Shown here: positions 1-64,000 of the stretch, piece by piece | Layout of the letters: each line of letters opens with the position of its first letter | Numbering within the stretch: the stretch's first letter is position 1 | Source of the DNA: Parafrankia sp. EUN1f | Lineage (GTDB): Bacteria; Actinomycetota; Actinomycetes; Frankiales; Frankiaceae | Direction of reading: 5' to 3' | NCBI RefSeq assembly: GCF_000177675.1 | Contig: NZ_ADGX01000013.1 | Span: 1 to 64,000 of the forward strand | Length of the DNA stretch: 64,000 bases | The notes under the pieces: model-generated | Database searches by the model: none | Seen by the model: only the letters and a program-made list of their open reading frames with translations | What the model was told of the DNA's origin: nothing | Program-made: the position numbers and the translations under genes

Positions 1-1
1 C

Positions 2-430
2 CAGACCAGCTCGACGTGGAACCCGTGCCGCCAACACACCACCGACGTGATCGTGGCGACCTGGACGAAATCGACCTGCGGCCCCTGCCCGGTCCGGGAC
101 CTGTGCACGAAAGGCCAACAGCGCCACATCACCCTCCGGGACCGTGCCCTCCACGAAGCCACCATCACCGCGAGGGCCGAACAGACGACCGACGAGTGGA
201 AACGCCGCTACGCCGCCCGGTCCGGGATCGAGGGCACCATCCGCCAGACCACCCACGTCACGGGCATCCGGACCGCCCGCTACCGCGGCCTGCCCAAGAC
301 CAGCCTTGAACACAACATCGCCGCAGCCGCGATCAACATGATCCGGCTCGATGCCTACTGGACCGGCAAGCCCCTCGACCGGACCCGCGCCACCCACCTC
401 ACCCGGCTCGACCTCACCCACGCAGCCTGA
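2..430 (+). CDS. IS transposase, C-terminal part (IS1182-like), cut by window edge
   Basis: The frame is open from base 2, so the gene begins outside the window and only about 142 C-terminal residues are visible. They contain a Cys cluster (CGPCPVRDLC), then YAARSGIEGTIRQ and a tail RGLPKTSLEHNIAAAAINM. This matches the C-terminal layout of IS1182-type DDE transposases, where a Glu in a [V/I]E motif is the third catalytic residue, followed by an LxxxxxNxxR-like helix. The IS end must lie just after the stop. Sequence from about 442 onward matches, on the other strand, a hairpin repeat found elsewhere in the window, so the right boundary is probably near 441. Family assignment is from motif memory; DDE-type transposase is safer than the exact family. 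Confidence 0.75.
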   Translation, partial: QTSSTWNPCRQHTTDVIVATWTKSTCGPCPVRDLCTKGQQRHITLRDRALHEATITARAEQTTDEWKRRYAARSGIEGTIRQTTHVTGIRTARYRGLPKTSLEHNIAAAAINMIRLDAYWTGKPLDRTRATHLTRLDLTHAA

Positions 431-441
431 ATAAACCAGCA

Positions 442-480
442 GGGTCGTTTCAGCAGCCAAAATCCTTACTTCTTGCTCGG
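442..480 (-). repeat. Half copy of the dispersed hairpin repeat (copy E)
   Basis: Read on the minus strand, this segment (GCAAGA..AAGGATTTTGGCTG..GAAACGACC) aligns with the left half of the intact hairpin at 54415-54450. The right arm (CCAAAATCCT) is missing and is replaced by the IS end. The simplest reading is that the IS inserted in the loop or right arm of a hairpin copy. Confidence 0.6.
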
Positions 481-481
481 C

Positions 482-589
482 AGCGGCAGCGGCAGCGGCA
501 GCGGCAGCGGCGGCGGCAGCGGTAGCGGCGGCGGTAGCGGTAGCGGCGGCGGTAGCGGCGGTGGCGGTGGTGATGGCGGCGGTGGAAGC
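482..589. repeat. GGCAGC/GGTAGC hexanucleotide microsatellite
   Basis: About 18 degenerate copies of a 6-bp unit (GGCAGC, GGTAGC, GGCGGC) in tandem. Because the unit is a multiple of three, every frame stays open across it, giving Ser-Gly repeats on plus and Arg/Cys-rich repeats on minus. No gene start or ribosome-binding site supports translation. Confidence 0.85.
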
Positions 590-788
590 TCGGAGCTCTG
601 GATTCGGCGACGGACCCAGGCTGCCACCGCCGGACCGGCGGGAGACCCGGAAATGATTGATACGAATTAGTGGCTGGGTGACGCGCCGATTGTCCTGTGC
701 TCGCCCGGGCAACGCTCACGTTAGTGTTTCGACACAGCAGGGATCGCCCGAGCGCCCTGAATCCGTCCCCTCCCGTCCAAGGCGGACT

Positions 789-1847
789 ATGCACAACTTT
801 CTGGCAGTCGTTGTTTCTTATGGTGGATCGCCGCAGCTGCACTGTCTGCTGACGGCACTGGCCGGTGTCGCGGGATGCCGGGTAACCCTGGTGGAGAACC
901 GGGGCGGAACGGAGCACGAGGGCCTGCCGGCCGGCGTCGAAGTATACGACGGGCACGGGAATGTCGGATATGGCACGGCTGTGAACATCGCCGTGCGGGG
1001 ATCGCTGGCAGCGGACGGATCGCTCCGGCCGACGGGCGACCCCGCCCCCGAGCGACCCGAGTGGATTCTTGTCGTCAACAGCGATGTGACCGTTCCGGCC
1101 CGGACCTGCGAGCAGTTGCCCGAGCTGCTTGCATCGGTACCGGCGGGGACGGATGCCCTGGGATTTCCGCTGCGTGCCGAGAACGGGGGACCCGGCCGGG
1201 GGACGGCAGTCCTGCCGAACGCCCGAACGAACGCGTACGTCGCGGTGCGAGGTGAGGCCGCGGCCGTGGCCCGCTGGCCCGATCTCCGCTACCCGGTGGG
1301 TGCGTTCTTCGCGATCCGTACCAGTGCCTTCCTGCGGCTGGGAGGATTTGATCCGTCCTACTGGATGTACTACGAGGAGACGGATCTTTTCGCCCGGCTG
1401 CACGCGGCGGGGGGCAGGGTCGGCTGGGCCGACGACCGATGCCAGGTGGCCCATGTGGGCGGCGGGACCGTCGGCCGGGCCGGTTTGTTGTATGCCGAAC
1501 TGGGCCGTTCCGCCGCGATCTACGCTCGCCGGCACCGTGCGACGCTGGGGCGCGGCTGGCTTGCCGTGCACGTCGGGCAGCTTGTCGTGCTCGCCCTGCG
1601 CAAGCTCGCCGCCGGCCGGACGCACGACGCGCGTCGCGCCATGCGGATCCTCGGCGGCCTCGCCGTCGGCATCGCCCAACCAGGCCGGGAGCCCGCCACC
1701 ACGTCCCGGTGGCGCGCGGTGCCGTCGGCGCGACGTCGCGAGCTGGGTCGTATCGACCCCGAGACGTTGGGGGCGGGTGCCGCGGTGTGGCTTCCCCGGC
1801 CCCGGTCGGCCGTCTCGCCCACGTCGTGGGTGACAGCCGACCGCTGA
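789..1847 (+). CDS. GT2-family glycosyltransferase (rhamnosyltransferase-like)
   Basis: A 352-residue GT-A fold enzyme. The N-terminus FLAVVVSYGG and the metal/sugar-nucleotide site VVNSDVTVP (near residue 100) are typical of family 2. The block GAFFAIRTSAFLRLGGFD followed by YYEETDLFARLHAAGG is the acceptor-domain signature of WbbL/rhamnosyltransferase-type enzymes that build cell-wall or exopolysaccharide. The ATG at 789 was chosen because AGGCGG lies just upstream and homology starts at once; a longer in-frame ATG at 657 adds 44 unlike residues. It stands alone, downstream of an IS and convergent with the MBL hydrolase gene. The sugar donor cannot be told from sequence. Confidence 0.85.
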   Translation: MHNFLAVVVSYGGSPQLHCLLTALAGVAGCRVTLVENRGGTEHEGLPAGVEVYDGHGNVGYGTAVNIAVRGSLAADGSLRPTGDPAPERPEWILVVNSDVTVPARTCEQLPELLASVPAGTDALGFPLRAENGGPGRGTAVLPNARTNAYVAVRGEAAAVARWPDLRYPVGAFFAIRTSAFLRLGGFDPSYWMYYEETDLFARLHAAGGRVGWADDRCQVAHVGGGTVGRAGLLYAELGRSAAIYARRHRATLGRGWLAVHVGQLVVLALRKLAAGRTHDARRAMRILGGLAVGIAQPGREPATTSRWRAVPSARRRELGRIDPETLGAGAAVWLPRPRSAVSPTSWVTADR

Positions 1848-1867
1848 GCCCGGTCACCAGCGTCCGG

Positions 1868-2536
1868 TCACCAGCCGCGGGCGCGCCATTCGGCCAGGTG
1901 CGGGCGCTCGACACCGAGCGTCGTGTCCTTTCCGTGGCCTGGATAGATCCACGTCGTGTCCGGGAGTGGGCGGAAGATCTTGGCTTCCAGGTCGCCCATC
2001 AACGTGCTGAAGGCCTTCGCGTCGCCGAAGGTGTTCCCGGGGCCGCCGGGGAACAGGCAGTCACCGGTGAACAGGTGCGGGGCACCGTCGCCCTGGTCGT
2101 AGAGCAGCGCGACCGAGCCGGGCGTGTGCCCGACCAGGTGCACGACCCGCAGGGTGACCTCACCGACCCGCACCTCGTCGCCGTCCTGGACCGGGTCGGT
2201 CGTCGGAACGGGGATCTCGGGCGCGTCCAGCGGATGCGCGATGGTCCGGGCGCCGGTGGCGGCCACGACGTCCACCAGCGCCTGGACGTGGTCACCGTGG
2301 CGGTGGGTCGTCACCACGGTGCTCAGCCCGGTGTCCCCGATGAGGCGCAGCAGGGTGCCCGTCTCGTTCGCCGCGTCGATGAGGAGCTGCTCGCCGGTGG
2401 CGGCGCAGCGCAGCAGGTAACAGTTGTTGTCGAAGGGGCCGACGGCCACCTTGGTGATCGTGAGGTCCGGCAGTTCCCGCACGTCGGCGGGCCCGCCGAC
2501 GATGACGTCGCCCGTGTAGCCGGCGCCGATGTTCAT
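1868..2536 (-). CDS. MBL-fold metallo-hydrolase (glyoxalase II-like)
   Basis: A 222-residue metallo-beta-lactamase-fold hydrolase. The metal motif THRHGDH (HxHxDH) sits near residue 80, followed by VGHTPGS and FTGDCLFPGG, and IYPGHGKDTT near the end. These supply the His/Asp ligands of a di-metal site as in hydroxyacylglutathione hydrolases, so it probably hydrolyses a thioester. Actinobacteria generally use mycothiol, so the natural substrate is unknown. The ATG at 2536 is preceded by GAGGAG at 8-nt spacing; an upstream in-frame start at 2581 lacks such a site. It is divergent from uvrA and convergent with the glycosyltransferase, the two stops lying about 20 bp apart. Confidence 0.9.
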   Translation of the reverse strand: MNIGAGYTGDVIVGGPADVRELPDLTITKVAVGPFDNNCYLLRCAATGEQLLIDAANETGTLLRLIGDTGLSTVVTTHRHGDHVQALVDVVAATGARTIAHPLDAPEIPVPTTDPVQDGDEVRVGEVTLRVVHLVGHTPGSVALLYDQGDGAPHLFTGDCLFPGGPGNTFGDAKAFSTLMGDLEAKIFRPLPDTTWIYPGHGKDTTLGVERPHLAEWRARGW

Positions 2537-2760
2537 ACGGTTCTCCTCGATCTTCTCCGTGGCCCCGGGCCGGCAGACCATGGCCGGGGACCGTCGCGGC
2601 CGCGACGGGATGGGCCGGGAATGACTCGCGGGTTCCCTTCATTCTCATCGGTGTGTCTGCTGGCTGTCTCCGTCCGGGGGGCGGTCGGGCGTGGCCCGTC
2701 GGTCCGGCGTCGGTGGGCTTGTGGCCTGGTTGTCGCCGTCCGTCCGGGGCGGCAGTGCTG

Positions 2761-2791
2761 TTGCGAGCAACTTCGGCGGGGCGTGTAGCGT
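2761..2791 (+). promoter_or_regulatory. Candidate uvrA promoter
   Basis: TTGCGA at 2761-2766 and TAGCGT at 2786-2791, 19 bp apart, resemble a housekeeping -35/-10 pair. The predicted start of transcription falls at about 2798, immediately before or within the SOS box. The spacer is long, so confidence is modest. Confidence 0.4.
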
Positions 2792-2800
2792 CGTCGGTGT

Positions 2801-2816
2801 TCGAACGCGCGTTTGG
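2801..2816 (+). promoter_or_regulatory. Candidate LexA (SOS) box upstream of uvrA
   Basis: TCGAACGCGCGTTTGG matches the actinobacterial/Bacillus-type LexA consensus TCGAAC-N4-GTTCGA at 10 of 12 defined positions. It lies 161 bp before the uvrA start and just after a candidate -10, where repressor binding would block transcription. uvrA is LexA-controlled in many bacteria. Confidence 0.55.
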
Positions 2817-2888
2817 TCGCGATCGGTAGCCGGCCAGGTTCGGGCAACCCCGACCGGCGGCACCGGCGGCACCGCCGGCGCCAGCGCG

Positions 2889-2940
2889 ACCAGCACCGAC
2901 AGCGTCACCAGCACCGACAGCGCAACCACCGACAGCGAAG
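2889..2940 (+). repeat. 18-bp tandem repeat in the uvrA leader
   Basis: Two 18-bp units (ACCAGCACCGACAGCG plus two bases) followed by a shortened third unit. It lies in the presumed untranslated leader between the promoter and uvrA. Confidence 0.7.
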
Positions 2941-2976
2941 TCCAGCAACCGACCGAGGACGACGAGGGACCTGACG

Positions 2977-6009
<3,033 letters not shown>

Positions 6010-6086
6010 GAGCCTGGCGGGCTGGCAACGGCGGGCGGCGGGGGCCGGCTGCCCCGGGGCCGCCTGGAACGGCTGGCTCGCCGCTG

Positions 6087-6659
6087 TCAGCTCTGGAAAA
6101 GGTCGTCGAGGACGGCGTCCAGGGCGACCTCGGGGTGTTCCTCGCCGGCGGGCACGACCCGCTCCGTGCGGTCCAGGAAGCGGCGGACCGGTGCGGCGTC
6201 GAGGACGACCACCGACCGCCGATCGCCGTCAGCCAGTTCCAGGCGGATCCCGCCCCGGGTCGGCTCGGGGGTGATCCGAACATCGCCGTCGCCGACCGGA
6301 GCCGGGCCGTCGAGGCCGGCCCGCAGCGCGTCCCGTGGGGTTACCCAGTGGCCCTGCGGGAGCGCGGGATGGTCCGGCCGGGAGACGAGTACCAGGGCGA
6401 CGGCCAGTGGGTCACAGCTCCGCCAGGTGACCTGGAGAACGGTGATTCTTCCGCGCCCGGGTGCGTCGTCGACGACGAACTCCGTCGTGACGTCATCCAC
6501 CTGCACCCGTCGGCCCCCTTGGTCCCAGTCCGCCGGCTCCGTCGTGTCGAACGGCTGCGTGTCGCCCGTCTGCTGCGTCTGCGCCGATCGGCCGCTGTGA
6601 CGACCGTCCGCTGTGTTTACAACAGTGTCCCCTGCAGAGTCGACCGTCTTCGGTCGCAT
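6087..6659 (-). CDS. SsgA-family sporulation/cell-division regulator (SALP)
   Basis: SsgA-like proteins steer septum placement and peptidoglycan processing during sporulation in morphologically complex actinobacteria. The last ~138 residues (from VDDVTTEFVV) match the family in order: a beta-rich start, DPLAVALVLV, WVTPRDALRAGLDGPAPVGDGDVRI, and a C-terminal RFLDRTERVVPAGEE. The family is usually 130-145 residues, but the open frame gives 190, with a low-complexity N-terminus of about 50 residues. Either this protein has an extension, or translation starts at an internal GTG near residue 52. It is convergent with uvrA and divergent from uvrC. Its presence supports a sporulating filamentous host. 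Confidence 0.8.
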   Translation of the reverse strand: MRPKTVDSAGDTVVNTADGRHSGRSAQTQQTGDTQPFDTTEPADWDQGGRRVQVDDVTTEFVVDDAPGRGRITVLQVTWRSCDPLAVALVLVSRPDHPALPQGHWVTPRDALRAGLDGPAPVGDGDVRITPEPTRGGIRLELADGDRRSVVVLDAAPVRRFLDRTERVVPAGEEHPEVALDAVLDDLFQS

Positions 6660-7065
6660 GGCACCTGCAGTGTGACCTGCGGTGCCGACTGGTCAACAGC
6701 AGTGTCGGCCAGTCGAGGATCAACGGCTGTGACGGTCAGTCAGCGGCCGTGTCGACCAGCCACGGCCGCCTGTCGGCTGCCGCGCCGGTTGGCGTCGAGC
6801 CGCCGACCGTCCTACAGCATACGGCGATGCGGCCTCAGCCGAGGCCTGATGGGAGATCATCCGCCTGGCAACTCGTGGACGCGGGCCGGGGGAGTGGCTT
6901 TTCGCGGGCCGTTGACCGGCGTCCAGGGGCGTGCTCGCGGGCCTGTCGGCCGCGGCTCGACGCGGGGAGCTTCGGGGGTCCTCGACGACATGGAAGCTGA
7001 GCGTGATGAAATGGATACGTGCAGGCACCGTTCAGGTCGGAGGATGACGGCCGTAGGCTCGGTTC
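6660..7065. other. Divergent region between ssgA-like and uvrC
   Basis: 406 bp without a convincing gene. It holds the uvrC -10 box at 7054-7059 and presumably the promoter of the ssgA-like gene. The motif ACAGTGTC or close variants recur near 6624 and 6700, but I cannot assign them a role. Confidence 0.5.
7054..7059 (+). promoter_or_regulatory. -10 box of a leaderless uvrC promoter
   Basis: TAGGCT (TANNNT) ends 6 nt before the uvrC ATG, so transcription should begin at or next to the A of the start codon. There is no Shine-Dalgarno at proper spacing, which fits a leaderless message. Confidence 0.55.
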
Positions 7066-9342
7066 ATGGCTGATCCGGCGACCTACCGGCCCCCGCCGCG
7101 CTCGATCCCCGAGACCCCGGGCGTGTACCGCTTCCGTGACGAGCATGGCCGGGTCATCTACGTGGGCAAGGCCAAGAACCTGCGTGCCCGGCTCGCCAAC
7201 TACTTCGCCGACGTCCATACCCTGCACCCGCGTACCCAGCACATGGTCACCACGGCGAGCTCCGTGGAGTGGACCATCGTGTCCACCGAGGTCGAGGCGC
7301 TTCAGCTCGAGTACACCTGGATCAAGGAGTTCGATCCGCGTTTCAACGTCCGCTACCGCGACGACAAGAGCTACCCGAGTCTCGCCGTGACGTTGTACGA
7401 GGAGTTTCCGCGGCTGCAGGTGATGCGTGGGCCCAAGCGCCGTGGTGTGCGGTACTTCGGCCCCTACGCGCACGCGTGGGCCATCAGGGAGACGCTGGAT
7501 CTGCTGCTGCGTGTCTTCCCGGCCCGGACCTGCAGCTCGGGTGTCTTCAAACGAGCGGGCCAGGTGGGGCGTCCCTGCCTGCTCGGGTACATCGACCGGT
7601 GCTCCGCGCCGTGCGTGGGCCGGGTCGACGCGGCCACCCACCGGGAGATCGTCGAGGACTTCTGCGACTTCATGTCGGGGCAGACGGGCCGCTACCTGCG
7701 CCGGCTCGAACGCGAGATGCAGGCCGCCGCCGACGCCCAGGAATACGAACGCGCCGCCCGGCTGCGGGACGATATCGGCGCGCTGCGCCGCGCGGTCGAG
7801 AAGCAGGCTGTCGTGCTGCCCGACGGGACCGACGCCGACGTGATCGCCTTCGCGCAGGACGAGCTCGAGGCCGCGGTCCAGATCTTCTACGTGCGGGCCG
7901 GTCGGGTCCGTGGCCAGCGTGGCTGGGTCGTAGACAAGCTCGACGACGTCACCACGGGGGACCTCGTCGAGAAGTTCCTGACCCAGGAGTACCTGGACGG
8001 GGCCGGTGGGTCGGCGGCCGGTTCCAGCGGCACGGGTTCCAGCGGCACGGGTTCCAGCGACACGGGTGCCGGTGGCACAGGTGCCGACACCGGGTACGCC
8101 GGGGAGATTCCACGCGAGATCCTCGTCCCCGAGCTGCCGCCGGACGCCGAGGCCGTCACCGAGCTGCTCAGTCAGGCCCGCGGCTCGCGGGTCGACCTGC
8201 GCGTGCCGCGCCGGGGCGACAAGCGCAACCTGATGGAGACCGTGGAACGCAACGCCAAACAGGCGTTCACGCTCCACCGGACGAAGCGCGCCGGTGATCT
8301 CACCGCCCGCAGCCGCGCCCTGGCCGATCTGCAGGAGGCTCTGGAGCTGCCCGACGCCCCGCTGCGCATCGAGTGTTTCGACGTGTCGAACATGCAGGGC
8401 ACGAATGTCGTCGCGAGCATGGTCGTGTTCGAGGACGGGCTGCCGCGCAAGTCGGAGTACCGGCGGTTCGCGATCCGTGGCGTCGACGGGCAGGACGACG
8501 TCGCCAGCATGCACGAGACCATTCACCGCAGGTTCTCGCGTTACCTGGCCGAGCGCGCGCGGACGGGAGAGCTCGCGGGTTACCCGGGTGCCGAAGTCGC
8601 TGACGGTGGGGAGGCCGAAGCGGCCGGAATGGCTGCAATGGCCGAGGACGTGGGGGGGCCGTCCCTCCGGGATCCGGAGACCGGACGGCCCCGCCGGTTC
8701 GCCTACCCCCCGAACCTCGTGGTGGTCGACGGCGGTCCTCCGCAGGTCGCGGCCGCCGCGCGGGCCCTCGACGAGCTCGATGTCGAGTCCGGTCCGGGTG
8801 GCGTGGCCCTGTGCGGGCTGGCGAAACGCCTGGAGGAGATCTGGCTGCCGGACCAGGACGAGCCGGTCATCCTGCCGCGCACCAGCGAGGCGCTCTACCT
8901 GTTGCAGCGCGTGCGCGACGAGGCCCACCGCTTCGCGATCACCTATCACCGGCAGAAGCGGTCGGCCTCGATGGTCGTCTCGGCGCTGGACGGGGTGCCG
9001 GGCCTGGGCGATACCCGGCGCAAGGCCCTGCTACGACAGTTCGGCTCGGTGGCGAAGGTCCGCGCCGCGACGGCCGAGGAGATCGCCCAGGTACCGGGCA
9101 TCGGGCCGCGGACGGCCGAGGCGATCGTGGCCGCGCTGGCCCGATCGGCTCCCGGAGAGGCCCAGGCGCCCCCGCCCGCCGTCAACCCGCTCACCGGCGA
9201 GATCATAGGGACCGGGACCACAGGTACCGAGACCACAGGGGCGATGTCCGATCCGGTGGCGGCGCCGAGCCCGGTCGACGATTCGGCCGGGCACGCCGAG
9301 CCCGCCGCCGCGCAGGGCACTATCCGGGGGGTGGCTGGATGA
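7066..9342 (+). CDS. uvrC: Excinuclease ABC subunit C
   Basis: UvrC makes both incisions around damage presented by UvrB. Domains in order: GIY-YIG nuclease ([19 protein letters not shown], from residue ~17), UVR motif ([16 protein letters not shown], near 225-240), RNase H-like 5' nuclease ([11 protein letters not shown] near 435; [10 protein letters not shown] near 550), and a helix-hairpin-helix pair (near 641-700) ending [14 protein letters not shown]. At 758 residues it is longer than the usual 600-680, owing to a Ser/Gly/Thr linker (residues ~318-343) encoded by a 15-bp repeat and a low-complexity tail. Its TGA overlaps the rapZ ATG (ATGA), indicating translational coupling. Confidence 0.97.
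8020..8079 (+). repeat. 15-bp tandem repeat inside uvrC
   Basis: Three near-identical 15-bp units (GGTTCCAGCGGCACG) and a fourth degenerate one, in frame, encoding repeated GSSGT. They form a flexible linker between the UVR motif and the C-terminal nuclease domain. Confidence 0.8.
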
Positions 9343-10208
9343 CCACCGCAACTCTTGACCTCGCGATCATCACCGGGTTGTCCGGTGCTGGTCGCAGCAC
9401 GGCGGCGAAGTGCCTGGAGGACCTGGGCTGGTTCGTCGTCGACAATCTGCCGCCGGCGCTGCTGTCGACCATGGCTGAGCTGGGCCATCGTTCCGGCGGG
9501 GCGGTGAGCCGGATCGCGGTGGTCGTCGACGTCCGGGGCCGGGCGTTCTTCTCCGACCTGCGGGCCGCGGTCGAGGCGTTGGACTCGCGGGGCATGCATC
9601 CGCGGATGTTGTTCCTGGAGGCCTCCGACGACGCGCTGGTCCGCCGGTTCGACCACGTCCGGCGCCCGCATCCGCTGCAGGGCGACGAGCGGGTCGTCGA
9701 CGGGATCAGTCGGGAACGGGCCCTGCTCGCCGAGCTGCGCGGCGAAGCCGACCTCGTGCTGGACACGACCGACCTCAACGTGCACGAGCTGCGAGCGAAG
9801 ATCGATGTGGCGTTCGGCCAGCCACGCGCCAATCGGCTGAACGCGACTGTGGTCTCCTTCGGCTACAAGTACGGTCTTCCGCTCGACGCCGACTTCGTCG
9901 CCGACTGCCGTTTCCTCCCGAACCCGCACTGGGTCGAGGCACTGCGCCCCTACACGGGGCGTGATCCGCAGGTGCGCGACTACGTGCTCGCCCAGCCGGG
10001 CGCGGAGGAGTTCGTCGACCAGTACACGGCGCTGTTGCACCTGGTCGGCGAGGGCTACGTGCGGGAGGGGAAGCGCTACCTCACGCTGGCGGTGGGCTGC
10101 ACCGGTGGCAAGCACCGCAGCGTCGCCGTGGCCGAGCAGCTGGGGGCACGGCTCGCTGCCGACGGCATCGGGGTGCGGGTGGTGCACCGGGATCTGGGCC
10201 GCGAGTGA
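9339..10208 (+). CDS. rapZ: RapZ-family nucleotide-binding protein
   Basis: A 289-residue RapZ/YvcJ-family protein (Rv1421-like). In E. coli RapZ is an RNA-binding adaptor controlling amino-sugar synthesis; in actinobacteria the role is less clear. The N-terminal P-loop reads GLSGAGRST, so the usual Walker A Lys is Arg, as I recall for other actinobacterial members. The C-terminal domain is intact: [27 protein letters not shown] and [15 protein letters not shown]. The start ATG overlaps the uvrC stop and the end overlaps yvcK (GTGA), so uvrC-rapZ-yvcK-whiA is one tightly coupled block, an order conserved across actinobacteria. Confidence 0.95.
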
Positions 10209-11356
10209 CCGGCGACGCTCTCGCGATCACCGCGTTCGGTGGCGGGCATGGACTGGCGGCGTCGTTGTCGGCGTTGCGGCGGATCACCGCACACCTGACC
10301 GCTGTCGTCACCGTGGGTGATGACGGTGGGTCGTCCGGCCGGCTGCGGGCCGAGCTCGGTGCGTTGCCCATGGGCGATCTGCGGATGGCGCTGGCCGCTC
10401 TCGCCGGCACCGACGGCTGGTCCACCACGTGGGCCGACCTCTTCCAGTACCGCTTCGGGGGCGACGGGCCGCTCGCCGGCCACGCCGTCGGGAACCTCGT
10501 CCTGACCGCGCTGGCCGAGCATGCGGGTTCGCCGGTCGCCGCGCTTGACCTGGCTGCGTCCCTGCTCGGTGTCGACGGCCGGGTCCTGCCACTGTCCTGC
10601 GACGGCATCGACATTGTCGCGGACGTGACGGGCCTCGACGCCGGCTCGGGCGCCACCGCCGGCGCCGGCACGGATCGGCCGGTGGAGTCGGGGGAAGCGG
10701 TGGAGGTTCGCGGTCAGGCCGCGGTCGCCACGACTCCGGGCCGGGTCGAGGGCGTGCGGCTGGTGCCCGCGGCGCCCGCGGCGTGCGGCGCCGCGCTGGC
10801 CGCCGCCGAGGCCGCGGACTGGATCGTCCTGGGGCCCGGTTCGCTCTACACGAGTGTGCTTCCGCACCTGCTCGTGCCGGACATGCGCGCGGCGATCACG
10901 GGTTCCCGAGCCCGCCGCGTCATGGTCCTCAATCTCGTGGCGCAGCCCGGTGAGACCGCCGGGTACACGCCCGAGGCACATCTGCACGCGCTGGCCACCC
11001 ATGTCCCCGGTCTTCGCCTGGACGTCGTGATCGCGGATCCCGCCGCGGTCGATGATCCGGAACCGCTGGCCCGTGCGGCCGCGGATCTGGGCGGCAGGCT
11101 TCACCTTTCGCCCGTGCGGGCCGCCGACGAGCCGGCCCTGCACGATCCCGAGCGTCTCGCGGCCGCGTTCCGTGCCGTGTTCGCACCCGGCAGCCAGGCC
11201 GAAGTGGGCCGGGCGGCGGTGCCGGTGCCCCCACGTCCCGTGGACGAGCGGTCCTGGCGGGACCAGGGTTCGGCGTGCGTCGACCCCTCGGGCGTCGGGT
11301 GCTCAACGACCGGTGGCCGAGGCCATCGGATCCCCTCCGGTGAATGCAAGGAGTGA
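10205..11356 (+). CDS. YvcK/CofD-like gluconeogenesis factor
   Basis: A 383-residue YvcK-family protein, related in fold to the CofD phospholactate transferase and known to bind UDP-sugars and affect carbon use and cell-wall synthesis. Diagnostic segments: [16 protein letters not shown] at the N-terminus, [15 protein letters not shown] (residues ~37-51), then [12 protein letters not shown] and [22 protein letters not shown]. The GTG start overlaps the rapZ stop by four bases. A Gly/Ala-rich insert ([10 protein letters not shown]) sits near residue 150. About 50 C-terminal residues after VFAPGSQAE look unconserved and run into the whiA ribosome-binding site. Confidence 0.92.
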
Positions 11357-11361
11357 TCGGT

Positions 11362-12348
11362 GTGGCGGCGATGACGGCCACCGTCAAGGACGAACTGAGC
11401 AGGCTGCGAGTGGCCAAGCCCTGCTGCCGGCGGGCTGAGATGGCGGCGCTGCTGCGGTTCGCCGGCGGCCTGCACATCGTCGGCGGGCGCATCGTGGTGG
11501 AGGCCGAGCTGGACACCGGCTCCACCGCGCGTCGACTGCGGCGTGAGATCGCCGAGGTCTTCGGCTTCCCGTCGTCAGTCGCCGTGCTCGCCGCCGGTGG
11601 ACTACGGCGGTCGGTGCGCTACATCGTCCGCGTGGAGCGCGACGGTGAGCAGCTCGCCCGCTCGACCGGCCTGCTGGACCAGCGCGGCCGCCCGGTGCGT
11701 GGCCTGCCGCCGCAGGTGGTCACCGGGTCTGCCTGCGACGCGGCGGCGGCCTGGCGAGGTGCGTTCCTCGCGCATGGCTCGCTCACCGAGCCGGGGCGGT
11801 CATGCTCGATGGAGGTCACCGCGCCCGGCCCGGAAGCGGCGCTGGCGCTGGTCGGCGCGGCCCGGCGGATGGGCGTGCAGGCCAAGAGCCGGGATGTGCG
11901 CGGAGTTGACCGGGTGGTGGTCCGCGACGGCGACGCGATCGGCGCGCTGCTGACCAAGATCGGTGCGCATGACAGCCTGATGGCCTGGGAGGAGCGGCGG
12001 ATGCGCCGCGAGGTCCGGGCGACGGCGAACCGGCTCGCGAACTTCGATGACGCCAACCTGCGCCGGTCCGCACGGGCCGCGGTGGCGGCCGGCGCCCGGG
12101 TGCAGGCGGCGATGCGCATTCTCGGTGACGACGCGCCGGAGCACCTGCTCGCCGCCGGACGGTTGCGACTCGAACACGCACAGGCGTCACTGGAGGAGCT
12201 CGGTGCGCTCGCCGACCCACCGCTGACCAAGGACGCCGTAGCCGGGCGAATCCGTCGACTGCTGGCGCTGGCGGACAAACGGGCCAACGCTCTCGGTATC
12301 CCGAACACCGAGGCCAGTGTCTCTCCGGAACTCTTTGAGAACGCCTGA
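11362..12348 (+). CDS. whiA: Sporulation transcription regulator WhiA
   Basis: WhiA (328 residues) is a DNA-binding regulator that, with WhiB, controls the start of sporulation septation in Streptomyces. It joins a degenerate LAGLIDADG homing-endonuclease-like domain to a C-terminal helix-turn-helix. Visible marks: [12 protein letters not shown] and [18 protein letters not shown] at the N-terminus, [15 protein letters not shown]-like [13 protein letters not shown] mid-protein, and [21 protein letters not shown] in the C-terminal HTH. I chose GTG 11362 because AAGGAG lies 8 nt upstream and the product begins [11 protein letters not shown] like known WhiA; an ATG at 11344 inside yvcK would place the ribosome-binding site inside the gene. 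Confidence 0.96.
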
Positions 12349-12483
12349 GCACGCAATCAGGCGCCTGGGCGAGGTGCGTCGAGTGCGCGGACACGCGCCG
12401 TGTTCGCCGAGGCCCATGGGATAGGGTGTTTGTCGAAAGGCGCTGCATTCAACCAATTGCTGAGGGTGCTGGGTCCCCCGATG

Positions 12484-12571
12484 TGAGGAGACCGACATGT
12501 ATCGGTTCGGATTCCCGCCGATGATGTCCGGACTCGCTAGGCTCCTGGCACACGACGGCACACGAGCATAG
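12484..12571 (+). CDS. Possible 24-codon upstream ORF in the gap leader
   Basis: An ATG at 12497, preceded by TGAGGAG (12484-12490) at 6-nt spacing, opens a 24-codon frame (MYRFGFPPMMSG..) ending with TAG at 12569-12571. That stop overlaps the gap Shine-Dalgarno (AGGGAG, 12570-12575), 13 bp before the gap GTG. This is the layout of a translated leader peptide coupled to the next gene. No homology is recognised and the ORF could be chance. The coordinates given include the ribosome-binding site. Confidence 0.4.
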
Positions 12572-13589
<1,018 letters not shown>

Positions 13590-13591
<2 letters not shown>

Positions 13592-13629
13592 CAACACCAG
13601 GTCATCCGAGACAACACCAGGTCATCCGA
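13590..13629 (+). repeat. Perfect 20-bp tandem duplication between gap and pgk
   Basis: GACAACACCAGGTCATCCGA occurs twice head to tail. The first copy begins inside the gap stop codon and the second ends 43 bp before the pgk GTG. Perfect identity suggests a recent duplication. Confidence 0.9.
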
Positions 13630-13672
13630 CCAACCTGACCACCTGACCTTCGCCTACACCGGAGTAGCCAGC

Positions 13673-14875
13673 GTGAGGACGATCGACGACCTGCAGGTCA
13701 CCGGTCACCGTGTACTTGTCCGTAGCGATCTCAACGTCCCTCTGGACCACTCGGGGGCCACGCCCCGCATCACCGACGACGGTCGGGTGCGGGCCAGCGT
13801 GCCGACAATCCAGGCGCTGCTCGACCGGCAGGCGAAAGTGGTGGTCTGCTCGCACCTCGGCCGCCCCAAGGGTGAGCCGGAGGCGAAGTACTCGCTAGCG
13901 CCGGTCGCCGAGCGGCTGGCCGAGCTGCTGGGAGTCCCGGTCTCCTTCGCCGGGGACGGCGGCGGCGACATCGCCGGTGACCGGGCCCGCGAGGTGGTCG
14001 GGCAGCTGGGCGAGGGGCAGGTGGCCCTGCTGGAGAACCTCCGCTTCCATCCGGGGGAGACCAGCAAGGACGCCGCCACCCGGGCCGCGTTCGCGGATGA
14101 GCTGTCGGCGCTCGCCGAGTTCTACGTGGGTGACGCGTTCGGCGCCGTGCACCGGGCACACGCGAGCGTGTCCGAGGTGCCCAAGCGGCTGCCGCACGCG
14201 GCGGGCCGGCTGGTGCTGACCGAGCTGGACGTGCTGCGCAGGCTCACCGCGGCTCCGGAGCGGCCCTACTCGGTGGTGCTCGGCGGCTCGAAGGTGTCGG
14301 ACAAGCTCGGCGTCATCCGGGCCCTGCTACCGAAGGTCGACTCGCTCCTGGTCGGCGGCGGGATGTGCTTCACCTTCCTGGCCGCGCTCGGGTATCCGGT
14401 CGGCGCGTCGCTCCTGGAGAGCGAGATGATCGATACCTGCAAGGGGCTGCTGGCCGAGGCCGGCGACCGGCTCGTGCTCCCCACGGACATCGTGGTCGCG
14501 GACCGCTTCGCGGCGGACGCCGAGACCGCGGTCGTCGCCGCGGACGCGATTCCGGACGGCTGGCTGGGCCTCGACATCGGGCCGGCCTCGACCGCGGCGT
14601 TCGCCGACGTCGTCGGCGGTGCGGCCACGATCTTCTGGAACGGCCCGATGGGGGTCTTCGAGTTCGCGCCGTTCGCCGCGGGAACCCGGGGTGTCGCCGA
14701 GGCGGTCGCCGCCGGCGGCGGCTTCTCCGTCGTGGGCGGCGGGGACTCGGCTGCCGCCGTCCGCGCGCTCGGCATCCCGGACAGCGACTTCAGCCACATC
14801 TCCACCGGCGGTGGCGCCAGCCTGGAGTACCTGGAGGGCAAGACCCTTCCCGGGCTCGCCGCGCTCGACGTCTGA
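13673..14875 (+). CDS. pgk: Phosphoglycerate kinase
   Basis: Pgk (400 residues) transfers phosphate from 1,3-bisphosphoglycerate to ADP. The substrate site [10 protein letters not shown] and HLGRPKG lie in the N-terminal domain, [11 protein letters not shown] and the hinge region follow, and the nucleotide site [10 protein letters not shown] and [10 protein letters not shown] are in the C-terminal domain. The GTG at 13673 gives the normal N-terminus ([18 protein letters not shown]); no strong Shine-Dalgarno is seen. It lies 80 bp after gap and 146 bp before tpiA, with a perfect inverted repeat in the latter gap. Confidence 0.98.
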
Positions 14876-14930
14876 GCCCCGCCCGGGGCACGGGCGCCGT
14901 TCGAGGCATCACCATCCGAAGCATCATCAC

Positions 14931-15000
14931 TGAGCCTTTTCCATCGTCGACACCGACCTGCGGCTGCAGCACTTGACAAACGTGAGATGGAAAAGGCTCA
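14931..15000. repeat. Perfect 15-bp inverted repeat between pgk and tpiA
   Basis: TGAGCCTTTTCCATC at 14931-14945 and its exact complement GATGGAAAAGGCTCA at 14986-15000 flank 40 bp. The long loop contains a perfect TTGACA (14973-14978). It could act as an attenuator or terminator, or be a 70-bp MITE-like element; no flanking target duplication is seen. Confidence 0.8.
14973..14978 (+). promoter_or_regulatory. TTGACA -35-like hexamer before tpiA
   Basis: A perfect -35 hexamer inside the inverted repeat and 44 bp before the tpiA start. No good -10 sits 16-18 bp downstream, so an internal tpiA promoter is only a possibility. Confidence 0.25.
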
Positions 15001-15021
15001 CCGACGAAGGGAAGCAGGGAC

Positions 15022-15834
15022 GTGGCGAAGGGGGCACCCGCCCGCGGATCGGCCGGTTCCGGTCGGCGGACGTTGGTCGCCGGCAACTGGAAGATGAACC
15101 TCAACCATCTCGAGGCCATCGCGCTGGTTCAGAAGGTCGCCTTCGACCTGAAGCCGGCCGAGCTGGAGAAGGTCGAGGTCGTGTTCCTGCCGCCGTTCAC
15201 CGACCTGCGCAGCGTCCAGACCCTGGTCGACGGCGACAAGCTCGCCGTCGGCTACGGGGGTCAGGACCTGTCGCCGCACGGCTCCGGGGCCTACACCGGT
15301 GACATCAGCGGAACCATGCTGGCGAGGCTTGGCTGCTCGTATGTCGTCGTCGGGCACTCCGAGCGGCGCACCTACCATCACGAGGACGACGCGCTGGTCG
15401 CCTCCAAGGTCCTCGCGGCCTACAAGCACGGCATCACACCGATCCTCTGCGTCGGCGAGCACGAGGACGTCCGCGCGGCGGGCAACCACGTCGAGCATGT
15501 GCTGACCCAGCTGGAGGGTTCGCTCGCCGGCGTCAGCGCCGAGCAGGCCGCGACACTCGTCGTCGCCTACGAGCCGGTGTGGGCGATCGGAACCGGTCGG
15601 ACCGCCTCGGCCCAGGACGCCCAGGACATGTGTTCGGCGGTTCGTGGCCAGCTCTCGAAGCTGTTCGGGGATTCCGTCGCGGGCGGAATCCGGGTTCTCT
15701 ACGGGGGCTCGGTAAAGGCCGCGAACGCCGCCGAACTGTTCACCATGCCCGACATCGACGGTGGTCTCGTCGGCGGCGCGAGCCTTGTCGCAGAGGAGTT
15801 CGTGGGGATCGTCCGCGCTTCGCCGGCGGCCTGA
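15022..15834 (+). CDS. tpiA: Triosephosphate isomerase
   Basis: TpiA (270 residues) interconverts dihydroxyacetone phosphate and glyceraldehyde-3-phosphate. Catalytic parts are intact: GNWKMN (Lys), the electrophilic His in [23 protein letters not shown] (catalytic Glu and phosphate loop), and [12 protein letters not shown]. The GTG at 15022 adds about 14 residues before [10 protein letters not shown], slightly more than usual. It completes the gap-pgk-tpiA cluster and is followed by secG after 103 bp. Confidence 0.98.
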
Positions 15835-15937
15835 GGCACCTGCGCGGGCACCGGGGCGGCGTGATGTACGTTGGCACGATCGTCGAGCCTGATCGGGTAC
15901 GACGTTCGGGCCCTAACGACAGCGGGAGCTGGTCCAG

Positions 15938-16168
15938 ATGACGGTCGGCCTGTCGATCGCACTCATCGTCACGAGCGTGCTGCTCATCTTGCTGGTGCTG
16001 CTGCACCGGGCCAAGGGCGGTGGTCTTTCGACCCTCTTCGGCGGAGGGGTGTCGTCGTCGCTGGGCGGCTCCTCGGTCGTCGAGAAGAACCTCGACCGCC
16101 TCACCATCGCGGTGGCCCTGTTGTGGGCCACCTGCATCATCGGCCTCGGTCTGCTGTTGAAGAGCTGA
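15938..16168 (+). CDS. secG: Preprotein translocase subunit SecG
   Basis: A 76-residue protein with two membrane helices (residues ~5-23 and ~55-73) joined by the glycine-rich RAKGGGLSTLFGGGVSSSLGGS loop diagnostic of SecG, of which the key part is KGGGLSTLFGGG. It assists SecYE in protein export. GGGAGCTGG lies upstream of the ATG. Following tpiA is the usual actinobacterial order. The lipoprotein gene starts 3 bp after its stop. Confidence 0.95.
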   Translation: MTVGLSIALIVTSVLLILLVLLHRAKGGGLSTLFGGGVSSSLGGSSVVEKNLDRLTIAVALLWATCIIGLGLLLKS

Positions 16169-16171
16169 ATT

Positions 16172-17956
16172 TTGAGCAGCAGATCCCGGTGGTCGGGCAC
16201 CCTTCGTGCGCTGGTCGCCCTCCTCGCGGCCGCGATGTTCGCGGCCGCGGGGTGCAGCGGTGAGCCCGATCCGGCACCGGGCCCGATGGCGGCGAGCCCG
16301 TCCAGCGCGCCGACGACCGCCGCGCCCGTCGAGAAACCCGGCGGCACCCTGCGCCTGCTCACCGGGCAGATGCCCAGCGGCGATCCAGGCTGGGCCGACG
16401 AGCCGGGGGAGCGGGCGTTCGCCCGGCTCGTGACCCGGCAGCTCTACAGCTACCCCTCGGACCCGGATGTCACCGGTTCGACGATTCCGCGGCCGGATCT
16501 CGCGGTCGGCGCCCCCGTGGTGTCCGAGGACCGCCTGGCCTACACGGTGCGCCTGCGTTCGGCGGCCCGCTGGAACACGCCGAGCCAGCGCCGGATCACC
16601 GCGACCGACGTGGCGCGGGGCTTCAAGCGGCTGTGCTCACCCCCGACACCCTCGCCGCTGCGCGGTTACTACGCCGCGACCATCCGCGGCTTCGCCGAGT
16701 TCTGCACCCAGCTCGCCGCCGCACCGGTAGCCGACGCGCCGGCCCTGATCGAGAGCGGGTCGATCCCCGGTGTCGAGGTCGTCGGCGACGACACGATCGT
16801 GTTTCACCTGCTCAAGGCGTCCAACGACTTCGTCGACCTGCTGGCGTTGCCGGCCAGCTCCCCGGTTCCCCTGGAGGCGTTGGCCTATCCGGCGGACTCC
16901 CCGGAGTACCTCGACAACCTGATCTCCGCCGGCCCGTACCGCTTCGTGCCCGCGCCCGACGGCAGCTACCTGCTTTCCCGTAACCCGTCCTGGAGCGGCT
17001 CGTCCGACGGCATCAGGCGGGCGCTGCCCGACCACATCACCGTCACGGACGGCCTCACGCCGGAGACCATCGCCGCCCGCATCGAGGCCGGAGAAGGCGA
17101 CATGGCCCTCGACGGGGAGGTTCCCGCGGACGTGCTGAGTGACCTGACCGGCGACGGGGGCGACCGGCTGGCGGTCTCCTCGACCGGGCCGGTGACCGCG
17201 CTCGTCGTCGGGTTGAACGGGCCGTCCGCGGCCGCGCTGCGCGAGCAGCAGGTGCGCGCCGCACTGGCGTACTGCGTCGACCGGGCGGCGGTCGTCGACG
17301 CGCTCGGCGGGCCGACGCTCGCCGGTGAGACGTCCCAGCTGCTGCAGGCGCCGATGACCGGCTACGAGCAGTACGACCCCTACGCGGCGGGGGAGGACAC
17401 CGGCGACCCCGTGCGCTGCGGCGAGGGCCTGGCGAACAACCCCGGCGGGAAGGTGACCGCGCTGTCGCTGCTGACGACGGACAGTGCCACCGACGCCGCC
17501 GTCGCCCAGGCCCTGCGGACCGCGTTCGCTCGCGCCGGCATCCGGCTGGACGTGCGGATCCGCAACGCGGAGCAGTACCAGCAGGCGGTGAGCAACCCGC
17601 AGGCCCAGTTCTGGGACCTGGCGCTGACCACCATCGACCCGGACTGGTTCGGCGATGCCGGGCGCACCGTCTACCAGCCGCTGCTGGACGAGACCTGGGC
17701 CGGCGCACGCCCAGCGGACGGCGGCTACCGGCTTGGGGACCTGCAGACACGCCTGGACGGCGCCCTCGCGACCCTGGGGAAGGACCAGGCGGCGGCGGAC
17801 TGGTCGGCATTGGAACGCGCGGTTGTCAGCGACGCCGCGGTCGTGCCGCTCGCGGTCAGGTACTCGGCCCGCCTCCACAGCGCGGCCGTCGTGACCTTCA
17901 CGATCGTCCCGTCGCTGGGAACCGCCGACCCCACCGCGGTCGCACTGGCACCCTGA
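16172..17956 (+). CDS. ABC transporter substrate-binding lipoprotein, peptide family (SBP_bac_5)
   Basis: A 594-residue extracellular solute-binding protein. A signal peptide (LRALVALLAAAMFAAAGC) ends in lipobox AAGC, so the mature protein is lipid-anchored outside the membrane. The body follows the dipeptide/oligopeptide-binding family: LVTRQLYSYPS, the RWNTPSQRRITATDVARGFKR block (key part ITATDVARGFKR), and YLDNLISAGPYRF. The start is TTG at 16172, 3 bp after secG; no ATG or GTG would keep the signal peptide. No permease or ATPase genes are adjacent, so it is an orphan here. The ligand is unknown. Confidence 0.85.
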   Translation: MSSRSRWSGTLRALVALLAAAMFAAAGCSGEPDPAPGPMAASPSSAPTTAAPVEKPGGTLRLLTGQMPSGDPGWADEPGERAFARLVTRQLYSYPSDPDVTGSTIPRPDLAVGAPVVSEDRLAYTVRLRSAARWNTPSQRRITATDVARGFKRLCSPPTPSPLRGYYAATIRGFAEFCTQLAAAPVADAPALIESGSIPGVEVVGDDTIVFHLLKASNDFVDLLALPASSPVPLEALAYPADSPEYLDNLISAGPYRFVPAPDGSYLLSRNPSWSGSSDGIRRALPDHITVTDGLTPETIAARIEAGEGDMALDGEVPADVLSDLTGDGGDRLAVSSTGPVTALVVGLNGPSAAALREQQVRAALAYCVDRAAVVDALGGPTLAGETSQLLQAPMTGYEQYDPYAAGEDTGDPVRCGEGLANNPGGKVTALSLLTTDSATDAAVAQALRTAFARAGIRLDVRIRNAEQYQQAVSNPQAQFWDLALTTIDPDWFGDAGRTVYQPLLDETWAGARPADGGYRLGDLQTRLDGALATLGKDQAAADWSALERAVVSDAAVVPLAVRYSARLHSAAVVTFTIVPSLGTADPTAVALAP

Positions 17957-18017
17957 GTGGCACCGGGCTTCCCGGAGTGCACCGAGGTCCTCACAGCGAG
18001 CAGGAACACACCCGGGT

Positions 18018-18037
18018 GAGGGCCCCAACGGGCCCTC
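18018..18037 (+). terminator. Terminator-like hairpin after the lipoprotein gene
   Basis: A perfect 8-bp stem GAGGGCCC/GGGCCCTC with a CAAC loop, 62 bp after the stop. It lacks a T-run, as is common for high-GC actinobacterial terminators. Confidence 0.6.
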
Positions 18038-18097
18038 CTGAACCGGTAGAAGCCCCGGTGGGGGTGGTCGGTGTAACCCGTGGTGGGCCTGGCGTCC

Positions 18098-18103
18098 TAC
18101 ACT
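18098..18103 (+). promoter_or_regulatory. Possible -10 of rbpA
   Basis: TACACT, 137 bp before the rbpA start and downstream of the hairpin, is the best -10-like hexamer in this gap. No matching -35 is seen. Confidence 0.25.
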
Positions 18104-18240
18104 CCGAAAAGACGTCCTCGGCGAGCCTTTCGGTAGGCGCCGGCACGTCAACGGTGGCGGTGCGGGCGTGGGTGGTCCGACCGCGGGGGGCCGACCGCCG
18201 AGCTACCACCCATGGGACGAGACGAAGGAGCACGCGGGCC

Positions 18241-18582
18241 GTGGCAGGTGGCAACGCCATCCGGGGGAGCCGGGTCGGGGCAGGGCCAATGGGGGAGGCC
18301 GAGCGGGGCGACACCGCGCCGCGGCAACGGATCTCCTTCTGGTGCGCCAACGAGCACGAGACGAAGCCGGCTTTCGCCGCCGACGCTTCCATACCGGACA
18401 CCTGGGACTGTCCGAGCTGTGGCTTTCCCGCCGGCAGGGACCGTGACAACACGCCCGCGCCGCCGAAGACCGAGCCGTACAAGACGCACCTCGCCTACGT
18501 GCGGGAGCGTCGCAACGAGAAGGACGGTGAAGCGATCCTCGCGGAGGCCCTGGCGAAGCTGCGGGGCGCGCCGGTCACCTGA
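18241..18582 (+). CDS. rbpA: RNA polymerase-binding protein RbpA
   Basis: RbpA (113 residues) binds RNA polymerase and the principal sigma factors in actinobacteria and stabilises the open complex. The sequence is nearly canonical: GNAIRGSRVGAGPMGEAERG, FWCANEHET, WDCPSCGFPAG (Cys pair of the core domain), and the sigma-interacting KTHLAYVRERR with GEAILAEALAKLR at the end. GTG 18241 has AAGGAG about 10 nt upstream and gives the family N-terminus. It stands alone between the lipoprotein and kinase genes. Confidence 0.97.
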   Translation: MAGGNAIRGSRVGAGPMGEAERGDTAPRQRISFWCANEHETKPAFAADASIPDTWDCPSCGFPAGRDRDNTPAPPKTEPYKTHLAYVRERRNEKDGEAILAEALAKLRGAPVT

Positions 18583-18618
18583 ACCTGAGCATCACCGCGG
18601 AACCGTCAGCTGTGCGAG

Positions 18619-20409
18619 TTGGAGGCCGGCCACGTTGAGGCCGGCCACGTTGAGAGCGATCGCACGGTGGCCGATCGCACCGAGGCCGATCGCACCGAGG
18701 CCGGCCGGGTTGTGACCGGCCACGAGGAGGTCGGCCGCAGTGCGGCCGGCCGCATGGTGGCCGGCCGGGTTCAGGCCGGTCACGTTGTGGCCGGCCGGTA
18801 CCGCCTGCTGGAAACAATCGGCGCCGGCTCCATGGGCGTCGTGTGGCGTGCCTCGGACCTGCTGCTGCGGGTCGAGGTGGCGGCCAAGGCCATCTGGGTC
18901 GGTGGACGTCCGAGCGCGGCCGGTCCGGTCGACCCGGACCGGGCCCGGGTCGCCGCCGCGGTACGGGAGGCCCGCAACGCCGCCCGGCTGCGGGGTAACC
19001 CGCACGTCGTCTCCGTGACCGACGTCCTCGAGGACGTCGGCATCCCGTGGATCATCATGGAGCTGATCGCCGCCACGTCACTGGACGCGGCGGTTCGGTC
19101 GGCCGGCCCGCTGCCGAACACCCGGGTCGCGCAGGTGGGCCTGGCAGTGCTGGACGCCCTGATGGCCGGGCAGCGCATCGGGCTGCTGCACCGGGACGTC
19201 AAACCGGCGAACATCCTGCTGGCCGACGACGGCCGTGTCCTGCTCACCGACTTCGGTATCGCGACCCACGTCGAGGACACGACCTCCCCGGGTTCCGATG
19301 GCAGCGCGGGTACCCCCGCCTACCTGGCGCCGGAGCGCATCACGCAGCGTCCGGCCTCCGTGGCCGCGGACCTGTTCTCACTCGGTGCCACGCTTTACTT
19401 CGCCGTCGACGGGGAGCCGCCGTTCGCGCGGGAGACCGTCGTGATGACCCTCGGCGCGGTGATGCACGTGGATCCACCGCCGCTGGCGCGGGCGGACACC
19501 CTGTGGCCGGTCATCGGTGGTCTGCTCATCAAGAACCCGGAGAACCGCCTGGGGGCGGAAGCGGCCCGTGCCCTGCTCCTGCGGGCACTGCGCCTGTCCG
19601 CCCCCGCGACGACTGGCGCCGCTCGGAGTCCCCTGCCCTTTCCGGTCTCTCCAGCCGTTCCGGCTCCGCCAGCCGTTCCGGCTCCGCCAGCGGTTCCGGC
19701 TCCGCCAGCGGTTCCGGCTCCGCCAGCGGTTCCGGCTCCGCCAGCGGTTCCGGCCATGCCAGCCGTGCCGGTCTCTCCAACCGTTCTTGCCCCGCCAACC
19801 GCTCCGAGTCCCCCGCCCGCGGCTGATCCGGGCCGTGCGGCGACTTCCCCGCTCCCGCGGGACTCGGCGCCCGTGCCATCGGTACAGGGCTTGGATCAGG
19901 TTGACCGGATGGATCAGGTGGAACGGGCGAGCCCGATTCGGCGAGCGGCCTGGATGGGCCGGGCGTTACGGAGCCGTCCGTGGCTTGCCGGGGGGATCGC
20001 GGGTCTGGCGGTCATCGGGCTCGTCACCGTCGCACTGTGGATCATGATGGGTGGTGCCGCTCCGCGCGGTGCTGGTTCGGCCGTACCCGCCGGAATGGTC
20101 GGTTCCTGGAGCGGTTGGGTGGTCCAGGGGCCGATCGGGTTCGGAGTCGAGATCGCGCTCACCGACGGCGCGGTAGACGACACCGTCGGCCGCAGCTTGT
20201 ATCCGACCGAGGGGTGCAGCGCGGACCTGCGCCTGCTGGAGGCCGGTCCGAACACCATCACGGTTCAGGAGCGGCTCGACGAGAAGGGGTCTCTGTGCCA
20301 GGGCGCCGACCGGCTGGTCCTGACGCTACGTCCCGATGGCCGGCTGAGGTACATGTTCCCGGCGACGTCGATCAACTCGATGGGCAGCGCCGATCTCACC
20401 CGGACCTGA
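18619..20409 (+). CDS. Membrane Ser/Thr protein kinase (PknB-like)
   Basis: A eukaryotic-type kinase. From the N-terminus: about 60 residues of five-residue repeats, the kinase domain (GAGSMGVVW P-loop, AAKAIW Lys, HRDVKPANILL, LTDFGIA, GTPAYLAPE), a Pro/Ala-rich linker of PAVPAP repeats, one transmembrane helix (GGIAGLAVIGLVTVALWIM) and an outside domain of about 115 residues, probably a sensor. The start is uncertain: 18619 is a TTG with a poor ribosome site, and ATG 18754 or later GTGs also keep the kinase core. The 15-bp DNA repeat runs into the conserved AGRYRLLE. Targets are unknown. Confidence 0.88.
   Translation: MEAGHVEAGHVESDRTVADRTEADRTEAGRVVTGHEEVGRSAAGRMVAGRVQAGHVVAGRYRLLETIGAGSMGVVWRASDLLLRVEVAAKAIWVGGRPSAAGPVDPDRARVAAAVREARNAARLRGNPHVVSVTDVLEDVGIPWIIMELIAATSLDAAVRSAGPLPNTRVAQVGLAVLDALMAGQRIGLLHRDVKPANILLADDGRVLLTDFGIATHVEDTTSPGSDGSAGTPAYLAPERITQRPASVAADLFSLGATLYFAVDGEPPFARETVVMTLGAVMHVDPPPLARADTLWPVIGGLLIKNPENRLGAEAARALLLRALRLSAPATTGAARSPLPFPVSPAVPAPPAVPAPPAVPAPPAVPAPPAVPAPPAVPAMPAVPVSPTVLAPPTAPSPPPAADPGRAATSPLPRDSAPVPSVQGLDQVDRMDQVERASPIRRAAWMGRALRSRPWLAGGIAGLAVIGLVTVALWIMMGGAAPRGAGSAVPAGMVGSWSGWVVQGPIGFGVEIALTDGAVDDTVGRSLYPTEGCSADLRLLEAGPNTITVQERLDEKGSLCQGADRLVLTLRPDGRLRYMFPATSINSMGSADLTRT
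18622..18801 (+). repeat. Twelve 15-bp tandem repeats at the kinase 5' end
   Basis: Units of the type GAGGCCGGCCACGTT, the first two identical and later ones diverged (GCCGATCGCACC variants). In the kinase frame they encode A[G/D][H/R]xx pentapeptides leading straight into AGRYR of the kinase fold. The minus strand is also open, reading AGLNV-type pentapeptides. Confidence 0.85.
19651..19758 (+). repeat. Six 18-bp tandem repeats in the kinase linker
   Basis: CCAGCCGTTCCGGCTCCG repeated six times with minor changes, in frame, encoding PAVPAP. It is the juxtamembrane linker between kinase and membrane helix and is probably length-variable. Confidence 0.85.
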
Positions 20410-20556
20410 GCTGACGGCCTGAGCTGCCGTGGCCTGAGCCGATCGGCGTGGTGCGTTCGCCGATTCACCCGCGCCGGGTGAGCGCTGGGCGCGGCGTGGC
20501 GCGGCGAAGCGGGTATGAGTCGGTCCTGCTGGTAGCTGACGGTGAGAGGAGGCAAG

Positions 20557-20946
20557 GTGGATTCCGACTTCCCGCTCCTCAGCGTGTTCCTCTACATGCT
20601 GTGGTTCTTCTGTTTCGTGTTGTGGATCTTTCTGCTCTTTACTGTGGTGACGGACGTCTTCCGCAGCCAGGACCTGTCCGGTTGGGGGAAGGCAGGCTGG
20701 ACCGCGGCGATTCTGATCCTGCCGCTGATCGGCGTGCTGGCCTATCTGATTGTTCGGGGCCACAGCATGCACGAGCGGCAGAACCGCGACGCCGCGGCCG
20801 CGGCCGACCTCTGGCGTGCCCAGGTCCGCGCGGCGGCCGGGCGGCCCAGCACCGCTGACGAGCTCAGCAGGCTGGCCGACCTGCGTGACCACGGGGTCAT
20901 CAGCAGCAACGAGTTCGAACGGGAGAAGACGAAGATCCTGGCCTGA
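20557..20946 (+). CDS. Small membrane protein with PLD-nuclease N-type helices and SHOCT domain
   Basis: A 129-residue protein. Two hydrophobic helices (VFLYMLWFFCFVLWIFLLF and AAILILPLIGVLAYLIV) form a PLDc_N-like membrane hairpin; a charged stretch and a C-terminal SHOCT motif follow (STADELSRLADLRDHGVIS..EFEREKTKIL). Proteins of this layout are common in actinobacteria and their role is unknown. GTG 20557 has AGAGGAGG upstream; the earlier GTG at 20542 would overlap that site. It is convergent with pgl. Confidence 0.85.
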   Translation: MDSDFPLLSVFLYMLWFFCFVLWIFLLFTVVTDVFRSQDLSGWGKAGWTAAILILPLIGVLAYLIVRGHSMHERQNRDAAAAADLWRAQVRAAAGRPSTADELSRLADLRDHGVISSNEFEREKTKILA

Positions 20947-20977
20947 ACCCGCCGGCCGCCCCACGGGCCGGGCTCCG

Positions 20978-21962
20978 TCAGCGGACCCCGGCCTGTGAGG
21001 TGTGAAGGCGGGACGCGGCCGCCCGGTCGACGAGCCACAGGGTGGCCTCACGCCCGACAGCCCCGGCGGCGGGCCATTTCACCGGATCCGCGCCGGGGCG
21101 CAGCGCGGTCGCGACCGCCTCCGCCTTCTCCTCGCCCGCGACGACCACCCACACCTGACGCGCTGACCGCAGCGTCGGCGGGGTCAGCGTCACCCGGGTC
21201 GGTGGCGGCTTCGGGCAGTCCCGCACCGCGGCCACCGGTTCGGTCGCCACGGACGCGGGGGAGTCGGGGAAGATCGAGGCGACGTGCGTCTCCGGCCCGA
21301 GCCCGAGCAACAGCACGTCGAAGACAGGCACCGGCGAACCGGGCTCCGCTCGGGCGGCCAGCTCGGCCGCGTACGCCACGGCCGCGGTCTCGGGCTCCTC
21401 GACCCCGGCTGGCCGGATCGACGCCAGCCGGGCCGCGTTGCCGGCCCCCTCGGCGGGGCGCTGTCCGAAGCGGACTCGACGTCGCCGGCCGCCCGCGCCG
21501 GAGTGAAGGGCGCCATCGGGAAGACCCGGCTCGGGTCCAGCGGGATGTGTTCCAGCAACGCCTCCCAGGCCTGCCGGTCGTTGCGGTCGGGGGAGTCCGC
21601 CGGCACGAACCGGTCGTCCCCCACCAGACGTCCACGCGGGACCAGTCGACCGCATCCAGCGCCGGGCTTCCCCGCAGCGCTCGCAGCAGCGCGATGCCGA
21701 TGCCGCCGCCGGTGAGGACGACCGACGCCACCGAGCGCTCGGCCTGTGCATCGACCAGTGCGGTGACGAGCCGGGCCGCCGCCGCGCGGACGAGCACGCC
21801 GGCATCGGCGTGGACGACCACTCTGGCCGGGGCGGAGGCCGCCGCGGCCAGAGTGGTCGTCACGGTCAGGCTGGTCGCTGTGGTCGCTGTGGTCGCTGTG
21901 GTCGGGCTGGTCGGGGTGGCTGGCACGGGTTCGACCTCCGGGCCGGGTCTCCCCGCGGTCAC
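20978..21962 (-). pseudogene. pgl: 6-phosphogluconolactonase, two frameshifts (pgl)
   Basis: Homology to 6-phosphogluconolactonase runs through three frames. Frame one covers the N-terminus (SVASVVLTGGGIGIALLRAL..VDVWWG); frame two continues DDRFVPADSPDRNDRQAW..VFPM; frame three gives VPVFDVLLLGLGPETHVASIFPDS to the end. The first switch is at the C5 run 21618-21622 and the second between 21443 and 21458 (C5 and G4 runs); one added base at each restores a full protein. The GTG start overlaps the opcA stop. With the enzyme otherwise well conserved and its operon intact, sequencing error is likelier than a true pseudogene. The N-terminal Thr/Ala-rich stretch is encoded by a 9-bp repeat (21875-21925). 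Confidence 0.85.
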
Positions 21963-23065
21963 GACGCCGCGGGCGGGGTTGTCGGGTTCGGGGCCGGAGC
22001 CGCGGGTGTGACCGGAGCCGCGGGTGTGACCGGAGCCGCGGGTGTGGCCGGGGGTGCGGCCGCCGGCGTGGTGGTGATGGCCGCCATGGCGGCAGCGGGC
22101 TGCTCCAGCGCGGGGTCGCGCCAGATGTGGTCGCGATGCCGCGGCCGGCGGTTCAGGTGGGGAACGCCGCTCCAGGCCGAGAGCGCCTCCGCGTAGACGT
22201 AGTCGTCGTCGAGGCGGCGCAGTTCCTCGGCGAGCAGGTCACCGAGGCCTCGTTCCGGCAGCGGGAGGACCCTGGTGGGGTAGCCCGTGCGGGTGATGCC
22301 GGCGGAGCGGCTGTCCGTTCGGGCCAGGGTGACCTCACCGTCGCCGACGGCGACCTGCACGCTCTGGATCCCCTTGCGGCCAGGTGCGTCCGTGATCGTG
22401 ACCGGGACCCGCAGCTTGGCCTGCAGCCACCCGGCGAACAGGCGTGCGCTGGGATTGTTGGGCTCGCTCACCACCGTCGCCGGACCGGCGGGTTCGGTGA
22501 CCTGGTCGAAGGCGGCGGCCAGCAGGGTGCGCCAGCCCGAGATGCGGGTCCAGGCGAGGTCCGTGTCACCGGGGACGAAGTCCTCGGCCCGCTGCAGCAG
22601 CGCGGCGAGCGGGTCGGGCGCCGCGTAGGTGCCGGTGACCCGGCGGTCGGCGAAGACCCCGAGCGGGTCGTGGGCGATCTTCTCGGGCGGCGCGTCGTAC
22701 CACCAGGTGACCACAGGTGCGTCCGGAGCGAGCAGCGGCAGGACGACCGACTCGGAGTGCAGCGCCAGGCGACCCGACATCCGCATCACGACCGCCTCGC
22801 CGGGCCCCAGCCGCCCACCGATCGACACCTCGGCATCAAGACGCGGATGCGGAGCGTCGATCTGGCGGCGCACCACGATCAGCAGCCGGCAGGGGTGCGC
22901 CGCCGACGCAGCCATCGCCGCGCTTTCGGCCTGACTGACATGCTGTTCGTCGACGACCACGACGAGTGTCAGCGCCAGGCCGAACGCGAGCGCGCCCGCG
23001 GCCCGCCGCTCGGCGGAAAGAGCCTTGACCACCGCTGATCCGGTGGTGTCCCACAGCGTGGTCAT
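21959..23065 (-). CDS. opcA: Glucose-6-phosphate dehydrogenase assembly protein OpcA
   Basis: OpcA (368 residues) is needed for activity of actinobacterial and cyanobacterial glucose-6-phosphate dehydrogenase. Typical segments: MTTLWDTTGSAVVKAL at the N-terminus, PVVTWWYDAPP, and DLAWTRISGWRTLLAAAFD in the centre. The tail after about residue 320 is Pro/Ala/Thr-rich (TPAAPV) and encoded by an 18-bp repeat, beyond the usual family end. It lies 31 bp after zwf, overlaps pgl by four bases, and belongs to the tal-zwf-opcA-pgl operon. Confidence 0.95.
   Translation of the reverse strand: MTTLWDTTGSAVVKALSAERRAAGALAFGLALTLVVVVDEQHVSQAESAAMAASAAHPCRLLIVVRRQIDAPHPRLDAEVSIGGRLGPGEAVVMRMSGRLALHSESVVLPLLAPDAPVVTWWYDAPPEKIAHDPLGVFADRRVTGTYAAPDPLAALLQRAEDFVPGDTDLAWTRISGWRTLLAAAFDQVTEPAGPATVVSEPNNPSARLFAGWLQAKLRVPVTITDAPGRKGIQSVQVAVGDGEVTLARTDSRSAGITRTGYPTRVLPLPERGLGDLLAEELRRLDDDYVYAEALSAWSGVPHLNRRPRHRDHIWRDPALEQPAAAMAAITTTPAAAPPATPAAPVTPAAPVTPAAPAPNPTTPPAAS
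21996..22049 (-). repeat. Three 18-bp tandem repeats in the opcA tail
   Basis: GGAGCCGCGGGTGTGACC (plus-strand reading) repeated three times, encoding VTPAAP on the minus strand near the OpcA C-terminus. Confidence 0.85.
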
Positions 23066-23096
23066 TCGAGGGTCCCCTCGACGTGGCGGTCACAGG

Positions 23097-24629
23097 TCAT
23101 GGCCGGCGCCACCTTCGGCCGTCACGGCTGAGCATGTCGTCGGCGGCCGCCGGTCCCCAGGTGCCCGCCCGGTAGGCGTGCGGGGTGGTGCTCTGCCAGA
23201 AGTCCTCCAGCGGGTCGATGATCCGCCAGGACTCCTCGACCTCGGCGTTGTTCGGGAACAGCGTCGCGTCGCCGAGCAGGACGTCCAGGATCAGGCGCTC
23301 GTAGGCCTCGGGCAGCGCCTCGGTGAACGCCTCCCCGAACAGGAAGTCCATGGCGACGTCCCGGACCTCCATCGACGATCCGGGCACCTTGGACCCGAAG
23401 CGCAGCGTGACGCCCTCGTCCGGCTGCACCCGGATCACCAGCTGGTTGTTGCCCAGCTCGGTCGTGTCGGTCGCATCGAAGGGCAGGTGCGGGGCCTTGG
23501 TGAAGGTGATCGCGATCTCGGTGACCCGCCGCGGCAGGCGCTTGCCCGTCCGCAGGTAGAAGGGCACCCCGGCCCAGCGCCGGGTCTGCACGCCGAGCCT
23601 GACGGCGACGAAGGTCTCGGTGGCCGACGCCGCGGGGATGTCGGCCTCCTCCAGGTAGCCGCGTACCCGCTCGCCGGCGAGCCAGCCCTGCGAGTACTGC
23701 CCGCGCACGGCGTAGGTCGCGAAGTCCTCGGGCAGCGACACGGCGCGCAGGACCTTCAGCTTCTCGGTCCGGATCGCCTCGGCGCCGAGGCTGACCGGCT
23801 CCTCCATGGCGGTGAGCGCGAGCAGCTGCAGGAGGTGGTTCTGCAGGACGTCCCGGGCCGCGCCGGTCTCGTCGTAGAAGCCGGCACGGGTGCCGATGCC
23901 GACGTCCTCGGCCATCGTGATCTGCACCGAGTCGACGAAGTGCGAGTTCCAGATCGGCTCGAACAGCATGTTCGCGAAACGCAGCGCGAAAAGGTTCTGA
24001 ACCGTCTCCTTGCCGAGGTAGTGGTCGATGCGGAAGACGTCGTCCGGGGTGAAGACGTCGTCTACGAGCGAGTTGAGCTGGCGCGCGGTCTCCAGATCGT
24101 TGCCGAAGGGCTTTTCGATCACCACACGGCGCCAGCCGCCCGCGGCCTCGTTGGAGGCCAGGCCCGTCCGCTGCATCTGCTTGAGGACCACCGGGAACGC
24201 CGGCGGTGGAATAGACAGGTAGAAGGCCGCGTTCCCGGGCACGCCGTGGCTGGACTCCAGATCGGCGAGCAGCTTCACGAGGCCGTCGAACGCGGCGTCG
24301 TCGGAGAACGAACCCGACCGGAAACGCACCGAGCTCGCCAGCCTTTCCCAGGTGTCCTCCCGGAACGGCGTGCGGGCACCGCGTTCCGCGGCCTCCCGGG
24401 CGAACGCGGCGAAATCCTCGTCGCTCCAGTCCCGGCGGGCGAAACCGACCAGAACGAATCCCGGGGGCAGGAGCCCCCGGTTCGCCAGGTCGTAGACGGC
24501 CGGGATGAGTTTCTTGCGGGCCAGGTCACCGGTCGCGCCGAAGACCACCAGAGCACTGTTGTCCGGCAGCCGTGGCAGCCTCCGATCCCGTGGATCCCGC
24601 AGTGGGTTGCCACTAGCGGTGGACGCCAC
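23097..24629 (-). CDS. zwf: Glucose-6-phosphate 1-dehydrogenase
   Basis: Zwf (510 residues from this start) makes 6-phosphogluconolactone and NADPH, entering the oxidative pentose-phosphate path. Coenzyme site VVFGATGDLARKKLIPA, substrate-site motif RIDHYLGKE (the family signature, with catalytic His) and VVIEKPFGNDL are intact. I prefer GTG 24629, which follows AAGGGGGA at ~5-nt spacing; a GTG at 24644 adds five residues and overlaps that site. It sits 126 bp after tal and 31 bp before opcA on the same strand. Confidence 0.97.
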   Translation of the reverse strand: MASTASGNPLRDPRDRRLPRLPDNSALVVFGATGDLARKKLIPAVYDLANRGLLPPGFVLVGFARRDWSDEDFAAFAREAAERGARTPFREDTWERLASSVRFRSGSFSDDAAFDGLVKLLADLESSHGVPGNAAFYLSIPPPAFPVVLKQMQRTGLASNEAAGGWRRVVIEKPFGNDLETARQLNSLVDDVFTPDDVFRIDHYLGKETVQNLFALRFANMLFEPIWNSHFVDSVQITMAEDVGIGTRAGFYDETGAARDVLQNHLLQLLALTAMEEPVSLGAEAIRTEKLKVLRAVSLPEDFATYAVRGQYSQGWLAGERVRGYLEEADIPAASATETFVAVRLGVQTRRWAGVPFYLRTGKRLPRRVTEIAITFTKAPHLPFDATDTTELGNNQLVIRVQPDEGVTLRFGSKVPGSSMEVRDVAMDFLFGEAFTEALPEAYERLILDVLLGDATLFPNNAEVEESWRIIDPLEDFWQSTTPHAYRAGTWGPAAADDMLSRDGRRWRRP

Positions 24630-24755
24630 CCGTTCCCCCTTCACAGTTCGTGGTGCTCGCGAGGTCCGCCTGACCGATCCTGCCGCCCGCGCGCTGGATC
24701 CGCCTGGGCTGGCGGCCCGTTGGCGGCTTCCGGGGCGGGGCGTCGGAGTGCGGCG

Positions 24756-25865
24756 TCAGGACGCGGCGGACCCGAGCTGATCGCGGATCGTGTCGAGCAG
24801 CTGGTTCCAGGAGTCCTCGAACTTGCGGACGCCGTCGACCTCCAGCACGTCGACGACGTCGGCCATGTCCACCCCCAGATCGGCCAGCTGGGACATGACT
24901 GAGTGCGCCTCCTCGTAGTGCGGCGTGATCGTGTCGCCGGGGACGACCCCGTGATCGGCGAACGCTTCCAGTGTCGCCTCCGGCATCGTGTTCACCGTGC
25001 CGGGCGCGATCAGTTCCGCCACGTAAAGGGTGTCCGGCAACGACGGGTCCTTCGTCGACGTCGATGCCCACAGCGGCCGCTGCGGCTTCGCGCCGGCCGC
25101 GGCCAGCCGCTCCCACCGGGCGGTGCCGAACACCTTCTGATGCAGCTCGTAGGCGAGCCGGGCGTTGGCGATCGCGGCCTTGGACCGCAGTGCGTCCGCC
25201 TGGGGCGTGCCGATCTTTCCCAGTCGACGGTCCACCTCGCCGTCGACCCGGCTCACGAAGAAGGACGCCACCGAGGCCAGGTCCGAGATGTCACGACCAG
25301 CGGCCAGGGCCTGCTCCAGGCCGGTCATGAACGCATCCATGACCGCCTCGTACCGCTCCAGCGCGAAGATCAGCGTCACGTTGACGCTGATGCCCTCGGC
25401 CAGGGTCGCGGTGATGGCCGGCAGGCCGGCCAGGGTCGCCGGGATCTTGATGAACAGGTTGGGCCGGTCGACCAGCCACCACAGGGCACGCGCCTCGGCG
25501 ACGGTGCGCTCGGTCTCGTGGGAGAGCCGCGGGTCGACCTCGAGGGAGACCCGGCCGTCCACCCCGCCGCTCGCGTCGTACGCGGGGCGCAGGATGTCAC
25601 AGGCGGCCCGGATGTCGTGCGCGGTGATCGCCCGGACCGCCTCGCCCACGTCGACCCCGCGGACGGCCAGGTCGCGCAGCTGCGCGTCATAGGTCTCGCC
25701 GCCACCGATCGCCTTCTGGAAGATCGTCGGGTTGCTGGTCACCCCGACGACGCTGCGGGTGCGGGCGAGCTCGGCCAGGTTGCCGGTTCGGATCCGCTCC
25801 CGGCTGATGTCGTCCAGCCAGACCGCGACACCCGCGGCCGACAGGTCGGACAGTGGCTTGCTCAT
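24756..25865 (-). CDS. tal: Transaldolase
   Basis: Transaldolase (369 residues) links the pentose-phosphate path to glycolysis. [15 protein letters not shown] near the N-terminus and the Schiff-base Lys in [14 protein letters not shown] are clear, followed by [15 protein letters not shown], as in the longer actinobacterial type. ATG 25865 has AGAGGAGG upstream. It is the first visible gene of the minus-strand operon. In many actinobacteria transketolase (tkt) lies between ctaB and tal; here it is absent and a repeat-rich gap of about 800 bp lies there instead. Confidence 0.96.
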
Positions 25866-26661
25866 CGGACGTCCTCCTCTGCGCGGCCGTGTCGTCGCGC
25901 CGCAGTGGTCCGTGGTTGCGGTGGTTCGAGGCGATGGGTAGCCGAGGTGCTGGGGTAGCCAAGGTGCTGCGGAGCCGAGGTGCTGGGGGAGCCGAGATTG
26001 CTGGGCATGCCGAGATGCTTGCGGGAGCTCCGGGTGCTGCGGGAGCCTGAGGTGCTGCGGAGCCGAGGTGCCGGGTCGTCGGGTGCACGCGGGACGGGAG
26101 TCCTGCCCCACAATGATCGCATCTCGGCGGACGGCCTCCCGCCGCCGTGACACGCGCGGACACTGTGAGGCGACGGACGTACGGTGCCCCTGGCCGAGTT
26201 CGTCACTGCCTTCGTGCCGCCTTCCTTACTGCTTACGGCGACCGTGCCGGATGTCCCTGTCCTCCGCCCTACCCTGTCGCGTGATCCTCACCCCAGTGTC
26301 CGTGCCCTGCCGGCAGGGAGGGAACGTGCCGAAGAACACTGGACTCGCTACCCGGGCCGGCCGGCGACCGACGTCACGCGCATATCGTCGCGCAGCGTGG
26401 CGGGTCTGACAGTCCGGACGCACCGCCAGCCCGAAGCCCCCGACGGACGTCGCCCACAGGCGGGTTCGGAGCACTGTCGGGACGCAGCCCACGCGCACTC
26501 CCCGCCTCGCGGCGGCTAGACTCCGACACGTCGTAGAACCCACCCCACGCCCTACTCCGGGCACCGTCCCGCGCGGTTCGCTGGATGACCGCGCCGATCG
26601 CGAGGTCGTTCTGTCTCCCGAGGCCGTTGTTCGCCACCGGCAGGGCCTGCGCCGCCGTCCG
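25866..26661. other. Gene-free region between tal and ctaB
   Basis: About 800 bp. The tal-proximal part is a degenerate tandem repeat (25940-26076); the rest contains several overlapping open frames without recognisable similarity, which I regard as chance in high-GC DNA. Promoters for the divergent tal and ctaB must lie here. Confidence 0.5.
25940..26076. repeat. Degenerate 16-17 bp tandem repeat upstream of tal
   Basis: About eight imperfect units based on AGCCGAGGTGCTGGGG (for example GGAGCCGAGGTGCTG and GGGAGCCTGAGGTGCTG). They lie 75-210 bp upstream of the tal start, in its promoter region. Confidence 0.75.
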
Positions 26662-27759
26662 GTGACGTCGAGCGGTGGCCGTTCGGCCACGGCGGGATCC
26701 GCGCTGCGCGGCTCCGTGCCGGGCGCGGTCCAGCCGACGAGCTCCGCTGTGACCTCTGCCGTCGTCCCGACGCCCGCCGTGGCCGGTCTGCCCGCTGCCG
26801 GCGCCATGGGCGCTGTCGGCGCGGTGTCACCCGTCCCGGCGGGGCCCTCCGACCTTGATCTCGCCGGCCCCCGAAGCCGTTGGGCCCGGGCCGCCGGCCG
26901 GACCCGCTCGTACATCGCGCTGATGAAGCTGCGGGTCGTCGAGCTTCTCCTGGTCTCCACCGTTCCGGTCATGCTCCTCGCCGAGCGCGGCATGCCGTCC
27001 TGGTGGCTGATCGTGGTGACGCTCGTCGCCGGCACCCTGTCGGCGGGCAGTGCCAACACCATCAACTGCTACGTCGACCGTGACATCGACCAGCTCATGG
27101 GCCGCACCAAGCGCCGTCCGCTGGTCCGCGAGACGGTCGAGCCGGCGCAGGCGCTCAGGTTCGGCATCGTGCTGGGCATCGTCTCCACCCTGATGTTCGG
27201 CCTGCTGGTCAACTGGATCTCCGCCGCACTGTCCGTGGGCGCGATCGCGTTCTACGTCTTCGTCTACACGCTGGGCCTCAAGCGGCGCTCGCCGTCGAAC
27301 ATCGTGATCGGCGGCGCGGCCGGGTGCTTTCCGGTACTGATCGGCTGGTCCGCGGTGACCGGAACCGTCGGCTGGGCCGCGGTGCTGCTCTTCGCGGTCA
27401 TCTTCTTCTGGACACCGCCGCACTTCTGGGCGCTGGCCATCCGCTACAAGGACGACTACGCCGCGGCCGGGGTGCCGATGCTCCCGGTGGTGGCCACAAC
27501 GGAGGTCGTCACCCGCCGCATCCTGCTCTACTCGTACGTGATGGTCGCGGTCTCGCTCGCCGTCGGCCCGGTCGCCGACATCGGGCTGGTGTACACGGTG
27601 CCGGCCGCGTTGCTCGGGGCCTGGTTCGTCGCGGAGGCACACCGGATGGTCGCCCGCGCCCACCGCGGTGAGGACATCCGGCCGATGCGCCTGTTCCACA
27701 TGTCGATCTCGTACCTCACGCTGCTCTTCGCCGCCCTGGCCGCGGCAGCGCTGGTCTGA
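26662..27759 (+). CDS. ctaB: Protohaem IX farnesyltransferase
   Basis: CtaB converts haem B to haem O for cytochrome oxidase. It belongs to the UbiA prenyltransferase superfamily: the first Asp-rich motif is [18 protein letters not shown], followed by RRPL, and the second is in [19 protein letters not shown]. Eight or so membrane helices are seen from residue ~95 onward. The GTG at 26662 gives 365 residues with an Ala/Pro-rich N-terminal extension of about 85 residues before [12 protein letters not shown]; a later start is possible, though no better codon with a ribosome site is clear. A strong hairpin follows the stop. Confidence 0.93.
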
Positions 27760-27769
27760 CGGCCCTGCG

Positions 27770-27806
27770 CCGGACGGCCGTGGCCTGCCGGGCCACGGCC
27801 GTCCGG
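27770..27806 (+). terminator. Terminator hairpin after ctaB
   Basis: A perfect 16-bp stem (CCGGACGGCCGTGGCC and its complement) with a 5-nt loop, 10 bp after the ctaB stop. There is no T-run. Confidence 0.8.
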
Positions 27807-27891
27807 TCGCGACGGCGGGCCGCGGTGGTGAGGCTCGCGTTTCACCAACGCGGCGGGCCCCCTGATCCCGACGGGACGAGTCCGAAGATCT

Positions 27892-27925
27892 GAGGATTTC
27901 GGTCGCTGGAACGACGACGATCCTC
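27892..27925 (+). repeat. Dispersed hairpin repeat, copy B
   Basis: GAGGAT..GTCG pairs with CGAC..ATCCTC around a short CTGGAA-type loop, with a mismatched internal loop. It is followed by GACTCTTCGAG, and about 70 bp later by copy C, which has the same CACTCTTCGAG tail. Confidence 0.75.
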
Positions 27926-27987
27926 GACTCTTCGAGTGGCGGCTTCGAGTCGTGGTCGAGGCTGGCGTTTGCCGCCGGGCAAGACCT

Positions 27988-28020
27988 GAGCCTTTGGTCG
28001 CCGGAACGACCAAAGGCCTC
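27988..28020 (+). repeat. Dispersed hairpin repeat, copy C
   Basis: CCTTTGGTCG (27991-28000) pairs perfectly with CGACCAAAGG (28007-28016) around CCGGAA; flanking GAG/CTC extends the stem past a one-base bulge. It is preceded by GCCGGGCAAGA, the same spacer seen before copy A at 54.4 kb. Confidence 0.8.
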
Positions 28021-28474
28021 CACTCTTCGAGCGGTGGCTTTGAGCTGCCGCCGGTTCGCCGGCCAACCCGGTTCGCCCCGTTATCGATCTTGGCTGCATT
28101 CTCCACCGTGTCGCTGGATGCGATCCGCCGACGGGCTGGATCTGGCCGGCTGCCAGCCAGCTCCTGCGGGCTGCCAACCGGCCCCCTGACCGGGTCTTGT
28201 CTTCGGCGCCGTCCTGGTGGCGCTCGCCCGCCTGAGTGGCCGGCGGGCTTCGGTTGTCGGAACGGTCGAGGTGGCCAAATCAGTCGACGGAATTTCGGTG
28301 GCGGCCTCCCCTGCGCGGCCAAGAATGACACGTAGGCGCATCCGTGCAGGTCAGAGCGTCGGCTATGGGTATTGAAAACGGCTCGCGACGATGCTGGACG
28401 CACGGCCCGCCGGAGCGCATCCGCAGCTGGTAGCCGTGTTGCAGGTCACACCGCGCGCCGTTTCGTGCGGCTTG

Positions 28475-28499
28475 CGGGGAACACTGTGCGCATTCCCCG
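28475..28499. promoter_or_regulatory. Inverted repeat upstream of the oxygenase gene (operator candidate)
   Basis: CGGGGAA (28475-28481) and its complement TTCCCCG (28493-28499) are separated by 11 bp and lie about 90 bp before the start of the accessory cluster, as expected for a dimeric repressor site. The regulator is not identified. Confidence 0.4.
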
Positions 28500-28586
28500 A
28501 ATTCACGGCGGCCTTTCCGGTCGTCGCTGGATTCGCCGGTGGCCAGGCCGCCGTGCCAGGGTGATCGGCGGACGGAAGGATTTCCA

Positions 28587-29486
28587 ATGGGCGGTACCGC
28601 GGCCGCGAACGTGAAAGCGACTTCGCCTTCGGCAATCGAGGACGTGATCGACACGGATCGCTATCCGGTGTGCTCGTGGCCCGACGGGGCCGCGGGTGAG
28701 CTTGTCGGGGACGTCCGCCGGCAGCTCGCGGATACCGGGTGCTGCGTGCTGCCGGATTTCGTCCGACCCAGCCTGCACGCCCGGCTGCGCGACGAGTGCG
28801 CGACGCTCGCGCCGTCGGCGCACTACGACGCCGAGACCGTCAACGTGTACAACATCGACGCCGACGCGGAGCTGCCGCCGGGGCATCCCGGCCGGGTCGG
28901 AATGCTGCGCGGCAACGCCTTCGTGGCTCGCGACCGGATCCCCTCCGACCACGTCATCCACCGGCTCTACGTCAGCACCGCGTTCCAGTCGTTCGTCGCG
29001 GCCTGCTTCGGGCTACCGGCCGTGCACGAGCTCGCCGACCCGCTTTCGGGCCTGTGCCTGAACGTCGTCGTGCCTGGTCAGGAACACCCCTGGCACTTCG
29101 ACACGAACGAGTTCACCGTCAGCCTGCTCACCCAGGGCGCGGACGCCGGTGGTGTGTTCGAGTACTGCCCGGGAATCCGATCCGCCGAGGCGGAGAACTT
29201 CGACGACGTGTCCGCCGTTCTCGCCGGCGGAACCGAAGGGGAGCGTTTCGTCCACCGGCTGGACCTGCGGCCCGGTGATCTCCAGCTCTTCCTCGGGCGC
29301 TACTCGCTGCACCGGGTGAGCCGGGTCGGCGGCGCCACCCAGCGGCACAGCGCGATCTTCGCCTACAGCGAGCGACCCGGGGTGGTGGGCAGCGTGTCGC
29401 GCACGCGGCAGCTGTTCGGCCGGGTCCTGCCGGAGCACCTGGCGGCGGCACGCCGCGCCGTGCGGGTGGACGGACTGCTCGACTGA
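28587..29486 (+). CDS. Fe(II)/2-oxoglutarate-dependent oxygenase (HalD/BesD-like fold family)
   Basis: A 299-residue double-stranded beta-helix oxygenase. The iron motif is HFD (His170, Asp172), with the distal His242 in YSLHRVSRV and a 2-oxoglutarate-binding Arg shortly after (TQRHSAIFAY). The blocks FTVSLLTQ..GGVFEYCPGIRS and LRPGDLQLFLGRYSLHRV recall the family of free-amino-acid halogenases/hydroxylases (HalD/BesD), but the Asp that halogenases replace by Gly is present, so a hydroxylase is expected. GGAAGGA lies upstream of ATG 28587. It is the first gene of a three-gene set with a methyltransferase and a carnitine-type acyltransferase. The substrate is unknown. Confidence 0.75.
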   Translation: MGGTAAANVKATSPSAIEDVIDTDRYPVCSWPDGAAGELVGDVRRQLADTGCCVLPDFVRPSLHARLRDECATLAPSAHYDAETVNVYNIDADAELPPGHPGRVGMLRGNAFVARDRIPSDHVIHRLYVSTAFQSFVAACFGLPAVHELADPLSGLCLNVVVPGQEHPWHFDTNEFTVSLLTQGADAGGVFEYCPGIRSAEAENFDDVSAVLAGGTEGERFVHRLDLRPGDLQLFLGRYSLHRVSRVGGATQRHSAIFAYSERPGVVGSVSRTRQLFGRVLPEHLAAARRAVRVDGLLD

Positions 29487-29602
29487 GTTCTCCGCGCGGT
29501 CGGTCCGCGCATTCACCTCGCATCTCGGCCAGGTACCCGGCGGATCATCCAGCTTTCGCCGAGCGGATGGATCCGCTGAGCGGAAGGAGAGGAGCGCCAG
29601 CC

Positions 29603-30445
29603 ATGGAATTCGACGCGACTGGAAAGGTCTCGCTCGAACACATCTACACGCAGCCGGATCCGCGGGCCTATTTCCGTACGCTGCGGGTGCTGGATTATCA
29701 CATTCCGCAGCTTGCCAAGCCGTACTTCTCGAAGGTCGCCGACGAGTGCCGGGAGACTCGCCCCGGCCGGCCCCTGCGGGTGCTCGACGTCGGCTGCTCC
29801 TACGGGATCAACGCGGCGCTGCTGAAGCTCGACGTCTCCATGGACGAGCTGTACGACCGGTACGACGGAACCGACGTCGGGCGGTCCCGGGCGGAGCTGG
29901 TCGCCCGCGACCGGGCGCTGGCCCGCGACCGCGGCGGGCTGCACGACGTCGAGGTGATCGGCCTCGACACGTCCCAGCCGGCGCTCGCCTACGCGTACGA
30001 GGCAGGCTTTCTCGACGGTGCCGTGCACGCCGACCTGGAGACCCGGGACCTGACCGAGCCTGAGCGTGCCCTGCTCGCCGACGTCGATCTGGTCGTCTCC
30101 ACCGGCTGCCTCGGCTATGTCACCGATCGCACGCTCGCCCGGATCGTCGCGGCTGTCCGTGACGGCGGCCGGCGCCCGTTGCCGTGGATGGCGCATTTCG
30201 CGCTGCGGATGTTCCCGTTCGACCCGATCGCCGAGCTCCTCGCCGGGTACGGGTACCAGACGGAGGCGGTGGGCCGGCTGTTCGAGCAGCGACGGTTCGT
30301 CTCCCCGCGGGAGCAGGAGCAGGTGCTGGCGACGCTCGCCGGGGTCGGGGTGGACCCGGCTGGCCTGGAGGCTGATGGCTGGCTGTACGCCCGCCTGTTC
30401 GTCTCACGTCCACCCGAACCGGACCCGGGCGTGGCCACGCTGTGA
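29603..30445 (+). CDS. SAM-dependent methyltransferase-like protein
   Basis: A 280-residue protein with a class I methyltransferase fold. Motif I is LRVLDVGCSYGINAALLK (near residue 55), an acidic motif II lies in YDGTDVGRS, and VDLVVSTGCLGYVTD corresponds to motif IV. The N-terminus (HIYTQPDPRAYFRTLRVLDYHIPQ) is unlike common families I can name. GGAG precedes ATG 29603 at 8-nt spacing; an upstream start at 29567 is less supported. It begins 116 bp after the oxygenase and 163 bp before the acyltransferase, on the same strand, so the three probably share a pathway. The acceptor (N, O or C) cannot be told. Confidence 0.75.
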   Translation: MEFDATGKVSLEHIYTQPDPRAYFRTLRVLDYHIPQLAKPYFSKVADECRETRPGRPLRVLDVGCSYGINAALLKLDVSMDELYDRYDGTDVGRSRAELVARDRALARDRGGLHDVEVIGLDTSQPALAYAYEAGFLDGAVHADLETRDLTEPERALLADVDLVVSTGCLGYVTDRTLARIVAAVRDGGRRPLPWMAHFALRMFPFDPIAELLAGYGYQTEAVGRLFEQRRFVSPREQEQVLATLAGVGVDPAGLEADGWLYARLFVSRPPEPDPGVATL

Positions 30446-30551
30446 GAGCGTTTCGGGGATTACTCCCGGTATCTGATTGTTTCGCAACAGCCTGACCTGC
30501 CTGGCGCGACCAGAACCGCGACCGGACACCGCGCAAGCGAGCCACCGCACG

Positions 30552-30602
30552 ACCAGAGCCACCACGCAACCAGAGACACCACGCAACCAGAGACACCATG
30601 CA
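30552..30602 (+). repeat. Three 17-bp tandem repeats before the acyltransferase
   Basis: ACCAGAGACACCACGCA three times with one or two changes. The array ends 6 bp before the chosen start codon, so it lies in the ribosome-loading region. Confidence 0.85.
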
Positions 30603-30608
30603 ACCGAG

Positions 30609-32567
30609 ATGAGGATGACGCTGCGCATGACCGTCCAGACGAGCCAGGGACCGGCCGCGAACAGCGCCGCCACAGCGGCCGCCGCCGCTGCCGCTGGCAC
30701 CTTCGACCATGAGGACGACCTGCCGCGCGTTCCGCTGCCCACCCTGGAGGACAGCTGCGCGCGGTTTCTCCAGTGGTGCGCCCCGCTGCTGTCCCCTGAG
30801 CAGCTCGCCGCGACCGAGGCCGAGGTGGCACGCTTCCGCGCGCCGGACGGCCCGGGCCCCCGGCTGCACGCCGAGCTCGCCCGCTACGACGTGAGCGACG
30901 GCGTGCACAGCTGGCTGGACGAGTTCTGGCCGGCCCGCTACCTCGGTCGCCGCGACCGGATCGCACTCAACGCCAACTTCATCTTCCTGTTCCGCACTGC
31001 CGCCGAGGCCGAGACCGGGGCCGCCACCGAGGTCGCCGGCGACGGCGACGGCTCGACCCCCTCCACCGCCGCGGGGCCGCAGCTGGGACGTGCCGCCGGC
31101 CTGATCGCGGCCGCGCTGGACTACAAGGTGCGCCTGGACGCGGAGCGGATCCCGCCGTTGCTGCGCCGCGGCCAGCCGCAGTCGATGGTGCAGAACCGGT
31201 ACCTCTTCTCCACCACCCGCATCCCCGGCCTGGTGCAGGACACCGTCCGGGTGCCCTACAGCGCCGAGTGGCCGGGGCCGTCCGACGCCCGCCACATCCT
31301 GGTCTTCCACGGCGGCCGCATGTTCCGGCTCGACGTCCTCGGCCCGGACGGGTCGCCGCACACGCTCGACGAGCTGACCGCCGGCCTCGCCGCGGTGCGG
31401 GCGGCCGCCCCGGCGCCGGCGCCGGACGAGACCGCCGTCGGCCATCTGACGACCAAGGCCCGGGCCGACTGGGCGGAAAGCCGCGCCGCGCTGCTCGCGC
31501 TCGACCCGGCGAACCAGGCCGCGCTCGACGAGGTCGAGACGGCGCTGTTCTGCGTGTGCCTCGAGGCCGTGGCCCCGTCCGATGAGCTCGCCGCCTGCGA
31601 TCAGCTGCTTCATGGCAGCGCCGCCGGCCGCTGGTATGACAAGGCCGTGTCGCTGATCGTTTTCCCCGACGGCCAGGCCGGCATCAACGTCGAGCACTGC
31701 GGGCTCGACGGCACCACCATCCTGAGTTTCGTCGACGAGCTGCTCGCCGCGCCCGCCGCCGAGCTGTCGGCCCGCTCCGGGGCCCGCCCGCAGGGGCAGC
31801 CGGCGGTGCGTCCGGTCGAGTTCGTGCTCGACGACGCGCTGCGCGCGGACATCCGGGCGGCGGCGGAGTCGTTCGCCGCGTTCGGCGCCGGCACCGACTC
31901 GGTGACGCTGTCGTTCCCCGACCACGGCGCGAGTCGGGCCAAGGCTTTGCGGATCTCCCCGGACGCGTTCGTGCAGATGGCCTACCAGCTCGCCCACCAC
32001 CGGGCGAAGGGGTTCGCCGGAGCGACCTACGAGTCGATCGCGACCAGGCAGTGGCGGTACGGACGCACCGAGGCGATGCGCGTTGTCACGCCGGAGGTCC
32101 TGACCTTCGTCACGACGATGAACGACCCGGCGGCCGACGCGGACGCCCGCCGCGCCGCGCTGCGCGACGCGGCGGCCGCGCATGTGCGCCGCGCCGGCGA
32201 GTGCCAGCGCGGCGAGGCGCCCGAGCAGCATCTGTGGGAGCTGGCGTTCATCCAGCGCCGGGCCGGTGCCGAGCTGGGCGTGCCCGAGCCGTCGCCGCTG
32301 TACGAGACGCCCGGCTGGCTGGTGACGCGGGACGACTACCTGAGCACCAGCTCCGCGCCGTCGGAGAGCATCCGGTACTTCGGTTTCGGCTCGACCAGCG
32401 GCCACTGCATCGGCGTTGCCTATGTGCTGCTGCCCGACACGCTGAACATCTACCTGAGCACGCCGCGGCCGGCCGCCGCCGGGATGCACGCGTTCGCCGA
32501 TCGGCTCCGCGAGGCCCTGCGCGAGCTCGACGAGCTGCTCGCCGGTGACCCCGCGGCAACCGGTTGA
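30609..32567 (+). CDS. Choline/carnitine O-acyltransferase family protein
   Basis: A 652-residue protein matching the carnitine/choline acyltransferase fold, which moves acyl groups between CoA and a hydroxyl on a quaternary-amine alcohol. The catalytic His is in INVEHCGLDGTT (near residue 363). TYESIATRQWRYGRTEAMR corresponds to the family's TYExxSTRxFxxGRTExxR signature that helps bind CoA and substrate carboxylate, and YFGFGSTSGHCIGVAY matches the C-terminal active-site strand. Such enzymes are usual in eukaryotes and uncommon in bacteria. ATG 30609, 30615 or 30627 are all possible. It is the third gene of the accessory cluster, which suggests acylation of a product that the first two enzymes hydroxylate and methylate. 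Confidence 0.85.
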   Translation: MRMTLRMTVQTSQGPAANSAATAAAAAAAGTFDHEDDLPRVPLPTLEDSCARFLQWCAPLLSPEQLAATEAEVARFRAPDGPGPRLHAELARYDVSDGVHSWLDEFWPARYLGRRDRIALNANFIFLFRTAAEAETGAATEVAGDGDGSTPSTAAGPQLGRAAGLIAAALDYKVRLDAERIPPLLRRGQPQSMVQNRYLFSTTRIPGLVQDTVRVPYSAEWPGPSDARHILVFHGGRMFRLDVLGPDGSPHTLDELTAGLAAVRAAAPAPAPDETAVGHLTTKARADWAESRAALLALDPANQAALDEVETALFCVCLEAVAPSDELAACDQLLHGSAAGRWYDKAVSLIVFPDGQAGINVEHCGLDGTTILSFVDELLAAPAAELSARSGARPQGQPAVRPVEFVLDDALRADIRAAAESFAAFGAGTDSVTLSFPDHGASRAKALRISPDAFVQMAYQLAHHRAKGFAGATYESIATRQWRYGRTEAMRVVTPEVLTFVTTMNDPAADADARRAALRDAAAAHVRRAGECQRGEAPEQHLWELAFIQRRAGAELGVPEPSPLYETPGWLVTRDDYLSTSSAPSESIRYFGFGSTSGHCIGVAYVLLPDTLNIYLSTPRPAAAGMHAFADRLREALRELDELLAGDPAATG

Positions 32568-32601
32568 TCCGGGGCGACGTGATCCGTGCCGACAGCGACT
32601 C

Positions 32602-32678
32602 TCCCAGTCGCTGTAGGGCCCCAGCCGCTGTCGCCCCAGTCGCTGTCGCCCCAGTCGCTGTCGGCCTAGTCGCTGTCG
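32602..32678. repeat. Five 15-bp tandem repeats spanning the 3' end of the inositol phosphatase gene
   Basis: Unit CCCCAGTCGCTGTCG, five copies. The fifth copy has TAG where others read CAG on the plus strand; on the minus strand this makes the inositol monophosphatase stop codon (32666-32668). Without it the frame would run on as repeated WGDSD pentapeptides. Confidence 0.85.
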
Positions 32679-33580
32679 GCGCGGGGGTGCTCGGCGAGCA
32701 GGGCGGTGAGGGCGTCGAACAGCGGCGGGGGAGCGGCGACGACCAGGTCCTCGCCCGGCGCGCGCCCGTCGAGCCCACCGACCCGCAGGCCCGCCTCGGA
32801 CGCGACCAGCGCCCCCGCGGCGTGGTCCCAGGGATGCAGGCCACGTTCGTAGTAGGCGTCGACGGTGCCGGCCGCGGCGGCGCAGAGGTCCAGCGCTGCC
32901 GCGCCCATCCGGCGGATGTCGCGCACCCTGGGCACCACCCGGGTCAGCACCGCGACCTGCGCGGTGCGGCGCTGTTCGGTGTAGCCGAAACCGGTCGCGA
33001 CCAGCGCGCCGCGCAGGTCCGTCACCGGGGAGCCGGTGAGCTTCTCGGGATCGGCCTCCCCGGGCGTGCCCGCCGTGCCCGCGCCCAGGCCCGAACCCGC
33101 GCTGGTGCGAGCGGTGGCGGCGGCGGTGGTCCAGCGCAGGGCTCCGCCACCGCGGACGGCGGTGTAGGTGAGCCCGAGCGCCGGGGCGTGCACCACGCCC
33201 GCCACCACCTCGCCCGCGACCTCGGCGGCGATCGACACCGCCCAGTTGGGCAGCCGATAGAGGAAGTTCACCGTCCCGTCGAGGGGGTCCACGATCCAGC
33301 GGACGCCGCTCGTGCCGGGCGTGTCCGAGCCTTCCTCACCGAGCAGCCCGTCCTGCGGGCGCGCCTCGCGCAGCCGGCGGGCGACGAGGGCCTCGGACGC
33401 CCGGTCCAGCGCGGTCACGATGTCGGTCGGGGAGGACTTCGTCGCCTCGGCCTCGACAGTTCCTTCTCGGCCGGCCAGCAGCAGCGCGCCGGCCTCACGG
33501 GCGACGTCCAGGCCTAGGCCGAGCAGCTCGGCCGCGGCCGGCGGTGTGGTGATGTCGGGGGATGAGTCCACGGGCCCCAT
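32666..33580 (-). CDS. Inositol monophosphatase family protein
   Basis: A 304-residue Mg-dependent phosphatase of the SuhB/IMPase family. Metal motifs are present in order: DIVTALDRASE, GLLGEEGS, WIVDPLDGTVNF (near residue 95) and HPWDHAAGALVASEAG near 255. It probably dephosphorylates inositol-1-phosphate for phosphatidylinositol or mycothiol synthesis, though related sugar phosphates are possible. A Gly/Thr/Ala-rich insert (residues ~158-175) interrupts the family pattern. It is divergent from valS. In Mycobacterium a suhB homologue lies near dut, as here. Confidence 0.92.
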   Translation of the reverse strand: MGPVDSSPDITTPPAAAELLGLGLDVAREAGALLLAGREGTVEAEATKSSPTDIVTALDRASEALVARRLREARPQDGLLGEEGSDTPGTSGVRWIVDPLDGTVNFLYRLPNWAVSIAAEVAGEVVAGVVHAPALGLTYTAVRGGGALRWTTAAATARTSAGSGLGAGTAGTPGEADPEKLTGSPVTDLRGALVATGFGYTEQRRTAQVAVLTRVVPRVRDIRRMGAAALDLCAAAAGTVDAYYERGLHPWDHAAGALVASEAGLRVGGLDGRAPGEDLVVAAPPPLFDALTALLAEHPRADSD

Positions 33581-33670
33581 CCTGTCAAGGCGTCGGCCCG
33601 CCGCGGGGTCCGCCCGTGTCCGCCGCCCACCGTGCCGCCGCCGCCGTCGGGAGGGCGATCGTGCGCCCCG

Positions 33671-33676
33671 TAGGAT
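33671..33676 (+). promoter_or_regulatory. -10 box of a leaderless valS promoter
   Basis: TAGGAT ends 7 nt before the GTG at 33684. No Shine-Dalgarno is visible, so a leaderless message is likely. Confidence 0.5.
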
Positions 33677-33683
33677 TGGGCGC

Positions 33684-36344
33684 GTGGTGGCAACGGACAG
33701 TACAGAACGGCCGACCCGTGCGGTCCCCGCGAAGCCGACCCTGGATGGGCTCGAAGCGCGCTGGGCGCAGGAGTGGCAGGAGCGCGGAACCTATTCGTTC
33801 GATCGATCGGTTCCCCGGGAGCGCGTCTACTCGGTGGACACCCCGCCACCGACCGTAAGCGGCTCCCTGCACGTCGGCCACGTGTTCTCGTACACCCACA
33901 CCGACCTGATCGCGCGCTTCCAGCGGATGCGCGGCCGTGAGGTCTTCTACCCGATGGGGTTCGACGACAACGGCCTGCCGACCGAGCGGCGGGTGCAGAA
34001 CTACTACGGCGTGCGCTGCGACCCGTCGCTGCCGTACGACCCCGACTTCGCCCCGCCGGCCAAGCCCGGCAAGGACCAGGTCCCGATCTCGCGGCGCAAC
34101 TTCGTCGAGCTGTGCGAGAAGCTCACGATCGAGGACGAGAAGGGCTTCGAGGAGCTCTGGCGCCGGCTCGGCGTGTCGGTGGACTGGTCGTACACCTACG
34201 CGACGATCGACGCCCGGTCGCGGGCCGTCGCGCAGCGCGCGTTCCTGCGCAACCTGGCCCGCGGCGAGGCCTACCTGGCCGAGGCCCCGACGCTGTGGGA
34301 CGTCACCTTCCGCACCGCGGTCGCGCAGGCGGAGCTGGAGGACAGAGAGCGTCCCGGCGCGTACCACACCATCGCGTTCCCACGGCCCGGCGGTGAGCCG
34401 GTGGTGATCGAGACGACCCGTCCGGAGCTGCTGCCGGCCTGCGTGGCGCTGGTTGCCCATCCCGAGGACGAGCGCTACCAGCCGCTGTTCGGGCAGACGG
34501 TCCGCACGCCGCTGTTCGACGTCGAGGTGCCGGTGGTGGCACACCGGCTGGCGGATCCGGAGAAGGGCTCCGGTATCGCCATGATCTGTACTTTCGGTGA
34601 CCTGACCGACGTCACCTGGTGGCGGGAGCTGCGGCTGCCCGCGCGCGCGGTGATCGGCCGCGACGGGCGGCTCATCGCCGAGGCACCGGATGCGATCACC
34701 TCGCCTGCGGGCCGCGAGTACTACGCCCAGGTCGCCGGCAAGACGATCGCCTCGGGCCGGGTGGCCATCGTCGAGGCGCTGCGGGAGTCCGGTGCCCTGC
34801 TCGGTGAGCCGCGGGCGATCAGCCACCCGGTCAAGTTCTACGAGAAGGGCGACCGGCCGCTGGAGATCGTCTCCACCCGCCAGTGGTACATCCGCAACGG
34901 CGGCCGGGACGATCAGCTGCGTGAGCAGCTGCGGGCGCGCGGCGGCGAGCTGCGCTGGCACCCGGACTACATGCGGGTGCGGTACGAGAACTGGGTCGAC
35001 GGGCTCAACGGTGACTGGCTGATCAGCCGGCAGCGTTTCTTCGGTGTGCCCTTCCCGGTCTGGTACCCGTTGGACGAGGCGGGCGACCCGCGCTACGACG
35101 AGCCGATCGTGGCGGCCGAGTCCGCGCTGCCGGTGGACCCGTCCAGCGACGTCCCGCCCGGGTACACCGCCGAGCAGCGTGGGGTGCCGGGTGGCTTCAT
35201 GGCCGACCCCGACGTCATGGACACCTGGGCCACGTCGTCGCTGACCCCGCTCATCGCCAGCGGCTGGGAGAGCGACGACGCCCTGTTCAACCAGGTGTTC
35301 CCGATGAACCTGCGGCCGCAGGCACACGAGATCATCCGAACCTGGCTGTTCTCGACCGTGCTGCGCAGCCACGCCGAGTTCGGCGCGCTGCCGTGGTCGG
35401 ACGCCGCGATCTCAGGCTGGATCCTCGACCCGGACCGCAAGAAGATGTCGAAGTCCAAGGGCAACGTCGTCACCCCGATGGGCCTGCTGGAACAGCACGG
35501 TTCGGATGCCGTCCGGTACTGGGCGGCGTCGGGTCGGCCCGGCACGGACACGGCCTTCGACGTGGGCCAGATGAAGACCGGCCGACGCCTCGCCATCAAG
35601 ATTCTCAACGCGAGCCGGTTCGTCCTGGGGCTGGCCGAGGCCGGGGAGGCCGATGGCGCGGCTGGTTCGGGCGAGCTGCCCGCCCCGCGGGAGATGAGCG
35701 GCGCGGGTGTGGCCGCCGGCGGCACTCCCGGCGTGGAGGCGATCACCGAGGCGCTGGACCGGGCGCTGCTCGCCGAGCTGGCGAAGGTCGTCGCGACGGC
35801 GACCGAGTCCTTCGACGGCTACGACTACACCCGGGCCCTCGAGGTCACCGAGACGTTCTTCTGGCGTTTCTGTGACGACTACGTCGAGCTGGTGAAGGGC
35901 CGGGCCTACGGCGCGCACGGGCCGGCCGGCGCCGCCTCCGCGCAGGCCACGCTTTCGCTCGCGCTGGCGACGCTGCTCACACTGTTCGCGCCCTTCCTGC
36001 CGTTCGTCACCGAAGAGGTGTGGTCCTGGTGGCAGGAGGGTTCGGTGCACCGGGCCCGGTGGCCCGAGGCGGAGCGGATCCGCGCGGCGGCCGCTGACGG
36101 CCGTCCCGAGCTGCTGGACGCCGTCGGTGCGGCGCTGTCCGCGGTGCGCCGGGCCAAGTCCGAGGCGAAGGTTTCGATGAAGGCCGAGGTCGCGACCGCC
36201 CGGGTCGGCGGCCCAGCGCAGACCGTCGCACTGGTCGAGCAGGCGGCCGCGGACCTGCGCAGCGCCGGCGGCATCTGGGAGCTCACCCTGGACGCGACCG
36301 ACGGTGAGCTGACCGTCGACGTCGTCCTGGTACCGACCAGCTGA
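33684..36344 (+). CDS. valS: Valine--tRNA ligase
   Basis: ValS (886 residues) charges tRNA-Val. The class I HIGH motif reads HVGH in TVSGSLHVGHVFSY and KMSKS is intact in RKKMSKSKGNVVTP. The sequence DDNGLPTERRVQNYYGVRC marks the actinobacterial ValS type rather than the E. coli type. The editing domain sits between (from TTRPELLPACVALVAHPED). GTG 33684 (or 33687) gives a normal N-terminus; the long upstream open frame from 33312 overlaps the divergent gene and is not coding. A C-terminal Gly/Ala insert lies near residue 660. Confidence 0.96.
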   Translation: MVATDSTERPTRAVPAKPTLDGLEARWAQEWQERGTYSFDRSVPRERVYSVDTPPPTVSGSLHVGHVFSYTHTDLIARFQRMRGREVFYPMGFDDNGLPTERRVQNYYGVRCDPSLPYDPDFAPPAKPGKDQVPISRRNFVELCEKLTIEDEKGFEELWRRLGVSVDWSYTYATIDARSRAVAQRAFLRNLARGEAYLAEAPTLWDVTFRTAVAQAELEDRERPGAYHTIAFPRPGGEPVVIETTRPELLPACVALVAHPEDERYQPLFGQTVRTPLFDVEVPVVAHRLADPEKGSGIAMICTFGDLTDVTWWRELRLPARAVIGRDGRLIAEAPDAITSPAGREYYAQVAGKTIASGRVAIVEALRESGALLGEPRAISHPVKFYEKGDRPLEIVSTRQWYIRNGGRDDQLREQLRARGGELRWHPDYMRVRYENWVDGLNGDWLISRQRFFGVPFPVWYPLDEAGDPRYDEPIVAAESALPVDPSSDVPPGYTAEQRGVPGGFMADPDVMDTWATSSLTPLIASGWESDDALFNQVFPMNLRPQAHEIIRTWLFSTVLRSHAEFGALPWSDAAISGWILDPDRKKMSKSKGNVVTPMGLLEQHGSDAVRYWAASGRPGTDTAFDVGQMKTGRRLAIKILNASRFVLGLAEAGEADGAAGSGELPAPREMSGAGVAAGGTPGVEAITEALDRALLAELAKVVATATESFDGYDYTRALEVTETFFWRFCDDYVELVKGRAYGAHGPAGAASAQATLSLALATLLTLFAPFLPFVTEEVWSWWQEGSVHRARWPEAERIRAAAADGRPELLDAVGAALSAVRRAKSEAKVSMKAEVATARVGGPAQTVALVEQAAADLRSAGGIWELTLDATDGELTVDVVLVPTS

Positions 36345-36489
36345 TGGCGGCGCGACCGCCGGCCGGCTGACGCCAGCAGGCCGGCGGTCTCCTGGGCGGT
36401 CGTGTCGCTGGGCGGCGATGTTTCCTGGGCGGTGGCGTTTCCTGAGTGGCAGTGGTCGCGGGCCGGGGGCGGGTGCCGGGGCCATCGGG

Positions 36490-36495
36490 CAGGAT
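36490..36495 (+). promoter_or_regulatory. Possible leaderless -10 of the gamma-carbonic anhydrase-like gene
   Basis: CAGGAT ends 6 nt before GTG 36502. It differs from TANNNT at the first base only, and the same bases could instead act as a weak ribosome site. Confidence 0.3.
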
Positions 36496-36501
36496 GGAAG
36501 C

Positions 36502-37020
36502 GTGGCCATCTACGCTTTGGGGGATCTCGTCCCCTCCATCGACCCGTCCGCCTACGTCCACCCCGACGCCACGATCATCGGGAATGTCTCGATCGGGCCG
36601 GAGTCGACCGTGTGGCCGGGTGTCGTGATGCGTGGCGACCATGGCCGGATCATCGTCGGGGCACGGACGTCCATCCAGGACGGCACGGTCATCCACACGA
36701 CCGCCCTGCACCCCACGACCGTCGGCGACGACTGCGTGATCGGGCACATCGTGCATCTCGAGGGCTGTGTGATCGAGGACGGCTCGCTGGTCGGCTCGGG
36801 CTCGATCGTTCTGCACGACGCACGGGTCCGCAAGGGTGCGCTGGTCGGTGCGGGCGCGGTGGTCGGCAACCGGGTCGAGGTCCCGGAGGGGGCCATGGCG
36901 CTCGGCGTCCCGGCGAAGATCCGGGAGGGCGCCGCCTCCCAGGAGATGATCCGGATGGCGGCCGAGTCCTACGTCGAGAACGGGCGGCGCTTCCGCAAGG
37001 AGCTGCGCCGCATCGACTGA
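36502..37020 (+). CDS. Gamma-carbonic anhydrase-like hexapeptide-repeat protein
   Basis: A 172-residue left-handed beta-helix protein. Hexapeptide turns run from SIDPSAYVHPDATIIGNVSIG to about residue 145, ending GVPAKIREG. The metal-ligand positions of gamma-carbonic anhydrases can be matched: RGDHGRI, then GHIVHLEGC. The family (YrdA/CaiE/PaaY-like) includes true carbonic anhydrases, acyl-CoA thioesterases and inactive members; activity cannot be decided from sequence. The GTG start follows AGGATGG, which may be a -10 or a weak ribosome site. It is 157 bp after valS. Confidence 0.88.
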   Translation: MAIYALGDLVPSIDPSAYVHPDATIIGNVSIGPESTVWPGVVMRGDHGRIIVGARTSIQDGTVIHTTALHPTTVGDDCVIGHIVHLEGCVIEDGSLVGSGSIVLHDARVRKGALVGAGAVVGNRVEVPEGAMALGVPAKIREGAASQEMIRMAAESYVENGRRFRKELRRID

Positions 37021-37086
37021 CGCCGCGGCCGCGGTACCGGATCTCGCCGGGGGCGCTGCACGTCGCCGGGGCACAATCCGAAGCGC

Positions 37087-37122
37087 TGAGGATCGTGGTC
37101 GTCGCAACGCCCACGATCCTCA
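37087..37122 (+). repeat. Dispersed hairpin repeat, copy D
   Basis: TGAGGATCGTGG pairs perfectly with CCACGATCCTCA (12 bp) around a 12-nt loop. It shares the GAGGAT..GG framework and CAACG-type loop with the other copies but has CGT where copy A has TTT, changed in both arms. It is 66 bp after the carbonic anhydrase-like gene and may act as its terminator. Confidence 0.85.
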
Positions 37123-37261
37123 GGTCCTGCTCGGTATCAGCGGTACTGAGGCGTACCACCAGGCCACATTCGGGGCACCAGACCACATCGAGGCACCGAG
37201 CCCGCGCAGGGTAGGCCGGGTGCCCCGACGAGTACCGCTTCGGGACGAGTGCCGCCCCGGG

Positions 37262-37573
37262 TCAGACGTCCGTCTTCGGGCTTGTCGACGCCGGGCGCAT
37301 GCCGGGTGGCAACGAGCCCGTCGCCCGGACCCAGCCACGTGCCGCCGTCCGCTCGGCGGCCAGCCGGCCAAGCCCCACAGCGAGCCCGGACACCGCCGCC
37401 CAGACGATCGCCTCGGACCAGGCGGTCTCCGGGTCGGCCGGGTTCTTCGGCGGGTCGGCTTTGCGCACCCTGCGGTACGCGACGCTGACCCCTCGGCTCG
37501 CCGCGGTGCCGGCGAGTGCGGTCGCCGCCCCGCCAACGACCTTCCATCCCATCTTCGACGCCGGTCCGGCCAC
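37262..37573 (-). CDS. DUF4235 small protein
   Basis: A protein of about 103 residues from GTG 37573, which has GAGAGG upstream; an internal ATG at 37552 would give 96 residues. It starts ..SKMGWKVVGGAATALAG, followed by DPETAWSEAIVWAAVSGLAVGLGRLAAERTAARGW, whose core WAAVSGLAVGLGRLAAERT is the DUF4235 pattern. Function unknown; it is probably membrane-associated with two short hydrophobic stretches. It is divergent from dut and convergent with the carbonic anhydrase-like gene. Confidence 0.8.
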   Translation of the reverse strand: MAGPASKMGWKVVGGAATALAGTAASRGVSVAYRRVRKADPPKNPADPETAWSEAIVWAAVSGLAVGLGRLAAERTAARGWVRATGSLPPGMRPASTSPKTDV

Positions 37574-37895
37574 CCCACACCTCTCGTCAGTCCGCCCCGG
37601 GACGCGGTCTCCGGGGCGCGTTGCCTGTCCGTCCTGGTAGTTCAAGCACTGCGTGTTCCGAGCACTGCGTGTTCCAGGCACTGCGTGTTCCGAGTGCTGC
37701 CCGAGCACTACCCGCCAGGGCGCGAATACCCCGCTCGGCCGGCTCCCGACCCCCGCTCGTGCCACTCGCGCACGCCTCGCTGTGGTGTCTGAAGTGTCGT
37801 GGCCCCGGGCCACCGGCCAGGCGCCGACTGCTGCCAGACGGCGAGTCGTTAGTGTCGCGGACAGCCCACCCGGGTGAGAACAATCCAGGAGAATG
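37574..37895. other. Divergent region between DUF4235 gene and dut
   Basis: 322 bp with a 3 x 16-bp tandem repeat (37646-37693) and the dut ribosome site at its end. No gene is seen. Confidence 0.5.
37646..37693 (+). repeat. Three 16-bp tandem repeats
   Basis: GCACTGCGTGTTCC plus GA or AG, three times without interruption, in the divergent DUF4235-dut region. The 16-bp length excludes a coding constraint. Confidence 0.9.
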
Positions 37896-38474
37896 ATGAC
37901 CGCGACCACCCCAATGCCGCCGACCGCCCCACGCTCGGGTGAGTGGCCGACCGGCGAGCCGCCTCCCTCGTCGCCAGCGTCCCTGGAGGTGCTGGTGCAC
38001 AGGCTGGATCCGGGCCTGCCGCTCCCCACCTACGCCCAGCCGTCCGATGCCGGTGCCGACCTGGCGACCACGCAGGACGTCACGCTGGCGCCGGGAGAGC
38101 GGGCCATCGTCGGGACGGGGCTGTCGATCGCGCTGCCTGCGGGTTATGCGGCCTTCGTGCATCCCCGTAGCGGACTTGCCGCGCGTCATGGACTCACTGT
38201 GGTCAACGCCCCCGGTACTGTCGACGCCGGTTACCGTGGAGAAATCAAGGTGAATCTCATAAACACCGATCGGAGTGAGTCGATCACTCTGCGTAGGGGT
38301 GATCGGGTGGCCCAGCTGGTGATCCAACGAGTGGAGCACGCGGTCTTCCGGGAGGTCGCCTACCTGCCCGAATCCGTGCGCGGCACGGGCGGCTTCGGGT
38401 CGACCGGCGGGTTCGGCCACTCCTCCGACGGTGGACCGCGAAGGGAGGACCATGGTGTTCGGTCGCGGTCGTAA
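37896..38474 (+). CDS. dut: Deoxyuridine 5'-triphosphate nucleotidohydrolase
   Basis: Trimeric dUTPase, 192 residues from this start. All five motifs appear in order: PSDAGADL (1), [10 protein letters not shown] (2), [15 protein letters not shown] (3, with the catalytic Asp), [11 protein letters not shown] (4) and the C-terminal P-loop-like [10 protein letters not shown] (5). It removes dUTP and supplies dUMP. AGGAG at 37887-37891 is too close to ATG 37893 and fits ATG 37896 better. The last 23 bp overlap the DUF3710 gene. It starts the conserved dut-DUF3710-OB-DUF3159 string. Confidence 0.96.
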
Positions 38475-39147
38475 GGCTTCGGTCGAGGCCTCGGCGGATG
38501 CGGATGCGGCCCGCGGCACCAGCCAGGACGTCGATCGGGTCGGGCCCTTCGACGCCGCTGACGCGCCGCAGGACGACGTCCACCGCCTGGATCTCGGCGC
38601 GTTGCGGATACCGACGCTGCGCGGCGTGCAGATGCAGTTCCAGGTGGAGGAGGCGACCGGCCGGCCGGTGACGATCATCATCACGGACGGGCGCAGCGCG
38701 ATGGAGGTGGCGGTGTTCGCCGCCCCCAAGACGACGCCCCTGTGGGACGAGGTCCGCGCGGAGATCCTGGAGACGCTGCAGGCGGTCGGTGGCGCGGAGG
38801 GGGAGGGCCCCTTCGGTCCGGAGCTGCGGATGCGCCTGCCTACGAACCGGCCCGGTGAGACCATCCCCGGGCGCATGATCGGTATCGACGGTCCCCGCTG
38901 GTTCCTCCGTGCGGTGGTGACCGGCCCCGCCGGGCAGGATCTCAGTGCGGGTCCCCTGCTGGACGAGACTCTCCGGCGAACTGTGGTGGTACGGGGCGAC
39001 GAGGCCATGCCGGTCCGTGACCCGCTGCCGCTGCGGTTGCCGAAGGAGGTCGCGGAATCCGACGGCGAGCCCCAGGAGACGAAGCAGGGCGCGACTGCCC
39101 GGCCCGAGATGCCGGGCCCCGGCGTGCGGATCAGCGAGACACGCTGA
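38452..39147 (+). CDS. DUF3710 protein
   Basis: A 231-residue DUF3710 protein (Rv2696c-like by position). Recognisable core: [36 protein letters not shown] and [12 protein letters not shown]. Function unknown. ATG 38452 lies within the end of dut, preceded by GGGAGG; the overlap indicates coupling. The N- and C-terminal ends are charged and variable. Confidence 0.88.
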
Positions 39148-39486
39148 TCCGAGGTGCGCTGATCAGCGAGCCTCTTCCCGCTCACGGTCCGCGGTCTGAC
39201 AGGCCGCGGGTCCGAGTCGACGGTGGAAAGGGCTCAGCGGTGTGGCCGAGCGCGGAACAGTCCGGTAACGGCGCTGGAACGCTCGGCCATCCACCGGTGG
39301 CGCTCCGCGAGTTGTCCCATCCTGGGCGGGATCAGTGGTGGCGGGGGTCCGTCCACCGCATAATCCCGGTTCAGGGCGCTGACGCATGGCCACCGGGTGG
39401 GACCTTCCTCACCCGTTGGCCCGGTGACGTCCCGAGGTTCGGATTCCGTCGCCCGGCTACGGGAACGGTCGATGATCGGAGGAGCC
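39148..39486. other. Gap between DUF3710 gene and OB-fold gene
   Basis: 339 bp. CCGCGG repeated around a short loop near 39188-39213 could be a weak terminator. CATAAT near 39359 is a possible -10. No credible gene on either strand. Confidence 0.4.
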
Positions 39487-39872
39487 GTGGGCGAAGGGCG
39501 CGGCTGGTTGGGACGGCGGTTCCACCGGCTGACAGCGGACAATCAGGAGTTGGAGGATGAGGATCTGCGGCGGGCCTCGGTTGCCGCGGGAGCGGAGCCG
39601 GTGCTGGCCTGCCGGGATCGGGAGGAGGCCTGCGTCGCCGGGTCGATACGCTCGGTCACCGTTCGGGCGCGTTCCGGGGGCCAAGTCTGGAGGTCGACCT
39701 CTATGATGGATCCGGAACCGTGACCCTCGTGTTTCTCGGCCGCAAACATATCGCGGGCATCGAGGCCGGCCGGTCGGTCAAGGCATCCGGTCGAGTGGTC
39801 GTCCGCGACGAGCGGACCACGATCTTCAATCCGCGATACGAGTTGCTGCCGGTCTCGTCGACCAGCGCCTGA
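39487..39872 (+). pseudogene. OB-fold nucleic-acid-binding protein, one frameshift
   Basis: A Rv2694c-like OB-fold protein of about 128 residues. The first frame gives FHRLTADNQELEDEDLRRAS..VAGSIRSVTVRARSGG; after the G5 run at 39676-39680 homology continues one frame over as LEVDLYDGSGTVTLVFLGRK, GIEAGRSVKASGRVV and NPRYELLP. One extra G makes a single intact gene. The GTG start at 39487 has GGAGGAG just upstream; ATG 39472 is an alternative. The position between DUF3710 and DUF3159 genes is the conserved one. The break resembles the other homopolymer losses in this window, so a sequencing error is likely. Confidence 0.8.
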
Positions 39873-39903
39873 GCGGCGCCCGGAGGACAGGACGTCTTCA
39901 CCT

Positions 39904-40767
39904 ATGCCACCAGCTCTCCCGTCGGATCCCTCTCAGCCGCGCCCGGAGCCGGAGCAGGCTGACCTCGGTGTGGCGGCGAGGGGCCCGCTCGCGGGCTCCA
40001 CGGAGCTGACGGGCGGTCCGATCGCCCGGGTCGCCCGTGCGGGGGACCGGAGCCGGGCCAGGGGCGGCGACAGGGCCAGGGGCGGCGACAGGGACGACGC
40101 TGCCGACGGCGCGGAGCCGGTTCTGAGCCTCGCCGACGCCATCGGTGGGCCGCGCGGGATCATCGACAGCGCGATTCCGACGGTTGCCTTCGTGACGGTC
40201 AACGCCGAGAGCGGGCTGACCGCGGGGATCATCGTCGCCATCGCGGCCGCCGTGGGGCTGGTCGTCCTGCGCCTGGTTCGGCACGAGCCGCTTCAGCAGG
40301 CGTTCTCCGGGCTCTTCGCGGTCGGGTTCGCCGCCTTCATCGCCTCCCGGACAGGGCACGCGGAGGGGTTCTTCCTCCCCTCGATCTTCAAGAACGCCGT
40401 CTGCTCCGTCGCCGGGGGTGTCTCCGTGCTGGTGGGCCGGCCCATCGGCGGGTATGTGATGGCCGGGTTCGACAAGCGTTACGCGGACTGGCGGGAGAAT
40501 CCGGCCGTCCGCCGAGCGGCGGTGTGGGCCACCCTGGTCTGGATCGCCGTGTTCGGGGTGCGGTTCGTCGTACAGGGCCTGCTGTACCTCGCCGGCGAGA
40601 CGGGGTGGCTCGCGGCGGCGAACATCGCGCTGGGGCTGCCGCTGTTCGGAGTCGCCGTGCTGGCGACCTTCGCGATCGTGCGGCGGCTCGTGCCGGCGAA
40701 CGAGATCCCTGCGGGGGACGGGGTTCCCGTGGCGGACGAGCCGGCCACCGCCTCTCGACCGGACTGA
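39904..40767 (+). CDS. DUF3159 integral membrane protein
   Basis: A 287-residue membrane protein of DUF3159. After a polar N-terminus of about 75 residues come LSLADAIGGPRGIIDSAIPT, helices around TAGIIVAIAAAVGLVVLRLV and GLFAVGFAAFIASRTG, the conserved GFFLPSIFKNA, then RPIGGYVMAGFD and two further helix pairs: about six membrane spans. Function unknown; the gene is conserved beside the OB-fold and TrkA genes in actinobacteria. It is 31 bp after the OB-fold gene and convergent with trkA. Confidence 0.88.
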   Translation: MPPALPSDPSQPRPEPEQADLGVAARGPLAGSTELTGGPIARVARAGDRSRARGGDRARGGDRDDAADGAEPVLSLADAIGGPRGIIDSAIPTVAFVTVNAESGLTAGIIVAIAAAVGLVVLRLVRHEPLQQAFSGLFAVGFAAFIASRTGHAEGFFLPSIFKNAVCSVAGGVSVLVGRPIGGYVMAGFDKRYADWRENPAVRRAAVWATLVWIAVFGVRFVVQGLLYLAGETGWLAAANIALGLPLFGVAVLATFAIVRRLVPANEIPAGDGVPVADEPATASRPD

Positions 40768-40792
40768 ACCGCCAGGCAGCCCACCGCGAGAC

Positions 40793-40838
40793 CTGGCCGG
40801 CGAGTTCAGAGCCAGCCCGGGCTCAGACCGCCGGCCAG
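40793..40838. terminator. Bidirectional terminator candidate between DUF3159 gene and trkA
   Basis: CTGGCCGGCG (40793-40802) pairs perfectly with CGCCGGCCAG (40829-40838), and AGCCCGGGCT (40814-40823) can fold inside. It sits between two convergent genes. A 14-bp direct repeat (GGCGAGTTCAGAGC) overlaps it. Confidence 0.65.
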
Positions 40839-40851
40839 AACACAGGCGAGT

Positions 40852-41601
40852 TCAGAGCAGGCCGGCGGCGTCCCGGGTGCGTTCCCCGGCCGGAACCGCG
40901 CCGAGCAGCTCGGCGAGGCTCTCCTCGGCCTCACTGGTAGTCGCGACGGCCAGCACCTCGTCACCCGGCTCCAGTGCGCAGTCCGCGGACGGAACGATGG
41001 CGTGCCCGTCGCGCAGGATGACGACCAGCGCCGAGTCGGGCGGAAGGTCGACGTCGCCGACGCGCCGGCCGACGACCGGGGCTGTCGCGGTCAGGGTGAG
41101 CTCGACCAGCGACGCGTCGCCCTGGCGGAACTTCATCAGTCGCACCAGGTCACCGACACTCACCGCCTCCTCCACCAGCGCGGTGAGCATGCGGGGGGCG
41201 GAGACGGCGACATCCACCCCCCACGAGTCGGTGAACAGCCACTCGTTCTTGGGATGGTTGACCCGCGCCACGACGCGTGGAACGCCGAACTCGGTCTTCG
41301 CGAGCAGCGACACCACCAGGTTGACCTTGTCGTCGCCGGTGGCGGCGACCATCACGGCGCAGTCGTCCAGACCGGCGCCGTCGAGCGAGGACAGCTCACA
41401 GGCGTCGGCGAGCAGCCACTGTGCCGCCGGCAGCGCGTCCCGGCGGATCTTGACGGGATCCCGCTCGATGATCAGTACCTCGGTGCCGTTCTCCAACAGC
41501 TCAGCGGCGATCGAGCGACCGACCTTGCCTGCGCCGGCGATCGCGATCCGGCGCGCGCCGCGTGCCTTCGTGATGGTCTGCCCGTCCGCTTCCAGCGTCA
41601 T
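40852..41601 (-). CDS. TrkA-family potassium regulatory protein (NAD-binding, RCK)
   Basis: A 249-residue cytosolic RCK protein. The Rossmann motif IAGAGKVGRSIAAEL and acidic IIERDP are near the N-terminus; MVAATGDDKVNLVVSLLAK follows, and a C-terminal TrkA-C domain (VGRRVGDVDLPPDSALVVILRDGHAIVPSAD in part) completes the usual two-domain layout. It probably gates a potassium transporter in response to NAD(H) or nucleotides. It lies 25 bp after the second trkA and matches the ceoC/ceoB pair of Mycobacterium. The nearest transporter gene is the KimA-like one, divergent. Confidence 0.93.
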   Translation of the reverse strand: MTLEADGQTITKARGARRIAIAGAGKVGRSIAAELLENGTEVLIIERDPVKIRRDALPAAQWLLADACELSSLDGAGLDDCAVMVAATGDDKVNLVVSLLAKTEFGVPRVVARVNHPKNEWLFTDSWGVDVAVSAPRMLTALVEEAVSVGDLVRLMKFRQGDASLVELTLTATAPVVGRRVGDVDLPPDSALVVILRDGHAIVPSADCALEPGDEVLAVATTSEAEESLAELLGAVPAGERTRDAAGLL

Positions 41602-41626
41602 CGCGCAGTCTCCCGTCCCTTGTCGC

Positions 41627-42289
41627 TCAGTCGTGCCCGGGGCCGGCGTGGATGATGGCGTCGGCCTCGACCGCCCGCGCCTTCACCACCGCGATGTGCA
41701 GGACGTCCCCGTCCTGGACCACGGTGCGCGCGTCGGGGAGCAGGCCGTCACCGAACCGGGTCACGCAGACGACCCGCACCTCGGCCCGCGCCTCCAGGTC
41801 GGCCAGCCGCTTCCCCACCCAGCCCCGGGCCGGGGTGACCGCGGTGACCATCACCGACCCGGACGTGTCCGTCCACTCGGGGGCGACGGCGTCCGGAACG
41901 AGGCGACCGAGGATCTGGTCCCTGGTCCAGCGGACCGTGGCGACGGTGGGGATCCCCAGCCGCTCGTACACCTCGGCGCGCCGGGGATCATAGATCCGGG
42001 CGACGACACGTTCGACGCCGAACATCTCCCGGGCGACCCGGGCGGAGATGATGTTCGAGTTGTCGCCGCTGGACACGGCGGCGAACGCGGCCGCCTCCGC
42101 GATGCCGGCTTCGATCAGGGTGTCCCGGTCGAAGCCGACGCCGGTCACCCGCCGGCCGCCGAAGCCGGGGGACAGCCGGTTGAAGGCAGCCGGGTTCTGG
42201 TCGATGACGGCCACCGAATGGCCGAGCCGCTCGACAGCACCGGCGAGGGACGAGCCGACCCGGCCGCAACCGAGGATCACGACGTGCAC
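41627..42289 (-). CDS. TrkA-family potassium regulatory protein (ceoB-like)
   Basis: A 220-residue RCK protein: MHVVILGCGRVGSSLAGAVE (Rossmann), VIDQNPAAF, FAAVSSGDNSNIISARVA, a C-terminal TrkA-C domain. It is the canonical length of single TrkA subunits. GTG 42289 gives homology from residue 1. TACGCT on the minus strand (42303-42298) ends 8 nt before it and no ribosome site is visible, so the transcript is probably leaderless. It is divergent from the KimA-like gene over 166 bp and is followed by the second trkA. Confidence 0.93.
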   Translation of the reverse strand: MHVVILGCGRVGSSLAGAVERLGHSVAVIDQNPAAFNRLSPGFGGRRVTGVGFDRDTLIEAGIAEAAAFAAVSSGDNSNIISARVAREMFGVERVVARIYDPRRAEVYERLGIPTVATVRWTRDQILGRLVPDAVAPEWTDTSGSVMVTAVTPARGWVGKRLADLEARAEVRVVCVTRFGDGLLPDARTVVQDGDVLHIAVVKARAVEADAIIHAGPGHD

Positions 42290-42297
42290 GGGAAGTG

Positions 42298-42303
42298 AGC
42301 GTA
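42298..42303 (-). promoter_or_regulatory. -10 box of a leaderless trkA promoter
   Basis: TACGCT on the minus strand ends 8 nt before the GTG of the first trkA gene. Confidence 0.45.
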
Positions 42304-42418
42304 GTCCGGTCGGGGTTGTCCGGTCGATGCCCAGGCCGTGGCCGTTCCGGGCGCCTGGCCTCGCGACGGCCCGCGGACGGAGGAATGCGTGTTCCGCGTA
42401 GTGCCCCACGTCACACCG

Positions 42419-42449
42419 TTGAAGGCGCTGTGACGACGGTCGGTAGCAT
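42419..42449 (+). promoter_or_regulatory. Leaderless promoter of the KimA-like gene
   Basis: TTGAAG (42419-42424) and TAGCAT (42444-42449), 19 bp apart. The -10 ends 6 nt before GTG 42456, so the message should start at or next to the start codon. Confidence 0.5.
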
Positions 42450-42455
42450 CGCCGC

Positions 42456-44579
42456 GTGGCGCTCACAGACCGACTGAAGCGCGGATTCGTCGGTCGTCCC
42501 ATCGGTAGTGATCGGCTCGGGGAAACCTTGCTGCCGAAGCGGGTCGCGCTTCCCGTCTTCGCCAGCGACGCGCTCTCCTCCGTCTCGTACGCGTCGGAGG
42601 AGATCCTTCTCGTCCTCGCGCTCGGCGGGATCACGCTGCTGCACTACACACCGTGGATCGCGGCCGCGGTCGTGATCCTCATGTTGACGGTGGTGGCCTC
42701 CTACCGGCAGAACGTGCACGCCTACCCCAGCGGCGGCGGCGACTACGAGGTGGCGTCGGTCAACCTGGGGCCGCGGGCCGGTCTGATGGTCGGCAGCGCA
42801 CTGCTCGTCGACTACGTCCTGACCGTCGCCGTGTCGGTGTCGGCCGGTGTCGCGAACCTGACATCCGCCGCGACCGGGCTCGCCGAGCACAAGGTGCTGC
42901 TGGCCTCACTCCTGGTCGTGCTGCTGACGCTGGTCAACCTGCGCGGCGTGCGGGAGTCCGGCACGGCCTTCGCGGTTCCGTCCTACGCCTTCATCGTCGG
43001 CGTGCTGGTCATGATCGTCACCGGGCTGGTCAAGACCGCCCTCGGTGACGCTCCGCGTGCCGAGAGCGCCGAGTACCACATCCATCCGGAACAGAGCTTC
43101 ACGGGCCTGTTCCTGATCTTCCTCATCCTGCGCGCGTTCGCCTCGGGCTGCACGGCGCTGACCGGGGTCGAGGCGATCAGCAACGGTGTGCCGGCCTTCC
43201 GGCGGCCCAAGAGCCGCAACGCCGCGACGACCCTGTTCCTGATGGGCGCCATCGCCGTGACGATGTTCGCGGGCGTGACGGCGCTCGCGCTCATCTCGGA
43301 CGTGCACGTCGCCGAGAACCCCGCCGACCTCATCGGCAGCAACGGCGAGGAGCAGCGGACGGTCATCGCCCAGATCGCGGCCGCCGTGTTCGGCGACGGC
43401 TCGCCGGGTTTCGTCTACGTCGCGGCGGTCACCACGCTGATCCTCATCCTGGCGGCGAACACGGCGTTCAACGGCTTCCCGGTCCTCGGCTCGATCCTCG
43501 CCCGGGACGGATACCTGCCGCGCCAGCTGCACACCAGAGGCGACAGGCTCGCCTACTCCAACGGGATCATCCTGCTGGCCGGGTTCGCGATCCTGCTCAT
43601 CGTCGTGTTCGACGCGCAGGTCACCGCGCTGATCCAGCTGTACATCCTGGGCGTGTTCATCTCCTTCACCCTGAGCCAGACCGGAATGGTCCGGCACTGG
43701 GCACGTCTGCTGCGTGGCTCGGCGGACGCGGACGCGACCGCGACCGCGACCGGGGCTGGTGCCGCGGCCGGTGCTTCGGCCGGCTCCGGTGACAGCGGGG
43801 AGAAGCTGGACGACCAGCTGACCGGGCGGGTGCCGCTGGAGGCCCGCATGCGTGGCCGGGTCCGGCGCTACCAGGTCGTGAGCTTCCTGGGCGCCTGCAT
43901 GACCGGTGCCGTGCTCATCCTGGTGCTCCTCACGAAGTTCACCCGCGGTGCCTGGATCGTCTGCATCGCCATCCCGGTGATCTATCTCTGCATGCAGGGC
44001 ATCCAGCGGCACTACGACCGGGTCGCCAGCGAGCTGACCCCCGAGCCGGGCCCGCCGACGCTGCCGTCCCGTGTGCACGGCGTCGTACTGGTGAGCAAGA
44101 TGCACGCGCCGACCCTGCGGGCGCTGGCCTACGCGAAGGCCACCCGCCCCCACACGCTGGTCGCGACGACCGTCGCTGTGGACCCGGCCGAGACGGAACG
44201 GTTGCGGCAGGCCTGGGAGGAACGCGACATCAAGATCGACCTTGTCGTTCTCGCGTCGCCTTACCGTGAGGTCACCAGGCCGGTCCTGGAGTACGTGGCG
44301 CGCATCCGCCGGGAGAGCCCACGGGACGTCGTCGCCGTGTTCGTCCCGGAGTACGTCGTCGGACGCTGGTGGGAGCACCTGCTGCACAACCAGAGCGCGC
44401 TGCGCCTCAAGGCCCGGCTGTTGTTCCAGCCCGGCGTCATGATGACCAGCGTTCCCTGGCAGCTTGAGTCCAGCTCACATGCTCAGACGAGGCGTGACCA
44501 CGCCGGGGCCGGTGCGGTCCGGCGCGGTCGGGTGCTGCCTTCGGAGCAGGTGCGGCCAGGCAACGGGAGCGGGACGTGA
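42456..44579 (+). CDS. APC-superfamily permease, KimA-like potassium importer
   Basis: A 707-residue membrane protein with about 12 helices and a ~150-residue cytosolic C-terminal domain. The N-terminal half matches B. subtilis KimA (YdaO), a K+/H+ symporter, as I recall it: SDALSSVSYASEEILLVLA, SYRQNVHAYPSGGGDYEV, GSALLVDYVLTVAVSVSAG and LVNLRGVRESG. The two divergent TrkA genes support a potassium role better than an amino-acid one. An Ala/Thr/Gly-rich insert (residues ~425-450) lies in a loop. Its TGA overlaps the GTG of the RNA methyltransferase. General databases would call it an amino-acid permease. Confidence 0.85.
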   Translation: MALTDRLKRGFVGRPIGSDRLGETLLPKRVALPVFASDALSSVSYASEEILLVLALGGITLLHYTPWIAAAVVILMLTVVASYRQNVHAYPSGGGDYEVASVNLGPRAGLMVGSALLVDYVLTVAVSVSAGVANLTSAATGLAEHKVLLASLLVVLLTLVNLRGVRESGTAFAVPSYAFIVGVLVMIVTGLVKTALGDAPRAESAEYHIHPEQSFTGLFLIFLILRAFASGCTALTGVEAISNGVPAFRRPKSRNAATTLFLMGAIAVTMFAGVTALALISDVHVAENPADLIGSNGEEQRTVIAQIAAAVFGDGSPGFVYVAAVTTLILILAANTAFNGFPVLGSILARDGYLPRQLHTRGDRLAYSNGIILLAGFAILLIVVFDAQVTALIQLYILGVFISFTLSQTGMVRHWARLLRGSADADATATATGAGAAAGASAGSGDSGEKLDDQLTGRVPLEARMRGRVRRYQVVSFLGACMTGAVLILVLLTKFTRGAWIVCIAIPVIYLCMQGIQRHYDRVASELTPEPGPPTLPSRVHGVVLVSKMHAPTLRALAYAKATRPHTLVATTVAVDPAETERLRQAWEERDIKIDLVVLASPYREVTRPVLEYVARIRRESPRDVVAVFVPEYVVGRWWEHLLHNQSALRLKARLLFQPGVMMTSVPWQLESSSHAQTRRDHAGAGAVRRGRVLPSEQVRPGNGSGT

Positions 44580-46144
44580 CCGGGCGTCCGCCGCGCCGTG
44601 GCGGCCCGAACCGCCGTCGGACGGACCAGGGCGCCGCGCCGGTACGGGCCGACCGGGCGGCCCCGCGAGACCAGACGCCGTCGCGGGGGCAGGCGCCGCC
44701 GCGAGACCAGGCAGCGTCGCGAGACCAGACGCCGTCGCGAGACCAGACGCCGCCGCGCCGCCAGGCACGCCCGCGGGCCCAGACACCCCCACAGCTTCCG
44801 GCGCCCCCGGACGAGCTGGTCGAGCTGGAGATCGGACCGGTGGCGCACCACGGCCTGTGCGTCGCGCGGGCTGACGGGCGGGTCGTGTTCGTCCGGCACG
44901 CTCTGCCGGGCGAGCGGGTCCTGGCGCGGATCACCGACGTCTCCCACGACCGCTACTGGCGGGCGGACGCGACGGAGATCCTGGTCGCCTCCCCGGACCG
45001 GGTCGAGCCGCCCTGCCCGCACGCCCGCCCCGGCCAGTGCGGGGGGTGCGACTGGCAGCACGCGACACTGGACGCGCAACGTCGCCTCAAGGCCACGGTG
45101 GTCGAGGATTCGCTGCGCCGCATCGCGGGCCTGGAACGCGCCGTGCGGGTCGAGCCACTGCCGGCGAAGGCGGACGACGGTCTCGGCTGGCGGACCAGGA
45201 TGCGTTTCGCGCGTACTCCCGACGGCGGGGTGGGGCTGCGCGCGCACCGCTCCCACCAGGTGGTCGCGACCCCGGACTGCCGAATCGCGCACCCGTCGCT
45301 CGCCCAGGTGATCGCCGACCCCGTGTTCCTCCAGGGCCCGGCCGCGCCGGAACGGACCGGGCAGGCCGTCGACCTCGTCGCGACGAAGCTGACCGCGTCT
45401 GGGACGACGTCCGACGCGGTGGCCTTCTCCACCGGTTCCGGCAGCTGGCAGCTGGTACGGCTGCGTCCCGAGGACGGCCTGGAGCCTGTCGCGCCCGAGG
45501 CCGGCGCGGCGGAGGAACCCGTCGAGGTGGCGGGACCTGCCGGTGTGGCGGAAGCCGTCGAGGTGGTCGAGACGGTCGAGGGGCGTTCGTTCCGTCTTGA
45601 GCCGGGAGTCTTCTGGCAGGTCCACCCGGCGGCGGCCGCGACGCTGGTCGACGCCGTGCGGGCGGCGGCCGCGGCGGCGCCCGGTGAGACGGCCCTCGAC
45701 CTCTACAGCGGTGCCGGGCTGTTCGCGGCGTTCCTCGCAGAGGCGGTCGGGCCGACCGGTCGGGTCATCGCGATGGAGTCCGACGAGGCCGCGGTGCGTT
45801 CCGCGGCCCGGAGCCTCGCGGATCTGCCCTGGGTGTCGCTGCGTTCGCTGCGGGTGACGCCCGCGACCGTGCGCGGTCTGATCGGCGGGTCCGACCGGCA
45901 GGGCGGCGGTGTCGACGTCGCCGTGCTCGACCCGCCGCGTACCGGCGCCGGCCGTGAGGTCATGGCGGCGCTCCTCGCGCATCGGCCGCGCCGGGTGGTG
46001 TACGTGGCGTGCGACCCCGCGGCACTCGCGCGAGATGTCGCGGCTGCCGCGGAGGAGGGCTACCGGCTTACCGCGCTGAGGGCTTTCGACCTTTTTCCCA
46101 TGACCTCACATGTGGAGTGCGTGGCGACGTTGGAGCCGGCGTAA
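44576..46144 (+). CDS. TrmA/RumA-type RNA (uracil-5-)-methyltransferase with TRAM domain
   Basis: A 522-residue class I SAM methyltransferase of the TrmA/RlmC/RlmD type. A TRAM domain (ELEIGPVAHHGLCVARADGRVVFVRHALPGERV in part) starts near residue 82; a Cys cluster (CPHARPGQCGGCDWQH) may bind an iron-sulfur centre. The methyltransferase core has ALDLYSGAGLFAAFLA, VLDPPRTGAGREV, and YVACDPAALARD with the nucleophilic Cys. The N-terminal 80 residues are hexapeptide RDQTPS repeats. GTG 44576 overlaps the KimA-like stop. The tRNA or rRNA target is unknown. Confidence 0.93.
   Translation: MTGRPPRRGGPNRRRTDQGAAPVRADRAAPRDQTPSRGQAPPRDQAASRDQTPSRDQTPPRRQARPRAQTPPQLPAPPDELVELEIGPVAHHGLCVARADGRVVFVRHALPGERVLARITDVSHDRYWRADATEILVASPDRVEPPCPHARPGQCGGCDWQHATLDAQRRLKATVVEDSLRRIAGLERAVRVEPLPAKADDGLGWRTRMRFARTPDGGVGLRAHRSHQVVATPDCRIAHPSLAQVIADPVFLQGPAAPERTGQAVDLVATKLTASGTTSDAVAFSTGSGSWQLVRLRPEDGLEPVAPEAGAAEEPVEVAGPAGVAEAVEVVETVEGRSFRLEPGVFWQVHPAAAATLVDAVRAAAAAAPGETALDLYSGAGLFAAFLAEAVGPTGRVIAMESDEAAVRSAARSLADLPWVSLRSLRVTPATVRGLIGGSDRQGGGVDVAVLDPPRTGAGREVMAALLAHRPRRVVYVACDPAALARDVAAAAEEGYRLTALRAFDLFPMTSHVECVATLEPA
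44669..44770 (+). repeat. 18-bp tandem repeats at the 5' end of the RNA methyltransferase gene
   Basis: Units of the type CGCGAGACCAGACGCCGT, about six copies, in frame, encoding RDQTPS-like hexapeptides in a disordered N-terminal extension. Confidence 0.8.
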
Positions 46145-46974
46145 CCGGAACCAACTACAGCCGTTTGTGACGGAATTTCCGGAACGCGGCTTTCTGGCGG
46201 CGCCCGATGGCCGGTGGCCCGGGCGGCTTTCGGCTCCGAGGTCCTCAGTCCTCCGGCCGTCAGTCCTGATTGCCCGCCGCGGCGGTCTTCCCGACGGTGC
46301 CCGAGGGTGTCACCGATGGTGCCCCTGTCGGCTTCGGCGGTACCGCTCATGGCCTTCGGAGGCCCGGTCCGTGGTCTTCGACCGTCCTGCCCGCGGTCAT
46401 CGACCGACCTGCCTGTGATCTTCGGCCGTGCCTCTCGGGCGTCTCGGGCGGACTCCGTCGGAGGTCGCGATGCCGGGCAGGTGACGGCAGGAGCCGATCG
46501 GCCGGTCCACCCGGCCCGCATCGGGGCCGCGCGGACCGGCCGGAGCGACCGTCTCCGGCGGCGGTTGCTGACACTGGGTAGTCGCGGAAGTCACGATCAG
46601 GGGTACTCGTAACGGCCGTCGTGATGTCACGAGAATGTCACGAAAAGATGACGCGGGTATGGAAGACTGACCGAAGAACCCATGAGCCCGAGAAAGAACC
46701 CCGCCGGGCGGCTCGTTCCGCCGCCGCCGTGCTGGGCCGAGGCGATCGGTCTGTCACCGCCGCCAACGCGTCACGCCTGGTTCATGCTGTCTCTTCCGCG
46801 GTTACCCGTCGCACATTCCCGACAGCGGGAGGCGGATTCTACCGCGACCGGGCAGAATACCTGACGCTCTTCGGGCAGCTCACATGTCGGGAGCCCGTCT
46901 GCGGAGCCCACGGCCTGCTGCGTAGACTTTGCCGGACCCGGACCGATCCCCTTTCGGGGGAGGGAGAGCACGCC
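46145..46974. other. Gene-free region upstream of dxs
   Basis: 830 bp. Short GC-rich motifs such as GGTCTTCGACCG and CGGTGCCC recur between 46260 and 46440. Direct repeats TGTCACGA lie at 46625 and 46636. An open frame from 46621 runs into dxs but has no family similarity before 46975 and is probably not translated. No RNA gene was recognised. Confidence 0.5.
46625..46643 (+). promoter_or_regulatory. 11-bp-phased direct repeats upstream of dxs
   Basis: TGTCACGA occurs at 46625-46632 and 46636-46643, 11 bp apart, followed by the related GATGACG. The spacing of one helical turn suggests tandem regulator binding. It lies about 335 bp before dxs. Confidence 0.35.
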
Positions 46975-48933
46975 GTGTCGCTTCTGTCGACGATCGACAG
47001 CCCGCAGGACGTCAAGCGCCTCGACCACGAGGAACTGGCGGCGCTCGCGGCCGAGATCCGTGATTTCCTCATCCATGCGGTTGCCCGTACTGGCGGCCAC
47101 CTCGGGCCGAATCTGGGCGCTGTCGAACTGACTCTCGCAATTCACAGGGTTTTTGACTCACCATTTGACCGAGTCCTGTGGGACACCGGACATCAGTCAT
47201 ATGTCCACAAGATTCTCACCGGTCGTCGGGATGCTTTCGACCGCCTTCGCCAGCGCGGCGGGCTGTCGGGCTACCCGTGCCAGGCGGAGTCCGAGCACGA
47301 CATCATCGAGAACTCGCACGCCTCCACCGCCCTGTCCTACGCGGACGGGCTGTCGCGCGCCTACGCACTGCGGGGGGAGAACCGGGCCGTCGTCGCGGTC
47401 GTCGGTGACGGCGCGCTGACCGGCGGCATGTGCTGGGAGGCGCTGAACAACATCGCCGCCTCCGACCGGCAGGTCGTCATCGTCGTCAACGACAACGGCC
47501 GGTCCTACTCGCCGACCATCGGCGGGCTGGCCGACCACCTGGCCTCGCTGCGCCTGGCGCCCGAGTACGAGCAGGTCCTCGACGTCGTCAAGCAGGTGCT
47601 GGGCCGTACCCCGCTGGTCGGGGCGCCGCTGTTCGACGCCCTGCACGGCATCAAGCGGGGCATCAAGGACGTCGTGACCCCGCAGGGCATGTTCGAGGAC
47701 CTCGGCCTCAAGTACGTCGGCCCGATCGACGGCCACGACGTGGTCGCGATGGAGTCGGCGCTGCGCCGGGCCAAGGACTTCGGCGGCCCCGTGATCGTCC
47801 ACGCGATCACCCGCAAGGGCTTCGGCTACCCGGCGGCCGAGCAGGACGAGGCCGACAACTTCCACGCGGTCGGCGTCATCGACCCGGCCACCGGCAAGCC
47901 GGTCGGGGCGGCCAAGGGCACCACCTGGACGTCGGTCTTCTCCGACGAGATCGTCCGTATCGGTGCGGAGCGCCCGGATGTCGTCACGATGACGGCCGCC
48001 ATGCTCCAGCCGGTCGGCCTGAAGGCGTTCGCGAAGGCGTTCCCGGACCGGGTCTTCGACGTCGGCATCGCCGAGCAGCACGCGGTCACCTCCGCGGCGG
48101 GCCTGGCGATGGGCGGCCTCAAGCCGGTCGTCTGCATCTACGCGACCTTCCTGAACCGGGCCTTCGACCAGGTCCTGATGGACGTGGCGATGCACCGCCA
48201 GCCGGTGACCTTCGTGCTCGACCGGGCCGGCATCACCGGTGAGGACGGCGCGTCGCACAACGGCATGTGGGACATGTCCTTCCTGCAGGTCGTGCCCGGC
48301 CTGGCGATCGCCGCGCCGCGTGACGAGGCCACCCTGCGCGCCGAGCTCGACGAGGCGATCTCCAACGTCGACGGGCCGACGGTCGTCCGCTACCCCAAGG
48401 GCAAGATCGCTCCGGAGACCCCGGCGATCGACCAGGTCGGCGGGGTGGACGTCCTGTACCGGGCGCCGGCGGTGGCGCGCCACCGGGAGGTCCTGCTGGT
48501 CTCCGTCGGGGCGATGGCCACGACCTGCCTCGACGTCGCCGCCCGTGTCGCGAGCCAGGGCATCGGCATCACCGTCGTCGACCCGCGGTGGGTCAAGCCG
48601 CTGGACCCGGCGCTGGTCGACCTGGCCCGTGAGCACGACCTCGTCGTCACCGTCGAGGACAACGGCCGAGTCGGCGGCGTCGGCGCGTCCGTCGCGCAGC
48701 TGCTGCGTGACGCCGACGTCGACGTCCCGCTGCGGGAGTTCGGTGTAGCCCAGCGCTTCCTCGACCACGGCAAGCGTGACGAGGTCCTCGCCGAGGTCGG
48801 TCTGGCCCCGCAGGACCTCGCCCGCAAGGTGATCGAGGCCGTCGCCCGGCGCCAGAACGCGCTGGTGGACGCCGAGGTCGGCGCGTCCGGCGCGGACGAG
48901 TCCAACCAGACGCCCGCCGCCGGCCAGGCCTGA
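46975..48933 (+). CDS. dxs: 1-deoxy-D-xylulose-5-phosphate synthase
   Basis: DXS (652 residues) condenses pyruvate and glyceraldehyde-3-phosphate in the first step of the MEP isoprenoid path. Thiamine diphosphate motif [17 protein letters not shown], the active-site His in [16 protein letters not shown], and [15 protein letters not shown] with the catalytic Glu are intact. The C-terminal transketolase-like domain is complete; the last ~20 residues are variable. GTG 46975 has GGAGGGAG upstream and gives the normal N-terminus [16 protein letters not shown] 5 x 19-bp repeat and a strong hairpin follow. Confidence 0.97.
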
Positions 48934-48941
48934 TCGCCATC

Positions 48942-49036
48942 CGGCAGGCATAACGCACTGCGGCAGGCATAGCGCACTGCGGCAGGCATAGCGCACTGCG
49001 GCAGGCATAGCGCACTGCGGCAGGCATAGCGCACTG
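48942..49036 (+). repeat. Five 19-bp tandem repeats after dxs
   Basis: CGGCAGGCATAGCGCACTG five times; only the first unit differs (ATAACG). It starts 8 bp after the dxs stop and runs into the terminator stem, so transcripts read through it. Confidence 0.95.
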
Positions 49037-49078
49037 CGGCAACCGGGCCACGTCTTGCTCACGTGGCCCGGTTGCCGC
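49036..49078 (+). terminator. Strong terminator hairpin after dxs
   Basis: A perfect 18-bp stem (GCGGCAACCGGGCCACGT and its complement) with a 7-nt loop CTTGCTC. It separates dxs from the YbhN-like gene, whose own promoter follows. Confidence 0.85.
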
Positions 49079-49186
49079 GCCTGCGGCCCGGCCGGCGCCT
49101 CGCTCGCGGCACGGCTGGCCTTTCTGACCCGGCTGACGTCTTCTGCCACCGTGATGGGCGGCCACGACGGCGGTGCGCCGACCCCA

Positions 49187-49192
49187 TAGTCT
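49187..49192 (+). promoter_or_regulatory. -10 box of a leaderless ybhN-like promoter
   Basis: TAGTCT ends 6 nt before GTG 49199, downstream of the dxs terminator. Confidence 0.5.
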
Positions 49193-49198
49193 GACCAG

Positions 49199-50328
49199 GT
49201 GAGTCATGTCGACGGGGCGGGCCCGCGAGGGAAGAAGCAGGCCGCGCAGCCTCGCCGCCGGGGCGCCCGTTGGTGGGCGGTGCGGGGCGCTCTGCTGCTC
49301 GCGGCGGTGCTGCTGGTCGTCGCGCTGGTGGGGCAGTGGAACGACGTCCGCGACTCGGTCGGCCAGCTGACGGCGGCCGGCCTGGCCGGGTCCGCCTTCG
49401 CGACGGTGCTCGCGGTCGGCGCGACGGTGCTGTCCTGGCGGTCGGTGCTCGGTGGGCTCGGCGCGTCGTTGCCGCTGCGCGCGACCATTCGCATCTTCTG
49501 CGTCGGTCAGATCGGTAAGTACATCCCGGGCAGTGTGTGGCCCGTCCTCGCGCAGATGGAGCTCTCCCGCGACTACGGGGTCTCCCGGCCGAAGTCGGCG
49601 TCGGCGAGCCTGGTGGTGCTGGCCCTGGCGGTGCCGTGCGGGGGAGTGACCGCGGCGGCGACCCTCCCGGTCGTCTCCCGCTCGGCGCTCGCGGACTACT
49701 GGTGGGCGCTGGCGGTGGTGCCGCTGTTCGCGGTGGTTCTGCACCCGCCCGTGCTTTCGAGGCTGCTCGACCTCGCGTTCCGTCTGCTGCGCCGTCCACC
49801 GCTGGCCGAGCCGCTCACCGCACGGCCCATCCTGGCCGGTGCCGGCTGGCTGATCGCAGGCTTCGTCTGGTACGGAGTCGGGACCTGGCTGCTGGTGCGC
49901 GACCTCGACCCGGCCGTCGGCGGGGCCCGGCTGGTGGCGCTGTGCATCGGCGCGTACGCACTGGCCTGGACCGCCGGTTTCCTGGTGCTGGTGCTGCCGG
50001 CGGGGCCGGGGTGCGCGAGGCGGTCCTGGTGCTGGCACTGGCCCCGGCGCTGGCCAGCGGCCCGGCCACCCTCATCGCGGTCGTCGCCCGGCTGCTGGCC
50101 ACGATCGCGGACGTCATCTGGGCACTCGTCGGGGTCGCGCTGCGGCCCCGCGGCACGTCGACGGCGGGCCGCCACACCGACGCCCACGCCGGTGCCGGCA
50201 TCAGCACGGATCTCGCCGAGGCGGTCGAGCCCGGCTCCGCCCGCCTCAGCGCGCGGCAGACGGGCGGAACCGGGCCGGGGAGCCCGGGAGCCGCGGCCGT
50301 CTCCGGGACGGCACCTGGCGGCCGCTGA
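49199..50328 (+). pseudogene. YbhN/MprF-type flippase-domain membrane protein, one frameshift
   Basis: A multi-spanning protein of the lysylphosphatidylglycerol-synthase transmembrane (YbhN/UPF0104) family. FCVGQIGKYIPGSVWPVLAQMEL near residue 100 (core GKYIPGSVWP) is the family hallmark. The first frame runs to FLVLVLPAG, then turns to Arg/Cys-rich noise; one frame over, VREAVLVLALAPALASGPATLIAVVARLLATIADVIWALVG (starting VREAVLVLALAPAL) restores the last helices and ends at 50328. One missing G in the G4 run at 50002-50005 explains it. A sequencing error is likely. It is alone between dxs and fadB. Confidence 0.8.
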
Positions 50329-50468
50329 GGGCCACCAGAAGCCACCGAGGAGCACCGCCGGTGCCCGCCCCCGCGCAGGCGGTTCCTCGGTGGCCGGAGA
50401 CGGGTCCGAGACGGGACGGGTCCGAGACGGGACGAGTCCGAGGCTGGCCGGGCCCGGGGCGGGACGGG

Positions 50469-52622
50469 TCAGGAGATGGTGGCGGTTCCGGGCGGGCTGA
50501 ACCGCCGGCCGGTCACCCGCTCGCTGATGCCGGTGCGGTCCAGGTAGGGCGTGATGCCGCCGAGGTGGAACGGCCAGCCGGCGCCGAGGATCATGCACAG
50601 GTCGACGTCCGCCGGCTCGGCGACGACCTTCTCGTCCAGCAGCAGTCGGATCTCCTGCGCGAGCGCGGACAGCGCCGCGTCCCGGACCTGCTCCGGGCTC
50701 ATCGCCCCACCGGCGTCGGAACCGGTGCTTTCGTGGACGATTGCGGCGGCCTTCGGGTCGACGATCTGCCGGCCCTGCGGGTCCGTCGTGTAGAAGCCGC
50801 CGAGCCCCGCGGCGACCAGCCGGGCCAGGCCCGCCGGTGAGCGGAACCGGTCCGGTATCGCCGTGTGCAGCGTCTCGGCCACGTGCAGGGCGACCGGCGG
50901 CCCGACCAGCGACAGCAGGACGAGCGGCGACATCGGCAGGCCGAGCGGGTCCAGGGCGGTGTCGGCCGTGTCGATCGCGGTGCCGGACTCCGTGGCGGCG
51001 AGCACCTCGCCCATGAAGCGGGTGAGCAGCCGGTTCACCACGAAGGCGGGCGCGTCCGCCACCAGCACGGCGTTCTTCTTCAGCTTCTTGGCGACGTCGA
51101 GGGTGGTCGCGATCGTCGCGTCGTCGCTGCGCGGCGTGCGGACGACCTCGACCAGCGGCAGCACCGCCACCGGGTTGAAGAAGTGCAGCCCGGCGACCCG
51201 CTCGGGATGGGTCAGCTCGGCCGCCATCTCGGTCACCGACAGCGCCGAGGTGTTGGTGAGCAGCAACGTCTCCGGCTTGACGTAGGTCTCCAGCTCGGCG
51301 AGCACCGACTTCTTGATCGCCATGTCCTCGAAGACGGCCTCGATGATGAGATCGGCGTCCGCGAAGGCGTCCTTGGTGAGCGAGCCGGTGACGTTGGCCT
51401 TGAGCCGGTTGGCCCGGTCCGCGGAGATCCGCTTGCGCTGCAGCAGGTTGTCGAACTCCTGGTGGACCCGGGCGACACCGGCGTCCAGGCGGGCCTGGTC
51501 GAGGTCGGTGAGTACCACCGGTACCTCCAGGCGCTGGGCGAACAGCGCGGCGAGCTGGCTGGCCATCAGGCCGGCACCCACCACACCGACCTTCGTCACC
51601 GGCCGCGCCAACGAGCGGTCCGGCCCGCCCACGGGCCGCTTGGCCCGCTTGTTCACCAGGTCGAACGCGTAGAGGCCGGCGACCAGCTCCTCGCTGGCCC
51701 CGAGGTCGGCGAGCGCCGCGTCCTCCGCCGCGTACCCGGTGTCACGGTCCGCGGTCTCTGCCAGCGCCAGCAGCTCGAGCGCCCGGTAGGCGGCCGGTGC
51801 CGCTCCGTGCAGCCGGGCGTCGGCCAGGGTGCGGCCACGTTCCACCGCCGCCGTCCAGGCCGGGCCACGCTCGACGGTCGGGCGGCCCGCGGTGGGATCC
51901 ACCTCGCCGCGCAGGACGCGGCCCACCCAGCGCAGCGCCTCCTCCAGGAAGTCGGCCGGCTCGAGCAGGATGTCCCCGATGCCGAGCTTGAAGGCCTGCG
52001 CGGCGCGCAGCGTCCGGTTCTGGCTCAGCGCGTTGTCGATCATCACGGTGACGGCGTTGTCCGCGCCGACGAGGTTCGGCAGGAGCTGGGTGCCGCCCCA
52101 GGCCGGCACCAGGCCGAGGAACACCTCGGGCAGCGCGAGCGCGGCGATGTCGGTGGACAGCGCCCGGTAGTCACAGTGCAGGGCCAGCTCGAGGCCGCCG
52201 CCGAGCGCGGCGCCGTTGACGAGGGCGAAGGTCGGCACCTTGCGGTCGCCGAGACGTCCTTCGCCGACCCGCCGCAGGGCGGTGTGGCCGAGCTCGCCGA
52301 GCGCGGTGAGCTTGGGCCGTACCTCCGCCGGGTCGGTCAGCGACGACCGGTACGACAGGTCGGCCCCGACGCAGAAGATGAACGGCTTGCCGGTCACCGC
52401 CACCGCTGCGACCGGCGGGTCGTGCGCCTCGATCTCGTCGACCGCGGCGATCAGGGAACGCAGTCCCGCCGGGCCGAAGGTGCTCGGGCGGGTGTGGTCC
52501 AGCCCGTTGTCGAGGGTGATGAGCGCGACGGGTCCGTCCACGCCGGGAAGCCGCGCGTACCGGACATGGGCGTGCGTGACGACCTCGTCCGGATGCTCAA
52601 GAGTCACCGCGGCGCTGCTCAT
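50469..52622 (-). CDS. fadB: Fatty-acid oxidation complex alpha subunit (enoyl-CoA hydratase / 3-hydroxyacyl-CoA dehydrogenase)
   Basis: A 717-residue two-domain enzyme. The N-terminal crotonase part has GKPFIFCVGADLS and ALVNGAALGGGLELALHCD (oxyanion hole). The C-terminal part has the NAD motif KVGVVGAGLMASQLA near residue 345 and the catalytic His in GLHFFNPVAVLPLVEVV. It hydrates enoyl-CoA and oxidises 3-hydroxyacyl-CoA in beta-oxidation. ATG 52622 has GGGAG upstream. It follows fadA after about 100 bp containing GGGGTGC-type simple repeats (52655-52715); the two subunits form a complex. Confidence 0.95.
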   Translation of the reverse strand: MSSAAVTLEHPDEVVTHAHVRYARLPGVDGPVALITLDNGLDHTRPSTFGPAGLRSLIAAVDEIEAHDPPVAAVAVTGKPFIFCVGADLSYRSSLTDPAEVRPKLTALGELGHTALRRVGEGRLGDRKVPTFALVNGAALGGGLELALHCDYRALSTDIAALALPEVFLGLVPAWGGTQLLPNLVGADNAVTVMIDNALSQNRTLRAAQAFKLGIGDILLEPADFLEEALRWVGRVLRGEVDPTAGRPTVERGPAWTAAVERGRTLADARLHGAAPAAYRALELLALAETADRDTGYAAEDAALADLGASEELVAGLYAFDLVNKRAKRPVGGPDRSLARPVTKVGVVGAGLMASQLAALFAQRLEVPVVLTDLDQARLDAGVARVHQEFDNLLQRKRISADRANRLKANVTGSLTKDAFADADLIIEAVFEDMAIKKSVLAELETYVKPETLLLTNTSALSVTEMAAELTHPERVAGLHFFNPVAVLPLVEVVRTPRSDDATIATTLDVAKKLKKNAVLVADAPAFVVNRLLTRFMGEVLAATESGTAIDTADTALDPLGLPMSPLVLLSLVGPPVALHVAETLHTAIPDRFRSPAGLARLVAAGLGGFYTTDPQGRQIVDPKAAAIVHESTGSDAGGAMSPEQVRDAALSALAQEIRLLLDEKVVAEPADVDLCMILGAGWPFHLGGITPYLDRTGISERVTGRRFSPPGTATIS

Positions 52623-52724
52623 GCTCCGTCTCCCATTCGGGCGAAGATTTCGGGGTTCGAGGTGCGGGGGTCGGGGTTCGGGGTGCGGGGTTCGGGGTGC
52701 GGGGTGCGGGGTGTGAGTCACCGG

Positions 52725-53930
52725 TCAGGCGGCCTGGTGGTGCGGGTTCTCCCAGATCGTCGTCGCGCCCATGCCGATGCCCACGCACATCGCGGTCAGG
52801 CCGTAGCGGACCTCGGGGTGCTCCTCGAACTGTCGGGCGAGCTGGGTCATCAGGCGCACGCCGCTGGAGGCGAGCGGATGCCCCAGCGCGATCGCGCCGC
52901 CGTACGGGTTGACGCGCGGGTCGTCGTCGTCGATGCCGAAGTGGTCGAGGAACGCGAGCACCTGCACGGCGAACGCCTCGTTCAGCTCGAACAGCCCGAT
53001 GTCGTCGATGGTCAGGCCGGTGCGGGCGAGCGCCTTCTCCGTGGACGGGATCGGGCCGATGCCCATCACCTCGGGGGAGACACCCGCGAAGCCGAAGCCG
53101 ACCATGGTCATCTTGCGGCTCAGGCCCAGCTCGGCGGCGACGTCGGCCGCCGCCAGCAGGCATCCGGTCGCGCCGTCGTTGATGCCGGCGGCGTTGCCCG
53201 CGGTGACCCGGCCGTGCGGCCGGAACGGCGTCTTGAGCCCGGCGAGGCCCTGCAGCGTGGTGCCGGGGCGCGGCGGCTCGTCCGCGGTGACCAGCTCCCA
53301 CCCGTTCTCGACGTGCCGCGCGGCGACCGGGACGAGGTCGGGCTGGATCTGGTTGTTCGCGTAGGCCTTGGCCACCTTCTCCTGCGAGGCGACGGCGTAG
53401 GCGTCGGCCCGCGCCCGGGTGATGCCCGGGTAGCGGTCGTGCACGTTCTCCGCCGTCATCCCCATGACCAGCGCGGACGGGTCGACGAGCTTCTCGGAGA
53501 CGAACCGGGGGTTGGGGTCGACCCCCTCACCCATGGGATGGCGCCCCATGTGCTCGACGCCGCCGGCGATCGCGACGTCGTAGGCACCGACCGCGATGGC
53601 GGACGCGGTCGTGGTCACCGCCGTCACCGCACCCGCGCACATCCGGTCGATCGCATAGCCCGGGACGGATTTCGGCAGGCCGGCGAGAATGCCGGCGGTC
53701 CGCCCGATCGTCAGGCCCTGGTCGCCGATCTGGGTGGTGGCCGCGATCGCCACCTCGTCGACCCGCTCCGGCGGCAGGCCGGGATTGCGGCGGATGAGCT
53801 CCCGGATGACCTTGACCACCAGGTCGTCCGCCCGGGTCTCGCTGTAGACGCCCTTCGCCTTGCCGAACGGCGTCCGCACGCCGTCGACGAACACCACATC
53901 ACGCACCGAACCCCGCGCGCTTACGAACAC
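52725..53930 (-). CDS. fadA: Acetyl-CoA C-acyltransferase (thiolase)
   Basis: A 401-residue thiolase completing the beta-oxidation complex with FadB. Catalytic parts: the acyl-accepting Cys in DRMCAGAVTAV, ELNEAFAVQVLAF, the His in GGAIALGHPLASSG, and the second Cys in AMCVGIGMG. GTG 53930 has GGAGG at 5-nt spacing; the longer frame to 54077 is not conserved. It is first in the fadA-fadB operon, with an inverted-repeat operator candidate about 120 bp upstream. Confidence 0.95.
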   Translation of the reverse strand: MFVSARGSVRDVVFVDGVRTPFGKAKGVYSETRADDLVVKVIRELIRRNPGLPPERVDEVAIAATTQIGDQGLTIGRTAGILAGLPKSVPGYAIDRMCAGAVTAVTTTASAIAVGAYDVAIAGGVEHMGRHPMGEGVDPNPRFVSEKLVDPSALVMGMTAENVHDRYPGITRARADAYAVASQEKVAKAYANNQIQPDLVPVAARHVENGWELVTADEPPRPGTTLQGLAGLKTPFRPHGRVTAGNAAGINDGATGCLLAAADVAAELGLSRKMTMVGFGFAGVSPEVMGIGPIPSTEKALARTGLTIDDIGLFELNEAFAVQVLAFLDHFGIDDDDPRVNPYGGAIALGHPLASSGVRLMTQLARQFEEHPEVRYGLTAMCVGIGMGATTIWENPHHQAA

Positions 53931-54049
53931 ACCGGCCTCCTCGACGCCCTTGTCCGTCGACGGCGCGTGTCCGACCCGCCGCCACCGGTGTCGGGCCGGA
54001 TGCCTGAAGGTGTGTGCCGGCCGCGACGGGCACCAGCCTACGACAGGAG

Positions 54050-54067
54050 TTACCCGTGGGTAGGTAA
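54050..54067. promoter_or_regulatory. Inverted-repeat operator candidate upstream of fadA
   Basis: TTACCCGTGGGTAGGTAA contains TTACC/GGTAA arms and a nested TACCC-GT-GGGTA palindrome. It lies 120 bp before the fadA GTG, a position and form typical of TetR-family fatty-acid regulators. The regulator gene is not in the window. Confidence 0.45.
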
Positions 54068-54353
54068 GAGGTGTCACGATCGAGGGCGGATCGGTATTCG
54101 TATTTTCGATGTAAAATCCGGCGCCCTCGGTGAACGCTGAGTCGCCGCCGGGCCCTGGTGGTACGTCTCAGTAGTTCCTTCTCCGCGCCTGGTCACGGTG
54201 CGTGATGTGGGTGCCTGCCAACCGGATCTCGGGGGCGCTTTCCGGCTGCGGACGGGATGGCGGTCGAGATGGCGGGTGTGATCGGCCTCGGTGTCGTGGT
54301 GTCGCTGCTTCGGGCGGCCGCCGGGATTGCCGCTGCTGCCGAGCAAGGATGAA

Positions 54354-54387
54354 GGATTCTGGTCGCGGGAGAGCCTGGCGCAGAATC
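54354..54387 (+). repeat. Dispersed hairpin repeat, copy F
   Basis: GATTCTG (54355-54361) pairs with CAGAATC (54381-54387); it has the AGGAT..GGTCGCGGG framework but a longer 19-nt loop. It stands about 40 bp before copy A, so the pair mirrors copies B and C. Confidence 0.65.
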
Positions 54388-54425
54388 GCGAGCCTCGTGT
54401 TGGCGTTGCTGGCGGGCAAGAGTTG

Positions 54426-54457
54426 AGGATTTTGGCTGTGAGAACGACCAAAATCCT
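54426..54457 (+). repeat. Dispersed hairpin repeat, copy A
   Basis: AGGATTTTGG (54426-54435) pairs perfectly with CCAAAATCCT (54448-54457) around a 12-nt loop CTGTGAGAACGA. The preceding GGCGGGCAAGAG matches the spacer before copy C, and the following TACTTTTTGTCG resembles the CACTCTTCG tails. Confidence 0.85.
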
Positions 54458-54583
54458 TACTTTTTGTCGAACGTCAGGTGGCTCTGCGTCACTTTTGTGC
54501 CTCTTGCGGTGAATTGCTGGCGCGGTGCGGCGGTACGGGATCCCGGGCGGGTGGCCGGGCGTTGGGTGGCCGGGCGGTGGAGG

Positions 54584-56107
54584 TCAGGAAGCGGAGGGCT
54601 CGTCGCTCGCCGCGGGCTGGGTCGGTGAGCGGCGAGGGCGCGTCGCCCGCCGCGGGGTGGCCCGGCGAGGAGCGCCGCCGGCGTCGGTCTCGGGACGTCC
54701 CCCTGCTCGGCCTTCCGCCGCCCCGCCCGTGGCAGCAGAGGCGCCCGGGGCCGTGCTGTCCGCTGTCGTGCCGTTCGCGGCTGGCTCGGCCGGCTCGGCC
54801 TTCGGCGCCGACGGCGCGGTGCCCGTCGCCGGAGGGTCGACCAGCGCGGTCGCCACGGCGGTCGCCGTGAGCTCCACCTGCCAGGAACGTGCCCCGCCCG
54901 CGACCAGCGCGGCCGTCACCGACGCGGTGTCGCGCGACGCCGGCGGCGTCCAGGTGACGCGGCGGGCGAGTGCCGGCTCCAGCAGGTTCTCCACCGGCAT
55001 GCCCTGCGCGGTGGCGATGGTGTTCAGGGCGGCCCGCACCCGGGCCAGCCGGGCGGCGGCCACCGGATCACGTTCGGCCCAGCGGTTCTGGGGCGGAAGC
55101 CCGTCTCCGCCCGGACCGGCCGTGCTCGGCAGCTGGCTTTCCGGTAGCTCCGCCGCCGACCGCAGCGCCTCCATCCAGGTCTGTGCCGAGCGACGGATCT
55201 TCGGCCCGGAGAAGACCGGCAGCCGGGTCAGCGCGGCGATGTCCGCGGGCGCCTTGAGAACGGCGTCCATGATCGCGCCGTCGGGCAGCACCCGCCCCGG
55301 CGCGAGGTCACGGGTCCGGGCGACCTTGTCGCGGGCCTGCCACATCGCGCGGACCGCCGCGAGCTGGCGCCGGGTGCGCGCGCGGTGGATCCCGCTGGTG
55401 CGACGCCACGGCTCGGCGCGTGGTTCCCGCGGGGGAGCGGCGGCGATCGCCGCGAACTCCTGCCGGGCAAAGTCGATCTTGTCGCGTTCGACGAGCTCCG
55501 CCTCCAGCCGGTCGCGGAGCTCCACGAGCAACTCCACGTCCAGCGCGGCATAGCGCAGCCACGGCTCGGGCAGCGGCCGGGTGGACCAGTCCGCCGCGGA
55601 GTGCCCCTTCTCCAGCGCGAAGCCGAGCACCCGCTCGACCATGGCGCCGAGCCCGACCCGCTCGTAGCCCAGCAGCCGCCCGGCGAGCTCGGTGTCGAAC
55701 AGGCTGGTCGGGTGCAGGCCCAGCTCGGCGAGGCAGGGCAGGTCCTGGCTGGCCGCGTGCAGCACCCACTCGGTCGGGCCCACCACCTCCTGCAGGCTGG
55801 TGAGGTCGGGCAGGGCCACCGGGTCGATGAGGATGGTGCCGGCGCCCTGGCGGCGGATCTGAACGAGATAGGCGCGCTGGCTGTAGCGGTAGCCCGAGGC
55901 GCGCTCGGCGTCGAAGGCGATCGGGCCGGTACCGGCGGCCAGGCGCTCCGTCGCGCGCGCGAGATCCCGCGGATCGTCGAGGACGGGCGGGACGCCGTCG
56001 GCCGGCTCCAGCAGGGGGATCGGGACGGGTGCAGACGGCTCGGCGGCAGCCTCGGCTGCCGCACCCTCACTGACCAGGTGCGTTGAGTCGGGAACCGTCG
56101 ACGTCAC
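54584..56107 (-). CDS. rnd: Ribonuclease D (3'-5' exonuclease with HRDC domain)
   Basis: A 507-residue RNase D-like enzyme that trims RNA 3' ends. Exo I is in IAFDAERASGYRYSQ, Exo II near VLHAASQDLPCLAELGL, Exo III in RYAALDVELLVELRDRL, together giving the DEDD metal set. An HRDC domain follows (RRQLAAVRAMWQARDKVAR near residue 255). The last ~90 residues are low-complexity Ala/Pro/Arg. GTG 56107 gives the N-terminus; TACCAT ends 8 nt before it, suggesting a leaderless message. It sits next to the DUF3000 gene, as in Mycobacterium. Confidence 0.92.
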   Translation of the reverse strand: MTSTVPDSTHLVSEGAAAEAAAEPSAPVPIPLLEPADGVPPVLDDPRDLARATERLAAGTGPIAFDAERASGYRYSQRAYLVQIRRQGAGTILIDPVALPDLTSLQEVVGPTEWVLHAASQDLPCLAELGLHPTSLFDTELAGRLLGYERVGLGAMVERVLGFALEKGHSAADWSTRPLPEPWLRYAALDVELLVELRDRLEAELVERDKIDFARQEFAAIAAAPPREPRAEPWRRTSGIHRARTRRQLAAVRAMWQARDKVARTRDLAPGRVLPDGAIMDAVLKAPADIAALTRLPVFSGPKIRRSAQTWMEALRSAAELPESQLPSTAGPGGDGLPPQNRWAERDPVAAARLARVRAALNTIATAQGMPVENLLEPALARRVTWTPPASRDTASVTAALVAGGARSWQVELTATAVATALVDPPATGTAPSAPKAEPAEPAANGTTADSTAPGASAATGGAAEGRAGGRPETDAGGAPRRATPRRATRPRRSPTQPAASDEPSAS

Positions 56108-56115
56108 GATCGGCG

Positions 56116-56121
56116 ATGGTA
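56116..56121 (-). promoter_or_regulatory. -10 box of a leaderless rnd promoter
   Basis: TACCAT on the minus strand ends 8 nt before GTG 56107. Confidence 0.4.
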
Positions 56122-56272
56122 CGTGTGAATGAGCGGGCTGGCAGCCCAGTCGGCCGAGCATTCCGACTAATTATACGCTTAGTGTTCGACTTTGGCGTTG
56201 AGGTAGTCATCCTGGATGCGTTCTGTTGACATAGCGGGTGCGCTGTGTTCCTGCACGGAGGTGCCCGGCGGC

Positions 56273-56925
56273 TCAGGCCCGGCGCGCAGGTAGCGGAACG
56301 ACCCCGGAGAGGCGTGGTGGAAGGCCTGCCATCGCGGCCAGCAGATCGGCGAACGAGTGCAGGTGCGCCGCGACGTCCGCATGGTCCAACCCGCCCGCCG
56401 GTTCGGCCCCCCGGCCGGGCCAGCCTGACCGGGCTCGGCCGCGTCCGTGCCGGCCCAGGTGGGTGACCACGAGCAGCGCAGCTCCACGTCGAAGTTGTCG
56501 CCATCGGTGGCCAGCACCCCGAAACGACGCGACGACGTGGTTGTCACCGTCCCGCCGAGGGCGTGGGTCTCGGCACCGTGCGACTGGAGCGACTCCCGCA
56601 GCCAGGACCAGGCGACACCCGGCAGCAGCGGATCGTCGGCCACCTCCGGGTCGACCGAGGCCCTCGCGTAGCAGACGACTCGGGCCAGCCCTTCCCAGGC
56701 ATCCTGGCCATCAGGGTCGAACAACAGCACGAATCGCCCGGACGCCGCCTCGTCATCGTTGGTGAGACCACCGGCGAGCGCGAACGCGAACGGCGCGATG
56801 CGAGTCGGCGCGGGGATCTCCCGAATGGTGACGTCGGGCCGGAGCTCGTCCAGCGAGCTTCGCAGCGCGTCGGTGGCTGCGACGAAGAGGGCGGGCGCGG
56901 TGAGCTGCAGCCGTGTTCCCCCCAT
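56273..56925 (-). pseudogene. DUF3000 protein, one frameshift
   Basis: A DUF3000 (Rv2680-like) protein of about 217 residues. The first frame has LFVAATDALRSSLDELRPDVTIREIPAPTRIAPFAFAL (core VTIREIPAPTRIAPFAFAL), WSWLRESLQSHGAE and FDVELRCSWSP. After the C6 run at 56407-56412 the conserved end continues in another frame: LDHADVAAHLHSFADLLAAMAGLPP..GVVPLPARRA. One missing base explains the break; without correction the frame reads on to 56179 as Arg/Trp-rich noise. ATG 56925 follows TAACGT by 7 nt (leaderless). Function unknown. Confidence 0.8.
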
Positions 56926-57400
56926 GGCCGCAACGTTAGGTGCTGCACCGTGATCACGCTGGTCGGACGTCGGAGAGTGACGCTTGGAACCGTCCGTGCG
57001 GGTCTGGCCGGTTCGGGCGGGACGCAGCGGGGGGCGGAACGAGTCCGCGGGCTCGGTGGTGCCCGGCTCCGTGCTGTGCAGACTCACGCCGGGCTCCTGC
57101 CGGTGCTGCTCTCGAAGCGCCGGTCACGCCCGCAGTCCGCGCAGTCGCGGATGTGATCGTCCGGGCTCACCAGGACCTGGTCCACTCGCGTCACTCCCCG
57201 GGCACGCCGTTGGCCGGCCGGAAGTGGGCGACGCGGGACATCACGGACCGTGTGGGCATCGCGGACCGTTGTCGCACATTCCGACTGGACTGACGGTGCC
57301 ACGGGTGGTGCGGTTCTCCGCGCATTCCCACCGGCGTGTCGCGTGCGGGCGGCTGTGCGCGGTGCGGGGCCGAAGCCCCATCCGCGAGAGTGCGGGTGAT
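56926..57400. other. Gap between DUF3000 and DUF3817 genes
   Basis: 475 bp. The -10 of the DUF3000 gene lies at its left end (56933-56938). Overlapping open frames show no family similarity. Confidence 0.45.
56933..56938 (-). promoter_or_regulatory. -10 box of a leaderless DUF3000 gene promoter
   Basis: TAACGT on the minus strand ends 7 nt before ATG 56925; no ribosome site is present. Confidence 0.45.
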
Positions 57401-57754
57401 TCAGGCGGTTGCGCCGGACGGACCCGGTCCGGCCGCGGTGGAGGCGTCGAGCGGACGCAGCCAGTGGCGTTCCACGAAGATGGGCGCGACGGGCACCACG
57501 GACGCACCGAGGGCGAGCAGGGTGCGCCCGATCTTCCACTGTCGCAGCACCGACACGTACAGCACCAACAGGCAGTACGCGATGAACAGGGTGCCGTGCG
57601 TCGGCCCGAGGATCCGGACCCCGATCGGCTCGTCCGCGCCGTACTTGATCGCGGTCGCCACCAGCAGCAGCAGGAAGGATATGGCCTCCGCCAGCGAGAC
57701 GACGCGCGTGGCGCCCACCGGCCAGAAACCGTCCCGAGCGGAAGGGTCGGTCAT
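57401..57754 (-). CDS. DUF3817 membrane protein
   Basis: A 117-residue protein of DUF3817: RVVSLAEAISFLLLLVATAIKYG, then GPTHGTLFIAYCLLVLYV and a third helix around RTLLALGASVVPVAPIFVERHWLR. The motif EAxSFLLLL..GPxHG and the end PIFVERHWLR are typical. Function unknown. GAGGAG precedes ATG 57754. It is divergent from hemE. Confidence 0.88.
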   Translation of the reverse strand: MTDPSARDGFWPVGATRVVSLAEAISFLLLLVATAIKYGADEPIGVRILGPTHGTLFIAYCLLVLYVSVLRQWKIGRTLLALGASVVPVAPIFVERHWLRPLDASTAAGPGPSGATA

Positions 57755-57955
57755 CGGGAATCTCCTCGACGGTCGCCGCGGTCAGACCGCGGCCCGCTGT
57801 GGTCTCGGCGGGGTCGGTGACGGGCTCGGCGCCCAGTGGTGCCCTAGCCGCCCGGCTACCGTTCACCCGATTGGCTTCTACTGTCAGTAGAAGATATCGC
57901 ACACAGTCGTGCGCCCAACCCGGCATCTGCTCGCCCGTCGTGCAACGATCGGGCT

Positions 57956-59038
57956 ATGTCCCTCGGAAACACCGCCGTCGCGCCGCCCCGTGAGGGGGCT
58001 CTGCCCCGACGTCGCGACATCGTCGCGACATCGCCGTTTCTGCGCGCCGCGGCCGGGGACCGCCCGGACCGGGTCCCGGTCTGGTTCATGCGGCAGGCCG
58101 GTCGGGTGCTGCCCGAATACCGTGCGCTGCGCGCCAACACGGCGATGCTCGACTCCTGCCGGAACCCGGACCTGGTCACCGAGATCACGCTGCAGCCGAT
58201 CCGTCGGTTCCGCCCCGACGCGGCCATCTTCTTCTCCGACATCGTGCTGCCACTCGCCGCGGTCGGCGTGGACGTCGACATCGTCGCCGGGGTGGGCCCC
58301 GTGGTGGCCCACCCGATCCGCGCCCGGGCCGACCTGGACATCCTGCGTCCGCTCGAACCGGACGACGTGCCCTACGTGCAGACGGCCGTGGGCTCGCTGA
58401 TCCGCGAGCTCGGCACGACACCGCTGATCGGTTTCGCGGGCGCCCCGTTCACCCTGGCCAGCTACCTCATCGAGGGAGGGCCGAGCCGCAGCCACATCAA
58501 GACCAAGGCCCTGATGTACTCCGAGCCCGAACTGTGGCACGACCTGCTCGGCCGGCTGGCCGACATCACCGCGGCGTTCCTGCGGGTGCAGGTCGACGCC
58601 GGCGCGGACGCCGTCCAGCTGTTCGACTCGTGGGCCGGCGCGCTCAGCGAGGACGACTACCGGCGCTACGTGGCCCCGCACAGCTCCCGGGTGCTGGCGG
58701 CCTTCGCCGACGACGGCATCCCGCGGATCCACTTCGGCGTCAACACCGGGCAGCTGCTCGGCGCGATGGGCGAGGTCGGCGCGGACGTCGTCGGGGTCGA
58801 CTGGCGGGTCCCGCTGGACGAGGCCGTCAAGCGCATCGGCCCCGGCCGGTCCGTGCAGGGCAACCTCGACCCCGCCGCGGTCTTCGCGCCGGGCGACCTG
58901 CTGGCCGAGAAGGTGCGCGATGTCTGCCACCGCGGCGCCGCGGCGCCCGGCCACATCTTCAACCTCGGCCACGGCGTGCTGCCGGAGAGCGACCCGGGCG
59001 TGCTGGCGCACATCGTGGACCTCGTCCACCAGTTCTGA
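57956..59038 (+). CDS. hemE: Uroporphyrinogen decarboxylase
   Basis: HemE (360 residues) converts uroporphyrinogen III to coproporphyrinogen [20 protein letters not shown] carries the substrate-binding Arg pair, [13 protein letters not shown] the active-site Asp, and [17 protein letters not shown] the second signature; FNLGHGVLP is at the end. ATG 57956 gives about 25 extra N-terminal residues. It begins the hemE-hemY-hemQ set; hemY starts 276 bp later. Confidence 0.97.
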
Positions 59039-59314
59039 TGGCCCCTCCGGGGGATCGCCCGGACGGGCCGGCAGACGCGCCCGGCGGCGTGGCCGTGGCG
59101 GGTACCGGGACGGACACCCGTGGGGAAGGGCCGCCCGCGAGGGCGAGCGGTGTGCTGAGGAGACCCGCGGCACCGCGGAACCGGATCCACCGACAAGACT
59201 GAAGGTCGACCGCGGCACCCGACGGGTCCGTCAGCGCGAGGCCGCCGCCTTCGCGCTCGACGGACACACGTCGGAGGCGGCCGGACCGGTGACGGCTGAA
59301 GGGGCTGGAGACAC

Positions 59315-60727
59315 GTGCGGGTCGTGATCATTGGTGGGGGCATCGCGGGCCTGGCGGCCGCGAACGCTCTGGCGGGCAAGGCCGAGGTCACCGTGATCGA
59401 GGCTGGTGACCGGGTCGGCGGCAAGCTGCGCACGACCCCGATCGAGGGGCTCGCCGTGGAGGAGGGCGCGGAGTCCTTCCTGATGCGCGTGCCGGAGGGG
59501 CTGCGGCTGGCGCGGCACGTCGGTCTCGGGCACGCGATCGTCCATCCGGCCACGACCGCCGCCGCGCTGTGGGTGGGTGGCCGGCGTCGACCGATCCCGC
59601 CCAACACACTGCTGGGCGTCCCCACGGACGCCCTCGGCCTGGTGCGGTCGCGGGTGCTCTCGCCGTGGGGGCTGCTGCGGGCCGCCGCCGATCTGGTGCT
59701 GCCACGGACGACGCTGCCCGACGATCCGACGGTGGGCGGCTACGTCGGTGCCAGGGTGGGGCGGGAGATCGTCGACCGGCTGGTCGATCCGCTGCTGGGC
59801 GGGGTGTACGCCGGCCGGGCCGACGCGCTCTCGCTGCAGGCGACCGTGCCCCAGCTCACCCCGATCGCGACGGAGGACCGGTCGCTGCTGCTCGGCGCGC
59901 ACCGGGTGCGGGCACGGACCGGCCCGGCACCGGCGCACACGCCGGTGTTCGCCTCGCTGCGCGGCGGGCTCGGCGCGTTCGCGCAGCGGGTGTCCGACAC
60001 CAGCGGCGCGACCGTACGTACCGGCCTGATGGCCCGCGAGCTGCGGCAGACCTCGGATGGCTGGCAGGTGCGCTGCGAACCGATCGGCGGTGGGGAGGCC
60101 CCGCCTCCGTTCGCCGCCGATGCGGTGATCATCGCGGTGCCGGCGGGCGCGGCGCGGGACCTGCTCTCCCCGATCGCGCCGCACGCGGCGGCGCCGCTGG
60201 CCGGCGTGCCGTACGCGTCGGTGGGCCTGGTCACCCTGCTCTACCGGGGGGTGACGCCGCCCGCGGGCAGCGGGCTGCTGGTGCCGTCCCGAGCCGGATT
60301 GTCGATCAAGGCCGTGACCTACATGTCCGCGAAATGGCCGCACGTGGCCGCTGGCAGTGATCTCACGGTCGTGCGGGCCAGCGTCGGCCGTGCCGGCGCC
60401 GAGGGCGAGCTGCGGCGCGGCGACACCGAGCTGATCGGGGTGGTCGCGGCGGAGGTCGCCCAGGTGACCGGGATGATCGCACGTCCCGTCGCCGGCCGGG
60501 TCAGCCGTTGGGGAGGTGCGCTGCCGCAGTACCTGCCGGGCCACCTGGGCCGGATCGCGGCCGTTCGCCGGGCGTTGCCCGCAGGTCTCGCGCTCGCCGG
60601 CGCGGGCTACGACGGGGTCGGCATCCCCGCGTGCATCCGGTCCGGGGAGGCCGCCGCGGCGGCGGTGGCCGTCGGGCTGCCCGCCGGAGGCGCGGCGGCG
60701 ACGGAGTCGGAGCCGGCGGGAGCCTGA
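59315..60727 (+). CDS. hemY: Coproporphyrinogen III / protoporphyrinogen oxidase (HemY/CgoX type)
   Basis: A 470-residue FAD flavoenzyme. VVIIGGGIAGLAAANAL binds FAD at the N-terminus, then DRVGGKLRTTPIEGLAVEEGAESFL (core GLAVEEGAESFL), and a C-terminal VGIPACIRSGEAAA closes the FAD site. In Gram-positive bacteria with hemQ this enzyme makes coproporphyrin III from coproporphyrinogen III. GTG 59315 has GGGGCTGGAG upstream. It lies between hemE and hemQ. Confidence 0.95.
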   Translation: MRVVIIGGGIAGLAAANALAGKAEVTVIEAGDRVGGKLRTTPIEGLAVEEGAESFLMRVPEGLRLARHVGLGHAIVHPATTAAALWVGGRRRPIPPNTLLGVPTDALGLVRSRVLSPWGLLRAAADLVLPRTTLPDDPTVGGYVGARVGREIVDRLVDPLLGGVYAGRADALSLQATVPQLTPIATEDRSLLLGAHRVRARTGPAPAHTPVFASLRGGLGAFAQRVSDTSGATVRTGLMARELRQTSDGWQVRCEPIGGGEAPPPFAADAVIIAVPAGAARDLLSPIAPHAAAPLAGVPYASVGLVTLLYRGVTPPAGSGLLVPSRAGLSIKAVTYMSAKWPHVAAGSDLTVVRASVGRAGAEGELRRGDTELIGVVAAEVAQVTGMIARPVAGRVSRWGGALPQYLPGHLGRIAAVRRALPAGLALAGAGYDGVGIPACIRSGEAAAAAVAVGLPAGGAAATESEPAGA

Positions 60728-60829
60728 GCGCCGGCGGGAGCCTGAGCGCCTGCCGGGGTCCGGGAGCACCCCGCGCGGTGGTGGGCGGTGACCACTCGCC
60801 ACCGGGCGGCTGGGGTGGACAATGGTGTC

Positions 60830-61567
60830 ATGTCAACAGGCGACGACGTCCAGCGCGGCGGTACCTCACCGCAGCACAGTGGTGCCTCCTCGGCGCGGGA
60901 GCTCAACGACGAACTGCTCTACACCGGTTGGTCGGTCTTCGCTGCCCGGCGTCCGCTGCCCGCGGACCGTGCGGAGATCGTCACAGAGGTCACCGCGCTC
61001 CTTGAGGGTGCGCTGGCCAAGGACGTGTACACCCGCGGTATCTACGAGATCTCCGGCTACCGGGCCGATGCCGACGTGATGATCTGGTGGACCTCGCCGA
61101 ATCCGGATCTTCTGCAGGAGACCTACCAGCGGTTTCGGCAGACCGCTCTGGGGCGCTGCCTGGAGCCGGTCTGGTCCTCGGTGGGTCTGCACCGGCCGGC
61201 CGAGTTCAACCGGAACCACATTCCGGCGTATGTCCGCCGGGAGGACCCGCGCGACTACATCTGCGTCTATCCGTTCAACCGTTCGCTCGAGTGGTATCTG
61301 CTTCCCGACTACGAGCGGCGCGGCCTGCTCGCCGAGCACGGGATGATGGGCCGCGAGTACGAGGATGTTCGCGCGAACACGGTCGCGGCATTCGGTCTCG
61401 GTGACTACGAGTGGCTGCTTGCCTTCGAGGCCGACGAGCTGCACCGGATCGTGGACTGCATCCGCCACCTTCGTGCCAGTGCGACGCGGCGTCATACCCG
61501 ACTCGAGACGCCGTTCTACAGCGGGGCACGCAAGCCCCTCGCGGATGTCGTCGCGGCGCTTCCGTAG
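60830..61567 (+). CDS. hemQ: Coprohaem decarboxylase (chlorite dismutase fold)
   Basis: HemQ (245 residues) makes the final step of the coproporphyrin-dependent haem path, decarboxylating coprohaem to haem B with peroxide. YTGWSVFAARRPLP starts the domain, RGIYEISGYRADADVMIWW follows, the catalytic Tyr is in YICVYPFNRSLEWYLLP, and the proximal His in GLLAEHGMMGREY. ATG 60830 follows GACAAT by 6 nt, so it may be leaderless. Its presence shows that this organism uses the Gram-positive haem route. Confidence 0.96.
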   Translation: MSTGDDVQRGGTSPQHSGASSARELNDELLYTGWSVFAARRPLPADRAEIVTEVTALLEGALAKDVYTRGIYEISGYRADADVMIWWTSPNPDLLQETYQRFRQTALGRCLEPVWSSVGLHRPAEFNRNHIPAYVRREDPRDYICVYPFNRSLEWYLLPDYERRGLLAEHGMMGREYEDVRANTVAAFGLGDYEWLLAFEADELHRIVDCIRHLRASATRRHTRLETPFYSGARKPLADVVAALP

Positions 61568-62449
61568 CGGGATGAAGGCCTCGTCACATTCCTGCGCAGG
61601 CGGACCCATACCGCCTGTGTGACACGAGAGGTCGGCACCTGCCCGGGCGCCCCCACCCGTCCGGCAGGCGCCGACCGCCCCGTTGCTGCCCCCACGGCCA
61701 GGTGACGGAGTCGACCTGGGCGGGCAGAGCCCACCGATCTCCGGGGGCCCCGTCGGGGCCCGGGTGATCGATGGTCGGCGGCCGGGTGCGCCCCGGACCG
61801 GCCATGACTGACAGTAGCATCGCCGTGAGTTTCTGTCTGCTACTCGTCAATGCGTGGAGCCGCAGGGTAGGTGCAGCGCACCGTATTTCGGGTGATCGGA
61901 CGTCTGTTTCACACAGCGTTACTGGCTGGTAATTCGACTGTCGTCACTGTTGGTTACCAGTGTTCCGGTGGGGTCTGTCGGCCAGCTGTCGTGAAGAAGG
62001 CGTTCGGGCTGGGCGGGGCGATGGTCCGCTGTGGTGCGCGTGCCGGTAACGTGGCCGCCTGACCATCGAGCGCCGCATGTCGAGGCTGGCGCGGGCCGCC
62101 GTCGGCCCAGGCCGGGACGCAGGTTTCGTGTCGGTTGCCCAGACCGTGCGCGCCAGACCTGTCGCGACGTCCGCGCGGCTGCCCGGGTCACACGATCGCT
62201 GGAGGGCGGAGTCGGTGAAGCCGCGAGTGGACAGGCCAGTGGGGAATACGCGCCCGGCAGCCGCCGGGGCGTGGGGGGCCGCGCCCGCGCGTACCGACTA
62301 CAGGACCGGACGTGTATGAGTGAACCGCTACACCGGCAGGTGAGTCCTGATCGACAATTGGCCCGGCGGGGGGGTACCTGGGGGGTCGTCGCCGCGCGCC
62401 CGGTCCGTCGATCAGAACTGACATGCCGAAGGCCAGGGGGGGTCCTGCA
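61568..62449. other. Gene-free region upstream of the glycosylphosphotransferase
   Basis: About 880 bp with locally lower GC around 61800-61990. It carries an inverted repeat CTGGTAA/TTACCAG (61926-61960). Short open frames here lack ribosome sites and similarity. It probably serves as a long control region for the polysaccharide gene(s) to the right. Confidence 0.5.
61919..61960. promoter_or_regulatory. Inverted repeats in the control region of the polysaccharide gene
   Basis: TTACTGGCTGGTAA (61919-61932) is a TTAC/GTAA palindrome; its right half CTGGTAA is complemented exactly by TTACCAG at 61954-61960. The three half-sites within 42 bp suggest a regulator-binding cluster, about 490 bp before the gene. 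Confidence 0.35.
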
Positions 62450-64000
62450 GTGACGGATGTGTCCGGGGGAACAAGATCATCTGGGGGTGGGCGGCGGCGG
62501 TCTGACGAGCCCAGGCCGTCCGGCAGCCCGTGGCCGGCCAGCGCGACGGGCGTGGTGCCCCAGGTTCGCGACTACTACGACCAGGACGAGCGCGGCTACG
62601 GCGAGCCTGGTTACGACGAGCGCGGTTACGAGCGCGGCTACTACTACGACGAGGACGGCCCGGGGCGCGCCGGGCCTTCGGCACGCCACGACTGGGCGGC
62701 CGCACCGGCCCCGCCGGCGTGGCCGGTTCCGCGGGTCGGGCCGGACGGGCCGGTCGGGCCGCGAGGGTTCGGCGGGCCGGAGCGTCCCGCAGGCGGGCGC
62801 CACGCAGGCGGGCGCCACGCCGGCCCGGGGGCCGAGCAGTTCGCGTTCTCGCAGGTCCAGTCGTCCGATCCGAAGAACTACCGCGCGCAGGTCGGCTGGG
62901 AACGTCGCTACGTGCGCTTGCTGGTGCTCTTCGACGCGGTCGCCTGTGTGGTCTCGGTGGGCCTCGCCTACTTCGTGCGTTTCGGTGACATCGTCGAGTT
63001 CGACACCAAGCCCGTCTCGTCGACGCCCTACATCGTGATGACGGTCCTGCTGCCGCTGGCCTGGGTGCTGTCGATGTCGCTCAACCGGGCCTACGAGAGC
63101 AGGTTCCTCGGCGGCGGATCCGAGGAGTTCCGGCGGGTCGTGAACGCCGCGGCCAGGCTCACGGCGCTGGTGGCGGTCGCCTCGTACGCCACCAAGGCGG
63201 AGATCGCCCGAAGCTACGTGCTCATCGCTTTCCCGGCCGCGACACTGCTGTCGGTCGCGGGGCGCTCCGCCGGGCGCGGCATCCTGCACAGGATGCGGCG
63301 CCAGGGGCGTTGTCTGCACCGGGTGCTGGTCGTGGGTGCGGGTGAGTCCGCGGCCACCCTGGTCCGGCTCGCGCAGCGTGACCCCACCACGGGCTGGTCG
63401 GTCGTCGGGGTCTGCCTGGACCGGCTGCCCGGCCGGCACAGCCACGACCGACCCGAGCGCAGCGGCTTCGACCTGCTCGGTGTCCCCATCGTCGGCACTT
63501 CGGAGAACCTGCACACCGCCATTCAGGCGACGCACGCGACCACGGTCGCGATCGGCCCCCAGATGGATGGCGAGACGCTGCGACGGGTGCTGTGGGCGCT
63601 GGAGGGAAGCGATGTGGACGTCCTGGTCAGCTCCGCGCTGACCGACGTGACGGGCCCGCGGATCTCCATCCGGCCGGTCGCAGGCCTGCCGCTGCTGCAC
63701 ATCGAGGAGCCCGAGCTCAGCGGGACACGGCGGCTGATGAAGATGGCCTTCGACCGTTTCGTCGCCACCGTCGCGATCCTGATCTTCTCGCCGCTCCTGA
63801 TCGGGCTGGGCCTGGCGGTGCGGCTGACCAGCCGTGGCCCGGCCATCTTCAAGCAGACGCGGGTCGGCCGCGGCGGTGCCGAGTTCCGGATGTACAAGTT
63901 CCGATCGATGTACGTCGACGCCGAGGCGCGCAAGGCGGAGCTGGAGTCCCACAACGAGCGGGCCGAGGGCCTGCTGTTCAAGATGCGCGACGACCCGCGG
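62450..64000 (+). CDS. Exopolysaccharide polyprenyl glycosylphosphotransferase (WbaP/CpsE type), cut by window edge
   Basis: 517 codons are seen and the frame is still open at the last base. After a ~145-residue polar N-terminus with YDERGY repeats come four or five membrane helices ([20 protein letters not shown] onward), a CoA-binding-like NAD(P) domain ([19 protein letters not shown]), and the start of the catalytic bacterial sugar-transferase domain: [21 protein letters not shown], then [20 protein letters not shown]. Such enzymes load the first sugar-phosphate on undecaprenyl phosphate. GTG 62450 has AGGGGGG upstream. It probably opens a polysaccharide cluster outside the window. Confidence 0.93.

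Follow-up and report, generated by a model that had tools for sequence, protein, structure and literature searches.

The window, i.e. the analysed stretch of 64,000 nucleotides from a contig of Parafrankia sp. EUN1f, contains six sites of a dispersed hairpin family (A to F), whose sequences were found at the positions assigned to them in an earlier note. The contig starts inside an IS1182-like insertion sequence (IS). Its right-hand part (1 to 446, + strand) ends with CCAGCAGGGT at 446 and is common to contig C149 up to that position; the opposite end, ACCCTGCTGGTTTATTC, is present in L105. At 47 to 430 (+) the IS encodes a C-terminal fragment of a DDE transposase (PF13751, E 6e-21). Two partial matches to the IS1182 family model NF033551 were obtained for this IS (E 2.7e-17 and 1.7e-24), both under the curated cut-off; the match in the window (2.7e-17) stays below it because the transposase there is a fragment. 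Copy E (447 to 479, no strand assigned) follows directly. As previously noted it is half a hairpin, namely the right half of a family member split by the IS, and the left half, together with CGTTTCAG, was located where contig C338 ends (L105). The same CGTTTCAG at 447 to 454 is the 8-bp target duplication.

Copies B (27879 to 27938, +) and C (27975 to 28033, +) form a pair, separated by a spacer (27939 to 27974, +) which by eye resembles the G+C-rich spacers of other pairs. They score 64.5 and 45.6 bits with the family model R1, and their folds have z values of -1.56 and -2.21. Copy D (37075 to 37134, -) scores 55 bits on the minus and 54 bits on the plus strand (z -5.30); at the syntenic place in the congener G019 a different hairpin is found. 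A, C and D are good hairpins as proposed (z -5.4, -2.2 and -5.3), but B is weak (z -1.6) because its middle stem is unpaired.

Copy F had been listed as a further covarying hairpin, which the analysis does not bear out. Positions 54339 to 54370 (+) are the left half of a target hairpin that ends in the loop, and the intact site, GAAGGATTCTGGTCGCGGGAACGACCAGAATCCTTC, is present in G019. A MITE-like element follows (54371 to 54550, +), consisting of the left end GAGCCTGGCGCAGAATCGCGAG (end motif match C384:54371-54392), an a-arm, hairpin A (54412 to 54471, +; R1 38.1 bits, z -5.38) and a b-arm; its right end was not found. The alignment with G019 is broken at 54370-54550, where this element sits, and the presumptive 4-bp target sequence is GGGA (54367-54370). 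The 60 nucleotides of F fold no better than shuffled sequences (z +0.13), in contrast to the intact G019 counterpart (z -10.2). F is therefore an insertion junction, in which the left arm of the target is joined to the end of the inserted element, and the pairing ATTCTG/CAGAAT runs between target and element end instead of within one hairpin.

Size, conservation and distribution of the hairpin family

The further genomic copies on which the earlier note had made its reading depend do exist. We estimate about 450 hairpins in the genome of the window. The repeat unit, GCAAGAnnTGAGGATnnnGGTCG-6 nt-CGACCnnnATCCTCAnnTCTTGC, spans about 50-60 nt and is longer than first described. A longer core pattern (at most one mismatch) occurs at 95 places in this genome and at 123 in G019, compared with at most two places in each of the 391 other genomes of the class, and the reversed pattern is absent from all 393. 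With up to two mismatches 153 + 139 matches were obtained in the genome of the window and 1 + 0 for the reversed pattern. The family is present far above chance. Pairs are frequent, with the members about 84-96 nt apart, and arms of the types a, b and c are found in varied combinations, which gives the copies a mosaic appearance; these clusters (score of at least 20, connected components) are not clean types, and cluster b includes a few a-like arms.

The two hosts of the hairpin are related soil bacteria whose genomes are 96% identical. No match to the family hairpin was obtained in four congeners, although it is abundant in the genome of the window and in G019. Core-pattern matches beyond these two genomes look mostly like chance. 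Three weak matches with R1 turned out to be a hairpin with the core (G014), a hairpin of other sequence (G027) and a GTCGTC-rich stretch (G011). A model R2 matched in 35 of the 393 class genomes under strict filters and with no more than 14 candidates per genome scored; the set of matches is mixed, since some have the core in common and many may be unrelated long hairpins. At the gathering score Rfam gave no match in the window or in 14 related loci. No description of the family was found in the open-access literature, and the main text of a survey of Frankia IS elements (PMC2770080) contains none of the words 'palindrom', 'MITE' or 'hairpin'.

The earlier note argued from two-sided changes that the structure and not the sequence had been kept. 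From 60 copies of the genome of the window and 57 of G019 (F of the window not among them) the 105 distinct 60-mers with a score of at least 40 were subjected to tree-aware tests. Summed over the whole stem, both the Watson-Crick cells (1828 versus 1414±79 in the null) and the cells changed on both sides (167 versus 71±23) lie above all 300 null sets, so the overall structure of the stem has been maintained. Pair by pair there is no such support: none of the 1596 column pairs among the 105 copies of the two genomes covaries at E<=0.05. For the four pairs of the middle stem the number of Watson-Crick cells is high (reached by 4 of 300 null sets), but that of two-sided changes is not (55 of 300). 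Hence the claim is borne out for the entire stem and between lineages but fails for single pairs, and in the core GAGGAT / GGTCG it is the sequence that is conserved. Two alignments were made besides: A2 omits the window copies A, C and F, and A3, which omits C and F, combines 21 hand-picked copies from the two genomes with 19 of 23 pattern loci (two Streptomyces, one Rhizobium and one Bacteroidetes locus omitted).

Small elements in hairpin loops

Nine inward-facing pairs of element ends within 3 kb could be identified in the genome of the window, all of them 159-361 bp in size. Altogether ten distinct small elements with both ends were kept out of eleven rows (L249, 225 bp, was excluded as a mispairing). 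They measure 159-361 bp, have imperfect inverted ends with 15-19 of 22 positions identical, contain stop-free frames of at most 53-102 codons, and each carries a family hairpin inside, that of L021 being counted from a model match. For nine of the ten the halves of a second family hairpin can be recognised at the flanks; no clear host hairpin is evident for L219, and for L255 and L252 the left half is only weak. The four flanking bases agree completely in two elements, at three positions in four, at two positions in two and at one position in two.

A second element of 140 bp is present in four copies at four different hairpins. The copies are alike at 135-139 of 140 positions, their ends agree at 14-16 of 22, and each has a different perfect 4-bp duplication (CGGA, CCTG, TCCG, CGCA). 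Both halves of the host hairpin are recognisable at three of these places and the left half alone at L247. Over both element types, with sizes of 138-361 bp, the target duplications are perfect in six of the 14 elements, match at three of four bases in four and at one or two in the remaining four.

Of 81 distinct element-end matches 55 are accompanied by a half hairpin no more than 40 nt beyond the end, compared with 15% of random places drawn from the genome at large and not from intergenic regions; the other 26 have none nearby. One offset (end + 5 nt + CGACC) is shared by 38 of the 55, and for the opposite side 46 out of 108 unique ends begin exactly 5 nt past GGTCG. A derivation of the element ends from the hairpin arms was not supported, as an equally high score was reached by 383 of 2000 shuffles for one arm and by 556 of 2000 shuffles in the case of the other.

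The comparison with G019 revealed sites in both states. The hairpin at the F site is intact in G019, while L064:19631 and L062:17948 are intact in the genome of the window and split in G019 (L114 and L111). In each of these three splits one end is lost. L062/L111 corresponds to two hairpins in the genome of the window, and the halves observed in G019 may thus be remnants of separate hairpins. At one orthologous hairpin the two genomes differ in the element that it carries (L121/L229 and L236). Breaks between the genomes coincide with a hairpin in three of four cases on C384, three of four on C391 and two of five on C393, so that 5 of 13 lack one; for C393:20-40 kb synteny with G019 is limited to one short edge stretch and two weak matches. 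Most hairpins are unsplit: with each strand counted separately, intact-arm matches outnumber element-end matches by 40 to 4 in 593,850 bp of the genome of the window and by 33 to 2 in 800,000 bp of that of G019.

No autonomous partner was found when the ends were searched genome-wide at up to two mismatches in the two draft genomes, of each of which a part was read, and no end pair in the sequence read encloses a transposase frame. IS1182-like elements occupy the hairpin loops at three of four junction sites seen. Their ends (ACCCTGCTGG) and 8-bp duplication are unlike those of the miniature elements, and the IS1182-like IS is therefore not their evident parent.

Origin of the hairpins and related systems

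Copy number, extragenic placement, element ends, the fixed offset in the loop, 4-bp duplications and intact and split sites are established at the level of sequence. We consider it likely that a family of small, non-autonomous transposable elements uses the hairpins as landing sites and in part also carries them as cargo. Such an element would typically be about 270 bp long, with imperfect 22-bp inverted ends (GAGCCCGTCGCAGAATCCCGAG ...) and one family hairpin in its middle, and would insert through a staggered cut of 4 bp in the centre of symmetry, i.e. the loop, of an existing family hairpin. The host hairpin would be split and the element would supply a new one. As every element brings a hairpin with it, the supply of targets would not necessarily be exhausted, and copies could nest and accumulate behind genes. 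The 140-bp element and the IS1182-like element would use the same loops. The activity may come from the DDE transposase of another element, the hairpin may be recognised as a cruciform or as an inverted repeat, and the clustering at gene 3' ends probably reflects where targets are tolerated. An RNA role for the hairpins is not needed.

The same placement behind genes would be expected if the hairpins were selected as bidirectional transcription terminators or 3'-end stabilisers, which mobile elements strike only in that capacity. According to a home-made gene finder, whose predicted genes cover 80% of bases, none of the copies with a score of at least 15 is located within a predicted gene (0 of 59 in the genome of the window, 0 of 56 in G019), the contexts are 24 convergent, 28 tandem and 6 divergent versus 8.8, 31.4 and 17.9 expected by length, and the median distance to a gene 3' end is 135 bp. 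The folds are also stable and the stem is kept as a whole. However, a T run is mostly absent by eye, the hairpins are often replaced or split between two genomes that are 96% identical, and the four congeners without a match argue against a needed terminator when two genomes are rich in hairpins. We regard this explanation as rather unlikely. Recombination or template switching between copies during replication, instead of transposition, could account for the various combinations of the arms a, b and c and for junctions in loops, and hairpin-templated repair would likewise be expected to yield paired two-sided changes. Under this scenario there is no reason to expect 4-bp duplications, fixed offsets or nearly identical copies of the 140-bp element at four unrelated places, and it appears quite improbable. 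Still less credit can be given to the idea of ordinary REP elements that owe their spread to a RAYT (Y1) transposase, even if the hairpins are high in copy, extragenic, palindromic, often paired and targeted by an IS. An association with RAYTs was rejected, as the draft genome of the window (99.13% complete) has no match to Y1_Tnp (PF01797); G019 has two, but the four congeners without hairpins have 4, 3, 9 and 0. GTAG, GTGG or CGTC stands at the foot of 19 of 107 copies, below the approximately 35% of random places.

If the hairpins are indeed landing sites that the element carries along, a genome could fill with hundreds of palindromes while its genes stay undamaged. This would offer an origin for REP-like palindromes without RAYT, and turnover could be measured at sites where the hairpin is intact in one species but split in the second. 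A more far-reaching reading is a homing MITE system with its own landing palindrome at the dyad centre, in which each insertion replaces the used target and expansion spares the genes, and in which the core AGGATnnnGGTCG-6 nt-CGACCnnnATCCT, found in other actinobacterial lineages with outer stems that differ yet remain paired, marks a wider landing-pad class. We put this forward tentatively, with the balance somewhat against it; if the wider actinobacterial core is homologous, it would represent a new landing-pad superfamily.

The suggestion of a REP/MITE-like DNA element in the earlier note was right in kind, given the high copy number, the extragenic position, the mosaic groups and the tie to mobile elements. 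REP/BIME/REPIN elements with RAYT transposases (PMC2817692, PMC3116915, PMC3733652) are likewise short, extragenic and grouped palindromes of more than 100 copies and frequent IS targets (PMC3733652). The hairpins described here differ from them in that there is no Y1 match in the draft genome and no enrichment of GTAG/CGTC tags, and in that their spread is tied to elements that have inverted ends and are associated with 4-bp duplications. Precise insertion into a palindrome is also described (PMC1525189) for the REP-inserting IS elements ISRm22, ISPsy8, ISPpu9/10, IS1397 and IS621, with ISRm22 inserting at the axis of palindromy with 6-bp repeats; unlike these, as portrayed there, the element inserted here is a non-coding miniature which itself carries the target palindrome. 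The IS of copy E, which matches the IS1182 family in part, sits in hairpin loops as well. According to PMC10969869, bacterial MITEs are small and mostly intergenic with inverted ends and target duplications, as are our elements, and QMITE2 of Coxiella carries a GTAG REP targeted by IS1111, i.e. a palindrome that also serves as a target of transposition. In contrast to QMITE2 as presented there, our elements have as their target the very palindrome they contain, which leads to nesting. We read the system as a new variant of MITE/REP biology.

The hairpin family and its copies

All six hairpin stretches that an earlier note had reported (A 54426-54457, B 27892-27925, C 27988-28020, D 37087-37122, E 442-480, F 54354-54387) are present in the sequence. 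The family hairpin is a palindrome of 50-60 nt. Its conserved core is GAGGAT nnn GGTCG, 6 nt, CGACC nnn ATCCTC, enclosed by the outer arms GCAAGA / TCTTGC or TCTTCG. The arms that flank the hairpins form the imperfectly separated clusters a (68), b (50) and c (22). The covariance model search proposed in that note revealed further copies, with at least 150 matches in the EUN1f genome and at least 150 in the congener G019. Among 35 genomes three others gave 6, 2 and 1 matches, the core being visible by inspection only in the 6 of G014, a genome of the same family; the remaining 30, including the congeners G017, G018, G020 and G021, gave none. With a stricter core pattern (at most one mismatch) 26 of 393 genomes of the class contain any match, namely 95 places in EUN1f, 123 in G019 and at most 2 in any other; the reversed pattern matched in none of the 393. 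In 593,850 bp of the EUN1f genome 29 copies were found (none in the reversed sequence at the final threshold), which scales to about 457 per genome, a rough estimate because several sampled contigs were already known to contain matches.

An exact scan for the core in genome contigs, which may exclude EUN1f and its near relatives, gave 23 stretches: 15 in MAG palsa_505, two each in the Frankiaceae MAG Chersky.28_11 and in Streptomyces, and single ones in SZAS-10, a Dermatophilaceae MAG, a Rhizobium MAG and a Bacteroidetes MAG. The rows of a wider model (70 palsa_505, 38 SZAS-10, 9 LF-bin-300, 11 Chersky.28) often count both strands of one place. The outer stems of the core stretches in other lineages are unlike those of EUN1f and G019, and arms a-c were not seen in their 60-nt flanks. 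Class matches of the wider model (L176-L192) are long hairpins with top stems akin to GGTCG..CGACC; by eye some lie close behind genes, and the one in L192 directly follows a tRNA-like 3' end. They may be terminators or relatives.

According to a home-made gene finder, which assigned 80% of bases as coding, no copy lies inside a gene (0 of 59 in EUN1f, 0 of 56 in G019). The EUN1f copies are 24 convergent, 28 tandem, 6 divergent and 1 at an edge, against 8.8, 31.4 and 17.9 expected by intergenic length (chi-square p 3e-8); for G019 they are 21, 29, 5 and 1 against 6.8, 31.8 and 16.4 (p 6e-9). The median distance from a gene 3' end to a copy is 135 bp and 125 bp, respectively.

Another interspersed palindromic repeat, unrelated to the hairpin family, was noticed at 39160-39244 around CACGGTCCGCGGTCTGACAGGCCGCGGGTCCGAG, with at least 21 matches of 75-85% identity in EUN1f and G019 taken together. 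Short tandem repeats (18-19 bp units) or GGC/AGC-rich runs are found at 19604-19837, 44651-44785, 48916-49060 and 469-580.

Covariation of the stems

The stems had been described as covarying, which holds for stem totals but not for single column pairs. Support was weak with the first 17 copies, and in 105 copies of EUN1f and G019 no column pair was significant under a Fitch/tree null. The whole-stem Watson-Crick total (1828 against 1414±79) and the two-sided changes (167 against 71±23) exceed all 300 null sets. Within the four middle pairs, 4 of the 300 null sets come up to the Watson-Crick total and 55 to that of the two-sided changes. An alignment of 40 sequences including other lineages, whose copies came from pattern or model searches favouring pairing, has both sides changed in 15 of 23 pairs, with 151 two-sided cells against 54.5±8 in shuffled sets. 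In the 13 pairs free of the search pattern the two-sided changes are 146 against 34.5±9, and 40 against 13±3.5 for the 19 sequences outside EUN1f and G019. This contrast may be inflated both by the pairing bias of those searches and by a null that distributes the changes anew over the tree.

Elements inserted into hairpins

Half hairpins are adjoined by a recurrent element end motif, reading outward CTCGGGATTCTGCTACGCGCTC. The end pattern CTCGGGATTNTGCNACNNGCTC (at most two mismatches) occurs genome-wide 79 times in EUN1f and 42 times in G019, with one match each for the reversed controls. In the stretches examined 55 of 81 distinct end matches have a half hairpin at most 40 nt outside, compared to 15% of random genome places, and 38 show the one offset end+5 nt+CGACC. 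The element end lies exactly 5 nt past GGTCG in 46 of 108 unique ends (37/83 of one end type, 9/25 of the other). Ten distinct elements with both ends could be identified (282, 269, 308, 274, 266, 159, 273, 281, 288 and 361 bp). All contain a family hairpin, nine read directly in the sequence and the tenth (L021) known from the hairpin match that located it, and at all except L219 host-hairpin halves are recognisable on at least one side. The four flanking bases agree completely in two (TCTG, TCCA), at three positions in four, at two in two and at one in two.

A separate 140-bp element is present in four nearly identical copies, which agree at 135-139 of 140 positions; no two lie at the same hairpin, and all have a perfect 4-bp duplication (CGGA, CCTG, TCCG, CGCA). 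Both host halves are recognisable at three of them and the left alone at L247. Where the full host loop is legible (L246, L248, L249, L251), the duplication comprises the four middle bases of a six-base loop. By eye, a b-hairpin-c element in G019 (L236) has at its c-arm the end ..GGCGCCACCACGCGACAGGCC, which resembles the 140-bp element ends GAGCCTGTAACAAAATGGCGCC.. (L246-L249, EUN1f) and suggests that the two types of end can replace each other.

G019 is about 96% identical to the contig of the window and collinear across 76 kb. Internal alignment breaks fall at 27809-28229 (hairpins B/C) and 37071-37244 (D), where G019 has different hairpins, at 54370-54550 (F/A), where F is intact and A absent in G019, and at 40720-40843 without a hairpin; on C391 and C393 hairpins lie at 3 of 4 and 2 of 5 breaks. 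In the regions that were compared, hairpins are frequent at orthologous intergenic places of both genomes, but their flanking arms differ; conservation is seen in some pairs, such as L117:7636 and L133:7622. At 54339-54370 the window has the left half of the hairpin GAAGGATTCTGGTCGCGGGA|ACGACCAGAATCCTTC, unbroken in G019 (L073), and from 54371 an element with hairpin A inside follows, its right end missing. The hairpin at EUN1f L064:19631, which is unbroken, corresponds to G019 L114, with an element end 5 nt past the arm and the opposite side truncated. That at EUN1f L062:17948, also unbroken, is split in G019 L111, with one end truncated; EUN1f has two hairpins there, and therefore the L111 halves could derive from both. 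One orthologous hairpin hosts different elements in EUN1f (L121/L229) and G019 (L236). At G019 L115:2363-4404 a 318-aa open frame, presumably DUF559-like, lies between a pair of b-arm hairpins that are inverted relative to each other; the syntenic place in EUN1f has a different element.

The window starts within an insertion sequence, whose transposase fragment matches PF13751 and partially, below cut-off, NF033551 IS1182. The insertion sequence is bounded by ACCCTGCTGGTTTATTC and the complement of this end, and CGTTTCAG flanks it on either side. At copy E it sits in the hairpin loop, the left hairpin half being the end of contig C338, and G019 has no hairpin at this locus. Hairpin loops at C353 and C96 likewise contain ends of this IS kind, which makes 3 of 4 sites; those at C149 are not in a hairpin loop.

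Possible mechanism and known systems

Insertion fixed at the dyad centre, together with the 4-bp duplication and the inverted ends, is the mark that would be expected of a DDE transposase acting in trans, the palindrome probably being recognised as inverted repeat or extruded cruciform. As the main element carries the palindrome, each insertion would supply a target. No inward-facing end pair within 3 kb exceeds 361 bp among the matches listed, none encloses a transposase frame in the stretches examined, and a search for a Y1 transposase in the EUN1f draft genome found none.

The GTAG/CGTC tags which REP superfamilies bear, according to PMC3733652, are not enriched in the hairpin family of EUN1f and G019. 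No description of a MITE inserting into the palindrome that it bears was found in a limited open-access set of literature. Insertion of IS into REPs is already known, and ISRm22 inserts at the palindromy axis of REPs with 6-bp repeats (both PMC1525189). QMITE2 is a MITE carrying a palindrome that is targeted by another IS (PMC10969869).

Follow-up and report, generated by a model that had tools for sequence, protein, structure and literature searches.

Known systems and the Parafrankia locus

Acyltransferases of the PF00755 family are best known from eukaryotes. One described system close to the locus studied here is carnitine biosynthesis, with its trimethyllysine and gamma-butyrobetaine dioxygenases, together with the acyltransferase that uses its product; an N-methylated amine is hydroxylated by an Fe/2OG enzyme and is then O-acylated. 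A second set of relatives comprises the halogenases BesD, HalA, HalB and HalD and the lysine hydroxylase Hydrox (PDB 6nie, 9oer, 7u6i, 7u6h and 7jsd), which form a carrier-protein-free family. The halogenases of this HalD/BesD family possess an HxG motif, which is needed for halide binding.

The window analyzed, a stretch of 64 kb, belongs to the 9.35 Mb high-GC actinobacterial genome of Parafrankia sp. EUN1f, with relatives in Frankia, Parafrankia and Pseudofrankia. It contains three genes that are co-directional, as the original prediction had stated, and whose ORFs are all complete. On the forward strand they code for a HalD/BesD-family Fe(II)/2OG oxygenase (28587..29486, 299 aa), a class I SAM-dependent methyltransferase (29603..30445, 280 aa) and a choline/carnitine acyltransferase homologue (30477..32567), whose ORF begins with TTG at 30477 and whose likely start is an ATG at 30609, 30615 or 30627. 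The cassette shares the reaction logic of carnitine biosynthesis and acylation but differs in employing an oxygenase of another 2OG subfamily and a small-molecule-type SAM methyltransferase located in the operon, in having a re-wired acceptor site and in lacking an aldolase or aldehyde dehydrogenase step. We propose that the operon encodes three enzymes of one biosynthetic module dedicated to methylation, hydroxylation and O-acylation; as an explanation of the whole locus this reading is rated a little above an even chance.

Conservation of the three genes as one unit

The genes had originally been taken for an accessory cluster without core-genome neighbours, and both statements turned out to be wrong. 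Oxygenase, methyltransferase and acyltransferase are present in the same 30 of 35 sampled genomes of the order and absent from the same 5, and the cassette is adjoined by a UbiA-family gene (heme-O synthase-like) on one side and by genes of the inositol-monophosphatase family and for a class I tRNA synthetase on the other, which together rule out an accessory island. Plasmid carriage was also rejected, as PLSDB gave no match. The original prediction had further held that the three families should occur together in genome collections, and this they do. When GTDB was scanned with the acyltransferase alignment, 434 CrAT relatives were obtained, the best 80 of which were kept. One of these 80 loci ends at a contig start and is untestable; in all 79 others a 2OG gene is located directly upstream of the acyltransferase gene, and in 67 of the 79 the methyltransferase gene lies between the two. 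The loci are distributed over Frankia, Parafrankia, Pseudofrankia, Actinomadura, Nocardia, Streptomyces, Salinispora and Micromonospora and were also encountered in Saccharopolyspora, Amycolatopsis, Gandjariella and Actinokineospora. Clustering of the neighbours of the 80 loci indicates that the flanks are genus-specific and reveals no further gene conserved across genera, so a larger biosynthetic cluster is ruled out.

Pairwise distances of the three proteins are correlated with r values of 0.88–0.91, as high as in none of 999 shuffles, which fits the expectation for genes inherited together. Only 5 of the 396 genomes in the actinobacterial sample contain PF00755, and the same small gene set appears to be carried by hundreds of soil and plant-symbiotic actinomycetes. 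From the co-occurrence, the adjacency of the 2OG and CrAT genes within genus-specific flanks, the position of the methyltransferase gene and the gene fusions described below, it follows that the three genes are one evolutionary unit and one functional module.

The methyltransferase belongs to the module

The product of the middle gene, METHYLTRANSFERASE, had been predicted to be a SAM methyltransferase, and a class I SAM fold was indeed obtained in an AF2 model with a pLDDT of 91.6, which matches class I methyltransferases with Z values of about 14 and has the Rossmann-type fold and glycine-rich motif I of this class. Methyltransf_12, Methyltransf_25 and Methyltransf_11 all score above their Pfam cut-offs, motif I (VLDVGCSYG) is intact, D62, S66, Y67 and G68 are invariant, and G64 and C65 are nearly so. 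Sequence profiles detected no solved relative, and the hits of the fold search were spread widely over class I methyltransferases, with no close solved relative among them.

The 12 loci in which the methyltransferase gene is missing from the 2OG–CrAT pair belong to the Streptomyces lydicus group, S. zagrosensis, Salinispora and Amycolatopsis anabasis. These loci would be expected if the genes were co-inherited without forming one pathway, for example as a 2OG–CrAT pair with a methyltransferase as mere neighbour, and yet 11 of the 12 genomes encode a related methyltransferase elsewhere and the methyltransferase and acyltransferase are fused in frame in four organisms from three genera (Ca. Frankia californiensis, Frankia sp. 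CiP1_Cm_nod1, Streptomyces specialis and Gandjariella thermophila), which makes an arrangement of unconnected functions highly unlikely. The methyltransferase therefore belongs to the module proposed above. In Amycolatopsis anabasis, where the 2OG and CrAT genes are present, a related methyltransferase was not detected, which means that methylation is not strictly required. One genome (G025) possesses two partial copies of the cassette, the first consisting of oxygenase, a methyltransferase remnant and acyltransferase and the second of methyltransferase and acyltransferase only, so that all three functions are still present in this genome. Such a methyltransferase was found in 23 genomes of a class sample (n = 247), in 20 of them as the strong cassette type, and the genomes of the 3 standalone methyltransferases are without CrAT, a contrast that is suggestive only, since the genomes are mutually related. 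The existence of standalone methyltransferases in genomes without CrAT also counts against the module reading. The surroundings of the unlinked methyltransferase genes were also inspected for hints to the substrate and gave no pathway clue, as they are not the same in the Streptomyces group as in the Salinispora group.

The oxygenase is predicted to be a hydroxylase

The first gene product had been described as an Fe(II)/2OG oxygenase with HxD..H iron ligands that resembles free-amino-acid hydroxylases and halogenases, and profile and fold both support this description. The Pfam HalD profile (PF23169) scores 40.1 bits against a cut-off of 26, profile searches match HalB, the lysine hydroxylase and BesD, and an AF2 model with a pLDDT of 91 aligns to HalB, Hydrox, HalA, BesD and HalD with VIA-align Z values of 20.5–21.4, the next structural group following at 16.6. 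Identity to these five enzymes is 14–19%. The iron ligands H170 (29094–29096), D172 (29100–29102) and H242 (29310–29312), all encoded on the forward strand, are invariant in 97 of 97 cassette oxygenases, and R253 is a probable 2OG ligand. As the carboxylate ligand of HxD is kept, as in Hydrox, whereas HxG is expected in halogenases, a halogenase is ruled out, and the oxygenase is, as judged from sequence and model, of the hydroxylase type within the BesD/HalB fold of free-amino-acid halogenases and hydroxylases.

Two acidic residues that are common to the solved Lys/Orn enzymes, and that presumably bind lysine there, are not conserved in the cassette oxygenase: profile alignments place Leu or Ala at the Glu of the DE+Y stretch and Thr after HWx, so that HWxD of HalB and Hydrox reads HFDT in the cassette enzyme. 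BesD-like binding of a simple diamino acid is thus unlikely, and a free amino acid as substrate is not assured. It was also considered whether the oxygenase might hydroxylate a larger tethered or peptidyl substrate which the CrAT would then acylate, the cassette decorating a natural product made elsewhere. It is well established that 2OG enzymes and acyltransferases are frequent tailoring enzymes, and pockets of the CrAT fold can diverge; however, the genus-specific flanks contain no common biosynthetic cluster and the oxygenase shares the fold of enzymes for carrier-free amino acids, and such a tailoring role is considered unlikely.

Among the 396 sampled genomes, 16 have a gene for formaldehyde-activating enzyme (Fae, assigned by Pfam), and in 7 of these a distant relative of the oxygenase (31–37% identity) is encoded directly beside it, an unexpected hint of N-demethylation in other parts of the family.

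Because of this neighbourhood, oxidative N-demethylation is the main rival to hydroxylation as the activity of the oxygenase, which might then work with or against the methyltransferase while the acyltransferase acylates a hydroxyl group of other origin. The Fae-adjacent relatives, however, are not accompanied by CrAT or methyltransferase genes and differ at positions that are fixed in the cassette, such as E148, H167 and N174, and the genome of Parafrankia sp. EUN1f is without Fae. The acyltransferase that always adjoins the oxygenase is also a better fit to hydroxylation, and we regard N-demethylation as quite unlikely and continue to favour a hydroxylase acting within the three-enzyme module.

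The acyltransferase combines a largely conserved active site with an altered acceptor site

The third gene product, ACYLTRANSFERASE, scores 509.7 bits with PF00755 (cut-off 22.3) over positions 1–573 of the 574 of the profile, and the family profile aligns over its full length to human CrAT (1nm8, E 2.5e-91) and to choline O-acetyltransferase (ChAT; 2fy2, E 7e-80); CPT2 is also homologous over its full length. In contrast to CrAT and ChAT, the cassette enzyme is bacterial and encoded in the same operon as a hydroxylase. Roles have been described for H343, K419, K423, D430 and E453 of CrAT, K419 binding the 3'-phosphate of CoA together with a second lysine (PMC11852590). The predicted catalytic His and TYES..TR..GRTE motif are confirmed, since about 97 of 102 CrATs retain the catalytic His (His407 in ORF numbering, 31695–31697, forward strand), the STS motif and the GATYES..GRTE block, most of the rest being mis-framed translations. 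The equivalents of H343, K423, D430 and E453 are conserved, as they are in CrAT and ChAT, and those of D430 and E453 are invariant columns in alignment A2. K419 is not conserved among the 102 acyltransferases, so the acyl donor could differ.

The acceptor site deviates from that of CrAT. Gln584 (32226–32228, forward strand) occupies the position at which CrAT and CPT2 align an Arg (Arg518 in CrAT), and Gln is found there in 95 of 102 relatives. Arg518 is the residue that binds the carnitine carboxylate, and its replacement by Gln renders carnitine itself an unlikely acceptor; ChAT has Asn at this position. Across the family Thr467 is also replaced by Ala and M564 by Phe, where CPT2 has Gly; a bulky residue at 564 is assumed to restrict acyl length, and the Phe suggests a short acyl chain. 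From these residues the acyl chain is predicted to be short and the acceptor to be other than carnitine.

These changes bear on the view that the cassette makes carnitine, or a true analogue whose carboxylate is free, and acylates it for use in acyl-CoA buffering or as an osmolyte. The succession of methylation, hydroxylation and O-acylation would be identical, and the equivalents of Thr465, Tyr452 and Phe566 of CrAT are conserved, but the view conflicts with the exchanges of Arg518 and Thr467, with an oxygenase that is not TauD/BBOX-like (13.2 bits with the TauD profile, below its cut-off of 27) and with the finding that no aldolase or dehydrogenase of the trimethyllysine pathway is conserved adjoining the cassette in the 80 loci. 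A carnitine pathway is accordingly given a low probability. From the original prediction of a route to an acylated betaine- or carnitine-like molecule, the joint occurrence of the families stands, while 'carnitine-like' holds as an analogy only, given the Gln and Ala replacements and an oxygenase outside the TauD/gamma-butyrobetaine-hydroxylase type.

Proposed pathway and its significance

Each cassette protein carries the conserved residues of its own enzyme class. In the proposed module, the SAM methyltransferase would methylate an amine derived from an amino acid, most likely on nitrogen, the HalD-family Fe(II)/2OG enzyme would hydroxylate an unactivated C–H of the small molecule, and the CrAT homologue, with its conserved catalytic His as base, would move an acyl group, probably a short one (acetyl to butyryl), from its CoA thioester onto the hydroxyl group just formed. 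An amino-acid-like compound, hydroxylated and probably N-methylated, would thus end up as an O-acyl ester, a product that would follow the logic of acylcarnitine or acetylcholine by analogy but is probably neither of the two. The order of the steps, the substrate, the acyl length and the biological role are what we infer for this module. A more far-reaching and tentative possibility, which we consider less probable than the module as such, is that mycelial actinomycetes use the three-gene cassette, conserved across families and in Frankia symbionts, to make a new family of esters in which a short acyl chain is carried by a hydroxylated amino-acid derivative of quaternary or N-methyl type, as a bacterial counterpart of acylcarnitine or acetylcholine that may serve as signal, acyl buffer or protectant.

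The original prediction knew of no described bacterial pathway with this combination, and in agreement with this, no description of such an operon was found in the mainly open-access literature on carnitine acyltransferase in connection with Frankia, Streptomyces and Actinomadura. What appears to be new is how these already known enzyme families are combined, that the combination is conserved and that the acceptor site is re-wired. The 434 relatives from GTDB species genomes represent a bacterial PF00755 branch; all testable loci examined pair it with a hydroxylase, and most genomes also with a methyltransferase. This would imply a widespread and overlooked small molecule in organisms that include antibiotic producers, opportunistic Nocardia and the nitrogen-fixing Frankia symbionts of plants, and the cassette offers three candidate biocatalysts, one for C–H hydroxylation, one for methylation and one, with its altered acceptor site, for acyl transfer.

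Upstream region

RNA elements and tRNAs were not detected in the 64-kb window. The intergenic leader upstream of the cassette (27760..28586, no strand assigned) contains a 52-nt direct repeat, the core of which has no additional copy within the window and the two units of which (27898–27949 and 27993–28044) are 79% identical.

Gene neighbourhoods of oxygenases related to the cassette enzyme

Among the 396 genomes of the phylum sample, 7 of the 16 that bear a gene for formaldehyde-activating enzyme (Fae, PF08714) carry it directly 3' of a distant relative of the cassette oxygenase (G200, G244, G264, G286, G347, G356, and G392). Such pairs span positions 2277–3619 in L075, 9127–10439 in L076, 8684–10017 in L077, and 9659–10920 in L080 (L-numbers denote loci fetched from other genomes), and in several loci the two genes overlap. 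These relatives show 31–37% identity to the cassette oxygenase, and neither an acyltransferase (CrAT) nor a methyltransferase gene was found near them. The adjoining Fae gene suggests that they represent an undescribed putative Fe/2OG N-demethylase coupled to formaldehyde capture.

Closer relatives outside the cassette (41–46% identity) occur, with their neighbours, in L070 (9292–11104), L071 (8380–11671), L072 (7806–9865), and L073 (9471–11493). The oxygenase gene adjoins an M24 creatinase/prolidase-like gene in L071, L072, and L073 and a 3-hydroxyisobutyrate-dehydrogenase-like gene in L070 and L071, neighbours that hint at a role in breaking down a compound that is hydroxylated or carries an N-methyl group.

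Upstream region and variants of the cassette

A 52-nt direct repeat (27898–27949 and 27993–28044; 79% identical, 95 bases apart) lies in the 0.8 kb of intergenic DNA that precedes the cassette, and no further copy of it occurs in the window. A divergent actinobacterial CrAT (L182, 1471–3153; PF00755 292 bits, 28% identity) has no oxygenase or methyltransferase gene beside it in the fetched flank. Genome G025 harbors two partial cassette copies, at L088 and L089, one with a methyltransferase remnant and the other lacking the oxygenase. In L106 (7131–9839), and also in L121, L148, L157, and L093, methyltransferase and acyltransferase are fused in frame through a short linker, and the resulting proteins are about 900 aa long.
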